Shown here one piece after another: positions 1 to 53,567 of a DNA stretch of 53,567 nt. This DNA is from an uncultured Bacteroidales bacterium (GTDB lineage Bacteria; Bacteroidota; Bacteroidia; Bacteroidales; Paludibacteraceae): positions 1-53,567 of the forward strand of contig CADBYS010000019.1 in the NCBI GenBank assembly GCA_902798965.1, given 5' to 3'. Numbering within the stretch: the first letter of the stretch is position 1; every line of letters begins with the position of its first letter. The notes below the pieces were generated by a model. That model was given only the letters and a program-made list of their open reading frames with translations, ran no database searches and had not been told where the DNA came from. Both the position numbers and the translations under genes were made by a program.

Positions 1-271
1 AGGGTTTATGTAGGTTTATTTTCTAACTAAATCTTTGAAATTGTTTTAAATAGTTTTTAATAGTTGACTAAAAAAATGCGATTCTATGAAGCGATTATTT
101 ATGATTTTTGCAGGGCTGTTATTCGTTGCTGCCTTTGGGTTGCTGATAAGCTCCTGCAACGTAACACGAACCGTGACGACCTCAAGCCAATATGTGCAGC
201 GAGGGGACACGACGGTAGTGATTCAGTCGAAAACGATTGAGAGCTATGACGCCTCCAAGCGGCTTTAGATG
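1..271 (+). repeat. Left copy of an inverted lipoprotein cassette
   Basis: This stretch matches the reverse complement of 53205-53475 from the first base of the window to the stop codon of the 60-residue lipoprotein. The 85 bases before the ATG differ at only one position; the coding part differs mainly in the signal peptide and at silent positions. Homology starts at base 1, so the repeat may extend further left. A contig often breaks inside a multicopy repeat, which would explain the window edge. Confidence 0.9.
86..268 (+). CDS. Small lipoprotein, 60 aa (copy 1)
   Basis: The product starts MKRLFMIFAGLLF, has a hydrophobic signal helix (about residues 4-20) and a lipobox LISSC, so Cys24 should be lipidated after signal peptidase II cleavage. 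The mature peptide is only about 37 residues, rich in Thr, Ser and Val. From residue 20 onward it is identical to the protein at 53208-53390. The ATG lies 86 bases into the repeat. A weak promoter-like element (AATCTTTG at 30-37) sits in the shared leader. I recognise it as a Bacteroidales-type tiny lipoprotein but know no function; a periplasmic or outer-membrane location is inferred from the lipobox. Confidence 0.75.
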   Translation: MKRLFMIFAGLLFVAAFGLLISSCNVTRTVTTSSQYVQRGDTTVVIQSKTIESYDASKRL

Positions 272-298
272 CAAAAATGCACTTTTTTTGAAAAAAAG

Positions 299-330
299 TC
301 CCACAATATTTGCAAATGTGGGATTTTTTT
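299..330 (+). terminator. Intrinsic terminator after the left lipoprotein
   Basis: Arms TCCCACA (299-305) and TGTGGGA (317-323) are followed by seven T. It lies 31 bases after the lipoprotein stop. Its loop and T-tract also contain the -33 box of the next promoter, so termination and re-initiation overlap. A second perfect inverted repeat of nine T/A-rich bases (281-299) lies just before it. Confidence 0.75.
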
Positions 331-339
331 GTACCTTTG
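309..339 (+). promoter_or_regulatory. Bacteroidetes-type promoter
   Basis: TTTG at 309-312 and TACCTTTG at 332-339 with 19 bases between them match the TTTG-N19-20-TAnnTTTG pattern. The next annotated gene starts 353 bases downstream, so the transcript has a long leader or encodes a small RNA or peptide. Confidence 0.7.
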
Positions 340-692
340 CCTGTATGTAATGTGCGCTTTGCAATAAGATGCACGTTGTGCGATGTTTACATTGCAAGAA
401 TAGTGAAAAGTAACGATTTTTGTGTTATAAAGCATATTTTGGCACACGAATTGACATATATTAGGTGAAAGCGCAAGCTTAGGAGGACACAAAAATGTTG
501 AAAATTGCAAAAATGACATCAATCGATCAATCGGTACAATAAAACAATCAATCCGGCAATCGTAAATATGTCAATCGTCAATCACTCGACATCCGGTGTG
601 TTCTCAGCGGCGCAGAGTACAAATTAAAACCAACAGTATTTATTAACTTAGAACAAGGGAAGATAAACCCTTGAAAAAAAAACCTACCAACA
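340..692 (+). other. Long leader or gap with a possible micro-ORF
   Basis: No conventional gene is visible. A strong AGGAGG (481-486) precedes an ATG at 495 that opens a 15-codon frame (MLKIAKMTSIDQSVQ) ending at 542; such a strong Shine-Dalgarno is unusual in this phylum. A TCAATCG-type short repeat follows (519-592). A small hairpin, CAAGGG (654-659) with CCCTTG (668-673), lies 20 bases before the next start codon. Whether this is a leader of the gene at 693 or a separate transcript cannot be told from sequence. Confidence 0.4.
519..592 (+). repeat. TCAATCG short tandem repeat
   Basis: Degenerate 7-base units built on GTCAATC/TCAATCG are interspersed with AT-rich units. The string CAATCGTAAATA is shared with the array at 46247-46312, so the two loci belong to one family. 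Confidence 0.6.
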
Positions 693-1079
693 ATGAAAAA
701 GATCTTTGTAACAGTAACACTTTTCGTAGCTCTGGCACAGGTTGCCAACGCTGCACGTCTTAACCAAGACAACTTAACTGCCGACAAGGCAACAGTAACG
801 AACATTGAAACAGTGAACAACGCCTCAACGGAAGCATCTACGACGCACGACAAGTTCCGTACGTACGCCATGCAGAGCGAGGAGAACGACAAGCATATAT
901 TGCGGTTCTACGACATCAACCGCATCGTAGTAAAGAACACGAACCACGCGGTAATACGCATCTACGATGACAAGTGGCGTCTGCTGGAACAAACAAGCGA
1001 AGACGTAGATAAGCGCGTAAACGAAGGCAACTACTACGTAACGAGCACCAGCCGTATCCGCGGAAGCTACCAGAAGTAA
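693..1079 (+). CDS. Small secreted protein of unknown function
   Basis: A 128-residue protein with a clear signal peptide (MKKIFVTVTLFVALAQVANA, cleavage after residue 20). The mature part is polar: a Thr/Asn-rich stretch to about residue 50, then a compact C-terminal segment containing VIRIYDDKWRLLE and NYYVTSTSRIRG. No catalytic motif or lipobox is present. It resembles small periplasmic Bacteroidales proteins of the DUF3836 kind, but I do not claim membership. It stands alone between a long leader and a strong terminator at 1161, so it is probably monocistronic. Confidence 0.6.
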   Translation: MKKIFVTVTLFVALAQVANAARLNQDNLTADKATVTNIETVNNASTEASTTHDKFRTYAMQSEENDKHILRFYDINRIVVKNTNHAVIRIYDDKWRLLEQTSEDVDKRVNEGNYYVTSTSRIRGSYQK

Positions 1080-1160
1080 GCGTTGAACACAAAATGCCAA
1101 AGGCCAAAAGCCGATGGCATCTTACAAAGAAAGGTTAGTAAAGTATTTAGTTTAATAGTC

Positions 1161-1197
1161 GGGTGACGCACCAAGAGGGTGTGTCACCCTTTTTTTT
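1161..1197 (+). terminator. Strong intrinsic terminator
   Basis: GGGTGACGCACC (1161-1172), loop AAGA, then GGGTGTGTCACCC (1177-1189), followed by eight T. This is the clearest terminator in the window and closes the gene at 693-1079. Confidence 0.9.
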
Positions 1198-1228
1198 GAC
1201 ACGTTTGTGTAACAAAGCGCAAGAATTA

Positions 1229-1260
1229 TTTGCAAATGTCAATTTTTTTTCGTATCTTTG
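1229..1260 (+). promoter_or_regulatory. Promoter of the Fe-S factor / lpxH operon
   Basis: TTTG at 1229-1232 and TATCTTTG at 1253-1260 with 20 bases between. Expected transcription start is near 1267, about 42 bases before the ATG at 1309. The short leader can fold GCCGTTTTG (1263-1271) against CAAAATGGC (1285-1293) with one G-U pair. Confidence 0.85.
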
Positions 1261-1308
1261 CAGCCGTTTTGGAGTGCCGACTGACAAAATGGCATACGTA
1301 ACAAACCG

Positions 1309-1623
1309 ATGAATGAGTTTTTAGAGAAAGAGGAAGAGGTCTTGAAGATGCTCAAGACTGTGTACGATCCCGAGATTCCCGTGAATATCTATGACTTGGG
1401 ATTGATCTACCGCATCGATATTTCCGACGACGGCATATGTTCTATTGATATGACCCTTACCGCACCCAGTTGTCCGGCATCGGACTTCCTGATGGAGGAT
1501 ATCCGCCAGAAGGTGGGCACCGTGGATGGCATCAAGCAGGTGGATGTCAAACTCGTCTTCGAACCCGAATGGAGCAAAGACATGATGTCCGAAGAGGCTA
1601 AGTTAGAGCTTGGATTTTTATGA
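1309..1623 (+). CDS. DUF59/MIP18-family Fe-S cluster assembly factor
   Basis: A 104-residue protein carrying the DUF59 signature: a Y-D-P-E-I-P motif near residue 19, NIYDLGLIY, and the reactive-Cys segment LTAPSCPAS with Cys55. Family members (SufT, PaaD-like, MIP18) help deliver or mature iron-sulfur clusters in the cytosol. Length fits a single-domain member. It is the first gene after the promoter at 1229-1260, and its stop overlaps the ATG of lpxH, so the two are translationally coupled. In Bacteroidetes it is usually called a metal-sulfur cluster assembly factor; whether it acts with SUF is inferred from family knowledge only. Confidence 0.85.
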   Translation: MNEFLEKEEEVLKMLKTVYDPEIPVNIYDLGLIYRIDISDDGICSIDMTLTAPSCPASDFLMEDIRQKVGTVDGIKQVDVKLVFEPEWSKDMMSEEAKLELGFL

Positions 1624-2405
1624 TTTACTTCCTCAGTGATGCACATATAGGCAGCCGTGCGGTGGATGATTCAGATCATCAGACACGATTCGTGGCACTA
1701 CTGGAGCAGTTGGCGAAGGATGCGTCCGCCATCTATCTGCTGGGCGACATCTTCGACTTCTGGAGCGAGTACTTCTGGCGTGACGGCTCGAAAGCCGAGT
1801 TCAAGCCCTTGCTTGATTGCCTCAAGCACCTGACAGATAGTGGCATAACCGTGCATTACTTTATCGGTAACCACGATATATGGACGTACGGCGAGTTGGC
1901 ACGACTGACCGGTGTAACCGTTCATCGCAAACCCGAACTGCTGACCATCTGCGGCAAGCGATGTATGCTTGCGCACGGCGACGGTCTGGTTCCCTCCGGC
2001 TACCTGCAGCACTTCCCCAAGAAAGTCAAGAAGAAGATCCGCTCGTTCATGCGGCTGCGCCGACTGTTCCATAACCCCGTGGCGCAGTTCTTTTTCAGGT
2101 TTGTTCCGCCGCGTCTGGGTAACCGCCTCGGATACAACTGGGCAAAGAACTCTCGGCTCAAGGAACTTGCCAAGCCCTGCGGCTACAAAGGTGAGAATCA
2201 GGAGGAACTTGTCCTCTACGCCAAGGAACAGGAACGGTTGCAACACTTGGATTATTACATCTTCGGTCACAGGCATATAGAGCTCGACCTCGAGTTAGCT
2301 ACAGGAGCCAGGGTTGTAATATTGGGAGATTGCTTCCGCCAGTGGACGTACGCAGCGATGAATGAGAATGGCTCATTGGAGTTGTGCGCCGCAGAATTAG
2401 TGTAA
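1620..2405 (+). CDS. lpxH: UDP-2,3-diacylglucosamine diphosphatase (LpxH-type)
   Basis: A 261-residue calcineurin-like metallophosphoesterase. The metal-binding blocks are present in order: D7-x-H9, GDIFDF around D43, GNHD at 83-86, an AHGDG block near residue 117 and GHRH near 217. LpxH hydrolyses UDP-2,3-diacylglucosamine to lipid X at the inner face of the cytoplasmic membrane, the fourth step of lipid A synthesis. Length and motif spacing match the Bacteroidetes LpxH group. The ATG overlaps the preceding stop by four bases, so both genes share a message. Confidence 0.88.
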   Translation: MIYFLSDAHIGSRAVDDSDHQTRFVALLEQLAKDASAIYLLGDIFDFWSEYFWRDGSKAEFKPLLDCLKHLTDSGITVHYFIGNHDIWTYGELARLTGVTVHRKPELLTICGKRCMLAHGDGLVPSGYLQHFPKKVKKKIRSFMRLRRLFHNPVAQFFFRFVPPRLGNRLGYNWAKNSRLKELAKPCGYKGENQEELVLYAKEQERLQHLDYYIFGHRHIELDLELATGARVVILGDCFRQWTYAAMNENGSLELCAAELV

Positions 2406-2465
2406 TTCTTATCTCGTCTCACTCGAACGATTATTTCGTTTAATTAATGAACAATAATTATCTTT

Positions 2466-3275
2466 ATGCATAGTAGAGCAGAACAGTTAGCAGCGTTTGA
2501 CAGGCTGCTGACAATCATGGATGAACTGCGGGAGAAATGTCCGTGGGATCACAAGCAGACCTTCGACAGTCTGCGCGAGAATACGATAGAAGAGGCATTC
2601 GAGTTGGCGGCAGCCATCTCGAAACATGATATGACGGAGATCAGCAAGGAACTGGGCGATGTGCTGCTGCATGTAATCTTCTATGCCAAGATGGGCAGCG
2701 AGACAAATGATTTCGATATCGCCGATGTCTGCAACCGCATAAGCGACAAACTTATCTTCCGCCATCCGCATGTGTATGGCCAGCAAGCCGCACAAAACGC
2801 CGAGGAGGTAAGCAAACTCTGGGAACAAGTCAAACTGAAAGAGAAGGGTGGCAACAAGACCGTCTTGGGCGGAATACCCGACTCACTGCCCTCGCTCGTC
2901 AAGGCATATCGCATACAGGATAAGGTGGCTAACGTCGGCTTTGACTGGGAAAAGAAAGAAGATGTGTGGGCAAAAGTGCACGAGGAACTCGATGAGCTGC
3001 AAGCTGAATTAGTCGAAAGTCAAAAGTCGAATGTCGAAAGCCCGAGTGAAGGGATGATTGCGGAGTTCGGAGACTTGTTGTTTGCTATGATCAATGCCGC
3101 ACGGCTGTACAAGATTCGCCCGGATAATGCCCTGGAGCAGACCAACCTCAAGTTCATACGCAGATTCAACTACGTAGAGGCGAAGGCGAAAGAGCAGGGT
3201 CGCGAACTCAAGGACATGACTCTCGACGAGATGGAAGCCTTGTGGCAGGAAGCCAAAAAAACGGATCATTGCTGA
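2466..3275 (+). CDS. mazG: Nucleoside triphosphate pyrophosphohydrolase MazG
   Basis: A 269-residue MazG with two MazG-type helical domains. The N-terminal half has the typical CPWDHKQTFDSLRENTIEEAFE block and EELGD-like metal ligands (KELGDVLLHV); the C-terminal half has AEFGDLLFAMINAARLY and NLKFIRRF. The enzyme removes two phosphates from (d)NTPs and is a housecleaning enzyme. Between the halves, residues 183-192 are encoded by a GTCGAAA-type heptamer array (3012-3040), the same unit that fills several gaps here; this linker is longer than usual. The last codons overlap the terminator hairpin of the minus-strand tRNA gene. Confidence 0.92.
   Translation: MHSRAEQLAAFDRLLTIMDELREKCPWDHKQTFDSLRENTIEEAFELAAAISKHDMTEISKELGDVLLHVIFYAKMGSETNDFDIADVCNRISDKLIFRHPHVYGQQAAQNAEEVSKLWEQVKLKEKGGNKTVLGGIPDSLPSLVKAYRIQDKVANVGFDWEKKEDVWAKVHEELDELQAELVESQKSNVESPSEGMIAEFGDLLFAMINAARLYKIRPDNALEQTNLKFIRRFNYVEAKAKEQGRELKDMTLDEMEALWQEAKKTDHC
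3012..3040 (+). repeat. GTCGAAA heptamers inside mazG
   Basis: Four 7-base units (GTCGAAA, GTCAAAA, GTCGAAT, GTCGAAA) lie inside the mazG reading frame without breaking it. They encode the polar linker VESQKSNVES. Confidence 0.85.
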
Positions 3276-3280
3276 TCCGT
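3255..3280 (-). terminator. Terminator of tRNA-Leu, inside the mazG 3' end
   Basis: Read on the minus strand, ACGGATCA, a GCAA tetraloop, TGATCCGT (3261-3280) and then seven T (3255-3261). It begins at the CCA end of the tRNA and lies across the last codons and stop of mazG on the other strand. Confidence 0.85.
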
Positions 3281-3364
3281 GGTGCGGCATAAAAGACTCG
3301 AACTTTCACTCCTCTCGGAACCAGATCCTAAGTCTGGCGCGTCTACCAATTCCGCCAATGCCGC
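3280..3364 (-). tRNA. tRNA-Leu (anticodon TAG)
   Basis: An 85-base cloverleaf on the minus strand. The acceptor arms GCGGCAT and ATGCCGC pair perfectly, the anticodon stem CCAGA/TCTGG encloses loop CTTAGGA giving anticodon TAG, and a long variable arm marks it as a class II (Leu) tRNA. The T-loop is GTTCGAGTC and the CCA end is encoded. It has its own promoter at 3390-3420 and a terminator immediately after the CCA. Confidence 0.95.
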
Positions 3365-3389
3365 TCGCCTTATGGAACAAAAACTGCTG

Positions 3390-3420
3390 CAAAAGTACAA
3401 CTTTTTTTTGAGAAATGCAA
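3390..3420 (-). promoter_or_regulatory. Promoter of tRNA-Leu
   Basis: On the minus strand TTGC (3417-3420), 19 bases, TACTTTTG (3390-3397). The expected start is a few bases before the tRNA 5' end at 3364. The -33 box overlaps the first codons of the divergent peptidase gene. Confidence 0.75.
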
Positions 3421-4662
3421 GAAAACTCGCAAATATTTTATCATACACTACCGAATAAACTGAAAATTGTTCACTCTCGTACGCAATCAGCCATAACGTA
3501 CGTGGGTGTGATGATTGGTGCCGGTACGCGCGACGAGCGACCGGAAGAGAACGGAATGGCGCATTACATCGAGCATTGCGTATTCAAGGGCACAGTGTTC
3601 CATTCAGCGCGGCAGATCATCTCACAGATCGAAGGGGTAGGGGGCGAGATTAACGCCTATACCACCAAGGAAGAGACGACTTTCTATGCCGCCACGCTCA
3701 ACGAACATGTGCCGCAAACGCTCAAACTGATCTCCGAGATGGTGCTTTGTCCCACTTTCCCCAAAGCCGAAACCGATAAGGAACGGATGGTGATCTACGA
3801 CGAGATAGAGAGCTACAACGACTCGCCGAGCGAACTGATCTACGATGATTTTGAGAATATGCTCTTTGCCGGGCATAGTCTCGCTCAGCCTATCCTGGGC
3901 ACCAAGAAGACGCTTCGGCACATCTCTTCTTCCCCTGATAACCCGCGTGCATGGATGGCGCTGCACTATCGCCCCGAACGGATGGTGGTCTTCTGTCAAG
4001 GCAACATACCCGCCTCCAGGTTCGTGAAGATGGTTGAGAAACTGTTCGGCGATTATTCGGTCACTTTGCCTGCTGACCGGCAACTCTCGTTTGCCCAGGA
4101 GGAAGACCGCCAGCCGCAATCTGTCAGTTTTGCCAAACACACTCACCAGACGCACGTCATGCTCGGCGCACGCGCCTATCAACTCGGGCATCCGAATCAG
4201 TTGGCATTGTACTTGCTCAATAATATTTTGGGCGGTGGCAGTCTGAACTCGCGTCTGAACATCGCCCTGCGTGAGGCTCGCGGCTTGGTTTATACCATCG
4301 AATCGACCTACACACCGCTTTCCGATACCGGTTACTGGAGTACGTACTTCGCTTGCGAACCTGAGCACACCGAGCAGTGTATGCAGGTCATAAACAAGGA
4401 GTTGCACCGATTTATGGAAACGCCCCTCACACCGCGCGAGCTGCGTGCAGCCCTCAAGCAGTTGCGGGGACAGATGGCCATCAGTGCGCAGAATGCCGAG
4501 AACAATGCCCTCAGTATGGCCAAATCCGTCCTTTACCGAGGCTTTGCGCCCACGTGGCAACAGACCTATAACGAAATAGCAACTGTCACTTCCGAACAGT
4601 TGCTATGCGTGGCTCGCGAGATCTTCAATCCCGACAAACTTGTTGTTCTCAAATACGATTAA
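3415..4662 (+). CDS. M16-family zinc metallopeptidase
   Basis: A 415-residue insulinase-type (M16) peptidase. The inverted zinc motif HYIEH is at residues 50-54, and the third ligand Glu lies in the later DEIES segment. The C-terminal half holds the companion domain with GGGSLNSRLNIALREARGL, the R/Y block typical of this family. Length is that of the short bacterial form with two M16 repeats. No signal peptide is visible, so it probably works in the cytosol on small peptides. The gene is divergent from tRNA-Leu and convergent with folE. I do not see a clear promoter of its own. The stop codon is followed directly by a GGNNAAT repeat array. Confidence 0.85.
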   Translation: MQENSQIFYHTLPNKLKIVHSRTQSAITYVGVMIGAGTRDERPEENGMAHYIEHCVFKGTVFHSARQIISQIEGVGGEINAYTTKEETTFYAATLNEHVPQTLKLISEMVLCPTFPKAETDKERMVIYDEIESYNDSPSELIYDDFENMLFAGHSLAQPILGTKKTLRHISSSPDNPRAWMALHYRPERMVVFCQGNIPASRFVKMVEKLFGDYSVTLPADRQLSFAQEEDRQPQSVSFAKHTHQTHVMLGARAYQLGHPNQLALYLLNNILGGGSLNSRLNIALREARGLVYTIESTYTPLSDTGYWSTYFACEPEHTEQCMQVINKELHRFMETPLTPRELRAALKQLRGQMAISAQNAENNALSMAKSVLYRGFAPTWQQTYNEIATVTSEQLLCVAREIFNPDKLVVLKYD

Positions 4663-4663
4663 C

Positions 4664-4702
4664 GGTGAATGGGCTAATGGCGAATGGTTAATGGCCAAAG
4701 GC
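4664..4702 (+). repeat. GGNNAAT heptamer array between two convergent genes
   Basis: Units GGTGAAT, GGCTAAT, GGCGAAT, GGTTAAT and GGCCAAA, one offset by a base, run from one base after the peptidase stop to the folE stop. The same unit type occurs inside the glycosyltransferase (45506-45547, 46004-46046). Confidence 0.85.
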
Positions 4703-5293
4703 TTACTGCTTGTTAATCACCAGATTCAGAAACTCCTGTCGCGTCTCTTTGCGGTTGAATGCGCCCGTGAAATCCGAAGTCACGGTCAGCGAGTGTTGTT
4801 TCTGCACGCCGCGCATCTGCATGCACAGGTGTTCGGCTTCAATCACCACCATCACTCCCAGCGGGTCGAGTGTGCGCTGTATGCACTCCTTGATCTCCGT
4901 CGTCAGACGTTCCTGTACCTGCAATCGGCGGGCAAATACATCCACCACGCGGGCGATCTTGCTCAGTCCCGTTATGCGGCCGTTGGGGATATATGCCACG
5001 TGTGCCTTGCCAAAGAACGGCAACATATGGTGCTCGCACAGCGAATAGAACTCGATATCCTTCACCACTACCATCTGCCGGTAATCCTCCTCGAACAATG
5101 CCGAACGAAGTATGGCTTCGGGGTCTTCCTTGTAACCTTTGGTCAGGAACTGCAGCGACTTGCCCACGCGGTGCGGGGTACGTTGCAGACCTTCGCGTTC
5201 GGGGTTCTCGCCCAATGCACGAAGCACGGAATCCATGTTCGCGGAAATAGCGTCAGTAACGGCCTGTGAGGGGTTGAATGCTTGTAAATCCAT
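4703..5293 (-). CDS. folE: GTP cyclohydrolase I
   Basis: A 196-residue FolE. It converts GTP to 7,8-dihydroneopterin triphosphate, the entry to folate (and possibly queuosine precursor) synthesis. Zinc ligands are visible in [21 protein letters not shown] and HLCMQMRGV; the substrate-binding segment [23 protein letters not shown] is intact. Length is normal for the family. It is the last gene of the minus-strand run that starts with feoB and begins six bases after the SPOR gene, so it is likely co-transcribed with it. Confidence 0.95.
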
Positions 5294-5299
5294 GATAGT

Positions 5300-5836
5300 T
5301 TATCGAATTTTTACTTTATCGCGAACGATATAGGTGTAGTCAGTCAAATCGGGGCAGAGTAGCCTGAGTGCATCCCTGAAATCCGTGGCTTGCTGCTCCG
5401 TAACGAAATCGCCCAAGCGCACTTTCCACGATGGTGAGTCGTAAATGACATATACCGGAACGCTCACTATTTCTTTCAACCGTTGCTCCAGTTGCAAGGC
5501 TTCCGACTTGCCGCGCTGAGGGTGGTTGGATGAGTAGATCTGTACGCGGAATCCGGGCATCTCCTTTTCCCCGCGCTCCACGCCGGCAATCTTTTCCTCG
5601 ATAAGCAGAGTAATCAGGCTGTCCTGTTCCACATGTACGTTGGGCATATCCAGTAGTATCTGCGGATAGGTAAGCACCACTTGCGGTAAGGTGTCAATAG
5701 CCATCGCCGCAGAATCGGCAACCAACGTATCGGTCAGTGCTACAGCCTGTTCGGGCAGCGTAACCTGTTCCTGGCCACGCATCGGCATAGCCAAAATAAC
5801 AGTAAACAGCAATATGCAGATAGATAATTGTCGCAT
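5300..5836 (-). CDS. SPOR-domain secreted protein
   Basis: The frame is open from 5854, but several ATG codons stand in a row; the one at 5836 (MRQLSICILLFTVILAMPMRG) gives a standard signal peptide and is preferred. After an acidic spacer, residues from about 105 (PGFRVQIYSSNHPQRGKSEAL) to the end form a SPOR fold, with the second half WKVRLGDFVTEQQATDFRDAL. SPOR domains bind denuded glycan strands of septal peptidoglycan. The product is probably periplasmic. A small hairpin (CGGCTA 5857-5862 with TAGCCG 5868-5873) precedes the start codons. Confidence 0.8.
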   Translation of the reverse strand: MRQLSICILLFTVILAMPMRGQEQVTLPEQAVALTDTLVADSAAMAIDTLPQVVLTYPQILLDMPNVHVEQDSLITLLIEEKIAGVERGEKEMPGFRVQIYSSNHPQRGKSEALQLEQRLKEIVSVPVYVIYDSPSWKVRLGDFVTEQQATDFRDALRLLCPDLTDYTYIVRDKVKIR

Positions 5837-5904
5837 AGTCATAACCATAATCATAGCGGCTACAGAATAGCCGTTACATTATCACCACAAAAATCGTGCC
5901 ATAC

Positions 5905-5932
5905 TGGTTGCTGAATGCTGATAGCTGATTAC
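5905..5932 (-). repeat. TGANNNC heptamers abutting the receptor stop codon
   Basis: Four exact 7-base units (plus-strand TGGTTGC, TGAATGC, TGATAGC, TGATTAC) end directly against the TonB-receptor stop (5933-5935). The same family precedes ung and the M49 gene and lies inside rnr and the PPTase gene. Confidence 0.85.
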
Positions 5933-8542
5933 TCAATCCTCCTCCGGCCTGTCCAGTGCCCAGCGGAAGCCTACGTAGATCTTCCAACCCATCGTCGGTG
6001 CCCAAACCATCGAGGCATCGAAGGGCAGCGAGTAGTCCATGATTACCTTTCCCTGTGCGTCGTACGTGCCGGCAATAGGATGCTCTTGCTTGAAGTTCGT
6101 CATGTTTTCCGCGCCCACGTACAGCGAGCAGGTCTTCCAATACTTCGTGATTTGTGCCAGCAGCTGCGGGTACCACTTGTGGTAGATGTTGCCGTCGCGC
6201 GTGAAATATTGTCCGTCGGCTGTCAGTCGCGGGTAGTTCATGTTCCCGCCGGGCAGCTGGTAGTAGTCAGCCACCGCGCCGTCGGGCATTCGCCCGTAGC
6301 CGTTGAACTGTGCCGTGACATCGAACTGCCACTTCTTGAGCGGCGTCTGGTAACTCATCGTAATCAAGCCCTTGAACTTGTTCTGCAGGGCTTTCTCGCG
6401 TAGTTCGTAGCCGCCTGTGGTTGTGTTGAAGGAGGTCTGCCGTACATCGTTGTAGCGGAAAGCTGCCGTCACTGTCCAGCCGCGCAGCACCTCCATCGTG
6501 GCTTCGATCTGCGCCGTGTGGCTGAATGAACGTCCACCGGGCATATCGGTTAGGTTGAAATACTCAATCGTCCCGGTTGAGGCATCGAGGTCAACAAGCA
6601 AGCCGTCCATGAACGTCGTGTAGTAATATTCGGCGCTCAGTTGCAGGTTACGTTTGCCGACAGGTATATCGAACACTGTTGTCACGCCCGCATTGAAACT
6701 GCGTTCCTGGTGCGGGGTGTTTTGTATGCCGTAGTCTGCGTACCAGTTGCGCGTGGATAGTAGCAGCGGTGAGGAATAGTCGGAAATCACGTTCGGCGAA
6801 CGGTAACCAAGACCCATACTGCCGCGCAGTGTCCACCACTCGAACGGCGCATAGCGCACGTTCATGCGAGGCGTGACAAAGAAACCGTAACGCGTTGAGT
6901 AATCCCCACGCAAACCTGCTATCAGTTGCAGCATTTCGCCGTACGTAAAGGTATATTCGGCAAACGCACCGGGTGTCACCTCCCACCGGTCAAGAACGAG
7001 CGGATTGGTATTTACTTTCGACCCCACGGGCAGAATGATGCCTTTGCCCGCTAATGATTCCCAATATTGGTCGTAGTTCACCGACAGACCTGCGGAGAGC
7101 TTGTGGCTCACGTCGTGTCCCACTTGTACGCCGTGATGCTCGTGATGATGCTCGCCTTGATCCCAGGTGTTCTCGAAGATGGCATTCAGGTATCCGTTAG
7201 CCTGCGAGGCTTTCCAGGCTGTGCTGCCGTAGTGGTTCATCTGGTCGTGGTACGATCCGGCGGCGATGATGCCGAGCGACATGCCTGACTCCTCGTCAAA
7301 CACAATGCCGTTTTTCATCACACCTTCCACGCGGTCGGTACGCAGGTCGATCAGGTAGGGATTGGCGGGCATCTTCATGCCCATCTTCTGCGACATATAG
7401 TTCTCGCGTTGCCCGCCGTGACGCTCGTCGTGCAAGCCGCGAACAAAGCACATGAACGTATAGGCATCGTTCTTGTAGCGCCAGCGGTTCAGGATGTTCA
7501 GGATGCGGTCGCGAGGCATATCCAGCACACCGTCGCGGTTGCCGTCCATCGCCCAAGCACCTTCGTGGTAATGGGCGAGCACACTCGTAGATAAGGTGCC
7601 AAGCATCGGGTCGTCGGGGATAGGTATATCCCAGCCGCCGGTCAGGTTCAGCTCGGCATGCAGCTCGGTGTTCACCATCGCATTCACGGCTATGGGACTT
7701 TGTGTATGCGGCTTGAGGTATTCCACGTTGATCTGACCCGTGATGGCCTCGTAGCCGTTGATCACCGACGATGTGCCTTTGCTGATCTGCACGGCATCCA
7801 TCCACGAACCCGGGATGTACTCCAATCCAAAGGATTGTGCCAAGCCGCGCACCGCGGGGGTATTCTCGGTGAGCAGTTGTACGTACGTGCCGCTCAAGCC
7901 CAGCAGACGGATCTGCTTCGCTCCGGTCGCTGCATCGGCAAAGGATACGTCCACCGAAGCGGTCGTCTCAAAACTCTCGCTCAGGTTGCAGCAAGCTGCG
8001 CGGCACAATTCTGCCTGCCCGAAACTCTCCGTATCGAACGCCGAGAATCGTGACTTGATCACTGACTGTTTCTTGGCTTCCACGGTCACCTCGTCCAGCA
8101 GTTCGTTGTCGGGGAGGAGTACGATGGTCATCGGTTTGCGGTCGCGAACGCGCAGCGTATCGTTGCGGTAACCTAAGTACGAGGTGATGAGCAGTTTCGT
8201 TTGCCGTATAGGCTCTATCTCGAACATTCCTTCCGCGTCGGTTGTCGTACCTACAGTCGTCTCAGCCCACCACACATTGGCACCTACCAGCGGTTCGCCC
8301 TTGTCATCCACCACTATGCCATGCAGGTGTGCACTCATAGGCAGCGTGAGCAACATAAGGTACAGCACTACAGCCGCCTTCTTGCAGTTGGCAGCCAACG
8401 AGCAACCGGCGCAACCCGCTGCGCGCTTTGCGCTGCAGTCCGTGCCGCACGCGCACTCTGCACGCCGCTGCCGCCGAATAATCAGCCACATACCTATCGT
8501 GGCACCTATCACAATCAATATCGTTATAATCTTCTGTATCAT
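5933..8542 (-). CDS. TonB-dependent metal receptor fused to a FeoB-associated Cys-rich peptide
   Basis: An 869-residue protein in two parts. Residues 1-55 have one membrane helix (4-22), basic RRQRR, then Cys 30, 32, 36, 44, 47 and 53, which is the layout of the FeoB-associated Cys-rich membrane protein. From residue 56 a second hydrophobic segment (AAVVLYLMLLTLPMSA) looks like the receptor's original signal peptide, followed by a carboxypeptidase-regulatory-like domain (about 73-145), a plug with a Cys cluster (ELCRAACCNLSESF, 177-190) and a 22-strand-type barrel. An extracellular loop near 461-472 is His-rich (HHHEHHGVQVGH). It should import a metal or metal chelate across the outer membrane. 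Its ATG overlaps the feoB stop by four bases. The fusion could be real or a lost stop codon. Confidence 0.85.
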   Translation of the reverse strand: MIQKIITILIVIGATIGMWLIIRRQRRAECACGTDCSAKRAAGCAGCSLAANCKKAAVVLYLMLLTLPMSAHLHGIVVDDKGEPLVGANVWWAETTVGTTTDAEGMFEIEPIRQTKLLITSYLGYRNDTLRVRDRKPMTIVLLPDNELLDEVTVEAKKQSVIKSRFSAFDTESFGQAELCRAACCNLSESFETTASVDVSFADAATGAKQIRLLGLSGTYVQLLTENTPAVRGLAQSFGLEYIPGSWMDAVQISKGTSSVINGYEAITGQINVEYLKPHTQSPIAVNAMVNTELHAELNLTGGWDIPIPDDPMLGTLSTSVLAHYHEGAWAMDGNRDGVLDMPRDRILNILNRWRYKNDAYTFMCFVRGLHDERHGGQRENYMSQKMGMKMPANPYLIDLRTDRVEGVMKNGIVFDEESGMSLGIIAAGSYHDQMNHYGSTAWKASQANGYLNAIFENTWDQGEHHHEHHGVQVGHDVSHKLSAGLSVNYDQYWESLAGKGIILPVGSKVNTNPLVLDRWEVTPGAFAEYTFTYGEMLQLIAGLRGDYSTRYGFFVTPRMNVRYAPFEWWTLRGSMGLGYRSPNVISDYSSPLLLSTRNWYADYGIQNTPHQERSFNAGVTTVFDIPVGKRNLQLSAEYYYTTFMDGLLVDLDASTGTIEYFNLTDMPGGRSFSHTAQIEATMEVLRGWTVTAAFRYNDVRQTSFNTTTGGYELREKALQNKFKGLITMSYQTPLKKWQFDVTAQFNGYGRMPDGAVADYYQLPGGNMNYPRLTADGQYFTRDGNIYHKWYPQLLAQITKYWKTCSLYVGAENMTNFKQEHPIAGTYDAQGKVIMDYSLPFDASMVWAPTMGWKIYVGFRWALDRPEED

Positions 8543-10203
8543 AAAACTAAATTACAAATAAACGCAGCGAGCCAAGCCACAATCAGCGAGTTAACTACGC
8601 TGAACATCGCCCACCGCCAACCTAATTCCTTGCGCAGCGTGGAAACGGTAGCCACGCAGGGGAAGTACAACAGAATGAACACTAAGAACGCGTACGCCGT
8701 GCCCGCACTCAGCGCCATGCTTGTCAGATCGTAGCCGAAGAGGATAGCGAACGTTGCCGCTATAGCCTCCTTGGCGGGAATACCGGTCATCAGGCACACG
8801 CACATTCGCCAGTCGAAGCCCAGCGGTGCCATCAGCGGCTCCAGCCAATGACCGATAGCAGCCAGCCACGAGTGCTCGATGTCCGCCACACTTTCGGCGG
8901 GGAAGTACTCCAATGCCCAGATAATGATTGAGGCAAATAGCACGACGGTGGTTATCTTTTTTAGGAAATCCTTTACGCGGAACCATACGTGCCCGCTTAT
9001 CGAACGCAGCGAGGGTACTTTGAAGTCCGGCAACTCGTTCACGCAATCATCCTCCGTGGTGCGGAACCACTTCGTTTTCTTTAGAATGAACGCCAACACG
9101 AAACTCAGCAACATACCCAACACGTACAGCGAGGCAAGTATCAGCGCGTGATGACCGGCAAAGAACGTGCTGATCAGTAGGATATATACCGGCAGTCGTG
9201 CCGAGCAGCTCATGAATGGAACCATCAGCATCGTTACGGCGCGGTTCTTGGGGTTGGGTATAGCGTCGCGCGTGGCGATGATGGCCGGTACGTTGCAGTC
9301 AAAACCCATCAGCAGCGGGAAGAAACTTCGTCCGTGCAAGCCCAACAGGTGCATGAAGTGATCCATCAGGTAGTTGATACGCGCGGTGTAGCCTATATCT
9401 TCGATAAGGCTCAGGCAGAAAAACAGAATAATGATGTTCGGCAACGCTGTTACCAGCGATCCTACGCCTTGCACTACGCCGTCAGCCAGCAAGCTGCGCA
9501 GCCATCCGTCGGGCATCTGCCCGATGATAAACTCGTACAACCAGTCCACACCTCCTTGCATCCAGTCCTGTAGCGGCGCGCCAATCGCGAACGTTGCCCA
9601 GAACACCAAGCCCATCACGGCAAAGAAGATCGGGAATCCCGTCCACTTGTTCGTCAGCAGACGGTTGACGCGCTCTTCCAGGGTCTTTGTATCCGCCTCG
9701 GGGTGGATAAGTACCTGCATGAGCAGACCTTCCATATACGCGTGCCAGGCCTCCTCGTCCGTCTGTTCCCAGCCGTGAACGATGAAGCGCTCGCGTGCCT
9801 GCATTCTGGGGTCGATGGCAACACGGCGTATCGTCTGACTCAGCTCCAGCAGTCCCTCACCGGTCACTGTACTTACGGTCATCACGGGCACACCGGTCTG
9901 TTCACGGAACGTCTGCAAGTCCAGCCGGTGCCCTGTTTTGAGCAGCAGGTCGTACCTATTTATGGCGATGACCATCGGGTGCCGGTGCTCCATGAACGAC
10001 GGTGTCATCTGCAAGCACTCCCGCAGCCGCAAGGCATCCACCACTTGCAGCACTACATCTGTCGGGGTAGTCAGCGTATCCATCTGCTCGTGCGACGAAC
10101 ACTCGTCGAACGTCCATCCCGGACGCGCAAGCCGCTCGATGACAGCACTTTTGCCGCTGCCATCCAGCCCCACTACGGTAATATGTAATGCTTCGTTTGC
10201 CAT
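8539..10203 (-). CDS. feoB: Ferrous iron transporter FeoB, short form with degenerate G domain
   Basis: A 554-residue FeoB; family members are usually 700 residues or more. The membrane core is complete: pore motifs GFDCNVPAIIATR, PFMSCSARLPVY and GIPAKEA, with two Gate-like halves. The N-terminal G domain is reduced. G1 reads GLDGSGKS (12-19) instead of GNPNxGKT/S; only about 30 residues separate it from VVLQVVDALRL, so switch I/G2 is missing and the G3 DLPG is reduced to RPGW. G4 is NRYD (82-85). No feoA is seen. It heads the minus-strand iron operon from the promoter at 10286-10316. GTP use is doubtful on this evidence; Fe(II) transport is inferred from the core. Confidence 0.9.
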   Translation of the reverse strand: MANEALHITVVGLDGSGKSAVIERLARPGWTFDECSSHEQMDTLTTPTDVVLQVVDALRLRECLQMTPSFMEHRHPMVIAINRYDLLLKTGHRLDLQTFREQTGVPVMTVSTVTGEGLLELSQTIRRVAIDPRMQARERFIVHGWEQTDEEAWHAYMEGLLMQVLIHPEADTKTLEERVNRLLTNKWTGFPIFFAVMGLVFWATFAIGAPLQDWMQGGVDWLYEFIIGQMPDGWLRSLLADGVVQGVGSLVTALPNIIILFFCLSLIEDIGYTARINYLMDHFMHLLGLHGRSFFPLLMGFDCNVPAIIATRDAIPNPKNRAVTMLMVPFMSCSARLPVYILLISTFFAGHHALILASLYVLGMLLSFVLAFILKKTKWFRTTEDDCVNELPDFKVPSLRSISGHVWFRVKDFLKKITTVVLFASIIIWALEYFPAESVADIEHSWLAAIGHWLEPLMAPLGFDWRMCVCLMTGIPAKEAIAATFAILFGYDLTSMALSAGTAYAFLVFILLYFPCVATVSTLRKELGWRWAMFSVVNSLIVAWLAAFICNLVL

Positions 10204-10273
10204 TGTTTTTTGCTTTCTACTTTCGACTTTTTACTTTCTGCTTTTGACTTTCGACTTTTGACTTTCGACTTTC
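10204..10273 (-). repeat. GAAAGTC heptamer array forming the feoB leader
   Basis: Read on the minus strand, ten consecutive 7-base units (GAAAGTC, AAAAGTC, GAAAGCA, AAAAACA and variants) run in exact phase up to the feoB ATG. They fill nearly the whole leader between the predicted transcription start near 10279 and the start codon. Confidence 0.9.
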
Positions 10274-10285
10274 TCTTACAGACTG

Positions 10286-10316
10286 CAAAGGTACAACATT
10301 TTTTTCATATTTGCAA
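10286..10316 (-). promoter_or_regulatory. feoB: Promoter of the feoB operon
   Basis: On the minus strand TTGC (10313-10316), 19 bases, TACCTTTG (10286-10293). It predicts a leader of about 75 bases made of heptamer repeats. No Fur-like palindrome is obvious. Confidence 0.8.
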
Positions 10317-10506
10317 TAACTATTTGTAGGTATTTTGATTTTACACCTGCAAGATTCGTTTTTTGCTCAATCCGGTTGCTTTTTTCCGGTTTAGTCAATC
10401 TGATATCTGAATTCTATTAAAAATGCTGTATGAGCGGCGGATTTTGCGGTAAGAGGTATCAAAAATGCAGAATTTGCGTACTTAAGTTACTTTTTTTGAT
10501 AAAATG

Positions 10507-10538
10507 TTTGCAAATTCCAATTTTTTTGATTATCTTTG
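10507..10538 (+). promoter_or_regulatory. Promoter of the EF-hand lipoprotein gene
   Basis: TTTG (10507-10510), 20 bases, TATCTTTG (10531-10538). The predicted start near 10545 lies downstream of the upstream in-frame ATG at 10430 and 23 bases before the ATG at 10568, which fixes the real start. Confidence 0.85.
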
Positions 10539-10567
10539 TAGCCTTATCTGAAAAATATCGGTATTTT

Positions 10568-12049
10568 ATGAAACGTATATCTCTTTTTGTATTATCCTTG
10601 CCACTGCTGTTGGCAAGTTGCGGTGTGACTCGTATCGTTACCGTAGCTCCCGCTCCGGAGCCTGTCGTAGTAACCGCTCAGCCCCAGACAGTGGTAGTAA
10701 ATCAGCCGACAACGGTTTATACCGCTCCGGTAAGTACAACCGTCACGTACCCGCGCACGCACACTACGCGTACCACTACTATAGATGTGACTCCGCTGAC
10801 CCAGGATATAAGTCTGTATCTGGATCTTCAAGCCGTGGCTGCGGCTTTCGCGCAGGCGAACTCGGTAGAGGAGTTTGAGATGATCCTGAACTCGAACGCG
10901 TACATCATCTCGAACCTCGACCTCAATCACGACGGATATATTGATTACTTGCGCGTGCTGGAGACCATCGAGGGCTACAACCATGTGCTGCTCATCCAAG
11001 CCGTGCTGGCAGCTAACATCTATCAGGATGTTGCCACGCTGATAGTGGAGATGGGTTATGCCACGCCTTATGTTCAGGTTATAGGCGCGCCGTACATCTA
11101 CGGTGTGAACTATATCATTGAACCGGTTTACTACAAGCGTCCGCCGATGTACGACCGTTGGGGCAGACCGAACTATACCTACTGGCGTTCGCCGTACTAC
11201 TGGGATCACTTCCCCCATCACTACGGCCACCATGCTCCGTACCATTTGGGTCATTACCAGGCGTACGTGACTACGTACATGGAGAATCACCACTACTGCC
11301 ACACTGTGCATTATGTGGATCATCATCACTACAGCCGCTATGAGGATGTGTCACGTCCCGTATCGCGTAACGATTACGGTCAGCAGTACCCGGAGCAGTC
11401 GTTCTCGCGCCGTACAACGGCTACCTACGTACCTGCCGGCGGTTCGCAGCCCACGCGCGTAAGCAACGCCCGTCAGTTGCAGCAGGCCGTAGAGCAGTCG
11501 GGTGCATCGCGTACGACCACAAGCACGCGCACTACGAATACTCGCTCAAGCGGCACTACGCAATCCACACGCACCACGAGCACGCAGCAGCCTACGCAAC
11601 AGCGTACACAGTCGGCTCAACCTGCACAGCAGAGCACGACAAGTTCGCGCACTACGGCTACGCAACAGCCGACTACAAGCTCACGCACATCGAGCACAAC
11701 TACGCAGCAGCCGACTACCAGCTCGCGCACTTCGGCTACACAACAGCAATCAACCAGCTCGCGCACATCAAGCACGCAGCGCAAGAGCGAAACAACAACG
11801 CCCACCACGCAGCGTAAGAGCGAAGCTACAACCACCACACGCGTTCGTACCTCAGGCACGACGAGCACCAAACGTTCGCCGGCTACCAACAATACCAAGA
11901 GTACAACTACCCGCACAAGTGGAACGAGTACTCGCACAAGTGGCACAAGTACCCGCAGTAGCGGTTCGGGTAGCAGTACCCGCACGAGCGGTTCGAGCGA
12001 TACGAACACGCGGAACTCCGGCAACCGGACTACTTCAACACGCAAGTAA
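10568..12049 (+). CDS. EF-hand lipoprotein with long Ser/Thr/Arg repeat tail (paralog 1)
   Basis: A 493-residue protein from the ATG that follows the promoter. Signal peptide and lipobox LLASC give lipid Cys18. Residues about 78-210 hold a conserved domain: an amphipathic helical part, one EF-hand-like loop DLNHDGYIDYL (118-128), then IYQDVATLIVEMGY and YGVNYIIEPVYY. A His/Tyr-rich segment follows (about 220-265), then a low-complexity tail of over 200 residues made of S/T/R/Q repeats such as QQPTTSSRTS. The gene at 37070-38461 encodes a clear paralog. No function is known to me; surface exposure and Ca binding are inferred. The ORF could be read from 10430, but that is upstream of the promoter. 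Confidence 0.75.
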   Translation: MKRISLFVLSLPLLLASCGVTRIVTVAPAPEPVVVTAQPQTVVVNQPTTVYTAPVSTTVTYPRTHTTRTTTIDVTPLTQDISLYLDLQAVAAAFAQANSVEEFEMILNSNAYIISNLDLNHDGYIDYLRVLETIEGYNHVLLIQAVLAANIYQDVATLIVEMGYATPYVQVIGAPYIYGVNYIIEPVYYKRPPMYDRWGRPNYTYWRSPYYWDHFPHHYGHHAPYHLGHYQAYVTTYMENHHYCHTVHYVDHHHYSRYEDVSRPVSRNDYGQQYPEQSFSRRTTATYVPAGGSQPTRVSNARQLQQAVEQSGASRTTTSTRTTNTRSSGTTQSTRTTSTQQPTQQRTQSAQPAQQSTTSSRTTATQQPTTSSRTSSTTTQQPTTSSRTSATQQQSTSSRTSSTQRKSETTTPTTQRKSEATTTTRVRTSGTTSTKRSPATNNTKSTTTRTSGTSTRTSGTSTRSSGSGSSTRTSGSSDTNTRNSGNRTTSTRK

Positions 12050-12691
12050 GTGTTGGCTGAACGCTTGCATACTGCACGCAGTTTCCTGCGTCATCAACTG
12101 ACTGCATGGAACACGGGTGGGGAAGGAATACATTCGCCCTCGTTGTTCTATCTGGTCAGGATGATCATCTACGACGATAATGCGTATTACGCTTTCGACG
12201 AGATAGAACGGCATCGTGCAGCCTTGCAGCGCAACCATCCCGACGTACGGCAGGTATCGGTGAAGGCCGGTCGCCTGCTGTTTCGGTTGGTGAACTACCT
12301 GAGTCAGACGCAGCAAGAGCCGCTGACAATCGTGGAGACAGGTCATGCACCCGGGATGAGTACATGGTACTTGTCAACACCCACGGAGAGGAATATTGTC
12401 GTGTGTTGCGAGAAGCCTGAGGATGATTGCCCCAAGCGTGTAGATCTGGCTTATGTTGCCGGCGAGCCGACGTGCGAGGCGATGCTACGCGATTGCCGCA
12501 GGTTGTTGCCACGCATGACGAACCATAGTATTTTGGTGATCAGTGGCATCCACCGAACGAAAGAGAGCGAGCAGGTCTGGCAGGCAATACAAGCCGAGAA
12601 ACAGGTGACAAGCACGCTGGATCTGTACAGCGTAGGTATAGTGCTCTTCAACAAGCATTATATCCGCAAACATTACAAACTACGATTCTGA
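12050..12691 (+). CDS. Class I methyltransferase-like protein
   Basis: A 213-residue protein starting at a GTG directly after the previous stop (a TTG follows it). It matches the plan of a Bacteroidetes SAM-dependent methyltransferase group: GGEGIHSPSLFYLVR near the N-terminus, YYAFDEIERHR, AGRLLFRLVNYL, and the C-terminal LDLYSVGIVLFNKHYIRKHYKLRF block. Motif I reads VETGHAPGMSTWYL where E-L-G-T-S-x-G-x-S/T-T is usual, so the acidic and glycine positions are changed and the aspartates of the DD-W catalytic-like segment are lost (VISGIHRTKE). It may be a catalytically weak or inactive member. Substrate unknown. Confidence 0.6.
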   Translation: MLAERLHTARSFLRHQLTAWNTGGEGIHSPSLFYLVRMIIYDDNAYYAFDEIERHRAALQRNHPDVRQVSVKAGRLLFRLVNYLSQTQQEPLTIVETGHAPGMSTWYLSTPTERNIVVCCEKPEDDCPKRVDLAYVAGEPTCEAMLRDCRRLLPRMTNHSILVISGIHRTKESEQVWQAIQAEKQVTSTLDLYSVGIVLFNKHYIRKHYKLRF

Positions 12692-12702
12692 TAACTGATA
12701 GT
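12689..12702 (+). repeat. TGANNNC heptamers starting at a stop codon
   Basis: TGATAAC and TGATAGT; the first unit contains the TGA stop of the preceding gene. The pair ends six bases before the next ATG. Confidence 0.7.
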
Positions 12703-12707
12703 TTACA

Positions 12708-13301
12708 ATGATATATACAAAAACAGGAGATAAAGGTACAACCTCGCTTGCAAGCGGCGAGCGGGTGAAAAAGAGCGATCTGCGGATCGAGACCTACGGC
12801 ACAGCTGACGAACTGAATGCATATTTCGGTTGGCTGGGCGCAATGTTGGAGAAGATGTGCGGCGAGTTGCCCCCGGATGAGCCGGTGAAAGATGTGACCG
12901 TACATTGCGAGCAGGTGCTGACGATACAGAACAAACTGTTCAACCTTGGTGCGTTCCTCTCGGAAGCTCCGGGCGAATGGATCAGCGAACTGGATGTGAC
13001 GGAAGTGGAGCGTTGGATCGATCGCTTACAGGAAGAACTGCCCCCGCAACATGCTTTCAGCCTGCCGGCAGGTAGCGAAGAGATAGCTGCTGCGCATATC
13101 TGTCGAACGGTAACAAGACGACTCGAACGACTCATGGTTCGACTGCTCGATGAACTGACCGCCGAAAACGCCGAACCTGACAGGTTGGAGCAACTGCGCA
13201 TTTCGCTGCGTTGGGTGAACAGAATTTCTGATTTTTGTTATGTTTTGTCACGAAAATGTAACATTTTGCTTGAAAAATCGCCAATTTTGTGGAAAAAATG
13301 A
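12708..13301 (+). CDS. Cob(I)alamin adenosyltransferase (PduO-type)
   Basis: A 197-residue PduO-type ATP:cob(I)alamin adenosyltransferase. The ATP-binding N-terminus YTKTGDKGTTSLASGERVKK is intact, and the cobalamin-side motifs TRRLERLMVRL and NRISDFCYVLSRKCN are present, with Leu in place of the usual Ala in RRAER. It makes adenosylcobalamin for B12-dependent enzymes. The gene follows the methyltransferase-like gene by 16 bases that are mostly heptamer repeat. The last 15 residues are AT-rich in codon use. Trimeric cytosolic enzyme by family knowledge. Confidence 0.9.
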   Translation: MIYTKTGDKGTTSLASGERVKKSDLRIETYGTADELNAYFGWLGAMLEKMCGELPPDEPVKDVTVHCEQVLTIQNKLFNLGAFLSEAPGEWISELDVTEVERWIDRLQEELPPQHAFSLPAGSEEIAAAHICRTVTRRLERLMVRLLDELTAENAEPDRLEQLRISLRWVNRISDFCYVLSRKCNILLEKSPILWKK

Positions 13302-13319
13302 AAAAAAATGCAAAAAAAC

Positions 13320-13350
13320 TTGCACAATTCGATATTTTTTTGTAACTTTG
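13320..13350 (+). promoter_or_regulatory. Promoter of the DUF2795 gene and T9SS operon
   Basis: TTGC (13320-13323), 19 bases, TAACTTTG (13343-13350). The leader to the ATG at 13480 is about 120 bases and holds a 17-codon frame (ATG 13369 to TAA 13422, basic peptide MRSKRTALRMIVGVNKG) and a GCGCT/AGCGC hairpin at its start. It is the only clear promoter before porP-porN. Confidence 0.8.
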
Positions 13351-13479
13351 CGCGAAATTTTGTGTATCATGCGCTCAAAGCGCACTGCTTTGCGTATGAT
13401 AGTAGGCGTAAATAAGGGGTAAAATGCCCTTAAAATACGTGCTAAAAAGCATAAAAAACGTTACTAAAAAACGAGGACT

Positions 13480-13701
13480 ATGTATTGGAATCTGGAATTG
13501 GCATCGAAGTTGGAAGACGCTCCATGGCCTGCAACGCGTGATGAGTTGCTGGACTATGCTCAGCGTACGGGTGCCCCGATGGAGGTGATAGAGAACCTCA
13601 ACGAAATTGAGGATGATGAGGAGGAGTTCGAGTCTATAGAGGACTTGTGGCCTGATTTTCCGACGAAGGATGACTTTTTCTTCGACGAGGAGGAGTATTA
13701 A
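13480..13701 (+). CDS. DUF2795 small acidic protein
   Basis: A 73-residue acidic protein of the DUF2795 family as found across Bacteroidetes: MYWNLELASKLEDAPWPATR, a helix-forming block RDELLDYAQRTGAPMEVIENL, then a highly acidic tail ending in FFDEEEY. No enzyme motif is present. Members are short and conserved; the function is not established. It lies 30 bases before porP and is the first gene after the promoter, so it belongs to the same transcript as the secretion genes by position. Confidence 0.85.
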   Translation: MYWNLELASKLEDAPWPATRDELLDYAQRTGAPMEVIENLNEIEDDEEEFESIEDLWPDFPTKDDFFFDEEEY

Positions 13702-13731
13702 TCTCTTCCAGATCAAAAAACGAACGTTGGC

Positions 13732-14691
13732 GTGAGCGTGAAACGAATAGTTCTGTTGTTGTGTGTGGCGCTGTGTGGTGTATTAGTGATGCGCGCGCAG
13801 TTTGACCCGCAGATAGGACAATACATGTATCTGCCAACAGCCTACAATCCCGCAGCGGCGGGTGAGGACGACCTGATGAAGGTAGCGGGTATGCACCGCA
13901 TGCAGTTCACGGGAATAAAAAATGCCCCGATGACGACATACTTCAGTTTCAGTTCGCCTTTCGTGATAGGCAAGACTAAACATGCTGCAGGAGTCAGATT
14001 CCTGAACGACCGATTCGGACTGTTCTCCAACCAAGCGTTGCACGCGCAATACGCCTACCGCCTTCGTTTAGGCAAAGGTACGCTGAGTATCGGTGCGGAT
14101 TTGGGGTTTCTGAATATCAGTTTTGCCAACGATAGTGTGAACTTGAGCAAACTGAGTGCAGATTACTTCTCAACATCCGATCCGGCGTTACCTACGGGAC
14201 AAGGAGGCAACGGAATGACATTCGACCTGGGTTTGGGATTGTGGTATTCCGCACCGAGTTTCTGGGTAAGCGCAAGCATGAGTCACTTGACATATCCTAC
14301 GCTACATTGGAGCGATGAGTCGGATTTCCACCTGAAAGGCACCATGTACTTGGCCGGCGGATACAACTGGCGACTCAGGAACAAGAACTGGGTGCTCAAA
14401 CCCTCGGCACTGGTGATGACCGACTTCCGCGGTTGGGACGTGAACATAGCGTTCATGGCAGAGCTGATGGAGAAGTACCGCTTTGGAGCCAGTTATCGCA
14501 TCCTGGGCAATGTGGGTATTATCTTGGGTATAGATATCATTAGCGGGTTGCAATTGGGTTATACCTACGAGTTGCCGACATCGAAGCTGATTTATGAGTC
14601 CTACGGCTCGCACGAGTTGTACCTGGCTTACGGATTTGACATACTCAAGCCCAAGCGCACCAACCGATACAAGAGCGTGCGATACCTGTAG
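13732..14691 (+). CDS. porP: T9SS outer-membrane protein PorP/SprF family
   Basis: A 319-residue protein starting at GTG (a second GTG two codons later is possible). Signal peptide ends at MRAQ; the mature chain begins FDPQIGQYMYLPTAYNPAAAG, the hallmark of PorP/SprF, and continues as a predicted 14-strand outer-membrane beta-barrel. In the type IX system PorP anchors the PorK-PorN ring at the outer membrane and recruits type B substrates. It is immediately followed by porK, porL, porM and porN, the order known from Porphyromonas. Confidence 0.92.
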   Translation: MSVKRIVLLLCVALCGVLVMRAQFDPQIGQYMYLPTAYNPAAAGEDDLMKVAGMHRMQFTGIKNAPMTTYFSFSSPFVIGKTKHAAGVRFLNDRFGLFSNQALHAQYAYRLRLGKGTLSIGADLGFLNISFANDSVNLSKLSADYFSTSDPALPTGQGGNGMTFDLGLGLWYSAPSFWVSASMSHLTYPTLHWSDESDFHLKGTMYLAGGYNWRLRNKNWVLKPSALVMTDFRGWDVNIAFMAELMEKYRFGASYRILGNVGIILGIDIISGLQLGYTYELPTSKLIYESYGSHELYLAYGFDILKPKRTNRYKSVRYL

Positions 14692-14737
14692 CGAGGAAAT
14701 AAAAAAAGACACTATACATTATTATATATATAGAAAC

Positions 14738-14757
14738 ATCAGCCAAGTTTGGCTGAT
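14738..14757. repeat. 20-bp palindrome, copy 1
   Basis: ATCAGCCAAGTTTGGCTGAT between porP and porK: two 9-base arms around GT. It has no T-tract. Near-identical 20-base palindromes occur at 46632-46651 and 50005-50024, and a one-mismatch copy at 31210-31229. Confidence 0.8.
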
Positions 14758-14787
14758 ATAACAACGAAAATTCATAATAAAAGGAAT

Positions 14788-16173
14788 ATGAAGCTGAAAA
14801 CTATTCTGCCAATCTTAACGCTGACGATAGCGTTGATAGGTTGTAATAAGCCTGCCGGTGAGTTGGTAGGTTCCGGCAAATCGAATAAGTTTGTCGAAGC
14901 TGATCCGTTTGGTATGCTATTGATTCGTAAAGGTAGTTTCATGAAAGGTGAGAACACGCAATCTAACCTCTTTACATTGCCTGACAACAAGATGATGTCA
15001 ACGGTTGATGCGTTCTGGATGGATGAGACGGAGATTACCAACAATGAGTACAGGCAGTTCGTAATATGGGTACGTGACTCGATAGCCATGACCCTGTTGC
15101 TGCGTGCAGGTGCCAACGACGAGTATGCCGATGGTTTGCAGTACATGATGCAGCCGAAGGAGGAGTATCTGGAGGACATCACTCCCGATACCGCCTTGAA
15201 CTGGGCGATGGTGAACAAGATTCCTTGGAATCGATACAAGTACGATGAGGAGATTCATGCTGCCTTGCGTCCGTTGTTCTACTCTGACAACACAATCAAC
15301 ACCAACCGTTTCCACTACCACTACTCCTGGAAGAACTACGATCAGGCAAAGTTGCAGGAGAACAAGTTCGACGTAGCCAAGGGTAAGTACCCTGAGAGTG
15401 CCCGTGCACGTGTTGACTCGTTCTGGGTTGACACGGATGGCGCTATTCACGACACCACGCTTATCCGTAAGCTCGTAGAGCCGAAAGATCTGTACACCGA
15501 GTGTATCATCAACGTTTATCCGGATACGATGGTTTGGATTCGTGACTTCCAGTATGCGTACAACGACCCAAAGATGCTCAAGTACTTCTACCACGAGGGT
15601 TATGCCAACTATCCTGTAGTAGGTGTAACGTGGGAGCAGGCGCATGCGTTCTGCAACTGGCGTACGAAGATCATGCAGGACAACACGTCGCTGGATGCGC
15701 AAGTTTACCGTTTGCCGACGGAGGCAGAATGGGAGTATGCAGCACGCGGTGGTCGAAAGATGGCTATGTATCCGTGGGGCGGCAACTATGTACGCGACTA
15801 CAAAGGATGCTTCCTGGCTAACTTCAAGCCCTACCACGGTGCGTACAACGATGATACCGGCAACGGTCCGATGGCTGTGGCTTCCTATCGTCCGAACGAT
15901 TTCGGCCTGTTCGACATGGCCGGTAATGTTTCAGAGTGGACGATGGAGACCTACTCCAAGACATCGAACACCATTATCCACGACTACAACCCGAACCACG
16001 CATACATGGCTCGTAAGGATGACCCCGACGTGCTCAAGCGCAAGGTGATCAAGGGCGGTAGTTGGAAGGATGTGAAGGACTACCTGCAGTGCGGTGCACG
16101 CGACTACGAGTATCAGTACGAGAGCCGTCCGTACATCGGTTTCCGTTGCGTTCGTTCGTTCATCGGAGATTGA
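14788..16173 (+). CDS. porK: T9SS lipoprotein PorK/GldK
   Basis: A 461-residue lipoprotein from the ATG preceded by AAGGA; the frame extends to a TTG at 14749 but that adds no signal sequence. The lipobox IALIGC marks lipid Cys17. The body is an FGE/sulfatase-modifying-like fold: FGMLLIRKGSFMKG, WMDETEITNNEYRQFV, VVGVTWEQAHAFCNWR, YRLPTEAEWEYAARGG, FGLFDMAGNVSEWT and IKGGSWKD. In PorK the catalytic cysteines of FGE are not needed; it forms the periplasmic ring with PorN under the outer membrane. Confidence 0.95.
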   Translation: MKLKTILPILTLTIALIGCNKPAGELVGSGKSNKFVEADPFGMLLIRKGSFMKGENTQSNLFTLPDNKMMSTVDAFWMDETEITNNEYRQFVIWVRDSIAMTLLLRAGANDEYADGLQYMMQPKEEYLEDITPDTALNWAMVNKIPWNRYKYDEEIHAALRPLFYSDNTINTNRFHYHYSWKNYDQAKLQENKFDVAKGKYPESARARVDSFWVDTDGAIHDTTLIRKLVEPKDLYTECIINVYPDTMVWIRDFQYAYNDPKMLKYFYHEGYANYPVVGVTWEQAHAFCNWRTKIMQDNTSLDAQVYRLPTEAEWEYAARGGRKMAMYPWGGNYVRDYKGCFLANFKPYHGAYNDDTGNGPMAVASYRPNDFGLFDMAGNVSEWTMETYSKTSNTIIHDYNPNHAYMARKDDPDVLKRKVIKGGSWKDVKDYLQCGARDYEYQYESRPYIGFRCVRSFIGD

Positions 16174-16175
16174 TA

Positions 16176-16203
16176 GTCGAAAGTCGAAAGCAAAAAAGAG
16201 AAA
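16176..16203 (+). repeat. GTCGAAA heptamers between porK and porL
   Basis: GTCGAAA twice, then GCAAAAA and AGAGAAA, starting two bases after the porK stop. Confidence 0.7.
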
Positions 16204-16244
16204 TATAGTTAACTTCAAGTTATAAAAATTTAAATCACAAAAAA

Positions 16245-17132
16245 ATGGCTAACAAAGAGAAAAAAGGTGCTTTGGCACGTTTCTGGGCAGGTGACCTTCC
16301 TTGGTACACATCGTACAATGGACAACGTCTTACCGGTATCGTCTATTCAGTAGGTGCTGCCGTCGTAATCGTAGGTGCGCTTTTCAAGATTCTTCACTTG
16401 GCAGGTGCAACCCAGATGCTTTTCGCAGGTATGATCACTGAGGCTGTGTTGTTCGTTATCGGTGTGTTGGATGCTCCTCACCCCGTATACGAATGGGAGC
16501 ATGTGTTCCCGCAGCTCATCACGCTGGAGCATGGCGCACAACCTGAGCACTATGAGGAATTCAGCAAGATGGAGAAACCGACTCTGCTTGGTGCAAACGG
16601 TTCGGCTCCTGCAGCTGGAAACGGCGGTGTAGCTATGCCTGCCGTAGAGTTGTCGGATAAGGACAAGGCAAGCCTGAGCGAAGGCATTCAGAAACTGGCC
16701 AAGACCGCTGCCCAACTCAATGATCTGGGTAACATCGCAACCGGTACAGCCAAGCTCGGCGAGAAGATGGAAGTAGCAGGTACAGCTATGGAGAAATTTG
16801 CTACATCTGCATCGAACATGTCGGGTCAGACCGAGGCTTATGAGAAGGGTCTGAATGCAGTAAACGCCAACCTGAACAACCTGAACGCTATCTATGAGTT
16901 GCAACTCAAGAACGTACAAGCTCAGGCTGACGCATTGAAACTGCAAGCTGACAAGACCAACGCCGCTACCGCTCAGGTAGAACTGATGGCTGAGGATATG
17001 AAGAAAGCTGCTGCCGCAGCATCTGCTGCCGTTAAGAGCAGTGAGGCTTATGAGGCTGCCGCTAAGCAACTGGCTGCACAAGTAGCTGATCTGAACAAGG
17101 TTTATGGAAACATGCTTAACGCAATAGCATAA
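16245..17132 (+). CDS. porL: T9SS motor protein PorL/GldL
   Basis: A 295-residue inner-membrane protein. Two transmembrane helices lie at about 31-48 and 57-77; the second contains the conserved Glu (MITEAVLFVIG) that is required for proton-driven rotation in GldL. After residue 80 the chain is cytoplasmic, Ala-rich and helical, with coiled-coil-like segments (about 145-290). PorL forms the pentameric stator around a PorM dimer and powers type IX secretion (and gliding where present). Confidence 0.95.
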   Translation: MANKEKKGALARFWAGDLPWYTSYNGQRLTGIVYSVGAAVVIVGALFKILHLAGATQMLFAGMITEAVLFVIGVLDAPHPVYEWEHVFPQLITLEHGAQPEHYEEFSKMEKPTLLGANGSAPAAGNGGVAMPAVELSDKDKASLSEGIQKLAKTAAQLNDLGNIATGTAKLGEKMEVAGTAMEKFATSASNMSGQTEAYEKGLNAVNANLNNLNAIYELQLKNVQAQADALKLQADKTNAATAQVELMAEDMKKAAAAASAAVKSSEAYEAAAKQLAAQVADLNKVYGNMLNAIA

Positions 17133-17175
17133 AGCAATCCATCCCTAAGTATAACCCTATAAATAGATTATTGAA

Positions 17176-18810
17176 ATGGGTGGAGCAAAAAACTGTCCGG
17201 AAACCCCGAGACAAAAAATGATTGGTATGATGTACCTCGTGCTTACCGCCATGTTGGCGTTGAACGTAAGTACGAACGTGCTGAATGCCTTCGGTTTGGT
17301 GGATAGGAGTTTGCATATTTCTTTGGAAAATGCAGAGGAGCAGAACGAATCGCAATACGAGCGTTTTGCACAGATGTATCATGACACTCCGGATAAACTG
17401 ACCGTAAACAACTATATAGGGCGTATTGACTCGCTGAAAGCAGCTTCTGATAGTTTGTTCAACTATATCGAGCACTTCAAGCGAGAGGTGCACCTCTTGG
17501 TTGATGGCCCGGAAACGCCTGATAGTTTGCTGACTATCAAGATTGAAGGCGTGTCTGACTTCGATACCCCGAGTCGTTATGCCAGTGATATGTTTGATCC
17601 GGTAACCGGCAAGCCGAACGGCGTTGAGTTGCGTGAGCGCATCACGAAGTATCGCGAAGACCTGATTGCTATCCGTCATGCTGAAGAATGGCGTCCAAAA
17701 CGTCGTCCCGGACAAACCGATGAAGCTTTCCAACGCTTCACAAACCGTTTGGCCGAGGTGCGTGAGGAGGTTAACCTGGTATTCGCTACGGATTCTGCAC
17801 CGGACAACAGTGGACAAATGTTGTCGTGGGAGCAGGTAATCTTCGAAGGTATGCCTGTAGGTGCTTGTATGGCTATCCTTACCAAGTACCAGAACGATAT
17901 ACGTGCTTATGAAGGAAAAACCCTGTCATGGTTCCAAACGATGGTAGGTGGTCAGGATTACAAGGCCAACTATATTCAGGCTTACGTTATTCCTAAGTCG
18001 TCGTACGTAATGCGTGGCGACCAATTCGAGGCACAGATTATTCTTGCTGCTGTGGATACTACCGATAAACCCCAGTACTTCGTTGATAACGTACAATTGG
18101 GTGAAGATGGTATTTACCGCGCACCGGCAAGCTCGGTAGGTGAGCATACGTTCAGCGGTATAATCAAGTATCGTAAGGGGCGTCGAATCAACGAAGCACC
18201 CTTCACCTCCTCGTACATGGTAGGTGAGCCTTCCGCTTCGGTTATGAACGAGGACTTGAACATTATCTACCGTGACTTCGATAACCGATATGTAGTATCA
18301 GTTCCCGGTGTATCCGAGAGCCAACTCAAGGTTAATGTAAGCGGCGCTAAGGTTAGCCGTTCGGGTAAGTTCTATATCATGCGTCCGAATGCCGATGCTA
18401 AGACCGTAAAAGTTACCGTGCTGGCAGATATGAACGGCCGTCAGGTTACGATGGGCGAGAAAAACTTCAAGGTACAGAAGCTGCCTACACCGTCGCCGTA
18501 TTTCATGGATGGCGGCAAGATGGTCAACTCAAGCGCAACTGCACGTAAGAGCTTGAACAAGAACACGATCCTTGAGATCGGTTACGGCGAGGACGGCTTG
18601 TTGGAGGTAGGCTTTGAGATTACAAGTTTCGATACCTATATTCTGCGTAAGACCGGTAAGTCGAGTGGCAATAAGTTCTCGGCTGCTCAGTTGAAGCAGA
18701 TTGGTCAATTGAAGAGTGGTGACCTTGTGTTGGTACAGAACATTAAGTATCGTACCAAGGGTGGTGCTGAGCAACAGTACCCGGGCAACTTAACTCTCGT
18801 ATTAAAGTAA
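17176..18810 (+). CDS. porM: T9SS motor/stalk protein PorM/GldM
   Basis: A 544-residue PorM. The short N-terminus PRQKMIGMMYLVLTAMLALNVS contains the single transmembrane helix that inserts into the PorL pentamer, followed by the four-domain periplasmic stalk. The N-terminal periplasmic part is helical (about 45-240) and the rest is beta-rich with the typical PSPYFMDGG-like segment near residue 440. PorM transmits motion from PorL to the PorK-PorN ring. It starts 43 bases after porL. Confidence 0.95.
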   Translation: MGGAKNCPETPRQKMIGMMYLVLTAMLALNVSTNVLNAFGLVDRSLHISLENAEEQNESQYERFAQMYHDTPDKLTVNNYIGRIDSLKAASDSLFNYIEHFKREVHLLVDGPETPDSLLTIKIEGVSDFDTPSRYASDMFDPVTGKPNGVELRERITKYREDLIAIRHAEEWRPKRRPGQTDEAFQRFTNRLAEVREEVNLVFATDSAPDNSGQMLSWEQVIFEGMPVGACMAILTKYQNDIRAYEGKTLSWFQTMVGGQDYKANYIQAYVIPKSSYVMRGDQFEAQIILAAVDTTDKPQYFVDNVQLGEDGIYRAPASSVGEHTFSGIIKYRKGRRINEAPFTSSYMVGEPSASVMNEDLNIIYRDFDNRYVVSVPGVSESQLKVNVSGAKVSRSGKFYIMRPNADAKTVKVTVLADMNGRQVTMGEKNFKVQKLPTPSPYFMDGGKMVNSSATARKSLNKNTILEIGYGEDGLLEVGFEITSFDTYILRKTGKSSGNKFSAAQLKQIGQLKSGDLVLVQNIKYRTKGGAEQQYPGNLTLVLK

Positions 18811-18816
18811 TATTGT

Positions 18817-19776
18817 ATGAAAAGAACACTATTAATCATCGCATTGGTGAGTGCTACGCTCGGACTGCAAGCGCAGCACCGCATCAATTCGTTCTTCGAC
18901 GAACTGGGAACAGTACGTATTGAGACGCAGGAGTTGGATGAGAATGCCGACACAATAGCTACGATTTTTCACCGTACGGACGATATCGTTTGGTCACGCG
19001 TGGTATATCGTATCATCGATATGCGTTACAAGCAGAACTTCCAGCTCTACTTCCCCACCAACCCCGATGATCCCAAGTATTGGAGTCTGTTCCGACTGAT
19101 CATGGATGCGGTGGTGAACGGTCGTACGACATTGGATGGTCAGCAGGAGTATCTGACTCTGTATGGGGCCAACGCGCGTGGTATAAAGCCTTTGTTCCTG
19201 GACTCAATGATTATTGCTCGCAACAAGGATATGCAGACTGTCTTTGCCGTGCGACCGATGAGTGAGATTATTGATACAGAGGACCGTGATGAGTACATCG
19301 TTACCTATGATGACTCTATATCCCATAAGTTGGAAATCAATACGTTTGGTTATGCCGGTTATGTTCGTAACCAAATTAAGTATCTGACGATGGAGATCGT
19401 GTTCTTTGACAAGCACACCTCCCGCTTCTATACAAAGATTATCGCCATCGCTCCGCTGCAGTCGGCTATGGGTGAAGGGCAAACCCCGTATGAAAATCTG
19501 GTATCCCAGGTGCGTTTCTGGATCCTGTTCGATCATCTGCGCCCGTTCATGGCGCGTAAGTACATGATTCCGCTGGATAACAGCAGTAAGCGTGTGACTT
19601 TCGACAACTTCTTCGCCGAACATATGTACACCTCGTACATTGTAGGTGACGATAACATGTACGACCGCATGATTGTGCAAGGGCAGGAGTACCTGACCGA
19701 GGAGTTTGTTCACCGCGACCAAGAGCGCATAGCGAGCGAACTGCTGAATACGGAATTGGATTTGTGGGAATACTAA
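18817..19776 (+). CDS. porN: T9SS protein PorN/GldN
   Basis: A 319-residue periplasmic protein with signal peptide MKRTLLIIALVSATLGLQAQ. The conserved body includes VWSRVVYRIIDMRYKQNFQLYFP near residues 58-82, SLFRLIMDAVV and the YGANARGI block, all typical of GldN/PorN. It binds PorK to form the ring and contacts PorM. It starts six bases after porM and is the last T9SS gene here; a hairpin follows. Confidence 0.95.
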   Translation: MKRTLLIIALVSATLGLQAQHRINSFFDELGTVRIETQELDENADTIATIFHRTDDIVWSRVVYRIIDMRYKQNFQLYFPTNPDDPKYWSLFRLIMDAVVNGRTTLDGQQEYLTLYGANARGIKPLFLDSMIIARNKDMQTVFAVRPMSEIIDTEDRDEYIVTYDDSISHKLEINTFGYAGYVRNQIKYLTMEIVFFDKHTSRFYTKIIAIAPLQSAMGEGQTPYENLVSQVRFWILFDHLRPFMARKYMIPLDNSSKRVTFDNFFAEHMYTSYIVGDDNMYDRMIVQGQEYLTEEFVHRDQERIASELLNTELDLWEY

Positions 19777-19783
19777 TCCTTTG

Positions 19784-19819
19784 GCAAAGAAGAGCAGGTT
19801 AAACGACCTGCTCCTTTGC
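19784..19819 (+). terminator. Hairpin after porN
   Basis: GCAAAG and GAGCAGGT pair with ACCTGCTC and CTTTGC around loop TAAACG (19784-19819). No long T-tract follows, so it may attenuate rather than stop transcription into ftsX. Confidence 0.5.
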
Positions 19820-19835
19820 GCTTTGTAGGTAGATT

Positions 19836-20699
19836 ATGCAAAAGAAAAAGAGATTTTGGAATATGTACGTTACCACCACCATCAGTATCACGTTGGTACT
19901 GTTCTTGGTAGGGCTGGTAGCGATGGTCACCTTGTCGGCTCATCGTATGATTGAGCAGGTTAAGCATAACGTTACGCTGACGGTCGTTCTCAATGAGGAT
20001 GCCGACTCGGCGCAAGTAGTGCGTTGTGGCGCTGTGCTCAGTGCTGCTCCGTACTGCCATGAGTGCAGGTTTATTTCGAAAGAGGAGGCGCTGGAGGAAC
20101 ATATACGTTCCTTGGGCGATGACCCTTCCGCCTTCTTGGGTTACAATCCGCTTTTGGCTTCTTATGAGGTAAATCTGGCTTCAGCGTACGCTAATCCGGA
20201 CAGTATACCGGCAGTTGAGGCGGAAATATCCAAGTTGCCGTATGTGAAGCAGGTGATGTATCAGAAGGATCTGGTAGAACTGCTCGAGCACAATGTAAGT
20301 CAGGTGACACTAGTACTTGCAGGTTTGGCATTGATGCTCATACTGATAGCCTACGTGCTTATTATCAATACCATTCGTCTGCATGTATATAGCCGTCGAT
20401 TCCTGATCAACACAATGCGTTTGGTAGGTGCCACGCCGTGGGTAATCAAGCGCCCGTTTGTGATGCGCAGCCTTAGAATGGGCTTGTGGTCGGCATTGTT
20501 TGCTATGGCTATGTTGGCAGGACTGTTCTATTATGTGCAGTACACCATGCATATCGTGCTCATGACGCTCACGCCGATGAATATAGGTATTATTGCCGGT
20601 GTAGTGCTTGTAACCGGCGAGTTGCTGACCTTGATAGGTTCGCTGATTGCCGTTAACCGGTATATACGTATGGATACCGAGCGTATGTATTCGATATAG
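19836..20699 (+). CDS. ftsX: Cell-division permease FtsX
   Basis: A 287-residue FtsX: N-terminal cytoplasmic QKKKRFWNMY, first membrane helix about 14-38, a periplasmic domain with the FISKEEALEEH and PLLASYEVNLA blocks (about 40-155), then three helices in the C-terminal half ending near 283. With the ATPase FtsE it forms the ABC-like complex that controls peptidoglycan hydrolases at the septum. ftsE is not in this window, as is common in Bacteroidetes where they are separate. It starts the conserved block ftsX-DUF3098-uppP-truB-queA. Confidence 0.9.
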   Translation: MQKKKRFWNMYVTTTISITLVLFLVGLVAMVTLSAHRMIEQVKHNVTLTVVLNEDADSAQVVRCGAVLSAAPYCHECRFISKEEALEEHIRSLGDDPSAFLGYNPLLASYEVNLASAYANPDSIPAVEAEISKLPYVKQVMYQKDLVELLEHNVSQVTLVLAGLALMLILIAYVLIINTIRLHVYSRRFLINTMRLVGATPWVIKRPFVMRSLRMGLWSALFAMAMLAGLFYYVQYTMHIVLMTLTPMNIGIIAGVVLVTGELLTLIGSLIAVNRYIRMDTERMYSI

Positions 20700-20701
20700 A
20701 C

Positions 20702-20747
20702 CGTTTCACAGAAAGAGGAAAGATCGTTTCACTGAAAGAGTTAAGAT
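20702..20747 (+). repeat. Tandem 23-bp repeat before the DUF3098 gene
   Basis: Two direct copies (20702-20724 and 20725-20747), each starting CGTTTCAC and ending AAGAT, with four mismatches. They fill the gap between ftsX and the next ATG and each carries a GAAAGAG purine run. Confidence 0.8.
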
Positions 20748-20750
20748 GAA

Positions 20751-21008
20751 ATGAAACAATTACCGAAATTCAATACGATACTAATTGCAGCGTGTGTGCT
20801 TGTGATCGTCATAGGTTTTGCGCTGATGACCGGAGCGCCCTCCGGAGCAACAGAGTATAATCCAGATATATTCTCATTCCGTCGCATTACTCTTGGGCCG
20901 ATGATAGCCTTGGCGGGATTCGTGCTGATGATAGTAGCAATCCTTTTTCCGGGTAAGAAGCAGGAGAGCAAGGATGTTGAGAATGAGCAAAATACGATTG
21001 AACAATGA
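20751..21008 (+). CDS. DUF3098 membrane protein
   Basis: An 85-residue protein with two membrane helices (about 10-30 and 48-68). The loop carries the DUF3098 pattern [19 protein letters not shown]. Found in Bacteroidetes between ftsX and uppP; the function is unknown. Its stop overlaps the uppP start by four bases, indicating coupling. Position in the block suggests an envelope or division role, by inference only. Confidence 0.85.
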
Positions 21009-21820
21009 GTTGGTGGGAAGCGCTTATTTTAGGCATTGTACAGGGCTTGACAGAGTTCTTGCCCGTGTCCAGTTCGGGACATTTGGAAATAGGTCAGGCT
21101 ATTTTGGGTACTGCGGGTGAGGAGAACCTCACCTTTGCGGTAGTAGTACATACTGCTACGGTGTTGGCAACGATTGTCGTGCTGTGGAAAGAGATTCTGC
21201 AACTGCTTCGTGGTACGTTCTGCACCTTGGAGTGGAATGCGGAGAAGAACTATGTGGCGATGATCGTGGTGTCGATGATTCCCGTGTTCGTTGTAGGAAT
21301 GTTTTTCAAAGACGAGGTAGAAGCTTTTTTCGGTAACGGTCTGTTGTTGGTAGGTATCTGTCTGCTGATTACCGCTGTTTTGCTGTACTTGAGCGAGTGG
21401 CTGACCAAGCGTATGGCTGCCAAAGGCAAGCAAGGTCATGAAGTGACGTACCGCGATGCGTTCGTCATCGGTCTGGCACAAGCCTGCGCCGTACTTCCCG
21501 GCCTGAGCCGTAGCGGCACAACGATTGCCACCGGTCTGCTTTGTGGCGTAAAGAAGGAGAGCGTAGCTCAGTTCTCGTTCCTGATGGTGCTGGTGCCTAT
21601 CCTTGGCGAAGCGTTTCTTGACTTGCTGGATGTGCTGCAAGGCGAGATAGTCAGCAACTTGGGAATAGTGCCGCTGCTGGTTGGTTTTGTGGCTGCGTTT
21701 GTCACAGGTTGTTTGGCTTGTAAGTTCATGCTGCAGATTGTGCGCAAGCAGAAACTGGTGTATTTCGCAATCTACTGCCTGCTCGTAGGATCGTTCGCCA
21801 TCGTTTGGTCGCTTATTTGA
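21005..21820 (+). CDS. uppP: Undecaprenyl-diphosphatase
   Basis: A 271-residue UppP/BacA integral membrane protein. The two catalytic motifs are intact: [11 protein letters not shown] (about 17-27) and GLSRSGTTI (about 166-174). It recycles undecaprenyl pyrophosphate to the monophosphate for peptidoglycan and O-antigen assembly. Length and eight-helix pattern are normal. It overlaps the DUF3098 gene at its start and the truB ATG at its stop (TGATG). Confidence 0.95.
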
Positions 21821-22521
21821 TGGATTATATTGAAGGCGAAATATTGGCGTTCGACAAACCGCTGCACTGGACAAGTTTCGACCTTGTCAACCGCGTGCGG
21901 GGAATGTTATGCCGTGCGTTGGGCGTAAAGAAACTCAAGGTAGGCCACGCCGGCACACTCGATCCCTTGGCAACAGGTGTTGTTATCGTCTGTACAGGAC
22001 GCAAGACCAAGCAGATCGACCAACTGATGGAACATACCAAGGAGTATGAGGCGGTACTGCAACTTGGGGCTACTACACCCAGTTACGACCTGGAGCACCC
22101 CATTGACGCCACATATCCTACCGAGCATATAACACGCGAGCGGATAGAACAGGTGTTACCCACCTTTCTGGGTGAACAATGGCAGGTGCCACCCATCTAT
22201 TCGGCAGTGAAGATTAATGGCAAGCGCGCCTACGAGTATGCCCGCAAAGGCAAGCAGGATGAGGTGGAGATTAAGCCCAAACTGCTGGTGATAGATGCCA
22301 TTGATATGCTTGCATTTGATGCGGATACGATGCAACTGACTATCCGCGTGGTGTGCAGCAAAGGTACGTATATCCGTGCTCTTGCGCGCGACATAGGCGA
22401 GCGCCTCAGCAGCGGAGCACATCTCATCGCCCTGCGGCGTACGCGCGTGGGCGAATATAAGGCAGAGGACTGCCTGACCATTGAACAGTTACAGGAGCAA
22501 CTGCAACAGGTAAATGAATAA
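21820..22521 (+). CDS. truB: tRNA pseudouridine(55) synthase TruB
   Basis: A 233-residue TruB from the ATG that overlaps the uppP stop; a TTG five codons upstream is less likely. The catalytic Asp is in GHAGTLDPLATGVV. The conserved KPLHWTSFDLVNRVR, VPPIYSAVKINGKRAYEYARKG and GTYIRALARDIGE blocks follow. It isomerises U55 in the T-loop of tRNAs. No PUA domain is present, as usual for Bacteroidetes TruB. Confidence 0.95.
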   Translation: MDYIEGEILAFDKPLHWTSFDLVNRVRGMLCRALGVKKLKVGHAGTLDPLATGVVIVCTGRKTKQIDQLMEHTKEYEAVLQLGATTPSYDLEHPIDATYPTEHITRERIEQVLPTFLGEQWQVPPIYSAVKINGKRAYEYARKGKQDEVEIKPKLLVIDAIDMLAFDADTMQLTIRVVCSKGTYIRALARDIGERLSSGAHLIALRRTRVGEYKAEDCLTIEQLQEQLQQVNE

Positions 22522-22536
22522 ATAGATAATTATTGT

Positions 22537-23661
22537 ATGAAACTTAGCGATTTTAAATTCAAGTTACCCGACAATCAAATAGCTCAATTTCCTCCCTTGC
22601 ATCGTGAGGATGCCAAGTTGCTGGTATTACATCGCAAGACCGGACAGGTGGAGCACAAGGGAATGAACGACTTGGTGAACTATTTCGACGAACAGGATGT
22701 GATGGTGTTCAATAACTCCCGTATCTTCCCTGCGCGTCTGTTTGGTATCAAGGAGAAGACAAACGCCGAGATAGAGGTGTTCCTGTTGCGCGAACTGGAG
22801 CATGAAGAGGGGTGCTGGGATGCGCTTGTTGAACCGGCCAGGAAGATTCGTATAGGAAACAAGCTGTATTTCGATGACGATAATACAATCACAGGTGAGG
22901 TCGTGGATAACACCACTTCTCGCGGTCGCACCATACGTTTTCAGTCCGATTATACCCCCGACGAACTGGTTCAAGCACTGTATGCGATGGGAACAACGCC
23001 TATACCGGAGTATATCCATCGTCCGCTGCGCGCTGAGGCTTCGCGGCAGTTCCGCAAGGAGTATATGATTGACGATGATGTGGATCTGGCACCTATCCTC
23101 AAGCAGTTGGACGAGGAGCGTTATCAGTCGATCTTCGCTACGGAGATAGGCGCAGTTGCTGCCCCCTCGGCTTCGATGCATATCAGCAGAACTTTGCTGA
23201 AACGCATAGAGATACGCGGCATTAACTACACAACGCTCACTTCGCATGTAGGCTTGGGAAACTTCAAGATTATCGATGTAGAGGATCTTAGTAAACATAA
23301 GATCGACTCCGAGCAGATTATGATCAAGAAGGAGTGTGTGGAGGTTGTTAATCATGCTAAGTTGAACAAGAAACGGATCTGTGCCGTAGGTACTGAGGTG
23401 CTGCGTGCCTTGGAGTCCGTGTGCGGAACTAACGGTTTGATAAAGGAGTTCGACGGATGGACGAACCTGTTCATCTTCCCGCCGTATGATATGCTTGTGC
23501 CTTCGGCATTGCTGGTTAACTTTTTCTTCCCGCTGTCGTTGCAACTGATGATCGTTGCGGCGTTTGGCGGTTACGAACAGGTGATGGGTGCTTACAAGGA
23601 AGCCCTGAAACACAATTACCGCTTCGGTGATTACGGCGATGCTATGCTGATCGTCGACTGA
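22537..23661 (+). CDS. queA: S-adenosylmethionine:tRNA ribosyltransferase-isomerase
   Basis: A 374-residue QueA with the standard start LSDFKFKLPDNQIAQFPP, NNSRIFPARLFG, and the later SMHISRTLLKRI and EFDGWTNLFIFPPY blocks. QueA transfers the ribosyl part of SAM to preQ1-modified tRNA to make epoxyqueuosine. It is slightly longer than the usual 350 residues. The active-site HxT segment usually reads AAPTAGLHFT; here it is AAPSASMHIS, so parts of the motif differ. Starts 15 bases after truB. Confidence 0.9.
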   Translation: MKLSDFKFKLPDNQIAQFPPLHREDAKLLVLHRKTGQVEHKGMNDLVNYFDEQDVMVFNNSRIFPARLFGIKEKTNAEIEVFLLRELEHEEGCWDALVEPARKIRIGNKLYFDDDNTITGEVVDNTTSRGRTIRFQSDYTPDELVQALYAMGTTPIPEYIHRPLRAEASRQFRKEYMIDDDVDLAPILKQLDEERYQSIFATEIGAVAAPSASMHISRTLLKRIEIRGINYTTLTSHVGLGNFKIIDVEDLSKHKIDSEQIMIKKECVEVVNHAKLNKKRICAVGTEVLRALESVCGTNGLIKEFDGWTNLFIFPPYDMLVPSALLVNFFFPLSLQLMIVAAFGGYEQVMGAYKEALKHNYRFGDYGDAMLIVD

Positions 23662-23699
23662 TAACTGACGGCTGAAACTGACAGCTGATTACTGATAGC
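23659..23699 (+). repeat. TGANNNC heptamer array between queA and ung
   Basis: TGATAAC, TGACGGC, TGAAAC (six bases), TGACAGC, TGATTAC, TGATAGC. The first unit contains the queA stop codon; the array ends ten bases before the ung ATG. Confidence 0.9.
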
Positions 23700-23709
23700 A
23701 AAATATACC

Positions 23710-24372
23710 ATGAATGTACGCATTGACGAGTCGTGGCGACGCGTACTCCAACCGGAGTTCGATAAGCCGTATTTCGAGATTCTGACCTCGTACGTTCGTC
23801 GTGCCTATCAAACGACTACTTGCTATCCTCCCGCACGACTTATCTTTCATGCTTTCGACGCGTGTCCCTTCGACAGGGTGCGCGTCGTTATATTAGGTCA
23901 AGACCCTTACCATGAGCCTAATCAGGCGGAAGGTTGGGCGTTCTCGGTGCCTGATGGAGTTCGCATACCCCCGAGTCTGGAGAATATTTACAAGGAACAG
24001 CAGAGGGATCTTGGTATACCTATCCCGTCGTCCGGTCATCTGGAGCGATGGGTGAATCAGGGGGTGTTGCTGCTGAATGCCACGCTCACCGTGGAAGCAC
24101 ACAAGGCGGGTAGTCATCAAGGCAAAGGTTGGGAAGAGTTGACCGACGCAGCTATCATGGCGCTGAGCAGTCAGCGCGAGCATATTGTGTTCATGCTTTG
24201 GGGTAGTTATGCGCAGCGCAAAGGGCAGTATATCAACCGTCGCCGGCACCTGGTGCTCGAAGCTCCGCATCCCAGCCCGCTGTCGGCATACAGAGGATTC
24301 ATCGGTTGCGGACATTTCTCGGCGGCTAATGATTATCTTGTGCAACATGGTCAGGAACCGATAAACTGGTAG
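23710..24372 (+). CDS. ung: Uracil-DNA glycosylase
   Basis: A 220-residue family 1 UDG. The water-activating motif GQDPYHEPNQAEGWAFSV (catalytic Asp in GQDPYH, about residues 62-67) and the DNA-intercalating HPSPLSAYRG loop near residue 187 are intact, as is FMLWGSYAQ. It removes uracil from DNA to start base excision repair. Length is normal for the family. Confidence 0.96.
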   Translation: MNVRIDESWRRVLQPEFDKPYFEILTSYVRRAYQTTTCYPPARLIFHAFDACPFDRVRVVILGQDPYHEPNQAEGWAFSVPDGVRIPPSLENIYKEQQRDLGIPIPSSGHLERWVNQGVLLLNATLTVEAHKAGSHQGKGWEELTDAAIMALSSQREHIVFMLWGSYAQRKGQYINRRRHLVLEAPHPSPLSAYRGFIGCGHFSAANDYLVQHGQEPINW

Positions 24373-24388
24373 TTGAAAGGAGTTGATA

Positions 24389-25891
24389 ATGTTAAAGAAG
24401 AAATCACGAATCATCGTTTGGAGTATCGTCGGCGGCCTTCTGCTGACGCTTACTATAGTGGTGTTGCGTGCCGACAGAATAGCGGAAAATATGGCGAGCC
24501 AACGATTGACGCAATTGGCTGCAGAACAGAATATTGATCTGCGTTGGCATGATATTGATATCTATCTGTTACAAGGCAAGGTGCAGATTGACAGTCTGTC
24601 GGTAGGCTTGTCTGTGGCTGATAGCGTGAAGGCGGATACTACGTTTATCCATATTTCCTTACCTCGCCTGAGCGTTGGCAGCGTACATTGGTTGGCATTG
24701 CTGCGCGAGCGGCGTGCGCAAATCGATGCAGTGCGTGTTACTAACGGACATGTAGCGCTGAGCAAGTCGGCCGACAGTACGATGCTGACCCTCGATTCCA
24801 TCTGCGTGGCGGTACATGACCTGTGCTATAACCTGACTGATTCTCTGCTTACATATAACGATTCCGTCTATTCGCTGCAGACAGGCGGATTGCATTTCCG
24901 CTCAGCTGACGGATTGTTTGCGGCGGCGGTGGGGAGTATACGTACCGCGGACGCAGGAATGATCATTCTGACGAACATATCCGGCGGCAATACCGACAAA
25001 CCCGAGGAGCATGGCCGATTGATGGGTAAGCAGGAAGTGACCTGGTCGCGATTCCGCTTGCCAAGCGTACACACCTCTCCTGTGAATATCATCCGTATGG
25101 CTAAAGCCAATGAAGTGCGTATCGACTCTGTGCTTGTAGTAGGACAATCCGCGGATGTATATTACGATTCGAAGTACCCTCCCAAGCAGCCATATCCAAT
25201 GCCGCAACAAGCGTTGTTGGAACTTAAGACGCCGCTGCATATACGCCGAATGATAGCCACGCTGGATACAACACGTCTGTATGTAACATCCGATGGCAAG
25301 AATGTGGGCAAGCTCGATCTGTTGCAGACCAGAGCGCGTATCATCAATCTGTGTAATATTCCCGACCGCACGATGATGACCGGTCTGCATTCCCATTTCG
25401 CGGGTGGGGGAGAGATGCGCGTAAAGACCGATATGCAACTCAACAAACGAGGCACATTCACGTATAATGCCGATATAACGGAACTGAAAGGCAGTAGCCT
25501 GAAAAGTCTTACGAAACCGATGTTGGGTGTTGAATTGAATTGTAATATCCATAACATGAGTGTGCAATGCGCGGGCAATAACACGAAGATGAACGGCACG
25601 TTCTGTATGCAGTACGACTCGCTGTCCGTTCATGTGGACGACCATAGTCCGATGGAAGTGATGGCACGTTTGTCGTGGTTGGTGAATGCTTTCGCGCCCG
25701 TGGTGCTGATCAATCAGAATCCCCGTAACCCGAATGAGGAACCGATGTCCTACGAGGTTTCGGCTACACGTGATCCGATGAAACCTTTCCCTGCATACTT
25801 CCTGACCGTGATGGCCGACGGTATGTTGCAAACCGTATTGCCTTTCGGCTTAGGGAAAGGAGCGTTGGAAAAGAAAAAAGTGAAAAAGTAA
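24389..25891 (+). CDS. Membrane-anchored AsmA/DUF748-like protein
   Basis: A 500-residue protein from the ATG preceded by GAAAGGAG; a TTG two codons upstream is possible. One N-terminal membrane helix (about 9-25) leads to a long beta-rich periplasmic chain. The start LTQLAAEQNIDLRWHDIDIYLLQGKVQIDSLSVGL recalls the N-terminal chorein-like part of AsmA/DUF748 proteins, which bridge membranes and handle lipids. Later segments (LELKTPLHIRRMIATLDTTRLY, GGGEMRVKTDMQL) fit repeating strands. The assignment rests on overall look, not a diagnostic motif. Confidence 0.55.
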   Translation: MLKKKSRIIVWSIVGGLLLTLTIVVLRADRIAENMASQRLTQLAAEQNIDLRWHDIDIYLLQGKVQIDSLSVGLSVADSVKADTTFIHISLPRLSVGSVHWLALLRERRAQIDAVRVTNGHVALSKSADSTMLTLDSICVAVHDLCYNLTDSLLTYNDSVYSLQTGGLHFRSADGLFAAAVGSIRTADAGMIILTNISGGNTDKPEEHGRLMGKQEVTWSRFRLPSVHTSPVNIIRMAKANEVRIDSVLVVGQSADVYYDSKYPPKQPYPMPQQALLELKTPLHIRRMIATLDTTRLYVTSDGKNVGKLDLLQTRARIINLCNIPDRTMMTGLHSHFAGGGEMRVKTDMQLNKRGTFTYNADITELKGSSLKSLTKPMLGVELNCNIHNMSVQCAGNNTKMNGTFCMQYDSLSVHVDDHSPMEVMARLSWLVNAFAPVVLINQNPRNPNEEPMSYEVSATRDPMKPFPAYFLTVMADGMLQTVLPFGLGKGALEKKKVKK

Positions 25892-25900
25892 GCGTACGAT

Positions 25901-26812
25901 ATGAACAGATATTTGCAGTTGTCGTCGGAAGTGGACAAAGCTCTACGTGAGGGTAGGGCAGTAGTGGCGCTGGAGTCCACGATTATCAGTCACGGAATGC
26001 CTTATCCGCAGAATGTGGAAACGGCACTTCGTGTGGAGCAGACTATCCGCGATAACGGCGCTGTGCCGGCTACGGTTGCCGTGATAGGCGGTCGACTGAA
26101 AGCGGGTTGTACGCCCGAAGAGATAGAGTATCTGGGCAAGAAAGGGCAGGCTGTGACCAAAGCCTCGCGTCGTGATTTGCCGGTACTCATCGCTCGTGGC
26201 GAAGATGGCGCTACAACCGTTACTACCACCATGATCATTGCAGCTATGGCGGGCATCAAGGTGTTTGCCACAGGCGGTATAGGAGGCGTGCATCGAGGTG
26301 CACAGCAGACCTTCGATATATCTGCCGACCTGGAGGAACTGGCATCAACACCTGTGATGGTTATTTGTGCCGGTGCTAAGTCGATACTCGACTTGGGCTT
26401 GACGCTTGAGTATCTGGAAACGAAAGGGGTGCCTGTCATCGGCTATGGTACGGATGAGTTACCGGCGTTCTATACGCGGCATAGCGGATTCGGCGTGGAT
26501 TATCGAATCGATACGCCCGAGGAGTTAGCTGCCATGTTCCAAGCCAAACTCGATTGCGGACTGAAGGGTGGGGTGCTCGTTACCAATCCTATCCCCGAGC
26601 AGTTCTCGATGCCGAAGGATGTAATCGACTGCGCCATCGAACAGGCTCTTCACGAAGCGGATGAGCAAGGTATACATGGCAAGCAGACTACACCGTTCTT
26701 GCTGGCTCGCATCAAAGACCTGACTGGAGGTGACAGCTTGGCGGCAAACATTCAACTTGTGCTCAACAATGCCCGGCTGGCGGCTCGCACCGCGGTTGCC
26801 ATGATGCTATAA
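25901..26812 (+). CDS. psuG: Pseudouridine-5'-phosphate glycosidase
   Basis: A 303-residue PsuG. The conserved start VVALESTIISHGMPYPQN, the VATVAVIGGRLKAG-like segment, VTKASRRDLP, TTVTTTMIIAAMAGIKVFATGGIGGVHRG and the NPIPEQFSMP block are all present. It splits pseudouridine 5'-phosphate to uracil and ribose 5-phosphate (reversible in vitro). The partner kinase psuK is not next to it. It follows the AsmA-like gene by nine bases. truB makes the base in RNA that this enzyme degrades, but shared placement may be chance. Confidence 0.93.
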   Translation: MNRYLQLSSEVDKALREGRAVVALESTIISHGMPYPQNVETALRVEQTIRDNGAVPATVAVIGGRLKAGCTPEEIEYLGKKGQAVTKASRRDLPVLIARGEDGATTVTTTMIIAAMAGIKVFATGGIGGVHRGAQQTFDISADLEELASTPVMVICAGAKSILDLGLTLEYLETKGVPVIGYGTDELPAFYTRHSGFGVDYRIDTPEELAAMFQAKLDCGLKGGVLVTNPIPEQFSMPKDVIDCAIEQALHEADEQGIHGKQTTPFLLARIKDLTGGDSLAANIQLVLNNARLAARTAVAMML

Positions 26813-26856
26813 AAAGAGTAAACGGAATACTTGAAATACATTCAAAACACAAGGAT

Positions 26857-28386
26857 ATGAAACGATCGGTATCTTTCTTAGGCTTGCTCGTAGCTACGGT
26901 GCTTACGATGCACGCAACGACGGATGTGGTTTATACACCGGATTATTGTTCAACTATCTTCAAGAATCCCGAGCGCGGCTTTACGGAGGAACTGAGTCGC
27001 AAGGTGACGGTTGACAAACCGAATGTGGTGAAGGGTAACCTCAGCAGCAACTGGGGCAACCGATACAACATGACCCTGGCCGTTGTGCTGTACAACTTCA
27101 AGTATTTCAAGGCGCAGGATCTGCCGGAAGAGATCCTGACAGGATTTGATGAAGATATGCAGGAACTTCGCAACTACGGTCTGAAATGCGTACTGCGCTT
27201 TGCCTACAGCGAGACAACGAGCGACAATGTGGATGCTACGCCCGAATGGGTGCAGCATCATTTGCAGCAACTCAAACCGCACCTGGAGCAGAATGCTGAT
27301 GTAATCTACGTGATGGAGGCAGGCTTCGTGGGCGTGTGGGGCGAGTGGTACTACACAGCCAACTACGGCAACGAGTCGCAGCACGTGAATGCCAACCGCC
27401 GGCTGGTGATTGATGCGCTGATGGCGAACACGCCGGCTGACCGCTTTGTCCTGTTCCGCTACCCGATGATCAAGACCGAGTACTTCGGCGATAGCAATAC
27501 GCTGAGCGAGAACGAGGCGTTCACGGGCAGCGTACGTGCACGAATGGGACATCATAACGATGCTTTCCTCAACGATTGGGGCAACGACGGCACCTACGCC
27601 AGCGATGACAAGAGCGACGATCCCGCCATGCGGCAGTACATTGCCGACGAAACGCGCTACGTGCCCAATGGCGGCGAAACGAACGTGGAGAGCAGCTCCA
27701 CGGCTAAGCGCGTGTATAAGAAAGCTACGACAGAGATGCGCGAGTACCACTGGTCGTTCTGCGGATCGTCGTACGCCACAGCTGTGACCAACCGTTGGCG
27801 CGAAGACGGCATATTCGATACGCTGAATATGCACATGGGCTATCGTCTGTGCCTGCAACAAGCCCGCTACTGCGACTCCATAGCCCCGGGCGGTAAGATG
27901 CCGATGGCCATCCGCATTGCAAACGTAGGCTACGCGCCGCTGTATAACGAGCGACCTGTTTTTGTCGTACTCAAGAACGCCGAACACACTTATAGAATGC
28001 AACTGAGTGCCGACCCGCGTCGTTGGTTGCCGGGCAAGCACCTGCTGCAGGAAACATTGGATGTGCCGGCAGATATTGCCGAAGGCACATATCACCTGTA
28101 CCTTCACCTGCCCGACAAATATGCCACGATTGCCGATGACCCGCGTTATGCCGTGCGGCTGGCGAATGTAGATACCTGGGACGAGACAACCGGACTGAAT
28201 GACCTGAAGGCGGATATCGTTGTATCGGCTTCCGCGCCGCTGGAGCCGGACGAGTTGCCCGAACTGATAGATGCACTGCCGACCGTATCAGCCGACAAGA
28301 CGGCTGAGAAAATACTGGAGAATGGTGTGCTGTACATCGTGCACAACGGCGTACGATACACAGTAAGCGGGCAAATTACGGAGTAA
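26857..28386 (+). CDS. Secreted DUF4874/DUF4832 protein
   Basis: A 509-residue protein with a signal peptide ending near MHATTD. The N-terminal half matches DUF4874 (NPERGFTEE, FKYFKAQDLPEEIL, GLKCVLRFAYSE, VIYVMEAGFVGVWGEWYYT) and looks like a TIM-barrel glycosidase with candidate acidic residues in GVWGEW. The C-terminal half matches DUF4832 (HWSFCGSSYA, a beta-sandwich near 340-440). A polar tail ends the protein. It is likely a secreted glycan-acting enzyme; the substrate is unknown. No CTD for T9SS export is clear. Confidence 0.8.
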   Translation: MKRSVSFLGLLVATVLTMHATTDVVYTPDYCSTIFKNPERGFTEELSRKVTVDKPNVVKGNLSSNWGNRYNMTLAVVLYNFKYFKAQDLPEEILTGFDEDMQELRNYGLKCVLRFAYSETTSDNVDATPEWVQHHLQQLKPHLEQNADVIYVMEAGFVGVWGEWYYTANYGNESQHVNANRRLVIDALMANTPADRFVLFRYPMIKTEYFGDSNTLSENEAFTGSVRARMGHHNDAFLNDWGNDGTYASDDKSDDPAMRQYIADETRYVPNGGETNVESSSTAKRVYKKATTEMREYHWSFCGSSYATAVTNRWREDGIFDTLNMHMGYRLCLQQARYCDSIAPGGKMPMAIRIANVGYAPLYNERPVFVVLKNAEHTYRMQLSADPRRWLPGKHLLQETLDVPADIAEGTYHLYLHLPDKYATIADDPRYAVRLANVDTWDETTGLNDLKADIVVSASAPLEPDELPELIDALPTVSADKTAEKILENGVLYIVHNGVRYTVSGQITE

Positions 28387-28412
28387 AGGAGTAAAGAAGT
28401 AAAGCAGTTAGA
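28381..28412 (+). repeat. 8-bp tandem repeat across a stop codon
   Basis: GAGTAAAG, GAGTAAAG, AAGTAAAG, CAGTTAGA. The first unit includes the stop codon TAA (28384-28386) of the DUF4832 gene and the last ends two bases before the next ATG. Confidence 0.8.
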
Positions 28413-28414
28413 AT

Positions 28415-30112
28415 ATGGCAAAGAATTTTAATACCATAGTTTTTGATTTAGGCGGCGTGCTGATTGACTTGAACGTGCCGCGTTGTGTGGGAAACTTCAA
28501 GCGCCTGATGGGCGAGGAGAATGTGCGTAACATCCTGGGTATCGACGATGAGGGCGAAGGCGTGGTAGCCGTGAGTGCCGCGACGCAACAGTTGATGCAC
28601 GACTATGAGTACGGCAATATCTCCACCGACGAGTTCCTGAGCCGTGTGTGCTCGTACTGCTATGCCGGCACAACGATCGACGATGTGCGCAAGGCGTGGA
28701 TGAGTATGCTCGACAAGTTGGCGCAGTGGAAACTCGATTACATAGCCGACCTGCGTAAGGCGGGTTACCGGACTATCTTACTCAGCAACTCTAACGAGAT
28801 GCACTGGGATCCTATCTTCGAGCAGTATCATCTGGGTAGGTACTTCGACAAGATCTTTGCCTCGCATCATCTGCACATGGCCAAGCCGAACAAGGAGATA
28901 TTCGACTACGTGGTTAGCGAGGGGCATATCGACTCGGCACACACCATTTACGTGGATGACCTGGAGAAGAACCGTGCTGCCGGCAGTAAGTTCGCCGGGT
29001 GGCAGACCTGCGCCAGCGTTGATGAACTGAAGATGAAAGAGATACTCAGTCATTTTGATATCCGCAACGAGGTCGGCGAGCCGCAACCCCTGAAGATTGG
29101 CTTCATTAACGACTCGTTTATCGTTCGTGCTCTTCATACAGGTGAGAAGTCGTACTTCCTGCAGCGCATCAACCATCATATCTTCCAGAACGTGGAAGGT
29201 CTGCAGCGAAACATTCAGATTGTGACCGATCATATCCGCGCCAAGCTGCGCGCAGCGGGCGAGACGGACATCGAGCGCAAGGTGCTGGAGCTGGTGCCCA
29301 CCACCGACGGCAAACTGTACTACCTCACCCCGCAAGGCGACTACTGGCGCGTATATGTGCTGATTGAGCACGCCTGTTCGCAAGAGAAAGTAACCCCTGA
29401 GTCCGCCTACTTGACCGGTAAGGCGTTCGGTCGGTTCCAGAGTCAACTCTCTGACCTGCCGTTCGATGCGCTGTGCGAGTCGATACCTAACTTCCACAAT
29501 ATCGAGTTCCGCCTCTGGCAACTCGACGAGGCACTCAAGGAGGATAAAGCGGGTAGGAAAGCTACTGTGATGGATATCGTGGCAGAGATCGACAAACGCC
29601 GCGATGAGATGTGCCTGGCTGAGCGACTGTTCCGCGAAGGCAAACTGACCAAACATATCAACCACTGTGATACGAAGGTGAACAATATTCTGTTCGACGA
29701 GCAAGGCAAACCGCTCTGCATAGTGGATCTGGATACCGTGATGCCCGGATTCGTGCTCAGTGACTTCGGCGACTTTATGCGCACTGCGGCGAACACCGGC
29801 GCAGAGGATGATCCGAACCTTGAGAATATCCACGTGGATCTGGCGATATTTGAGGCGTACACCCGCGGCTATATGGAGGAAGCTACGTTCCTGACGGATA
29901 CGGAGAAAGAGTTGCTGCCCTATGGATGCCGACTGCTCAGTTACATGCAGACTGTGCGCTTCTTTACCGACTACCTGAACGGCGATACGTACTACAAGAT
30001 CCAGTACCCCGAGCACAATTTGGTACGTACGCGCGCACAACTGCGCCTGGTTCAAGAGCAGGAAAAAGTGGCAGAGGAAATGCTAAGTATTGTTAAAAGG
30101 TTAAGCCGTTAA
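28415..30112 (+). CDS. HAD phosphatase fused to a NahK-like sugar kinase
   Basis: A 565-residue two-domain protein. Residues 1-205 are a HAD-IA phosphatase: FDLGGVL with nucleophile D11, LLSNSNEMHW, the MAKPNKEIFDYV lysine block and YVDDLEKN; the G in place of the second Asp of DxD fits YihX-type sugar-1-phosphatases. Residues 225-565 are an APH-fold kinase with HCDTKVNN (H417, D419, N424) and IVDLDTVMPG. The kinase half resembles N-acetylhexosamine 1-kinases of the NahK type that phosphorylate the anomeric carbon. A single chain thus couples a sugar kinase with a possible sugar-phosphate phosphatase. Specificity is inferred. Confidence 0.85.
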   Translation: MAKNFNTIVFDLGGVLIDLNVPRCVGNFKRLMGEENVRNILGIDDEGEGVVAVSAATQQLMHDYEYGNISTDEFLSRVCSYCYAGTTIDDVRKAWMSMLDKLAQWKLDYIADLRKAGYRTILLSNSNEMHWDPIFEQYHLGRYFDKIFASHHLHMAKPNKEIFDYVVSEGHIDSAHTIYVDDLEKNRAAGSKFAGWQTCASVDELKMKEILSHFDIRNEVGEPQPLKIGFINDSFIVRALHTGEKSYFLQRINHHIFQNVEGLQRNIQIVTDHIRAKLRAAGETDIERKVLELVPTTDGKLYYLTPQGDYWRVYVLIEHACSQEKVTPESAYLTGKAFGRFQSQLSDLPFDALCESIPNFHNIEFRLWQLDEALKEDKAGRKATVMDIVAEIDKRRDEMCLAERLFREGKLTKHINHCDTKVNNILFDEQGKPLCIVDLDTVMPGFVLSDFGDFMRTAANTGAEDDPNLENIHVDLAIFEAYTRGYMEEATFLTDTEKELLPYGCRLLSYMQTVRFFTDYLNGDTYYKIQYPEHNLVRTRAQLRLVQEQEKVAEEMLSIVKRLSR

Positions 30113-30126
30113 AATGTTAAATTGTT

Positions 30127-30696
30127 ATGATTCTCAAGATAGATAATGTCAATTGGCTGGATAGTTTTCCCGAGAAACCGGAAGTGACGGTGGAAGTAAG
30201 CAACGACCACGAGTTCCTGTATCTTCATTACCACGTGCGCGGCGAGCAACTGCGCGCCGTAACGACCGAAGATCAGGGTGCGGTGTGGGAAGATTCGTGC
30301 GTGGAGTTTTTCTGCCAAGTGCCGGGTGACAAGCATTACATGAACTTCGAGTGCAACTGTATCGGTGCCATGGTAGGTTCGCGGCGCTTGGGCAGAGCCG
30401 AAGAGGTGGTGAAGTTCCCGCCCGAAGAGATGGCACAGATAGAGCGGCGTTGTACTTATCCACGCGAGTTGATCGAGGAGCAAGACGGCCTACACGAATG
30501 GGATGTGGAACTGAAGATTCCGCTCACGCTTATCTTCCGCGAGCAAGCACCCTTGTTTCCGCAGGTGCTGCGTGCTAATTTCTACAAGTGCGCTGACAAA
30601 ACGAAGAAACCTCACTTCCTGAGTTGGCAGCCTATCCCGCTGCCCAAACCGGACTTCCACTGTCCGCAGTTCTTTGGCGAGATTGTGCTGAATTAG
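30127..30696 (+). CDS. CBM9-like carbohydrate-binding protein
   Basis: A 189-residue protein of the carbohydrate-binding family 9-like group. Typical blocks: DNVNWLDSFPEKPEVT, FLYLHYHVRGEQLRAV, VWEDSCVEFFCQV, YMNFECNCIGAM and the C-terminal LRANFYKCADKTKKPHFLSW. No signal peptide is present, so it appears cytosolic, which is usual for the stand-alone Bacteroidetes form. It sits 14 bases after the HAD-kinase gene and may act on the same sugar pathway by position. Confidence 0.85.
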   Translation: MILKIDNVNWLDSFPEKPEVTVEVSNDHEFLYLHYHVRGEQLRAVTTEDQGAVWEDSCVEFFCQVPGDKHYMNFECNCIGAMVGSRRLGRAEEVVKFPPEEMAQIERRCTYPRELIEEQDGLHEWDVELKIPLTLIFREQAPLFPQVLRANFYKCADKTKKPHFLSWQPIPLPKPDFHCPQFFGEIVLN

Positions 30697-30724
30697 CCGA
30701 TTGCTAAAGCCGAATACGATGGTA

Positions 30725-30780
30725 TCCATCAATTAACCGTAACGGTTGCGTTACTTGGTTAATTGGTGGATGCAGTTTTT
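30725..30780. terminator. Long bidirectional hairpin between convergent genes
   Basis: TCCATCAATTAACC (30725-30738) pairs with GGTTAATTGGTGGA (30757-30770) with one G-U; inside it GTAAC and GTTAC pair again. Five T follow on the plus strand (30776-30780). It overlaps the last codons of the minus-strand gene. Confidence 0.75.
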
Positions 30781-33477
30781 GTATAAAGTGCCGAAGTCTT
30801 CCGTGCTTTCGATCATGAACGGGAAAGCCATCAGCCGATAATTGCCGTTATAGGTTATGCCGGCGTACATTCCGCTATCGGTATATGTGCCGATGGCTTG
30901 TGCTCCGTAGGCGGGCATCAATCCTTGAGGGTTCTCGCAATGGATGATATCGGGGTTGAGTTGAGTACGCAGTTTGACTAACTGTATGGGCAGTACGTTG
31001 CGGTTGAGGTGTATCGTGCCGTTGCGCGTTGAGTGGTCGCCTCGGTAGGTGTAGCGCAGCACGTGCCTGAGGAAGGTTGTATCACGCATACCTATCGTCT
31101 CGCTGCCGATGTACATTCCAGACAATAGCAGATTGCCGCCTTGCGCCGTGAAGTCGCAGAGGGCTTGGCGTAGCGGAGTGGGGAAAACCTCGTAGCGCGT
31201 GAGGATGGTATCGGCCATAAATGGCTGATAGCGTTCGGTGCGTTGCTTGCCGCAAATGAGGTCAATCACTTCGTAGCGGTTGAGTGCTGCACTATCCTCC
31301 AACATCTGTGCCGAGCAACTGCAGAACGATATGCCGAGTTCGGCCAGTGCACGGCCGTGCATCACGGGATAGTCGTGGGTGTTGCCTGCCGTTAGCGTGA
31401 ACTGCTTGTCGGAGTACGAAGCGCCCCAACCGCAGTTGTCATCCGATAGCCATTCGCTATTGCGCTGGTAGTCGTACTGCTCGCCGATATACGAAATATC
31501 TATGCCGTCGGGTACTCCGGGTGCGCTGATACCTGCGTACAGACTATCGGCGAAGATGTCCGGTGCTGCCACGCGGTTGAAGTTGTTGACGATCAGCACC
31601 CGGCTCTTGGCTTGCGGGGCTATATAGGCGCAGTGGGTCTCGGAGGGCATACTTACGCCGCCTTTGTTCCCCGCCACCACGCGCAGGTCGTAGCGTACAC
31701 CGCGCTGAGCCGCTATGGCATAGCGTGTGGCTTGAACGCGTGTGCCGTTATCCCAACCGCCTTCCGTGCCGTCTTGCGTGCGACGCGTATATACAATATA
31801 ATAATCGGCTTTTGCGGTAGGCTCGAGCGGGTCGTCGGTGGGACGCCAGCGCAGGATGATACTGTCTTTCCTGTTGCTGCTCTCCGCTTCGCGCAGCGAT
31901 ACGCCGAACGCTTGTACGGGCAGCGGTTGCACTACGTAGTTCTCGCCGCGGGCAACGGCCAGGTACTTGAGAATACCTTTGTATATGGCTCGCGAGATGG
32001 TGAACTTGACATTCGGATCCAAGCCGTAGCGCATATCTCCGAGGTTCTGGTGGGAGAGTAGTTCGAGCAGGAAGCAGGGCACCTTGGGCTGTCGTGCTTC
32101 GGCATAACCGCTGTTCTTGAGCGAGCGTCGTGTCCATTGCGGAGTATGCAGCGCGCGCATATCTTCCACGATTTGTGTCTGCACATAGTCGCCCAGATAC
32201 CGGCAGTGCAATCGTGAGTCGCCCAGCGGCAGTTGTTTGCTGTTGTCGTCATCTTTGTTGTAATAGATGAGCAGCGTGCCGATGATGGTGTCTCCACCGC
32301 GTGTGCCGGCATCACTGTGAAACGCCATGCTCAGGTCAACGGGGATATGCAACCCTTCGTCTTTCGGCGCAAGTTGCGAACCGCCAAGCAGGTAGTTCAC
32401 CCACCTGCCACGACACGCATAGTCGTTGGTGTAAGTGTTCTCCCCATTGGTATAGTCTAGGATGGTATCGGGAATACCTGCAAATTTCAAGTATTCCGAT
32501 GCACCTACTACGTACCGCGGAACGCCGGCTAATGTATCTATGCCACCTCCCAGACGCACGGCAACGATATTTTTCTTGTCGGTATGGATGCGTACACGTG
32601 CCGGTTGTGCGGATGAGAAATCGTGCTTGCCTACATATACCCATGTGTCGTGCCCTATCTGCATATTCACGTTGTAACGCGTCTTCTGGTCGCGGTGCTC
32701 CACTTCCAGCAGTGTTCGGTTGTTGCTGAGCCTGTTGTACCACACATATACGGCGTACTCGCCATCTTTGGGCACTGTGCATTCTGCCAGGGTTATGCCT
32801 TCCGCCTCTTCGCGGAGCATGGTACTGTCAATCACTACCATCTTTGTCTGCGTATCGCGTTCGCGGGGTTGCAGCACTACGGCGCCGGCATTCTCGATCA
32901 TCGGCACGAGGTAAGGCATGGTATATGAACTGGTGTACAGGTCTTCAACTGTTGTCCACAGTTTGGCGCGTTGCCATAACCAGCGGTCGAGCTGGTTGTT
33001 GTAGTACCATCCGTGGCTACCCCACAGGGCTATATGTCGTCCGTCCAGGCCGTCGGGACATGAATAGGGACGGTCAGTATTCTCCACGAGCGGTTGCACG
33101 GCTGCGGGCACGTGCGCACGACCTAAGGACTTGTTGAAGCGCGGAGTGGTCAGTTCGCCGATCTCATAACCATCCGTGTAGAGCTGAATGTTTCCTTTCG
33201 TGTTCCCGAACAGCAGCAAGCTGACTTGCCTGCGCATCTCTTGCTGCTCGGCGGGCGACAGACTCAGGCAACTGAGCGCCTTGTCGGTATATACGCGCGC
33301 GGTGTTTCCGCTCGTGCGAATACGTTTCACCCCTACCTTCCCTATAGCAACATGTTGGTTGGCAAGTACGGTCAGACTGTCTGCCAGTGCCTCCATCGGA
33401 ATAGCGTACATCGATACCGAAAGTACCGTAGCACAAATAATCAACAGTCCACGACGCAGAAAAACGGATGGGTTCAT
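30751..33477 (-). CDS. Large secreted golvesin/amidase-type protein
   Basis: About 908 residues from the ATG preceded by AAGAAAG (signal peptide MNPSVFLRRGLLIICATVLS). An in-frame ATG at 33507 is an alternative; the frame is open to a GTG at 33549. An N-terminal amidase-like region has LWGSHGWYYNN, then ENAGAVVLQPRERD; a golvesin-C-like beta domain (DGEYAVYVWYNRLSNNRTLLE) is inserted at about 240-320; the catalytic-like LSMAFHSDAGTRGG follows near 395, then a fibronectin III-like domain (about 565-640) and a C-terminal flavodoxin-like part. Bacteroidales homologs are often called xanthan lyase or golvesin-domain proteins. A cell-wall or glycan role is inferred. Confidence 0.7.
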   Translation of the reverse strand: MNPSVFLRRGLLIICATVLSVSMYAIPMEALADSLTVLANQHVAIGKVGVKRIRTSGNTARVYTDKALSCLSLSPAEQQEMRRQVSLLLFGNTKGNIQLYTDGYEIGELTTPRFNKSLGRAHVPAAVQPLVENTDRPYSCPDGLDGRHIALWGSHGWYYNNQLDRWLWQRAKLWTTVEDLYTSSYTMPYLVPMIENAGAVVLQPRERDTQTKMVVIDSTMLREEAEGITLAECTVPKDGEYAVYVWYNRLSNNRTLLEVEHRDQKTRYNVNMQIGHDTWVYVGKHDFSSAQPARVRIHTDKKNIVAVRLGGGIDTLAGVPRYVVGASEYLKFAGIPDTILDYTNGENTYTNDYACRGRWVNYLLGGSQLAPKDEGLHIPVDLSMAFHSDAGTRGGDTIIGTLLIYYNKDDDNSKQLPLGDSRLHCRYLGDYVQTQIVEDMRALHTPQWTRRSLKNSGYAEARQPKVPCFLLELLSHQNLGDMRYGLDPNVKFTISRAIYKGILKYLAVARGENYVVQPLPVQAFGVSLREAESSNRKDSIILRWRPTDDPLEPTAKADYYIVYTRRTQDGTEGGWDNGTRVQATRYAIAAQRGVRYDLRVVAGNKGGVSMPSETHCAYIAPQAKSRVLIVNNFNRVAAPDIFADSLYAGISAPGVPDGIDISYIGEQYDYQRNSEWLSDDNCGWGASYSDKQFTLTAGNTHDYPVMHGRALAELGISFCSCSAQMLEDSAALNRYEVIDLICGKQRTERYQPFMADTILTRYEVFPTPLRQALCDFTAQGGNLLLSGMYIGSETIGMRDTTFLRHVLRYTYRGDHSTRNGTIHLNRNVLPIQLVKLRTQLNPDIIHCENPQGLMPAYGAQAIGTYTDSGMYAGITYNGNYRLMAFPFMIESTEDFGTLYKNCIHQLTK
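31210..31229. repeat. 20-bp palindrome, degenerate copy
   Basis: ATCGGCCATAAATGGCTGAT inside the golvesin gene matches the ATCAGCCA-4-TGGCTGAT form with one mismatch. On the gene strand it encodes YQPFMAD. Confidence 0.5.
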
Positions 33478-33568
33478 CTTTCTTGTAAATTTTTTCAATA
33501 TTTTCATATTTTTAGGCGGATTTTTCACCAAAAATGGCGCAAAATCCACAAAGTTTCATTTCCGCGTA

Positions 33569-33600
33569 CAAAATTACAAAAAAAATTTGGAAAAATCAAA
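33569..33600 (-). promoter_or_regulatory. Promoter of the golvesin gene
   Basis: On the minus strand TTTG (33597-33600), 20 bases, TAATTTTG (33569-33576). It overlaps the divergent cdd promoter by 15 bases. Confidence 0.75.
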
Positions 33601-33617
33601 TATTTTTTGTATCTTTG
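33586..33617 (+). promoter_or_regulatory. Promoter of the cdd operon
   Basis: TTTG (33586-33589), 20 bases, TATCTTTG (33610-33617). The predicted start is near 33624, 45 bases before the cdd ATG. Confidence 0.85.
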
Positions 33618-33668
33618 TAGGCTGAATTGACAAAACGTTGAATATACATATCAATATAACCATAAATC

Positions 33669-34166
33669 ATGAAAGAATTCACGATTGATACGCGTATACG
33701 CAGCTATGCGTGGGACGAGTTGTCTGCTGCTGACAAGCAGTTGCTGGAAGTGGCTAAACGCAAGACTCAGGATTCGTATTCTCCGTACTCGCATTTCTGT
33801 GTGGGCGCTGCCGCTTTGTTGGCTGACGGCACGATAGTAGGCGGTTGCAATCAGGAGAATGCAGCGTACCCCAGCGGCTTGTGTGCCGAGCGTACAGTGC
33901 TCTTTGCCTGTGGCGCGCAGCACCCTGCCCAGCCTGTTTTGGCGCTGGCCATAGCTGCCTATACCGACGGACATTTCACCGAAGATCCCGTATCGCCTTG
34001 CGGTGCTTGCCGTCAGGTGATGCTGGAGACGGAGAGCCGCTACAAGCAATCGATGCGCGTATTGCTGTTCGGCGCTAATCATGTGTACGAGTTTTGCAGT
34101 GCGGAAAGTCTGCTCCCCTTCAGTTTCATCAGTGAAGACCTGAAAGGAGGAGTGCGCGAACGCTGA
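33669..34166 (+). CDS. cdd: Cytidine deaminase
   Basis: A 165-residue CDA-type deaminase. Zinc ligands and the proton-shuttle Glu are in GLCAERTVLF and PCGACRQ; the substrate-side SPYSHFCVGAAALL block is intact. It converts (deoxy)cytidine to (deoxy)uridine. Homotetramer of about this length by family knowledge. It is the first gene of a plus-strand operon; its stop overlaps the ATG of the LptF/G permease. Confidence 0.95.
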   Translation: MKEFTIDTRIRSYAWDELSAADKQLLEVAKRKTQDSYSPYSHFCVGAAALLADGTIVGGCNQENAAYPSGLCAERTVLFACGAQHPAQPVLALAIAAYTDGHFTEDPVSPCGACRQVMLETESRYKQSMRVLLFGANHVYEFCSAESLLPFSFISEDLKGGVRER

Positions 34167-35680
34167 TGAGGTGGTCTCCTGTTAAGCGTCTGGATGTGTA
34201 CATGCTGAGGAACTTCCTCAGCTTGTTCCTGTTAACGCTGATGGTGTGTATCTTCATCCTTTTGATGCAGTTCGTGTGGCTTCATGTGCGCGACTTGGTG
34301 GGTAAGGGTGTAGAGTTGAGCGTGCTGGCGGAGTTCTTTGTATATGCCGTGGCGTCGGTTGTCCCGCTGGCTTTGCCTCTGGCTGTGCTGCTGGCGTCGC
34401 TGATCACCTTCGGTAACTTGGGCGAGCAAGTGGAACTGACTGCCATGAAGGCTGCAGGTATATCCCTGTTCCGTATTATCCGACCACTGGTATTTGCCGT
34501 GATGGTGATCTGCGCGGGAGCGTTCTATTTCTCGAATAACATTCTGCCCGTCACGCAAGTCAAATTGTGGACACTGATCTTCTCGCTCCGACAGAAATCC
34601 CCCGAATTGGATATCCCCGAAGGTGAGTTCTACGACGGGATACACGGCTACAAGATCTATGTCCGCCACAAGAACCCTCGTCGTGCTATGCTCTACGACA
34701 TGATGATCTACGACTACACCAAAGGTTTCCGCGATGCCACGGTGATGTTAGCCGACTCGGGCAAGATTGTCTTTACCGACGACAAACTGTACCTGATGTT
34801 GTATCTGTATTCCGGCGAGTCGTTCGAGAATCTCAACCGCCAGCAACAACGTGCCACAGGTACCACGAAAAGCATCCCGTACCGGCGTGAATCTTTTGCG
34901 CAGAAACAGATCCTCATCGACTTCGACTCCGATCTCAATCGAATGGACGAGAGCGTACTTGCCGACCAACATGTGAGCAAGAACACCTGGCAACTCATTC
35001 ATTCCATCGATTCGGTAAGCGCGCTCAACGATGCCAAGGGACAGGAACAGAGCGAACAGATGATCGAGTCGCGGTTCCTGGGGCGCGAACGGCACACCAC
35101 AACCACCAATCAGCAGATAGCACAATCCTACGCCGAACGTAAGCAGGAAGCCATCGAGCAGGGAAAGGACTTGACCAAGCAGTTCAATCCCGATTCGCTC
35201 TTCGCCTCGCTCAGCAACAACGACAAGGAACGTGCGCTCTCAATTGCTATGGAACGTGCGCGCGCGCAAAGCGACCAGATAGATTACAATGCCGTGGTGC
35301 TCGACGATTACCAGCGCTATATCCGCCGACACGAAGTAGAGTTACACCGCAAGTTCACCTTGGCGTTTGCGTGCCTGATCTTTTTCTTTATCGGCGCACC
35401 GCTCGGCGCCATCATCCGCAAGGGTGGGCTTGGCACGCCGGTGATCATCTCAGTGGTGATGTTCATTTTCTACTACATCATCGACAACACCGGATATAAG
35501 ATGGCTCGCGAGGCCTTGTGGCCGTGCTGGGCGGGAATGTGGCTCAGTTCGTTTGTGCTGCTGCCTATAGGCATCTTCCTTACCTACAAGGCTGCTACCG
35601 ATTCCGCACTGTTCAACCCCGAGGCCTGGGCTAAGCAACTGGAAGTAATCAAAAAGAAATTACATATAACGAATAAATGA
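34166..35680 (+). CDS. LptF/LptG-family LPS export permease
   Basis: A 504-residue YjgP/YjgQ-type permease. N-terminal helices (about 14-120) include the conserved MRNFL-like start VYMLRNFLSLF and ALPLAVLLASLITFGNLGE; a large periplasmic part (about 125-380) has an extended, polar helical insertion; three C-terminal helices (about 395-490) end in the KKLHI tail. LptFG with LptB2 extracts LPS from the inner membrane toward LptC. Bacteroidetes members have the enlarged periplasmic part seen here. Which of LptF or LptG it is cannot be decided from sequence alone. Confidence 0.9.
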   Translation: MRWSPVKRLDVYMLRNFLSLFLLTLMVCIFILLMQFVWLHVRDLVGKGVELSVLAEFFVYAVASVVPLALPLAVLLASLITFGNLGEQVELTAMKAAGISLFRIIRPLVFAVMVICAGAFYFSNNILPVTQVKLWTLIFSLRQKSPELDIPEGEFYDGIHGYKIYVRHKNPRRAMLYDMMIYDYTKGFRDATVMLADSGKIVFTDDKLYLMLYLYSGESFENLNRQQQRATGTTKSIPYRRESFAQKQILIDFDSDLNRMDESVLADQHVSKNTWQLIHSIDSVSALNDAKGQEQSEQMIESRFLGRERHTTTTNQQIAQSYAERKQEAIEQGKDLTKQFNPDSLFASLSNNDKERALSIAMERARAQSDQIDYNAVVLDDYQRYIRRHEVELHRKFTLAFACLIFFFIGAPLGAIIRKGGLGTPVIISVVMFIFYYIIDNTGYKMAREALWPCWAGMWLSSFVLLPIGIFLTYKAATDSALFNPEAWAKQLEVIKKKLHITNK

Positions 35681-35715
35681 CAAATGATAAATGACAAATG
35701 ATTAAATTGTAAATG
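35673..35715 (+). repeat. ATAAATG/ACAAATG heptamers across a stop codon
   Basis: ATAAATG, ACAAATG, ATAAATG, ACAAATG, ATTAAAT, then TGTAAATG. The TGA stop of the permease (35678-35680) spans the first two units; the array ends two bases before the ribBA ATG. Confidence 0.85.
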
Positions 35716-35717
35716 TT

Positions 35718-36980
35718 ATGTTGGATACTATAGAACAAGCAATCGAAGATATACGTCAGGGTAAGTTCGTCATCGTAGTGGATGATGAGGATCGTGAGAA
35801 CGAGGGCGATTTTATTACCGCAGCAGAAACTATCACTGCCGAAAAGGTGAACTTCATGCTGCACCACGGTCGCGGTGTGCTGTGTTGCCCGCTGACTGAG
35901 CAACGCTGCGCCGAGTTGGATCTGGTTCATCAGGTGGCCAACAACACCTCTATGCTCGGTACGCCGTTCACCATCACGGTGGATAAGCTCGAAGGCTGCA
36001 CCACAGGTGTGTCGGCGGAGGATCGTGCCGCCACTATCCGCGCACTCGCTGACCCGAGTTCCACGGCACAGACCTTCGGTCGCCCGGGACATATCAATCC
36101 CCTCTACGCACAAAATGCCGGCGTGCTGAAACGAGCCGGACACACCGAGGCGGCTATCGATCTCACGCGTCTGGCAGGGATGCGCCCGTGTGCCGCACTC
36201 ATCGAGATCATGAACGAGGACGGCACGATGGCAAGAATGCCCCAACTCGAGCTAGTAGCCAAGGAGTTCGGACTGCATATCATCAGCATCAAAGATCTGA
36301 TAGCTTATCGTCTCTCCCTCGCATCGCACAGCGAAGGCGATCCCGCTTCACACAACGAAAGCGATCTCACTTCCAATAGCGAGAGCGTACTCATCGAGCG
36401 CGGCGATACCGTGCTGCTGCCTACCGAGTACGGCGAGTTTATGCTCACTCCCTTCCGCCAACTCAGCAACGGATTGGAGCACATCGTGCTCACCAAAGGC
36501 ACATGGGCTGAGGACGAACCGATCCTGTGCCGCGTACACTCGTCGTGCATGACAGGCGACATCTTCGGCAGCAAACGTTGCGAGTGCGGCGAACAATTGC
36601 ACGAAGCTATGCGACGCATCGAACAGGAAGGCAAAGGCATACTCGTTTACCTCAATCAGGAGGGTCGAGGTATCGGATTGATGAACAAAATTCGCGCCTA
36701 CAAACTGCAAGAACAAGGCGAAGATACCGTGGAAGCGAATATTCATTTAGGATTTGATGCCGACCAGCGAGATTATGGCGTAGGTGCTCATATTCTGCGT
36801 TCTATGGGTGCAAAAAAACTACGATTGATGACAAATAATCCGGTAAAAAGAATCGGACTTGAAAGTTATGGCATAGATATTGTAGATAACATAGCAATAG
36901 AGGTGCAACCCAACCCTTACAACCTGCGTTACATGCGCACCAAGAAGGAAAAGATGCACCACACATTACATCTAGTTTAA
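35718..36980 (+). CDS. ribBA: Bifunctional DHBP synthase / GTP cyclohydrolase II
   Basis: A 420-residue RibBA. The N-terminal RibB half (1-200) has [23 protein letters not shown] and [11 protein letters not shown]; the C-terminal RibA half (about 228-410) has [22 protein letters not shown] (zinc cysteines), NQEGRGIGL and RLMTNNP. It makes both riboflavin precursors. The linker contains an in-frame tandem of three 8-residue units ([24 protein letters not shown]; residues 203-226). From about 36735 the codons become more AT-rich than the rest of the gene. Confidence 0.95.
36324..36395 (+). repeat. 24-bp tandem repeat inside ribBA
   Basis: Three 24-base units in frame (36324-36347, 36348-36371, 36372-36395) at the junction of the two enzyme halves. 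They keep a GCGAWRGCGA-like core. Confidence 0.85.
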
Positions 36981-36985
36981 CTATA

Positions 36986-37057
36986 TGTAGTTTTCGTACA
37001 TTTCGTAGTTTTTCGTATTTTACGTAATCTACGCAAGCAACGCAAACTACGTAAAAA
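36986..37057 (+). repeat. 9-bp ACGTA/CGTA tandem repeat
   Basis: Eight degenerate 9-base units such as CGTACATTT, CGTAGTTTT, ACGTAATCT, ACGCAAGCA, ACGCAAACT, ACGTAAAAA fill the gap between ribBA and the EF-hand gene. Confidence 0.7.
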
Positions 37058-37069
37058 CACAAAAATGTT

Positions 37070-38461
37070 ATGAAACGCTTGCTATCACTACTCGTACTGC
37101 TGACTACAGTTAGTTGGTGTACATGGGCAGATGAGACGATAACCGTCTCAGCCAATTCCGAGGATATAAGCCAAGCGCTCGACTTGAAAGCGGTGGCTAC
37201 ATTGTTCGGAACAGTTAAGAACGTGGAGGAGTTCGAGACACTCCTCAATAACCCCGACTCCGCTTTCACCAATCTGGATTTGAACGGTGACGGAGTAGTG
37301 GATTACCTTCGCGTAGTGGAGACGTCCGACAACAACAAGCACCTTGTTGTCATTCAGGCCGTACTGGCTAAGGACGTATTCCAGGACGTAGCATCGATCT
37401 ATGTAGAGAAAGATGAGACCACGGGTCAAGTTACCACGCAAGTGATAGGTGACGAATATGTATATGGCGAGAACTACGTGATAGAGCCCGTATATATCTA
37501 CCGTCCGTACATATACGACTGGTTCTGGGATCCGTTCTGGGTTTGCTGGTCATCGCCCTGGTATTGGGGATATTACCCGCACTGGTGGTATGGATGGACT
37601 TGCTGGAGTTACACGCGTTACTGGGATCACTGCTATCATTGGCATCACCATCATCCCTACTGCTCGTATCGCTACGCATCGCATCCCCGGCCGTATTATC
37701 AGGATATGCGTCGCACGGTATCGCGTCGCGAGTATGCAACCAGGCATAGCGATCGCTCGTTTGCCACGCGCAACCAAGGTCGCAGCACCAACGCCCGCAG
37801 TCTGGATGTATCGCGCACAGCCGCTACCCACGCTTCCCGCGGTGGCGTAAGCCGCCAAGGCGCTGTAGCCGGCAGAGCAGGACAGATAGCTCCGTCGCGT
37901 CGCATGGCCGACAACACGTTCGGCAGCACCGGTGTACGCCGCTCGGCTACTGCAAGCACCACGCGTCAGGCAGCCACAGCACAACGCGGTCAGCAACACA
38001 GCACTCGTCCGCAGGCTACCCGCAAGGAGCAAGGTACTGCCGCTCGCGGTACGACAGCTACCACCACGCGTAGCACAACAGCTACCACGCAGCGTAGTTC
38101 GGCATCGACACAACGTGGCACGGCAACTACCCAACGCGGCTCTGCAACTACCCAGCGCAGCTCTGCAACTACACAGCGCAGTTCGGGAACAACCCAGCGC
38201 AGCTCGGCTTCTACAAGCCGCACAAGCTCGCCTTCACGCTCGTCAAGCGCCAGCAGTTCACGCTCTTCGAGTTCGAGCAGTTCACGCTCAAGCGGCTCGT
38301 ACGGCGGCTCACGTTCATCCGGCAGCAGCTCATCCGGTCGCAGTAGTGGCGGAGGAAGCTTCGGCGGAGGCGGACGCAGCAGCGGCGGTGGCGGCTCGCA
38401 CGGAGGAGGTTCACACGGTGGCGGCGGTGGCCGCAGTGGCGGAGGAGGTCCGCGCAGATAA
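37070..38461 (+). CDS. Secreted EF-hand protein with Ser/Gly-rich tail (paralog 2)
   Basis: A 463-residue secreted protein with signal peptide ending TWAD and no lipobox. Residues about 25-145 repeat the conserved domain of the lipoprotein at 10568: DISQALDLKAVATLF, VEEFETLLNN, EF-hand-like loop DLNGDGVVDYL (70-80), DVFQDVASIYVE and YGENYVIEPVYI. A Trp/Tyr/His-rich segment follows (about 150-210), then an Arg/Ser/Thr tail of TTQRSSA-like units and a final Gly-Ser-rich stretch. The tail resembles surface-exposed low-complexity linkers. Function unknown; Ca binding by the EF-hand loop is inferred. Confidence 0.75.
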   Translation: MKRLLSLLVLLTTVSWCTWADETITVSANSEDISQALDLKAVATLFGTVKNVEEFETLLNNPDSAFTNLDLNGDGVVDYLRVVETSDNNKHLVVIQAVLAKDVFQDVASIYVEKDETTGQVTTQVIGDEYVYGENYVIEPVYIYRPYIYDWFWDPFWVCWSSPWYWGYYPHWWYGWTCWSYTRYWDHCYHWHHHHPYCSYRYASHPRPYYQDMRRTVSRREYATRHSDRSFATRNQGRSTNARSLDVSRTAATHASRGGVSRQGAVAGRAGQIAPSRRMADNTFGSTGVRRSATASTTRQAATAQRGQQHSTRPQATRKEQGTAARGTTATTTRSTTATTQRSSASTQRGTATTQRGSATTQRSSATTQRSSGTTQRSSASTSRTSSPSRSSSASSSRSSSSSSSRSSGSYGGSRSSGSSSSGRSSGGGSFGGGGRSSGGGGSHGGGSHGGGGGRSGGGGPRR

Positions 38462-38464
38462 GAT

Positions 38465-39100
38465 ATGTTTTACCGAATAGAACATATTCCGAGTGCAGAA
38501 ACAATGCAAGCGGTAGTACACGAGTTACTACCGCTTGTTCCTTTTTCCCGCCGCGACAAGGCGCAGCGCTACAAACATCTGTTCGGCCAATACACCTGCC
38601 TGCGCAGTTGGCAACTGCTGCACGAACTGCTCACCGAACATGCTTACCTTCCTGCCGGTTTTCCTTTAGCCGACCTGACCTATACCGAAGACTCGTACGG
38701 CAAACCGTGGCTGTCGATAAGCGGTCAGCAATCAGCAGTCAGCAGTCAGCAGGCAGCTATTTGTTTTTCCCTGTCGCACACCAAGAACGCCATCGCTGTG
38801 GCTATCGACCGTCAACCTGTAGGCATCGATGTGGAGACCCTTGTATCCGCCGACCGCATAGCCGACCCGCATTTCCTCAGCCGCACGATGAGCGCGCAAG
38901 AGCAGCAACTGATCCGTGCTGCGGCTAATCCTTGCTTGCAATTTACTGAACTCTGGACACGAAAAGAGGCCCTTGTCAAAGCCATCGGCACGGGCATCAA
39001 TCTCGATACCTTGCCCGACCTGCTCACGGCTGTTTCACCTTATACCCTTCGTTCGGGGCACGCCGAAAACTATGCATATACCGTAGCCTGGAAGGAGTAG
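38465..39100 (+). CDS. 4'-phosphopantetheinyl transferase
   Basis: A 211-residue Sfp-type PPTase. The core motifs are present: GKPWLS, ICFSLSHTKNAIAVAI, VGIDVE with the metal ligand Asp, and WTRKEALVKAIGTGI. It transfers the phosphopantetheine arm from CoA to acyl or peptidyl carrier proteins. A stretch of Gln/Ser/Ala between GKPWLS and ICFSLSH (residues 86-98) is encoded by GCAGTCA heptamers, an insertion at a normally tight loop. Convergent with rnr. Confidence 0.88.
   Translation: MFYRIEHIPSAETMQAVVHELLPLVPFSRRDKAQRYKHLFGQYTCLRSWQLLHELLTEHAYLPAGFPLADLTYTEDSYGKPWLSISGQQSAVSSQQAAICFSLSHTKNAIAVAIDRQPVGIDVETLVSADRIADPHFLSRTMSAQEQQLIRAAANPCLQFTELWTRKEALVKAIGTGINLDTLPDLLTAVSPYTLRSGHAENYAYTVAWKE
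38721..38755 (+). repeat. GCAGTCA heptamers inside the PPTase gene
   Basis: GCGGTCA, GCAATCA, GCAGTCA, GCAGTCA, GCAGGCA in exact phase. The same units lie inside rnr at 40136-40163. Confidence 0.9.
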
Positions 39101-39132
39101 GCTACGCCATGAAAAAATAAGTTACGCTATTT

Positions 39133-40911
39133 TTACGCTCTGCGGAAGGCTATCTGCCTACGCAGTACATCTACACGATCAACCGTCACGCGCACCGCAT
39201 CCCCCAAGGTGAGCCGCTCGCCCGTACGTTCGTTCACCAGGCAGTACTCCTCCTCGCTATACAGCCAGTAGTCTTCGGATTGCTGCTTTTCGGTTGCCAG
39301 ATCCCTCATGTGCAGCAGTCCCTCGCAGTGCGTGTCGGTGAGTTGTACATATACGCCGTACTCCGTAACGCCGGAGATGATACCGTCGAACGTCTCGCCT
39401 ATATGATCGGCCATCCATTCTGCCTGCTTGTACTTGACGGAGGCGCGTTCGGCGGCTACTGCCAGTTGTTCGCGGTCGGAGCAGTGCTGACAAGCCTCTT
39501 CCAGACCGTTAGCCATGGGCTGCTGACCGCTCGCGGCAGGTTGCTTGCTGCCCAGCAGGTACTTGCCCACGAGCCGGTGAACCATCATATCCGGATAGCG
39601 GCGGATGGGGGAGGTGAAATGCGTATAGTAGGGGAAAGCCAGACCGTAGTGCCCGATGTTGTGGGTCGAATATACGGCTTTGGGCATCGTGCGGATGGCC
39701 AAGGTGTGTATCAGTTCCTGCTCCACGCTGCCCGTGCTGTCTGCCAGCAACTGCTTGATGGCTTTTGTGGCGGAGCGTGTGCCGTTCTCGTTTTTCTGAT
39801 CGCGCTTGGGCAGGTGCATCGAGTAGCCGAACTTGTGTACGAACTTGCTTAGGGCATCCACCTTGTCCGGATCAGGCACATCGTGCACACGATATACGGT
39901 CTCTTTGTTCGTGCCCGACAGTTGCATAGCCACCGTGCGGTTAGCCAGCAGCATGAACTCCTCTATCAGGTGATGCGAGGGAGTGGATTGCTGCAATGCG
40001 AATCCTGTAGGTTTGCCCTTGTCGTCTACCAGCACTTTTATCTCATCCCTCTCAAACTCTATCGCTCCGTGGCGGAAGCGCTCCTCGCGCAGTATAGCCG
40101 CCAACCTGTTCAGCTCCACGATAGCTTCGGCAACCTGATTGCTGACTGCTGACTGCTGATTGCCGTCAATGATCTCCTGTGCCTGCTCGTAGTCCAGCCG
40201 TGCGTCCGAGCGGATGATCGTGCGGCAGATCTTGTGCTTGATCACCTTCGCCTTGCTGTCCATCGTAAAGATGACGGACATGGTCAGTTTGTCCTCGTTC
40301 GGCCTGAGCGAACACAGGTTATTGCACAGCCGTTCGGGTAACATAGGTATCGTCCTGTCCACCAGATATACGGACGTCGCGCGGTTGTACGCCTCGTGGT
40401 CGAGCACGCTGCCCGGCTCCACGTAATGTGTCACGTCGGCTATGTGTACGCCTATCTCGTATTGTGCGTTCTCAGCGTTCTCATCTGTCAGCCGCTTGAA
40501 CGACAGGGCGTCGTCAAAATCCTTGGCGTCAGCCGGATCGATGGTGAAGGTGAGCACATCGCGCATATCGCGCCGGCGGTAAATCTCCTGTGTGCTGATG
40601 TCGGCATCTATCTCTTCGGCTTGCTGCACCGCCTCGTCGGGATAGTCGTACGGCAATCCGTACTCGGCAAGTATAGCGTGCATCTCTGTCTCGTTCTCTC
40701 CGCTCTGCCCCAGCACCTCAACCACCTTACCCATCGGCGGACGTTTGCGCGTGGCAGGGTGGATGATCTCCACGATCACCTTGTCGCTATCCTGCGCACC
40801 GTGCAGGTATCGCGGCGCAACGGCAATATTCTCGTTGAACTGTTTGTTGTCCGTCAGCACCTCCGCGCCATAACGCGTGAGGATGAGTGTGCCAAGTATT
40901 CGTTCGTGCAT
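39133..40911 (-). CDS. rnr: RNase R-type exoribonuclease, N-terminally short
   Basis: A 592-residue RNase II/R enzyme; Bacteroidetes RNase R is usually over 700. It begins inside the second cold-shock domain region (HERILGTLILTRYG), so the N-terminal helix-turn-helix and first CSD are absent. The RNB core is intact: FTIDPADAKDFDDALS with the catalytic aspartates, YLVDRTIPMLPERLCNNLCSL, and HFTSPIRRYPDMMVHRL. A C-terminal S1 domain is present (GIISGVTEYGVYVQL). Two low-complexity insertions (NQQSAVSNQ and KQPAASGQQPMANG) come from short repeats. Start choice: ATG at 40911, 20 bases after the manA stop. Confidence 0.9.
   Translation of the reverse strand: MHERILGTLILTRYGAEVLTDNKQFNENIAVAPRYLHGAQDSDKVIVEIIHPATRKRPPMGKVVEVLGQSGENETEMHAILAEYGLPYDYPDEAVQQAEEIDADISTQEIYRRRDMRDVLTFTIDPADAKDFDDALSFKRLTDENAENAQYEIGVHIADVTHYVEPGSVLDHEAYNRATSVYLVDRTIPMLPERLCNNLCSLRPNEDKLTMSVIFTMDSKAKVIKHKICRTIIRSDARLDYEQAQEIIDGNQQSAVSNQVAEAIVELNRLAAILREERFRHGAIEFERDEIKVLVDDKGKPTGFALQQSTPSHHLIEEFMLLANRTVAMQLSGTNKETVYRVHDVPDPDKVDALSKFVHKFGYSMHLPKRDQKNENGTRSATKAIKQLLADSTGSVEQELIHTLAIRTMPKAVYSTHNIGHYGLAFPYYTHFTSPIRRYPDMMVHRLVGKYLLGSKQPAASGQQPMANGLEEACQHCSDREQLAVAAERASVKYKQAEWMADHIGETFDGIISGVTEYGVYVQLTDTHCEGLLHMRDLATEKQQSEDYWLYSEEEYCLVNERTGERLTLGDAVRVTVDRVDVLRRQIAFRRA
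40136..40163 (-). repeat. GCAATCA/GCAGTCA heptamers inside rnr
   Basis: Four exact 7-base units (plus-strand TGATTGC, TGACTGC, TGACTGC, TGATTGC) within the rnr frame, encoding NQQSAVSNQ. Confidence 0.9.
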
Positions 40912-40931
40912 AGCGGAGGGGATTTATGGGG

Positions 40932-41747
40932 TTATACAAGCAGCAGTTCGGCTGTGGCGGTGAGGGGTACTACGGTGAACGTCTCTTCTCCCTCGGGCAG
41001 CAGCATCACGGTGTCGCTCGGCGAACACAGGTGTACCTCCTGCCCGCCCGTGCGTACCACACACTCACCGCCCACGCAGCAGATGGCACTGCGCTTTTCG
41101 ATGGCTACCTCCATCGGTCGGGATGTGAACACGCGGCGTACGTCAAACGCCGGACAACGAAGGATGCGGGTCACACCTTCCCGCTTGCGGTTGTACTGGG
41201 TCATCACATGTTCGGGGGTCGAACGCTCCATCACCGCCCGCGCTTGCGCTATATGCAGTTCGCGGGGTTTGCCGTCCGCGCCCATCCGACCGTAGTCGAA
41301 GATGCGGAACGTGGCATCGCTCGATTGCTGAATCTCCAGCACTTCCACGCCGCCACCCAGCGCGTGTACCCTGCCCGCAGGGATGAAACACACGTCGCCG
41401 CGTTTCACGTTCACCTTGCGGTAGCGTTCGATACCTATATCCGGCGCGTCGGAGTTGCAGTTGTCGATGCCCATGATGATACATGCGCCACGCTCGGCGT
41501 GCGTCACGTACCACATCTCCGTCTTGCCGTTAGGCAATCCGTGCGCGCGGGCATAAACGTCGTCGGGGTGAACTTGCAGACTCAGATCATCACGCGCCAC
41601 TATATGCTTGATCAGCAGCGGGTAGTCGCCCAGCGCATCCTCACCCTGGATGGTCAGCGTGCGGTTGTCGCCGTAGGTGGAGATGAGCCAGCGCTCATGA
41701 CCCCAGATCTTAGGACATACTATCGGTTGGTATTGTTGTATCTTCAT
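40932..41747 (-). CDS. manA: Mannose-6-phosphate isomerase, class I
   Basis: A 271-residue type I PMI, shorter than the usual 310-320. The zinc-site blocks LSLQVHPDDVYA, GKTEMWYV and VHALGGGVEVLEIQQSSDATFRIFDYGR are intact. It interconverts mannose 6-phosphate and fructose 6-phosphate for GDP-mannose and related sugars. Its ATG lies 38 bases inside the end of the preceding gene in another frame, so the two are coupled. Third gene of a four-gene minus-strand operon. Confidence 0.9.
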   Translation of the reverse strand: MKIQQYQPIVCPKIWGHERWLISTYGDNRTLTIQGEDALGDYPLLIKHIVARDDLSLQVHPDDVYARAHGLPNGKTEMWYVTHAERGACIIMGIDNCNSDAPDIGIERYRKVNVKRGDVCFIPAGRVHALGGGVEVLEIQQSSDATFRIFDYGRMGADGKPRELHIAQARAVMERSTPEHVMTQYNRKREGVTRILRCPAFDVRRVFTSRPMEVAIEKRSAICCVGGECVVRTGGQEVHLCSPSDTVMLLPEGEETFTVVPLTATAELLLV

Positions 41748-42228
41748 TGTTTTGCTCGTTTATGGGATTAGTGTCTTCGGCCGGCAGGTACTTCTTTAGC
41801 GCGCGCTCCACACCTACTTTCCACGAGTTGATGGAGTCCGAATCCATCTGCAGCCCCGATATCATCTTTATCACCTGATCGATAGGCATTCCGTAGCGCA
41901 GCACACCCGATATCAGCTTCGCGTAGTTCCAGAACTCCTTGTCGAACTTGTAGCTCAAGCCCTCCATCGTTGTTTTGAAACCGCGGGTGTTGACAAACTG
42001 AAAGTCGTAGCGCTTCGTGCCGTCTTCCTGTACTACGCGGATTATCTTGCCTTTGTTCACCGATTTGGGGATAAGCAGACCCTCGTCGTCATCTGCCAGA
42101 CCGGTAAAGATCTCGTACGGTTTGCCGTCCAGCAAACCGATGAAAGCAATCCATTTGTCCTTGTTGTTCTGGAAGCGTACTACGTCGCACTCCAGTTCCG
42201 TCGGACGTTTCTGTGGAGAAGTTGCCAT
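41710..42228 (-). CDS. Stand-alone ribonucleotide-reductase C-domain-like protein
   Basis: A 172-residue protein. Residues about 7-150 (KRPTELECDVVRFQNNKDKW, IAFIGLLDGKPYEIFTGL, YDFQFVNTRGFKTTMEGLS, EFWNYAKLISGVLRYGMPI, SINSWKVGVERALKKYL) resemble, from memory, the C-terminal region of Bacteroidetes adenosylcobalamin-dependent ribonucleotide reductases. No catalytic barrel is encoded nearby. The last 20 residues are polar and overlap manA. It may be a regulatory or assembly partner of the reductase, or a duplicated domain. It has no signal peptide. Cysteine is scarce, so it is not a redox tail. Confidence 0.5.
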   Translation of the reverse strand: MATSPQKRPTELECDVVRFQNNKDKWIAFIGLLDGKPYEIFTGLADDDEGLLIPKSVNKGKIIRVVQEDGTKRYDFQFVNTRGFKTTMEGLSYKFDKEFWNYAKLISGVLRYGMPIDQVIKMISGLQMDSDSINSWKVGVERALKKYLPAEDTNPINEQNNEDTTIPTDSMS

Positions 42229-42262
42229 AGTATTGTCGTTTTTAGCCGTCAGCCTTCGGCTG

Positions 42263-43045
42263 TCAGCTCGCTGTTATTCGTGTTAATGTAGCTGAGCAGG
42301 ATGTCAGCCCTTCCTGATTCAACATCTGGTAGCGAATGATGTTTCCTTCGTCCAGCCAGGCTATCTGTGTCTGTTCGCCGGCACGCACCTCGCGGGCGTA
42401 GTGTATATCCAGCCGCCAGGCTTCGCGCGAGTTCAAGTCCGGCAACTGACTGCTCACTGCCGATAGTTGCCAACCGCTCAGCGCACTCGGCAGATAGGCA
42501 TCCAGCAAGGCCTGCAGGTACTTGCACGAGTTGCAATGACGGTTGTAGTCCAAGTCCGAGTAGCGGATGGTGTAGGGGATACTCGGTGCCTCTGTCAGGG
42601 CAATCATCCTGCCCAAGCGAGCCATCGGAAGCACCTCACCGTCGATGCAATCCGTAAAGATCGGGTCATCGAAGATGTTCGCTATCTCGCGTTTCTCCAT
42701 ATCCAGCACTGCCCACACGCTCTTGCAGCAGCCTATCAGCACACGCTCGTCTGACTGCTTTAAATAAATCCTGTAATCACGCGTGGACAACATGTGGGCG
42801 TTCTGCTCTATCCAGGTCTCGATCACTATCTTGTCCTGCGGGATTGGCATGTAATACATCTGCACGGACATGTGCGTCAGTATCCATGTCAACTCGCGCG
42901 GGTGGAGTACGGCGATGCCAAAGCCCAATTCATCGGCTACCGTACCCGCTACCTCGAGCAGGTACTCCTCCAAAGCCACCCAACGCAGGTGCTTCGTGTC
43001 GTCAACATCCTGATATCGGATGGTATATTCGTAACTATATTTCAT
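42263..43045 (-). CDS. Acyl-ACP thioesterase
   Basis: A 260-residue FatA/FatB-type acyl-ACP thioesterase with two hotdog folds. The first starts YSYEYTIRYQDVDDTKHLRWVALEEYLLEVAG; the second has YTIRYSDLDYNRHCNSCKYLQALLD with the catalytic Asn-His-type segment. It releases fatty acids from acyl carrier protein. The frame extends ten codons to an ATG at 43075, but the -7 box (43065-43072) lies inside that extension, so the ATG at 43045 is correct. A heptamer insertion (WQLSAVSSQLPD) lies near residue 207. Confidence 0.88.
   Translation of the reverse strand: MKYSYEYTIRYQDVDDTKHLRWVALEEYLLEVAGTVADELGFGIAVLHPRELTWILTHMSVQMYYMPIPQDKIVIETWIEQNAHMLSTRDYRIYLKQSDERVLIGCCKSVWAVLDMEKREIANIFDDPIFTDCIDGEVLPMARLGRMIALTEAPSIPYTIRYSDLDYNRHCNSCKYLQALLDAYLPSALSGWQLSAVSSQLPDLNSREAWRLDIHYAREVRAGEQTQIAWLDEGNIIRYQMLNQEGLTSCSATLTRITAS
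42447..42474 (-). repeat. Heptamers inside the thioesterase gene
   Basis: Plus-strand TGACTGC, TCACTGC, CGATAGT, TGCCAAC, a degenerate member of the TGANNNC family, in frame with the gene. Confidence 0.6.
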
Positions 43046-43064
43046 CGTTTTGTAAAAAATCCTA

Positions 43065-43095
43065 CAAAGATACAAAAATTTTTACATTTATGCAA
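43065..43095 (-). promoter_or_regulatory. Promoter of the thioesterase-manA-rnr operon
   Basis: On the minus strand TTGC (43092-43095), 19 bases, TATCTTTG (43065-43072). Predicted start about 43058, 13 bases before the ATG. Confidence 0.85.
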
Positions 43096-43151
43096 GTTTT
43101 TTAGAAATTTTTTGCAAAATATGCGACTTTATAAAAAAAGTGCTAAGAAAA

Positions 43152-43183
43152 TTTGCAAATATCATTTTTTTTTTGTAACTTTG
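43152..43183 (+). promoter_or_regulatory. Promoter of the SGNH-like / glycosyltransferase operon
   Basis: TTTG (43152-43155), 20 bases, TAACTTTG (43176-43183). The start codon used is the ATG at 43269. Confidence 0.85.
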
Positions 43184-43268
43184 TACGCGATTTGGTATGT
43201 GCATATAATTTTAACGTGCGAAGCATGCTTTTCGGGGTATGGTTCGCCACCCAATAATCATAATTGGT

Positions 43269-44060
43269 ATGAAAAAACTATTTATTTTTTCGTTGCTCCT
43301 CGCGAGCATTACGATGATGGCAGCTGAGTTGAAACCTCAGCGAGTTTTGGTACTTGGTGATGATCCGATGATGGTATCCGACGAGTCGAACGCTGCTGTC
43401 GGTTACGCTACCATGTTACAACCCTTGTTCGACGAGGCGGTAACGGTGGATGTGCAGGCCTCGGCTCAGTTGCTGCCTGCTGACGCTGCCGAGTTGTTTT
43501 CTCCCGCTCAGAAGGGCGATATAGTGCTGCTGTGCAAACTGCCTGTGGAGGAAAATGTGTCGAGTGATCGTACCATGTCGGATGTCTATTTCCATCAACT
43601 GGTGCCTATCGTACAGGCTGCCAAGAAGAAAGGCGTGAAGCTGATCATGCTCACGCCCGTTTGTCCGCGCTACTTCACGCCCGAAGGAGCACAGGTTCAC
43701 CGCTTTGGCAGTTCCCCCGAAGTGGTACGCCGCTTGTGCCGGCGCGACGGCATAACGCTCATCGACCTGGAGCAACTGTCCTTCGATTGGCTTAACCTCA
43801 TCGGCCTGGAGGCTTCGGCTGAGATGTTTGTGCCGGTCGTGCCCGCTTCGCCCGTTCAGGCCAAGAAGGCGGCTCGCGAAGGCAACCTGCTCACGCAACC
43901 GGGCGCTGAACGTGTGGCTGCGCTCGTGGCTGAGGCTATACGCACTGACAAGAAGAATGCACTCAACCAGCGTCTGCGTACCGCAACGGCTGAATCCGCT
44001 GAACCCGCCGCTGCGGCTGAACCTGCCGAAACGGATGAAAATTCTGAAACTGCTGAATGA
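43269..44060 (+). CDS. Degenerate SGNH/GDSL hydrolase-like secreted protein
   Basis: 263 residues from the ATG that gives a signal peptide (MKKLFIFSLLLASITMMA); an in-frame ATG at 43239 adds a non-signal stretch. The fold is that of a rhamnogalacturonan acetylesterase-like SGNH hydrolase: PQRVLVLGDD, KKGVKLIMLTPVCPRYF, VRRLCRRDGITLIDLEQLS. The catalytic GDS is replaced by GDD, the block III G-x-N-D is missing and the block V His is replaced (LTQPGAERVAAL). It is therefore probably not an active esterase. The tail is Ala/Glu-rich. Its stop overlaps the next start by four bases. Confidence 0.65.
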   Translation: MKKLFIFSLLLASITMMAAELKPQRVLVLGDDPMMVSDESNAAVGYATMLQPLFDEAVTVDVQASAQLLPADAAELFSPAQKGDIVLLCKLPVEENVSSDRTMSDVYFHQLVPIVQAAKKKGVKLIMLTPVCPRYFTPEGAQVHRFGSSPEVVRRLCRRDGITLIDLEQLSFDWLNLIGLEASAEMFVPVVPASPVQAKKAAREGNLLTQPGAERVAALVAEAIRTDKKNALNQRLRTATAESAEPAAAAEPAETDENSETAE

Positions 44061-45010
44061 TGAACAGGAAAGTATATATTCTTTTAGCTCTGGTTGCGTG
44101 CGTGAGCATGGCTTCCGCGCAAACCATCGAACCTGTGCCCTACGGCGACATGGAGCAATGGGTAGTGCGTATCATCAAGGAGAGCGGTATCATCGGCGGT
44201 AACACGCGCGAACTGTACTGTCTGGGCAAGACGGATACTATCCGCCGTAATGCTGCTTACGATTACGCCAAGTCCGGTTGCCCCTGGTCGAGCAGCAACG
44301 CTTACGCCAAGGTCGTGGGTGTGGAGAAAGGTGCGTGTACCATGCGCCCCGAGAAACGTGAGGATGGCGGCACATGTTGCCGACTTGACGTGGAGTTGCA
44401 GTCTGTCAAGGCACTCGGTATAGTCAATGTGTCGGTTATTGCCGGAGGATCGCTGTTCACCGGACGCACACTCGAGCCGATCAAGTCTACCGACAATCCC
44501 AACAGTAACATCGAGTGCGGTGTGCCCTTCACCCGCCGCCCCAAGGCGCTCATCTTCGACTACAAGTGCAAGGTGTCGCCCGAGCAGACCATGACTTCCA
44601 CCGTAGGTGGAGGCAAACCCAAAACCATTCAGGGTCACGACTGCCCCAAGGCGTTTATCCTTTTGCAATACCGCTGGGAGGACGCTGACGGTAACGTACA
44701 CGCATTGCGTGTCGGTACGGCGATGGAACTCTTTGAGACTACGGTCAGCTCGTGGCAGAACGGGCACCGAATGGAAGTTCATTACGGTGACATAACCAAA
44801 GATCCGTACTACAAACCGTATATGGCGCTGAAAACCACCGAACATATGGTCAATAGCAAAGGCAAGGTGGTTAACTTCATCGAGGAAGGTTGGGACGGAA
44901 CAAAAACGCCTACCCACATGTTCATCAACTTCTCGGCCGGATCGCAAGAGGCGTTCATCGGCCGCGAAGGAAACACGCTCTGGGTGGATAATGTCAAACT
45001 GGAGTATTGA
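44057..45010 (+). CDS. Secreted PCMD-like protein
   Basis: A 317-residue protein with signal peptide MMNRKVYILLALVACVSMASA. The start of the mature part, EPVPYGDMEQWVVR, and the end THMFINFSAGSQEAFIGREG followed by LWVDNVKLEY fit the Bacteroidetes PCMD (putative carbohydrate metabolism domain) beta-sandwich. The final VDNVKLEY is typical of a jelly-roll edge. No enzyme motif is seen. Carbohydrate binding is inferred. Translationally coupled to both neighbours. Confidence 0.65.
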   Translation: MMNRKVYILLALVACVSMASAQTIEPVPYGDMEQWVVRIIKESGIIGGNTRELYCLGKTDTIRRNAAYDYAKSGCPWSSSNAYAKVVGVEKGACTMRPEKREDGGTCCRLDVELQSVKALGIVNVSVIAGGSLFTGRTLEPIKSTDNPNSNIECGVPFTRRPKALIFDYKCKVSPEQTMTSTVGGGKPKTIQGHDCPKAFILLQYRWEDADGNVHALRVGTAMELFETTVSSWQNGHRMEVHYGDITKDPYYKPYMALKTTEHMVNSKGKVVNFIEEGWDGTKTPTHMFINFSAGSQEAFIGREGNTLWVDNVKLEY

Positions 45011-46245
45011 TGCAGTACGTAGTGGACATTCAGATAGTGATTTATGTGCTTCTGGGCGTTTTTGCGGCGGCGTGGTGTTACCAGTTGTACTTCTATCTCA
45101 GGTTTATTCTGGCTGCTGTGCGTCGCACCAAACCGCAGGACGATAACCGCTCGCTGAGCGATGCGCCCGGGGTCAGCGTTATTGTCTGTGCGCGCAACGA
45201 GGAGGCGAACATACGCGATTATCTGCAATCACTCATGACGCAGGATTATCCTACGTATGAGGTGATTGTGGTGAACGACGGCAGTGTGGATCACTCGCGC
45301 GAACTGCTCGAGTACTGGGAGAAACGCTACAGCAATCTGCGGCTCACCTTCGTGCCACAGGGCGCAAAAGTGGGCTCGACCAAGAAGCTGGCTATCACCC
45401 TCGGTGCCAAAGCGGCGCAGTACGACTATCTCTTGCTCACCGACGCCGATTGCCGACCCGAATCCACGCACTGGATTGCCGAAATGATGCAAGGTTTCCT
45501 CGGGCAGCCAATGGCTAACGGCCAACAGCCAACGGCCAACAGCCAGCCGATAGATATAGTCCTCGGTTTCGGGGCGTACTTCTGCAAGCGTTCGCTGCTC
45601 AACCGGCTCATCCAGTTCGATACCTTGTTCGTCGGGCTACAGTACTTGGGCATGGCAGCAAGCGGATATCCGTATATGGGCGTAGGACGTAACCTCGCCT
45701 ACAGCAAGCGGCTATTCTTTGCGCACGGCGGGTTCCGGGGCTTGATGGATCAGCGCGCCGGTGACGACGATCTGCTCGTCAACCGCGAAGCCACCGCGCA
45801 GAACACGGCTGTCGTCTGCACGCCGCAGAGCCTCACATGGTCGGTACCCAAACTGACTTGGAGCGAGTGGTTCAGGCAGAAACGCCGCCATCTGAGCGTC
45901 TCGCACGACTACCGCACCGCTACCAAGTGCCGCCTGTTGCTTGAGCCGCTGACACGAGGGCTGCTCTATGCCGCACTCATAGCCATCATCGTGCTGATTA
46001 ACTGCGAATGGGCGAACGGACAAATGGCGAATGGCTCATGGGCAATCATGTGGCCGGCTGTGGCAGCCATAGCAGCGATGCTCGTACGATGGATAGGGCA
46101 GTGCGTGCTCCTCAACATAGCCGCAAGCCGCTGGGGTACAACCAAAACCATCCTGCTCCTGCCGGTTTGGGAGGTGTTCCTGCCGCTCGTAACGCTAACG
46201 TTGATGCTTATCGAGCCCCTGCGCCCCAAACCCACACGATGGTAA
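45010..46245 (+). CDS. Membrane glycosyltransferase, family 2
   Basis: A 411-residue GT2 from the ATG in TGATG with the previous stop. One N-terminal helix (about 9-34), then a GT-A domain: SVIVCARNEEANI (about 55-67), VIVVNDGSVDHS, LLTDADCRPESTHW (DxD), a GxGRNLAYSK-like acceptor segment and QKRRHLS; two C-terminal helices. The catalytic QxxRW-like motif is present as FRQKRRHL. It should add a sugar to a lipid or polymer at the membrane. Two heptamer insertions encode PMANGQQPTANSQP after residue 165 and EWANGQMANGSW in the loop between the last two helices. Confidence 0.9.
   Translation: MQYVVDIQIVIYVLLGVFAAAWCYQLYFYLRFILAAVRRTKPQDDNRSLSDAPGVSVIVCARNEEANIRDYLQSLMTQDYPTYEVIVVNDGSVDHSRELLEYWEKRYSNLRLTFVPQGAKVGSTKKLAITLGAKAAQYDYLLLTDADCRPESTHWIAEMMQGFLGQPMANGQQPTANSQPIDIVLGFGAYFCKRSLLNRLIQFDTLFVGLQYLGMAASGYPYMGVGRNLAYSKRLFFAHGGFRGLMDQRAGDDDLLVNREATAQNTAVVCTPQSLTWSVPKLTWSEWFRQKRRHLSVSHDYRTATKCRLLLEPLTRGLLYAALIAIIVLINCEWANGQMANGSWAIMWPAVAAIAAMLVRWIGQCVLLNIAASRWGTTKTILLLPVWEVFLPLVTLTLMLIEPLRPKPTRW
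45506..45547 (+). repeat. Heptamers inside the glycosyltransferase (array 1)
   Basis: AGCCAAT, GGCTAAC, GGCCAAC, AGCCAAC, GGCCAAC, AGCCAGC: six units, 42 bases, exactly 14 codons. Confidence 0.9.
46004..46046 (+). repeat. Heptamers inside the glycosyltransferase (array 2)
   Basis: GGNNAAT/GGCGAAC-type units with 7- and 8-base steps, encoding CEWANGQMANGSW. Confidence 0.8.
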
Positions 46246-46246
46246 T

Positions 46247-46312
46247 CAGTCAATCAGTAAACAATAGATCAATAAATCGTCAATCGTAAATAATTAAATC
46301 GTCAATAGAATT
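46247..46312 (+). repeat. TCAATCG heptamer array before the DUF3467 gene
   Basis: Degenerate 7-base units from just after the glycosyltransferase stop to the next ATG; same family as 519-592. Confidence 0.75.
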
Positions 46313-46621
46313 ATGGAAGAGAAAAAAATGAGTATCAATATTGCTCCGGACAAAGCTGCCGGCACGTATTCCAACCTTGCTATCATTGCGCACTCGCAGG
46401 CTGAGTTCGTAGTGGATTTTGCCAGCGTGTTGCCGGGGCTGCAGCAAGCCAATGTGCAGAGCCGTATCATCATGACTCCGGAGAACGCCAAGCGACTGCT
46501 CAACGCGCTCGCCGACAACGTTTCGAAGTACGAGAAGCAGTTCGGCACGATCATTTTGAATAACGGCAAACCCGTTCCGGGATCGACTTTCCCGCTCTCC
46601 TTCGGTAGCGGCGAGGCCTAA
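46313..46621 (+). CDS. DUF3467 protein
   Basis: A 102-residue DUF3467 protein: YSNLAIIAHSQAEFVVDFAS, RIIMTPENAKRLLNALADNV and the YEKQFGTI segment are typical. Small cytosolic protein with a beta-hairpin-helix look; function unknown. Preceded by a heptamer array and followed by a 20-bp palindrome. Confidence 0.9.
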   Translation: MEEKKMSINIAPDKAAGTYSNLAIIAHSQAEFVVDFASVLPGLQQANVQSRIIMTPENAKRLLNALADNVSKYEKQFGTIILNNGKPVPGSTFPLSFGSGEA

Positions 46622-46631
46622 TAACTAATGC

Positions 46632-46651
46632 ATCAGCCAATTTTGGCTGAT
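46632..46651. repeat. 20-bp palindrome, copy 2
   Basis: ATCAGCCAATTTTGGCTGAT, nine-base arms around TT, in the gap before the phosphorylase gene. Arms are identical to copy 1 at 14738-14757. Confidence 0.85.
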
Positions 46652-46686
46652 CAATCCATGTCAATAACATCAAAACAGATACAATC

Positions 46687-47562
46687 ATGAAAACATTCCC
46701 TGCAAGTCAGTTGATTATCAATGCCGATGGTTCTGCATTCCATCTGCACCTGAAACCTGAGTTTCTGGCTGACAAGATTATCTTGGTAGGTGACCAAGAC
46801 CGCGTAAACATCGTTGCTTCGTTCTTCGACGAAGGCAGTATAGAGTGCGACGTGCAGTCGCGCGAGTTCCACACCATAACCGGTAAGTTCCACGGCAAAC
46901 GTATCTCGTGTATCTCCACGGGTATCGGTACCGACAACTGCGATATCGTCATGAACGAGATTGACGCACTCGCCAATATCGATTTCAATACCCGCACCGA
47001 GAAAGCCGAGAAACGTGTGCTCGACATCGTGCGCGTAGGTACCAGCGGCGCTATGCAGGAGGATATACCTCTCGGTACGTTCCTCGTTTCGCAGAAGTCA
47101 ATCGGTTTCGACGGTGTGCTGGCGTTCTATCAGGATCGCGACAAAATTGCCGACCTCGGTTTCGAGAAAGCCCTGGTGGAGGCTATCGATTACCCCAAGA
47201 AAGCTGCTGTGCCCTACGTAGTAGCTGCTAACCCCGAACTCGTTGACCGCATCGCCAAGGACGATATGATGCGTGGCTGCACCATCGCTGCCAACGGTTT
47301 CTACGGTCCGCAAGGCCGCGTGCTGCGTGTCGATCTGGCTGTGCCCGATATCAACGAGAAGATCTCTGCGTTCCGCTATCAGGGGCAGCGCATCACCAAC
47401 TACGAGATGGAAGGCTCATGTATCGCCGGCCTCGCGCTGCACATGGGGCACCGAGCTATGACCGTTTGCTGTATCATTGCACAACGTAAGGTGGAAGCCG
47501 CCAACACCGACTATAAACCCCGCGTTAAGCAACTCATCCAAACTGTGCTTGAGCGTATCTGA
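46687..47562 (+). CDS. Nucleoside phosphorylase (uridine phosphorylase-like)
   Basis: A 291-residue PNP/UDP-family phosphorylase. Signature blocks: ILVGDQDRVNIVASFFD (phosphate site), ISTGIGTDNCDIVMNE, VRVGTSGAMQEDIPLG and the ribose-binding NYEMEGSCIAGLALHMG. It cleaves nucleosides with phosphate; the longer N-terminal part fits the Bacteroidetes uridine phosphorylase-like group, so base specificity is not certain. The stop codon starts a TGANNNC array. Confidence 0.88.
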   Translation: MKTFPASQLIINADGSAFHLHLKPEFLADKIILVGDQDRVNIVASFFDEGSIECDVQSREFHTITGKFHGKRISCISTGIGTDNCDIVMNEIDALANIDFNTRTEKAEKRVLDIVRVGTSGAMQEDIPLGTFLVSQKSIGFDGVLAFYQDRDKIADLGFEKALVEAIDYPKKAAVPYVVAANPELVDRIAKDDMMRGCTIAANGFYGPQGRVLRVDLAVPDINEKISAFRYQGQRITNYEMEGSCIAGLALHMGHRAMTVCCIIAQRKVEAANTDYKPRVKQLIQTVLERI

Positions 47563-47587
47563 TAACGGATAGCTGAAAACTGATAGC
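47560..47587 (+). repeat. TGANNNC heptamers between phosphorylase and M49 genes
   Basis: TGATAAC, GGATAGC, TGAAAAC, TGATAGC: four exact units. The first contains the phosphorylase stop TGA and the array ends three bases before the next ATG. Confidence 0.92.
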
Positions 47588-47590
47588 TAC

Positions 47591-49579
47591 ATGAAACAGC
47601 AAGCAATGATTTTTCTGACAGCCGCATGTATCCTGTGCGGCTGTCAATCGCATGAACAAAAATTCCAATACACCGTGGATAAGTTCTATGACCTCGAGAT
47701 CCTCCGCTACGACGTGCCGGAGTTCGACAGCCTTTCGCTGCAGCAGAAGCAACTCGTCTATTGTCTTAGCGAGGCAGCGCTGTGGGGACGAGATATCCTC
47801 TTCGACCAAAACGGGCGCTACAACCTCCGTATTCGCCGTGCGTGCGAGGCGCTGTACCTCAACTATCCGTACGCCAAGAATGCCGAGGAGTTTGCGGCGT
47901 TCGAGCGCTATATGAAGCGCGTGTGGTTCAGCAACGGCATTCACCATCACTACAGCGAGGATAAGTTCCTGCCGGAGTTCACGCAGGAGTGGTTCGTCGA
48001 GGCGTGTGCCAAGGCAGGGGTGGAGTACGACGAGGCTATCCTGCCCGTGATGTTCGACCCCGCTGTGATGCCCAAACGCATGTCGCAGCAGGATGGGGTG
48101 GATCTCATCGCGGAGTCTGCAGGCAACTACTACGGCGAGGGTGTGACGCAAGCCGAGGCGGAAGCCTGGTATGCAGCCCACAAGGACAACAGCGCCGAAC
48201 CCCTGTGGATCGGTCTGAACTCGCAACTCGTCAAGAACGAGCAGGGAGCCATCGAAGAGCGCGTGTATAAGGTCGGCGGCTTGTACGGCGAGGCACTGGA
48301 GCACGTGGTGTATTGGCTGCGTGAGGCGCAGAAATATGCCGAGAACGACCAGCAACGCCTCGTGCTCGACAGGATGATCGCCTTCAACGAGACAGGCGAC
48401 CTGCGTCTGTTCAACGAGTATTGCATCGCGTGGGTGAAGGATCTGGACAGCCGTGTGGATTTCGTCAACGGCTTCACGGAGACCTACTCCGACCCGCTCG
48501 GTATCACCGGCACCTGGGAGTCGATGGTCAACTTCAAAGACTTGGCTGCCACCCGCCGCACGCAACTCATCTCCGACAATGCGCAGTGGTTCGAGGACAA
48601 CTCGCCTACCGACCGCAAGTACAAGAAGGAGGAGGTGAAAGGTGTGACGGCGAAGGTCATCACCGCAGCGATGCTTGCCGGCGACTGCTATCCCGCTACG
48701 CCTATCGGCATCAATCTGCCTAACGCCAACTGGATTCGCAAGGAGTACGGCTCCAAATCCGTGACCATCGACAACTTGATGCACGCCTACAACGAGGCAG
48801 CCAAGGGCAACGGTTTCAACGAGGAGTTCATGGTGGATGACGAGATACGCGCTATCTACGAGCAGTACGGCGCTATGTGCGGCGATCTGCACACCGATCT
48901 GCACGAGTGCGTCGGCCACGGCAGCGGCAAACTCCTGCCGGGCGTTTCGAAAGATGCCCTCAAGGAGCACGCTTCGACCATCGAGGAGGCACGTGCCGAC
49001 CTGTTTGGCTTGTATTACCTCGCCGACCCGAAACTCGTCGAGCTGGGTCTGCTGCCGAACAACGAGGCGTACAAAGCCGGTTTCTACCAGCAGCTGATGA
49101 ACGGCTTGATGACCCAACTCGTGCGTATCGAGCCGGGTAAGGACATCGAGGAGGCGCACATGCGTAACCGTCAGCTCATCGCCGCGTGGGTGTATGATCA
49201 TGCCAACGGCGAGATGCAGATTATCGAGCGCGACGGCAAGCACTACCTGCAGATCAACGATTACGAAGGCGTGCGCCGTATTGTGGGCGATATGCTCGCC
49301 GAGATCCAGCGCATCACCTCCGAGGGCGACTACCCTGCCGCGAAAGCGCTGGTTGAGAAGTACGCCGTGAAGGTCGATCCCGAGCTCCACAAGGAGATCC
49401 TTGAGCGTTACAAGAAACTCAACCTCGCGCCGTACAAGGGATTCGTCAATCCTGTGTATTGCGTCGAGCGCAACGCTGCCGGTGAGATCACCGATGTGAA
49501 ACTCGACTTCACCGAAGGCTACATCGAGCAGCACTTGCGTTATAGCAAGGATTATAGCCCGCTACCTTCGGTTAACTAA
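47591..49579 (+). CDS. M49 dipeptidyl-peptidase III-like lipoprotein
   Basis: A 662-residue M49 peptidase. Signal peptide and lipobox (ILCGC) suggest an outer-membrane or periplasmic lipoprotein. The zinc motif HECVGH is at residues 438-443 and the third ligand lies in EEARADLFGLYYL near 466. Bacteroidetes homologs are often misnamed dihydrofolate reductase. It removes dipeptides from short peptides. A 666-residue open frame on the opposite strand is a codon-bias shadow. Confidence 0.92.
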   Translation: MKQQAMIFLTAACILCGCQSHEQKFQYTVDKFYDLEILRYDVPEFDSLSLQQKQLVYCLSEAALWGRDILFDQNGRYNLRIRRACEALYLNYPYAKNAEEFAAFERYMKRVWFSNGIHHHYSEDKFLPEFTQEWFVEACAKAGVEYDEAILPVMFDPAVMPKRMSQQDGVDLIAESAGNYYGEGVTQAEAEAWYAAHKDNSAEPLWIGLNSQLVKNEQGAIEERVYKVGGLYGEALEHVVYWLREAQKYAENDQQRLVLDRMIAFNETGDLRLFNEYCIAWVKDLDSRVDFVNGFTETYSDPLGITGTWESMVNFKDLAATRRTQLISDNAQWFEDNSPTDRKYKKEEVKGVTAKVITAAMLAGDCYPATPIGINLPNANWIRKEYGSKSVTIDNLMHAYNEAAKGNGFNEEFMVDDEIRAIYEQYGAMCGDLHTDLHECVGHGSGKLLPGVSKDALKEHASTIEEARADLFGLYYLADPKLVELGLLPNNEAYKAGFYQQLMNGLMTQLVRIEPGKDIEEAHMRNRQLIAAWVYDHANGEMQIIERDGKHYLQINDYEGVRRIVGDMLAEIQRITSEGDYPAAKALVEKYAVKVDPELHKEILERYKKLNLAPYKGFVNPVYCVERNAAGEITDVKLDFTEGYIEQHLRYSKDYSPLPSVN

Positions 49580-49582
49580 GTG

Positions 49583-49615
49583 GCTTTCGACTTTCGACTT
49601 TCGACTTTTGACTGT
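49583..49615 (+). repeat. CTTTCGA heptamers forming the aroA start
   Basis: CTTTCGA three times, CTTTTGA, then CTGTCAA. This is the reverse of GTCGAAA. The TTG start of aroA lies inside the fourth unit. Confidence 0.85.
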
Positions 49616-50540
49616 CAAACTTCCGATATCGAAGAGTATTGCCAACCGACTATTGTTGCTACAGGCAATCCATGGAGACCCCCTTTTCGGGGTCTCTGCG
49701 GATATGCCCGACGACATTCGTGTCCTCCACGACGCCCTCGCGCGCCTACGCGAACATAAGAAAGGTGAACCGCTGACGCTTTACCTCAAGAACTGCGGCA
49801 CGGCGTTGCGCTTCCTTGAGGTGCACCTTGAGCGCTGCTACCCGGGCGAACCGATCACCCTCACCGGCGATGCGCGGCTCCTGGAGCGCCGCGGCAAACC
49901 CACCACGCAAACCACCTCCGCGCGCATCCTCCACGGCGATCCCATCCCCATCTCCCCCGACGAGTCGCCCTACATCACCATGTCCCGCCGCATCGCTGCT
50001 ATGTATCAGCCATGCATGGCTGATAGCATCGAGCGTTGTTGGAGTTCCGCCGCTTTCTGGTACGAGTACATAGCCATTCATGGCGGCGAACTATTGCTCG
50101 AGGGCTTAACCGACAGCACCCTGCAAGGCGACCGCCTCATAGCGGATATCTATGCCAAATACTTCGGCGTCACCACCCAATTCACCGCCGAAGGCGCAAT
50201 CATAAAGCGAAGCAGTCTTTTAGCGCAGCGGTCTTTTAGCGCAGCGGTCTCTCTTGATTTCGAGCGAACACCGGATTTATATCCCGCTGTTGCGCTGACC
50301 TGCGAGCGTCTGGGCATCACACTTCATGCTACAGGTACGGAGCGCCTTGCGTATAAGGAGAGCAACCGCCTCGAGGCGGTGCGTTTGCACCAAACGCGCC
50401 ACGACCACCGGATGGCGATGGCGCTGCTTGCTGCCGACTTCCCCGTGGATGACACCGATTGCATCGCCAAGAGTTACCCGACTTTCCTCAGTCAGCTGGC
50501 AGCCTTGCGCAGAGGCGATGCCAATGTAGCAGCTTTGTAA
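49608..50540 (+). CDS. aroA: EPSP synthase, compact form
   Basis: A 310-residue EPSP synthase; the family is usually 400-430. Conserved: KLPISKSIANRLLLL (K9, S10, R14), NCGTALRFL, LTGDARLLERRGKP, WSSAAFWYEYIA, the C-terminal-half block TPDLYPAVALTCERLGI, YKESNRLEAV and DHRMAMA. Missing: the first residues (the TTG start lies inside a heptamer array), the S-S-Q substrate block, and about 50 residues before DHRMAMA. A 48-base insertion of 16-bp units encodes RSSLLAQRSFSAAV. A palindrome at 50005 lies where the S-S-Q block would be. It may be active but reduced. Confidence 0.8.
   Translation: MTVKLPISKSIANRLLLLQAIHGDPLFGVSADMPDDIRVLHDALARLREHKKGEPLTLYLKNCGTALRFLEVHLERCYPGEPITLTGDARLLERRGKPTTQTTSARILHGDPIPISPDESPYITMSRRIAAMYQPCMADSIERCWSSAAFWYEYIAIHGGELLLEGLTDSTLQGDRLIADIYAKYFGVTTQFTAEGAIIKRSSLLAQRSFSAAVSLDFERTPDLYPAVALTCERLGITLHATGTERLAYKESNRLEAVRLHQTRHDHRMAMALLAADFPVDDTDCIAKSYPTFLSQLAALRRGDANVAAL
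50005..50024. repeat. 20-bp perfect palindrome inside aroA, copy 3
   Basis: ATCAGCCATGCATGGCTGAT, ten-base arms without a spacer, in the aroA reading frame (YQPCMAD). Confidence 0.8.
50206..50253 (+). repeat. 16-bp tandem repeat inside aroA
   Basis: AGCGAAGCAGTCTTTT, AGCGCAGCGGTCTTTT, AGCGCAGCGGTCTCTC: 48 bases, 16 codons. Confidence 0.9.
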
Positions 50541-50574
50541 CACACTAATCTTTTTGCTCAAATATCGAATAACA

Positions 50575-51645
50575 ATGAACAGTTTCGGTGACCATTGGGT
50601 TTATACGTCGTTTGGCGAGTCGCACTCGGCAGCCATCGGCGGCGTGCTGGATGGCGTTCCCGCAGGGATGCGTATCGACTTCGCCATGATCCGCGACGCC
50701 CTCAACCGCCGCGCAGGGCGCTTATCAACAGCGCAGCTCACTAACAGCGTAGCTCACCAACAGCGTAGCTCATTAACAGCGCAGCTCACTAACAGCGCAG
50801 CGGTCTCCCCTCGTGCAGTGCGCGAGGCAGACGAAGTCGAATGGCTCAGCGGCGTCATTGGCGCTAATGGCGAGGCAGCCAAGGACTGCAGCGAACTGAT
50901 TACGCTTGGAACACCTATCGCTTTCCTTATCCGCAACCGCGATGCCCGTCCCGAGGATTACGAGGCACTCAAGCACTCGTTCCGTCAAGGTCACGCCGAC
51001 TTCACCTATCAGGCCAAGTACGGCGTACGCGACTACCGCGGCGGTGGCAGAGCCTCGGCGCGAGAGACAGCAGCGCGTGTCGTGGCGGGAAACATTGCCG
51101 CGCAGCACTTGGCGCAGCAAGGCATCCATATCCAAGCCCGACTCATCCGGGTAGGCGACGAGACGCGCCCCGAGCATTTCGACGAACTCATCGCTCGCTA
51201 CCGTGCCGAGGGCGACAGTATAGGCGGTATCATCGCGTGCGAAGTCACGGGACTGCCCATTGGTCTCGGCGAACCGATCTTCGACAAGCTCCAAGCCCAC
51301 CTGGCTTTCGCCATCCTCAGCATCAATGCCTGCAAGGGGTTCGATTACGGTAGCGGCTTTGAGGGCGTCAGCCAACCCGGCTCTGTTGCCAACCAACATA
51401 GCGGCGGTCTGCTCGGCGGCATCACCGACGGCACACCCCTCACCTTCCGCTGCGTCTTCAAGCCCACACCCACTACCCCCAAATCCCTGGCGCAACTGCA
51501 AAAGGAGCAATTAAATGCCCAAATGGAAAATGCCCAAATGGCAAATGGCAAAATAGTAAATAGAAGTGACACCTGCATAGCCGTCCGTGCCGTTCCCGTC
51601 GTCGAAGCCATGACCGCCCTCGTCCTGGCGGATTTTGTGATGTGA
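50575..51645 (+). CDS. aroC: Chorismate synthase
   Basis: 356 residues from the ATG; a TTG seven codons upstream is less likely. Conserved blocks: SFGDHWVYTSFGESHSAAIGGVLDGVPAG, EADEVEWLSGV, HADFTYQAKYGVRDYRGGGRASARETAARV and VRAVPVVEAM. It converts EPSP to chorismate with reduced FMN. A 16-bp repeat (50727-50806) adds residues between RRAGR and READEVEW, and an AATGGC-type repeat (51513-51563) replaces the segment before DTCIAVRAVP. It follows aroA by 34 bases, so two consecutive shikimate steps are paired. Confidence 0.93.
   Translation: MNSFGDHWVYTSFGESHSAAIGGVLDGVPAGMRIDFAMIRDALNRRAGRLSTAQLTNSVAHQQRSSLTAQLTNSAAVSPRAVREADEVEWLSGVIGANGEAAKDCSELITLGTPIAFLIRNRDARPEDYEALKHSFRQGHADFTYQAKYGVRDYRGGGRASARETAARVVAGNIAAQHLAQQGIHIQARLIRVGDETRPEHFDELIARYRAEGDSIGGIIACEVTGLPIGLGEPIFDKLQAHLAFAILSINACKGFDYGSGFEGVSQPGSVANQHSGGLLGGITDGTPLTFRCVFKPTPTTPKSLAQLQKEQLNAQMENAQMANGKIVNRSDTCIAVRAVPVVEAMTALVLADFVM
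50727..50806 (+). repeat. 16-bp tandem repeat inside aroC
   Basis: Five 16-base units of the form AACAGCGYAGCTCAYY, the last ending CGGTCT. It shares AGCGCAGCGGTCTC with the aroA array. Confidence 0.92.
51513..51563 (+). repeat. AAATGGC/AAATGCCC repeat inside aroC
   Basis: Units of 7 and 8 bases (AAATGCCC, AAATGGA, AAATGCCC, AAATGGC, AAATGGC, AAAATAG, TAAATAG), encoding NAQMENAQMANGKIVN. Confidence 0.8.
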
Positions 51646-51658
51646 TGAATTGGTTTGA

Positions 51659-52870
51659 TTAGTATAGCAGACCGAACATCCAAAGAGGGATGCGGTTGCC
51701 ATGACCGATCTCCGTATCGTCCACAGCGAGGAAACTATTCTCAAGGTCTTTGATTTGATTGAAGGTCTTGTCGCTTCCACCGACTTCAAACAGGTACTTG
51801 CTCTCTACCAAGAAATCGCCCTTAGCCGGATAATGGACATCATACACCTGACTCACTTGATTGAAAAAGAAAGTCTCACGTATGGTGCCGATGTTCGTCT
51901 TGTTGCCTAAGGCGTACATCAGGTTCGGATTGTTAAGGAAGATTTTCTCCGGTCTTGACAGCACTTTGAGGCTTTTTACTTTATCGGTCAGCAACGCTAG
52001 TAGTCCGCCTCTCTCCAAGGCGTAAAGCATCTTCAGTCCCTGCACTCTATCCGTTTCCAGTTGTGCGTACAGCGCATTCATCGTCGGCATTTGCGGCACA
52101 TGTTCAGCCAATACCATCAGCATTCTTTTCGCCTTACGTATCGTAGAAATGGTCACCTCATCCACGGCCGGATAATCAACCTCAAGGATATGATTTACTA
52201 CTTTTTGCAGACGATTCTCAAAACCGGTCTTAGCCACTTTGTAAAACGGATAGTAACCATGGTGCAGGTATTGCTCAAACAGCGGCTGTATAGACGGAAT
52301 CATTCCTTTTACCTGCATGGCTATCTGTACGTGGTTCTTGAGCAGTTCTTCCAAGGTTAGCACTGGCAGTTGTGCCACTCCTTCGTAGGCAAGGAACTCA
52401 CGGAACGACAGACCGGCTATCTCATAGTCCAATAACCGTCTTGACAAATCGCCTTCGCCGCTTTTCAGTCGCAACATCGACGAACCGGTATAGATGATTT
52501 GCAAGTCCGGATAGGTGTCGTAGAAATTCTTTATAAGCGTTTGCCAATGTAGGTAATGATGAACTTCGTCCATGAACAGATGTCTTCCGCCGTGGATGTA
52601 ATAGTATTTCACGAAATCTTGCAACGAGTGGCTCTGAAACCATAAGTTATCCAGCGACACGTACATGGCATCGTCCGGGTTGGCGTAATGCTCCTTGATG
52701 TACTGCAACATCATCGTGGTTTTACCCACACCCTTAGGGCCTTTGATTCCCACCAACCGATCCGTCCAATCAATGGAGCCGTAGTTGTACCTGTGAAAAT
52801 CCGTAGGCACACTCTGTAACCTCAAATGATAATGAAGCAACAAGTCTTCAATCTCTGTAACTGCTTCCAT
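51659..52870 (-). CDS. AAA ATPase with DUF4143-type C-terminal domain
   Basis: A 403-residue protein. Walker A GPKGVGKTT (44-52), Walker B HLFMDEVHH near 93-101, sensor IIYTGSS, then LLDYEIAGLSFREFLA typical of the AAA_14/DUF4143 ATPases. A winged-helix-like segment (VDEVTISTIRKAKRML to LERGGLLALL, about 230-290) links to a nuclease-like C-terminal fold (RETFFFNQ, GDFLVESKYLFEVGG). Such ATPases are common in Bacteroidales but their role is unknown. The promoter at 52894-52925 and three upstream palindromes suggest tight control. Convergent with aroC. Confidence 0.85.
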   Translation of the reverse strand: MEAVTEIEDLLLHYHLRLQSVPTDFHRYNYGSIDWTDRLVGIKGPKGVGKTTMMLQYIKEHYANPDDAMYVSLDNLWFQSHSLQDFVKYYYIHGGRHLFMDEVHHYLHWQTLIKNFYDTYPDLQIIYTGSSMLRLKSGEGDLSRRLLDYEIAGLSFREFLAYEGVAQLPVLTLEELLKNHVQIAMQVKGMIPSIQPLFEQYLHHGYYPFYKVAKTGFENRLQKVVNHILEVDYPAVDEVTISTIRKAKRMLMVLAEHVPQMPTMNALYAQLETDRVQGLKMLYALERGGLLALLTDKVKSLKVLSRPEKIFLNNPNLMYALGNKTNIGTIRETFFFNQVSQVYDVHYPAKGDFLVESKYLFEVGGSDKTFNQIKDLENSFLAVDDTEIGHGNRIPLWMFGLLY

Positions 52871-52893
52871 ACAATTTCAATAAAAAAACGCTG

Positions 52894-52925
52894 CAAAGAT
52901 ACAAAAAATAAATGAAATATGCAAA
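52894..52925 (-). promoter_or_regulatory. Promoter of the AAA ATPase
   Basis: On the minus strand TTTG (52922-52925), 20 bases, TATCTTTG (52894-52901). Predicted start about 52887, 17 bases before the ATG. Confidence 0.85.
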
Positions 52926-52941
52926 TATTTTGGAAGAAAAA

Positions 52942-53021
52942 GAGTTTGTAAACTCGTTTTTTTTTGCATTTTTAGAGTTTAGAAACTCTTTTTTGGGGTG
53001 AAATGGAGAGTTTTCAAACTC
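52942..53021. promoter_or_regulatory. Three-site operator array GAGTTTnnAAACTC
   Basis: Perfect palindromes GAGTTTGTAAACTC (52942-52955), GAGTTTAGAAACTC (52975-52988) and GAGTTTTCAAACTC (53008-53021), each starting 33 bases after the last. Centres lie at about -61, -94 and -127 from the predicted ATPase start. Confidence 0.85.
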
Positions 53022-53151
53022 TATTTTCGGTAATCCAATATGCAAAAAGTGAAATATTTCGCGAAAACTCACTTGCGGATAACAGGCAAACTATGAACGT
53101 ATTGGCTCAGCAAGCGCCAAAATTAATCGTAATAAGCCAAATAATCAAACA

Positions 53152-53180
53152 AAGAGAGACATCCGATGGGTGTCTCTCTT
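53152..53180 (-). terminator. Terminator of the right lipoprotein
   Basis: AGAGAGACATCC and GGGTGTCTCTCT pair with one G-T around loop GAT, about 30 bases after the minus-strand lipoprotein stop; T-rich sequence follows on the minus strand. Confidence 0.7.
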
Positions 53181-53204
53181 ATGTTTTGCTACAGCCTCTT
53201 CGAG

Positions 53205-53475
53205 GCGTTAAAGCCGCTTGCTGGCATCATAGCTTTCAATCGTCTTCGACTGAATCACTACCGTTGTGTCGCCTCGCTGCACATATTGGCTGGAGGTCGT
53301 CACGGTGCGGGTTACGTTGCAGGAGCTTATTAACGCACCACATACAGCAACGCACAACAGCCCTGCAAAAATCAATAATAATCGCTTCATAGAATCGCAT
53401 TTTTTTAGTCAACTATTAAAAACTATTAAAAACAATTTCAAAGATTTAGTTAGAAAATAAACCTACATAAACCCT
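53205..53475 (-). repeat. Right copy of the inverted lipoprotein cassette
   Basis: Reverse-complement match to 1-271. It starts after the gene's stop and ends at AAACCCT (53475); beyond that the sequence is unrelated to the window start as far as visible. Confidence 0.9.
53208..53390 (-). CDS. Small lipoprotein, 60 aa (copy 2)
   Basis: Signal peptide MKRLLLIFAGLLCVAVCGA, lipobox LISSC, then a mature peptide identical to copy 1. The two genes differ by about six residues, all in the signal peptide, and by about nine silent codons plus a different stop (TAA here, TAG in copy 1). The shared 85-base leader is almost unchanged. Function unknown; it is probably lipid-anchored in the envelope. Confidence 0.75.
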   Translation of the reverse strand: MKRLLLIFAGLLCVAVCGALISSCNVTRTVTTSSQYVQRGDTTVVIQSKTIESYDASKRL

Positions 53476-53529
53476 GCCGGTGTCTGTTGTCCGTACCGGA
53501 CTTGTGTATTTGTCGTATAAGTCTCTCGC

Positions 53530-53567
53530 TCAAGCGAGCTTGACGAGCGCCTTCTCCGCCAAATCCA
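53530..53567 (-). CDS. Possible 3' end of a gene cut by the window edge
   Basis: On the minus strand the frame entering from the window edge reads DLAEKALVKLA and then TGA. The stop lies in a CTCGCTTGAGCGAG palindrome (53526-53539). It is too short to identify. If real, it lies upstream of the right lipoprotein cassette on the same strand. Confidence 0.3.
   Translation of the reverse strand, partial: DLAEKALVKLA

Follow-up and report, generated by a model that had tools for sequence, protein, structure and literature searches.

STRR heptamers, familiar from Calothrix and Nostoc, are degenerate 7-bp tandem units dispersed genome-wide. An initial annotation of the DNA analysed here, a stretch of 53,567 nucleotides (the window), named such cyanobacterial heptamers as the nearest parallel to its own short tandem arrays, and this choice is upheld: the arrays of the source genome (G000), that of a gut bacterium, likewise consist of degenerate 7-bp units in tandem, scattered over many loci of one genome. 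A mainly intergenic position is a further mark of STRR heptamers; of the 102 arrays located in 734 kb of G000, 39 lie within genes and 63 do not.

Heptamers have also been described outside STRR. TAACTGA repeats occur in Beggiatoaceae, Cyanobacteria and five Bacteroidetes, with two sets in Paludibacter propionicigenes (MacGregor 2015, PMC4679880), so that the suggestion that such arrays are undescribed in Bacteroidales needs a qualifier. They resemble the present arrays in being heptamers of 2-6 copies by start or stop codons, some of them in genes, and in occurring in more than one phylum, but involve a single unit as opposed to many families, and the available part of PMC4679880 draws no link to S23 genes. 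The GGGAATC heptamers of Xanthomonas (PMC4692102) are dispersed, have four units most commonly and lie between genes that mostly run in the same direction; they differ in being 89-93% intergenic and in having been read as G-quadruplexes, while the AGTCGAA unit is without G-runs. Borg tandem repeats (PMC9879509) are found within genes in 43-65% of cases and encode repeat peptides, often disordered. Their in-gene units are divisible by three, whereas the units of 7 found here are held in frame by total length. In the available parts of PMC4679880 and PMC4692102 the origin of heptamer repeats is left unsettled.

The intervening sequence (IVS) of the Coxiella 23S rRNA combines a 28-bp inverted stem and an S23p gene with tandem heptamers just upstream, the number of which varies by strain (PMC4990558). 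The same source describes the function of S23p proteins as unknown; a likeness of their family, PF05635, to Avd, a protein of diversity-generating retroelements, has been noted (PMC10053308).

Period-7 arrays in the window and its source genome

The initial annotation had described a genome-wide-looking system of arrays, mostly with 7-bp units, common to gaps and genes, and the observation is confirmed as real and genome-wide. Its interpretation is supported in part; the preferred size and fixed ends of AGTCGAA arrays, their orientation pattern and the presence of such modules beside S23/IVP genes, all reported below, go beyond it. A two-unit GTCGAAA pattern, GTCGAAAGTCGAAA, had 182 matches in the 2.85-Mb genome and its reversed control had none. 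Enrichment over shuffled sequence was evident in 453,567 bp of G000, with 46 stretches of period 7, 34 of period 14 and 15 of period 21 against 0 in three shuffles, and in the window, where an 18-of-21 rule picked out seven local period-7 stretches and none in any of 20 block shuffles. The repeat families of G000 are many, period 7 being dominant over numerous unrelated units. Matches to GTCGAAAGTCGAAA were obtained in 14 of the 41 genomes searched (G000 included). All 14 belong to a single genus, and the 16 searched genomes of other families gave none.

TRF reports arrays at most of the places that had been named in the window, and nine of 11 named gaps showed lag-7 matching that was reached by at most 10 of 500 mononucleotide shuffles. 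The GAATGGC/TAATGGC array following an M16 peptidase gene (4667..4703; TRF), the degenerate CTGATWG heptamers beside the gene at 5933-8542 (5904..5938) and the CTGAWAACGGATAG array at a stop codon (47559..47588; TRF) were equalled by 0/500 shuffles, the AAATGAY array between an LptF/LptG-family gene and ribBA (35673..35705; TRF) by 1/500, the CTGATAACTGACNG array that runs from a stop codon to the next gene (23658..23699; TRF) by 3/500, and a short CTGATAA/CTGATAG doublet at a stop codon (12688..12701) by 10/500. A divergent gap holds two arrays, CTTTCGAC/CTTTTGAC (10203..10275; TRF), one of which is a 33-bp array at 10241. The array-length survey placed a 16-bp (AGTCGAA)2AG on the forward strand directly past a stop codon (16175..16190), and the gap separating M49 peptidase from aroA has a 30-bp (AGTCRAA)4AG on the reverse strand, in antisense relative to the genes on either side (49584..49613). 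The other two named gaps are an operon gap at 28381 with a period-8 array, GGAGTAAA (28380..28408; TRF; lag-7 matching in 393/500 shuffles), and an operon gap with weak TCAATCG/TAAATCG heptamers (46247..46312) that are marginal at 28/500. Further gaps contain a TCAATCG-type degenerate heptamer stretch (519..577), as read from the sequence, and a 23-bp repeat (20698..20747; TRF) that by eye is like the 16-mer family described below.

That the arrays are an assembly artefact of metagenome-assembled genomes is extremely improbable. G000 is in 51 contigs and short repeats can mislead assembly, but its AGTCRAA arrays span 16-48 bp, in-gene arrays keep their reading frames, some arrays are found again at the orthologous position in independently assembled genomes, and the cassette pattern reported below also holds for plasmids of cyanobacteria whose records state that they are complete.

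Among the 42 arrays in co-directional gaps, 30 begin no more than 30 bp from the stop codon upstream, and in 18 the distance from the array end to the following start is no more than 30 bp. Such positions would suit sites close to start codons that regulate translation or act post-transcriptionally, the role put forward by MacGregor for TAACTGA. We regard this as very unlikely for the present arrays, given those within genes, the turnover of arrays between close species, the neutral orientation of AGTCGAA arrays in co-directional gaps of G000 (10 vs 11), and the fact that such gaps are not over-represented (42/60 gap arrays vs 327/401 gaps).

Array length, orientation and protein loops

Exactly 30 bp, (AGTCRAA)4AG, was the length of 31 of the 60 AGTCRAA arrays measured in G000 (15/34 in gaps, 16/26 in genes), and the ends were fixed, with 43/60 starting AGTC and 56/60 finishing AAAG. 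Only one array had 23 bp and none had 37 bp; 21/60 were of a length other than 16, 23, 30 or 44 bp, and under an alternative length rule 22/50 arrays had 30 bp. The peak was weaker in G173 and G007 (3/14 arrays in each), and no sharp length peak was found in the other array families of G000. With a preferred size and fixed ends, in gaps as in genes, the AGTCGAA arrays do not have the appearance of free slippage products.

Slippage alone, in which a 7-nt bias of the polymerase grows arrays from chance seeds (put forward by Mrazek et al. 2007, according to PMC4679880 and PMC4692102) and four-helix-bundle genes merely share the tolerated gaps, is nevertheless in keeping with several observations. 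Period 7 prevails over many unrelated units, differences within arrays between G007 and G173 amount to 7, 21 and 49 bp, and the longest arrays reach 85 bp in G173 and 72 bp in G007. We consider this explanation rather unlikely, since the 30-bp peak with nearly empty 23- and 37-bp classes appears even in gaps without frame selection, a single unit, GTCGAAA, accounts for the 182 doublet matches, and slippage does not make the inverted arms described below. As regards phase variation, which would involve fast copy-number change that shifts frame or promoter spacing, the two genomes showed some 7-bp differences, yet two arrays common to both were constant in length, one at 30 bp and the other at 51 bp.

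In-frame insertions had been proposed in eight genes of the window, and in-frame arrays are found in mazG, PPTase, rnr, glycosyltransferase and aroC. In three of these the arrays are insertions relative to relatives. The mazG array is a 30-bp (AGTCRAA)4AG on the forward strand (3011..3040) encoding VESQKSNVES; aligned with it, the L022 ortholog lacks 11 residues at this point. In rnr (RNase R), an AATCAGC-family array on the reverse strand (40135..40165) encodes GNQQSAVSNQ, which falls in a loop between helices. A forward-strand 16-mer array in aroC (50727..50801; TRF) supplies 21 residues that G007 and G173 do not have, and an AAATGGC/AAATGCC array (51512..51561, forward strand) occupies the C-terminal loop of the same gene, at which G007 carries a related array and G173 a hairpin-type insert. 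In PPTase, on the other hand, the TCAGCAG array (GQQSAVSSQQAA; 38718..38757, forward strand) stands where L022 has a loop about as long. The glycosyltransferase carries a CGGCCAA/CAGCCAA array (MANGQQPTANSQP; 45505..45549, forward strand; TRF). For two further genes of the proposal, ribBA has a weak 24-bp repeat (36320..36373, forward strand; TRF), which comprises 2.2 copies and falls within a loop that is variable, and the thioesterase has only a short variable loop. The 16-mer array of aroA (AGACCGCTGCGCTAAA; 50206..50250, reverse strand; TRF) is present, with no aroA ortholog found in the compared stretches of relatives; its 12-mer core, which also occurs in aroC, lies 5' of a PF05635 gene of G000 (L216).

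AGTCGAA arrays within genes of G000 are oriented 23 sense vs 2 antisense. The same protein loop can hold different arrays in different species, and comparison of G007 with G173 shows hairpin inserts standing in for arrays at identical codon positions. This is a genus where repeat insertion gives linkers to conserved enzymes (RNase R, MazG, chorismate synthase), and where the same enzyme loops carry different inserts in different species.

The hairpin inserts, together with two weak Y1_Tnp matches in G000, one of them a 344-aa RAYT-like gene, bring to mind the spread of arrays by a known small-element system, whether a reverse transcriptase or a RAYT acting with REP sequences. This we judge highly improbable: by eye the solo arrays lack the REP hairpin form, Y1_Tnp is found in 68/178 genomes (48 above the cut-off), and RVT_1 is found in 35/178 genomes, which do not include G000. 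The profile search for this one family gave no match in G000 (assembly ~90% complete), and an RVT_1 reverse transcriptase as a general driver was rejected for this genome. The 2.6 kb around the RAYT-like gene contained two 12-nt inverted pairs only.

PF05635 genes with array arms

Genes of the S23/IVP family (PF05635) were found in 149/178 genomes of the genus and 111/149 of the order. Loci were searched with the HMM on both strands, giving a match in 54/56; after near-identical copies were dropped 45 were counted, leaving out one short-flank locus, L228 and L238 (below the Pfam cut-off), and L233 and L234 (no frame).

Many of these genes carry array arms. A period-7 array lay within 300 bp of 29/45 distinct PF05635 genes and on both sides of 12/45, inverted in 11 of the 12, while 16/45 had no period-7 array within 300 bp. 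Small control genes, all from G000, had an array in 22/96 cases and on both sides in 4/96. The arrays lie close to the gene, within 150 bp at the 5' side in 17/45 and at the 3' side in 27/46; bins further out held 0-2 arrays, save one with 7/45. Inverted flank matches of at least 12 nt were obtained for 21/46 PF05635 genes vs 1/131 control genes, and direct matches were also raised (8/46 vs 1/131), with all controls from G000. Other Bacteroidales families had inverted matches in 56% of 27 loci vs 1.3% of 300 cross pairs. Stem-capable inverted ends are thus present at about half of the cassettes. Arms were direct instead of inverted in 1/12 two-sided cases of the genus, in 2/3 in other families, and also in Pseudanabaena.

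The AGTCRAA-family arms of cassettes in other species have the sizes and ends of the G000 arrays: 6/11 at the 3' side are 30 bp and 2/11 are 31 bp, and 7/13 at the 5' side are 16 bp and 4/13 are 30 bp, as counted over six gene groups with near-identical copies uncollapsed. When L196 is folded as RNA (z -6.1), its arms are paired with each other; for L017, which holds the G000 locus, folding gave z -2.6.

Our main reading, which we hold at a probability of about 0.5, is that the arrays are the arms, often solo, of very small IVS-like mobile cassettes with an S23/IVP gene. A complete cassette of ~0.4-0.55 kb would consist of a tandem-array arm, a ~120-codon four-helix-bundle gene (PF05635) and often an inverted second arm. 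In the transcript the arms would pair and close off the gene, like the 28-bp stem of the 23S rRNA intervening sequence, and arm processing probably takes place at the RNA level. Arms would be assembled from modules of preferred size and fixed ends, the common AGTCRAA module having 30 bp (four units plus AG), and most arrays of G000 would be gene-less modules, i.e. solo arms. These may insert in either orientation, in co-directional gaps mostly immediately past the stop codon, and may also enter protein loops, where selection would retain in-frame, mostly sense copies encoding hydrophilic linkers (VESRKSK, AVSNQQS). Later slippage and unit homogenisation would change array length and sequence, and the RAYT-like Y1 transposases of G000 are no more than candidates for the insertion enzyme.

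The 23S rRNA IVS is like the cassettes in its size of ~0.43 kb, its complementary ends and the four-helix-bundle gene in its loop (PMC4990558), and the PF05635 reading frame that marks an IVS is present in cassettes and lacking in solo arrays, which have no gene. An IVS is excised by RNase III and lies in a 23S rRNA gene. Unlike the IVS, the arms here are tandem arrays, and most arrays are gene-less, many of them inside protein genes. No rRNA family match was obtained at the loci scanned (60 of the 87 locus ids L183-L269), so the cassettes are termed IVS-like and not rRNA IVS. A literature search found no print tying heptamer arrays to S23 genes generally; the Coxiella paper, in its available part, reports heptamers for its one element (PMC4990558).

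Cassette genes, their flanks and cyanobacterial loci

Some cassette genes are more alike between species than their flanks. The gene is 98.3% identical between L187 and L189 (flanking genes 75.8 and 80.8%), 99.4% between L202 and L207 (82.5 and 81.2%), and 98.5% between L197 and L211 (83.0 and 79.8%). L201/L206 differ weakly in the same direction (gene 83.6%, flanks 75.0 and 82.7%), and the last four cassette groups compared agree in direction. Other pairs do not follow this pattern: L200/L208 (gene 99.4%, flanks 97.6 and 94.6%) and L190/L193 (gene 76%, flanks 89.5 and 88.5%).

The gap between what we take to be acrA and acrB (these names, and gluQ, were assigned by eye) holds a cassette in G173 and none in G007 or G000. 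Seven genus cassettes lie in one acrA-acrB gap and are for this reason not independent. The acrB|MKSVM gap holds a solo array in G000 and cassettes in L209 and L214. The latter gap would also fit an order of events in which arrays dispersed first and four-helix-bundle cassettes homed into them, the inverted arms arising by palindrome-correcting template switches, and so would the excess of array doublets over PF05635 genes in G000 (182 GTCGAAA doublet matches vs three PF05635 matches, one below the family cut-off). However, homing into a tandem array predicts direct and not inverted flanking arrays, and of 55 pairs of neighbouring solo arrays from the same family 48 have the direct arrangement, which makes this order quite unlikely. 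With 7 inverted vs 48 direct pairs, it was also ruled out that nearby solo arrays are paired inverted ends. We infer instead that solo arrays derive from cassettes. AGTCGAA arms were found at neither of the two good PF05635 genes of G000; since PF05635 genes are so few in this genome and the good two are without such arms, no master copy can be seen for the solo arrays of G000.

Heptamers bracketing a mobile small gene suggest an origin for repeats that have so far been without one. Linking repeats and S23 genes gives both a testable context, with the protein in a mobile cassette and the repeats as its arms. More tentatively, and with somewhat less than even odds, the heptamers of Bacteroidetes and Cyanobacteria, perhaps of other phyla as well, may be arms of one widespread class of minimal mobile element. 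Such an element would have tandem-array arms, inverted with respect to each other, on the two sides of a four-helix-bundle gene; it would move between species into operon gaps, and its solo arms would enter genes as new protein linkers. Heptamer arrays flank S23 genes at cyanobacterial plasmid loci too, as examined in the cyanobacterial part of 30 listed records, of which six are non-cyanobacterial: inverted matches were obtained at 7/12 loci vs 3.8% of 132 cross pairs, and a period-7 array was present at 9/12 on each side. Four cyanobacterial regions had been chosen after their inverted matches were known and were therefore used only for neighbouring genes (1/44).

Period-7 arrays in the genome and the genus

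The window is one of the 51 contigs (C19) of a 2.85-Mb draft genome, G000, and among the named matches listed the closest to it by RNase R are the MAGs Paludibacteraceae bacterium RGIG3560, from goat rumen, and RUG12873 (78 and 79% protein identity to their loci). TRF recovered tandem arrays at most of the places named in the initial annotation, and the enrichment of period 7 suggested there was confirmed against shuffled sequence, with 46 arrays in 453,567 bp of G000 and none in 3 shuffles. Behind period 7 ranked periods 14 and 21, with 8, 11, 16, 22 and 33 as minor ones. In the window, 7 places passed the lag-7 count, compared with 0 in 20 block shuffles.

The two-unit GTCGAAA pattern GTCGAAAGTCGAAA occurs 182 times in the 2.85-Mb genome and its reversed control not once. 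Of 178 genus genomes, 101 contain a 15-base version; its reversed control gave 1 or 2 matches in a few of them. Per 100 kb, G000 had 10.1 period-7 arrays; other members of the genus, for which the samples were small, had 0 to 20, and 78 loci of outer relatives had 1.8.

The AGTCRAA arrays have a preferred size and preferred ends. Among 60 that contain two or more strict units, 31 measured 30 bp, i.e. (AGTCRAA)4AG, with 44 bp (5 arrays), 16 bp (2), 23 bp (1), 37 bp (0) and other lengths (21) making up the set; 43 of the 60 start with AGTC and 56 end with AAAG. A second length rule placed 22 of 50 arrays at 30 bp and gave no sharp peak in the other array families of G000. Arrays were longer in two other genomes of the genus, G173 and G007, with 30 bp in 3 of 14 in each. 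The 30-bp peak is seen in gaps as it is in genes, so the reading frame cannot be its cause.

Arrays in genes and in gaps

In a sample of 733,567 bp (the window and 34 stretches), a simple custom gene caller assigned 87% of the sequence to 600 genes, and 39 of the 102 arrays lay within genes. AGTCRAA arrays within genes were sense in 23 cases and antisense in 2, whereas those in co-directional gaps were divided 10 to 11 (Fisher p 0.001). It therefore looks as if insertion is neutral to orientation and genes are filtered by selection. Sense AGTCRAA arrays yield the peptide VESRKSK whichever frame is read, and the in-gene share varies by family (AAAAGAC 0/9, AAAGTCG 21/42, AATCAGC 6/6). In 30 of the 42 arrays of co-directional gaps the upstream stop codon is at most 30 bp from the array start (median 3 bp). 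Co-directional gaps are not enriched, holding 42 of 60 gap arrays compared with 327 of 401 gaps; for convergent gaps the figures are 12 of 60 and 42 of 401.

The in-frame insertions claimed in the initial annotation were upheld for MazG, RNase R and chorismate synthase, where the loops vary or are absent in relatives, but not for the PPTase, which showed no extra length when aligned with the locus stretch L022. In an alignment that included 11 distinct relatives from the same genus and 5 outer ones, the RNase R of the window exceeds most of them in length at three loops, only the second of which was called as a period-7 array. After DYEQAQEIID this second loop reads NQQSAVSNQ in the window, GQQPTANSQQPIANSQ in L022 and FSQLSTFNSQL in the stretch L112, and is of a repeat-free HG type in 8 of the 11 same-genus relatives. 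In an AlphaFold2 model (mean pLDDT 80.5) the first two inserts are in loops at residues 140-148 and 248-256, and the third, from about residue 453, starts in a loop within a low-confidence stretch. In MazG, VESQKSNVESPS in the window stands opposite an 11-residue gap in L022. The 21-residue 16-mer insert of the chorismate synthase is lacking in G007 and G173, and G173 carries a different insert in the C-terminal loop. One site in a gluQ-like gene (named by eye) is occupied by an antisense array in G000 and by a sense one in G173, whose in-frame reading was made by eye; in G007 there are hairpin elements at this site.

Turnover was followed in an alignment of G173 with G007 (six blocks, about 50 kb in total), where the three largest blocks of the 95% class (38.5 kb) exhibit 94.8-95.6% identity and the remaining blocks 85-94%. 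Among the differences of at least 5 bp were arrays altered by 7, 21 and 49 bp and arrays replaced by another array or by a hairpin element. Two arrays common to both genomes, however, differ by substitutions only, with unchanged length. The hairpin elements in these aligned regions, of the form CCCCTTCC...AAAGGGG or CCCCRC...GGGGACYCCG, sit at codons that hold arrays in the sister species (e.g. L167 1495 compared with L150).

PF05635 genes flanked by arrays

In G173 the gap between acrA and acrB (named by eye) contains a four-helix-bundle gene of 120 aa between a long array and an array in inverted orientation; this cassette is absent from the gap in G007 and G000. The same gap in G000 and G007 has a palindromic AT-rich repeat of the TCGAAATA type, shared by the two genomes (L135, about 7630-7685; L152), in the place of which other species have the cassette.

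PF05635, the family of such cassette genes, is present in 149 of 178 genus genomes. Of 45 distinct genes, 29 had a period-7 array within 300 bp and 12 had arrays on both sides, inverted in 11, compared with 22/96 and 4/96 for small control genes of G000. Arrays cluster within 150 bp of the gene; among the far bins, that at 1050-1200 bp in the 5' flanks held arrays in 7/45 loci and the others 0-2. Inverted matches of at least 12 nt flanked 21 of 46 PF05635 genes and 1 of 131 control genes, and direct matches 8 of 46 and 1 of 131. In six gene groups, with exceptions, AGTCRAA arms have the sizes and ends of the solo modules. The 16-mer core GACCGCTNCGCT has 23 occurrences in the sample, 12 of them in gaps and 11 in genes such as aroA and aroC (reversed control 0). 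It lies 5' of a PF05635 gene at the G000 locus L216, where a variant was seen 3' by eye. At another G000 locus, in L017, AATTCAC-type arms were read by eye on either side.

Identity between species is often higher for the cassette gene than for the genes flanking it, as in pairs at 98.3% (flanks 75.8 and 80.8%), 99.4% (82.5 and 81.2%) and 98.5% (83.0 and 79.8%); L200/L208 and L190/L193 are exceptions. From the shared units, sizes, ends and sites we infer that solo arrays derived from cassettes, while the reverse order, with arrays first and cassettes later, may also apply.

RVT_1 gave no match in G000 and is present in 35 of 178 genomes, so reverse transcription by this family is not needed. 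G000 has two weak Y1 transposase matches, one to a RAYT-like gene of 344 aa (L001 658-1692, contig C1) and the other at 5684-5836 of C16, and RAYT-like genes may at most be candidate drivers of the arrays. In the RNA fold of L196 the arms pair around the gene (z -6.1); the fold of L017 is weaker (z -2.6). No rRNA family match was obtained in the 60 PF05635 loci scanned. A match to the Bacteroidetes sRNA family FopS (RF04319) lies near a four-helix-bundle gene (L191 608-681, minus strand).

Related loci beyond the genus and other features of the window

PF05635 is present in 111 of 149 genomes of the order. In other families, 27 loci had complete flanks; inverted matches of at least 12 nt occurred in 56% of these loci, compared with 1.3% of 300 cross pairs, and direct matches in 18.5%. 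Of the three with period-7 arrays on both sides, one was inverted and two direct. Plasmid records with PF05635 are mostly cyanobacterial (24 of the 30 listed, of 31). Of 12 cyanobacterial loci examined, 7 had inverted matches of at least 12 nt (27 nt at most), compared with 3.8% of 132 cross pairs. Four larger regions, chosen among the positive loci, contained 44 neighbouring genes, and such matches were seen at 1 of these. PMC4990558 describes a similar arrangement in the Coxiella 23S IVS, with an S23p gene within a 28-bp inverted stem and tandem heptamers immediately upstream of the gene.

Four-helix-bundle genes with heptamer arrays were also seen between cas6 and cas4 on Pseudanabaena and Anabaena plasmids (L273, L275), and one without a period-7 array is flanked by cas10 and a Cmr3-family gene (L282).

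In the window, the aroA-like frame at 49608-50540 has just 310 aa, starts within an array and has a Pfam match spanning part of the family. Two long frames without Pfam match (10430-12049 and 37070-38461) contain 21-42 bp tandem repeats in their coding sequence. A tRNA-Leu is located at 3280-3364 on the minus strand. A dispersed sequence of about 50 bp, containing TATTTG...TTTTTTTGTAYCTTTGC and presumably resembling Bacteroidetes promoters, was aligned upstream of genes at 275-360, 1215-1300, 33560-33645, 43130-43215 and 52875-52960.
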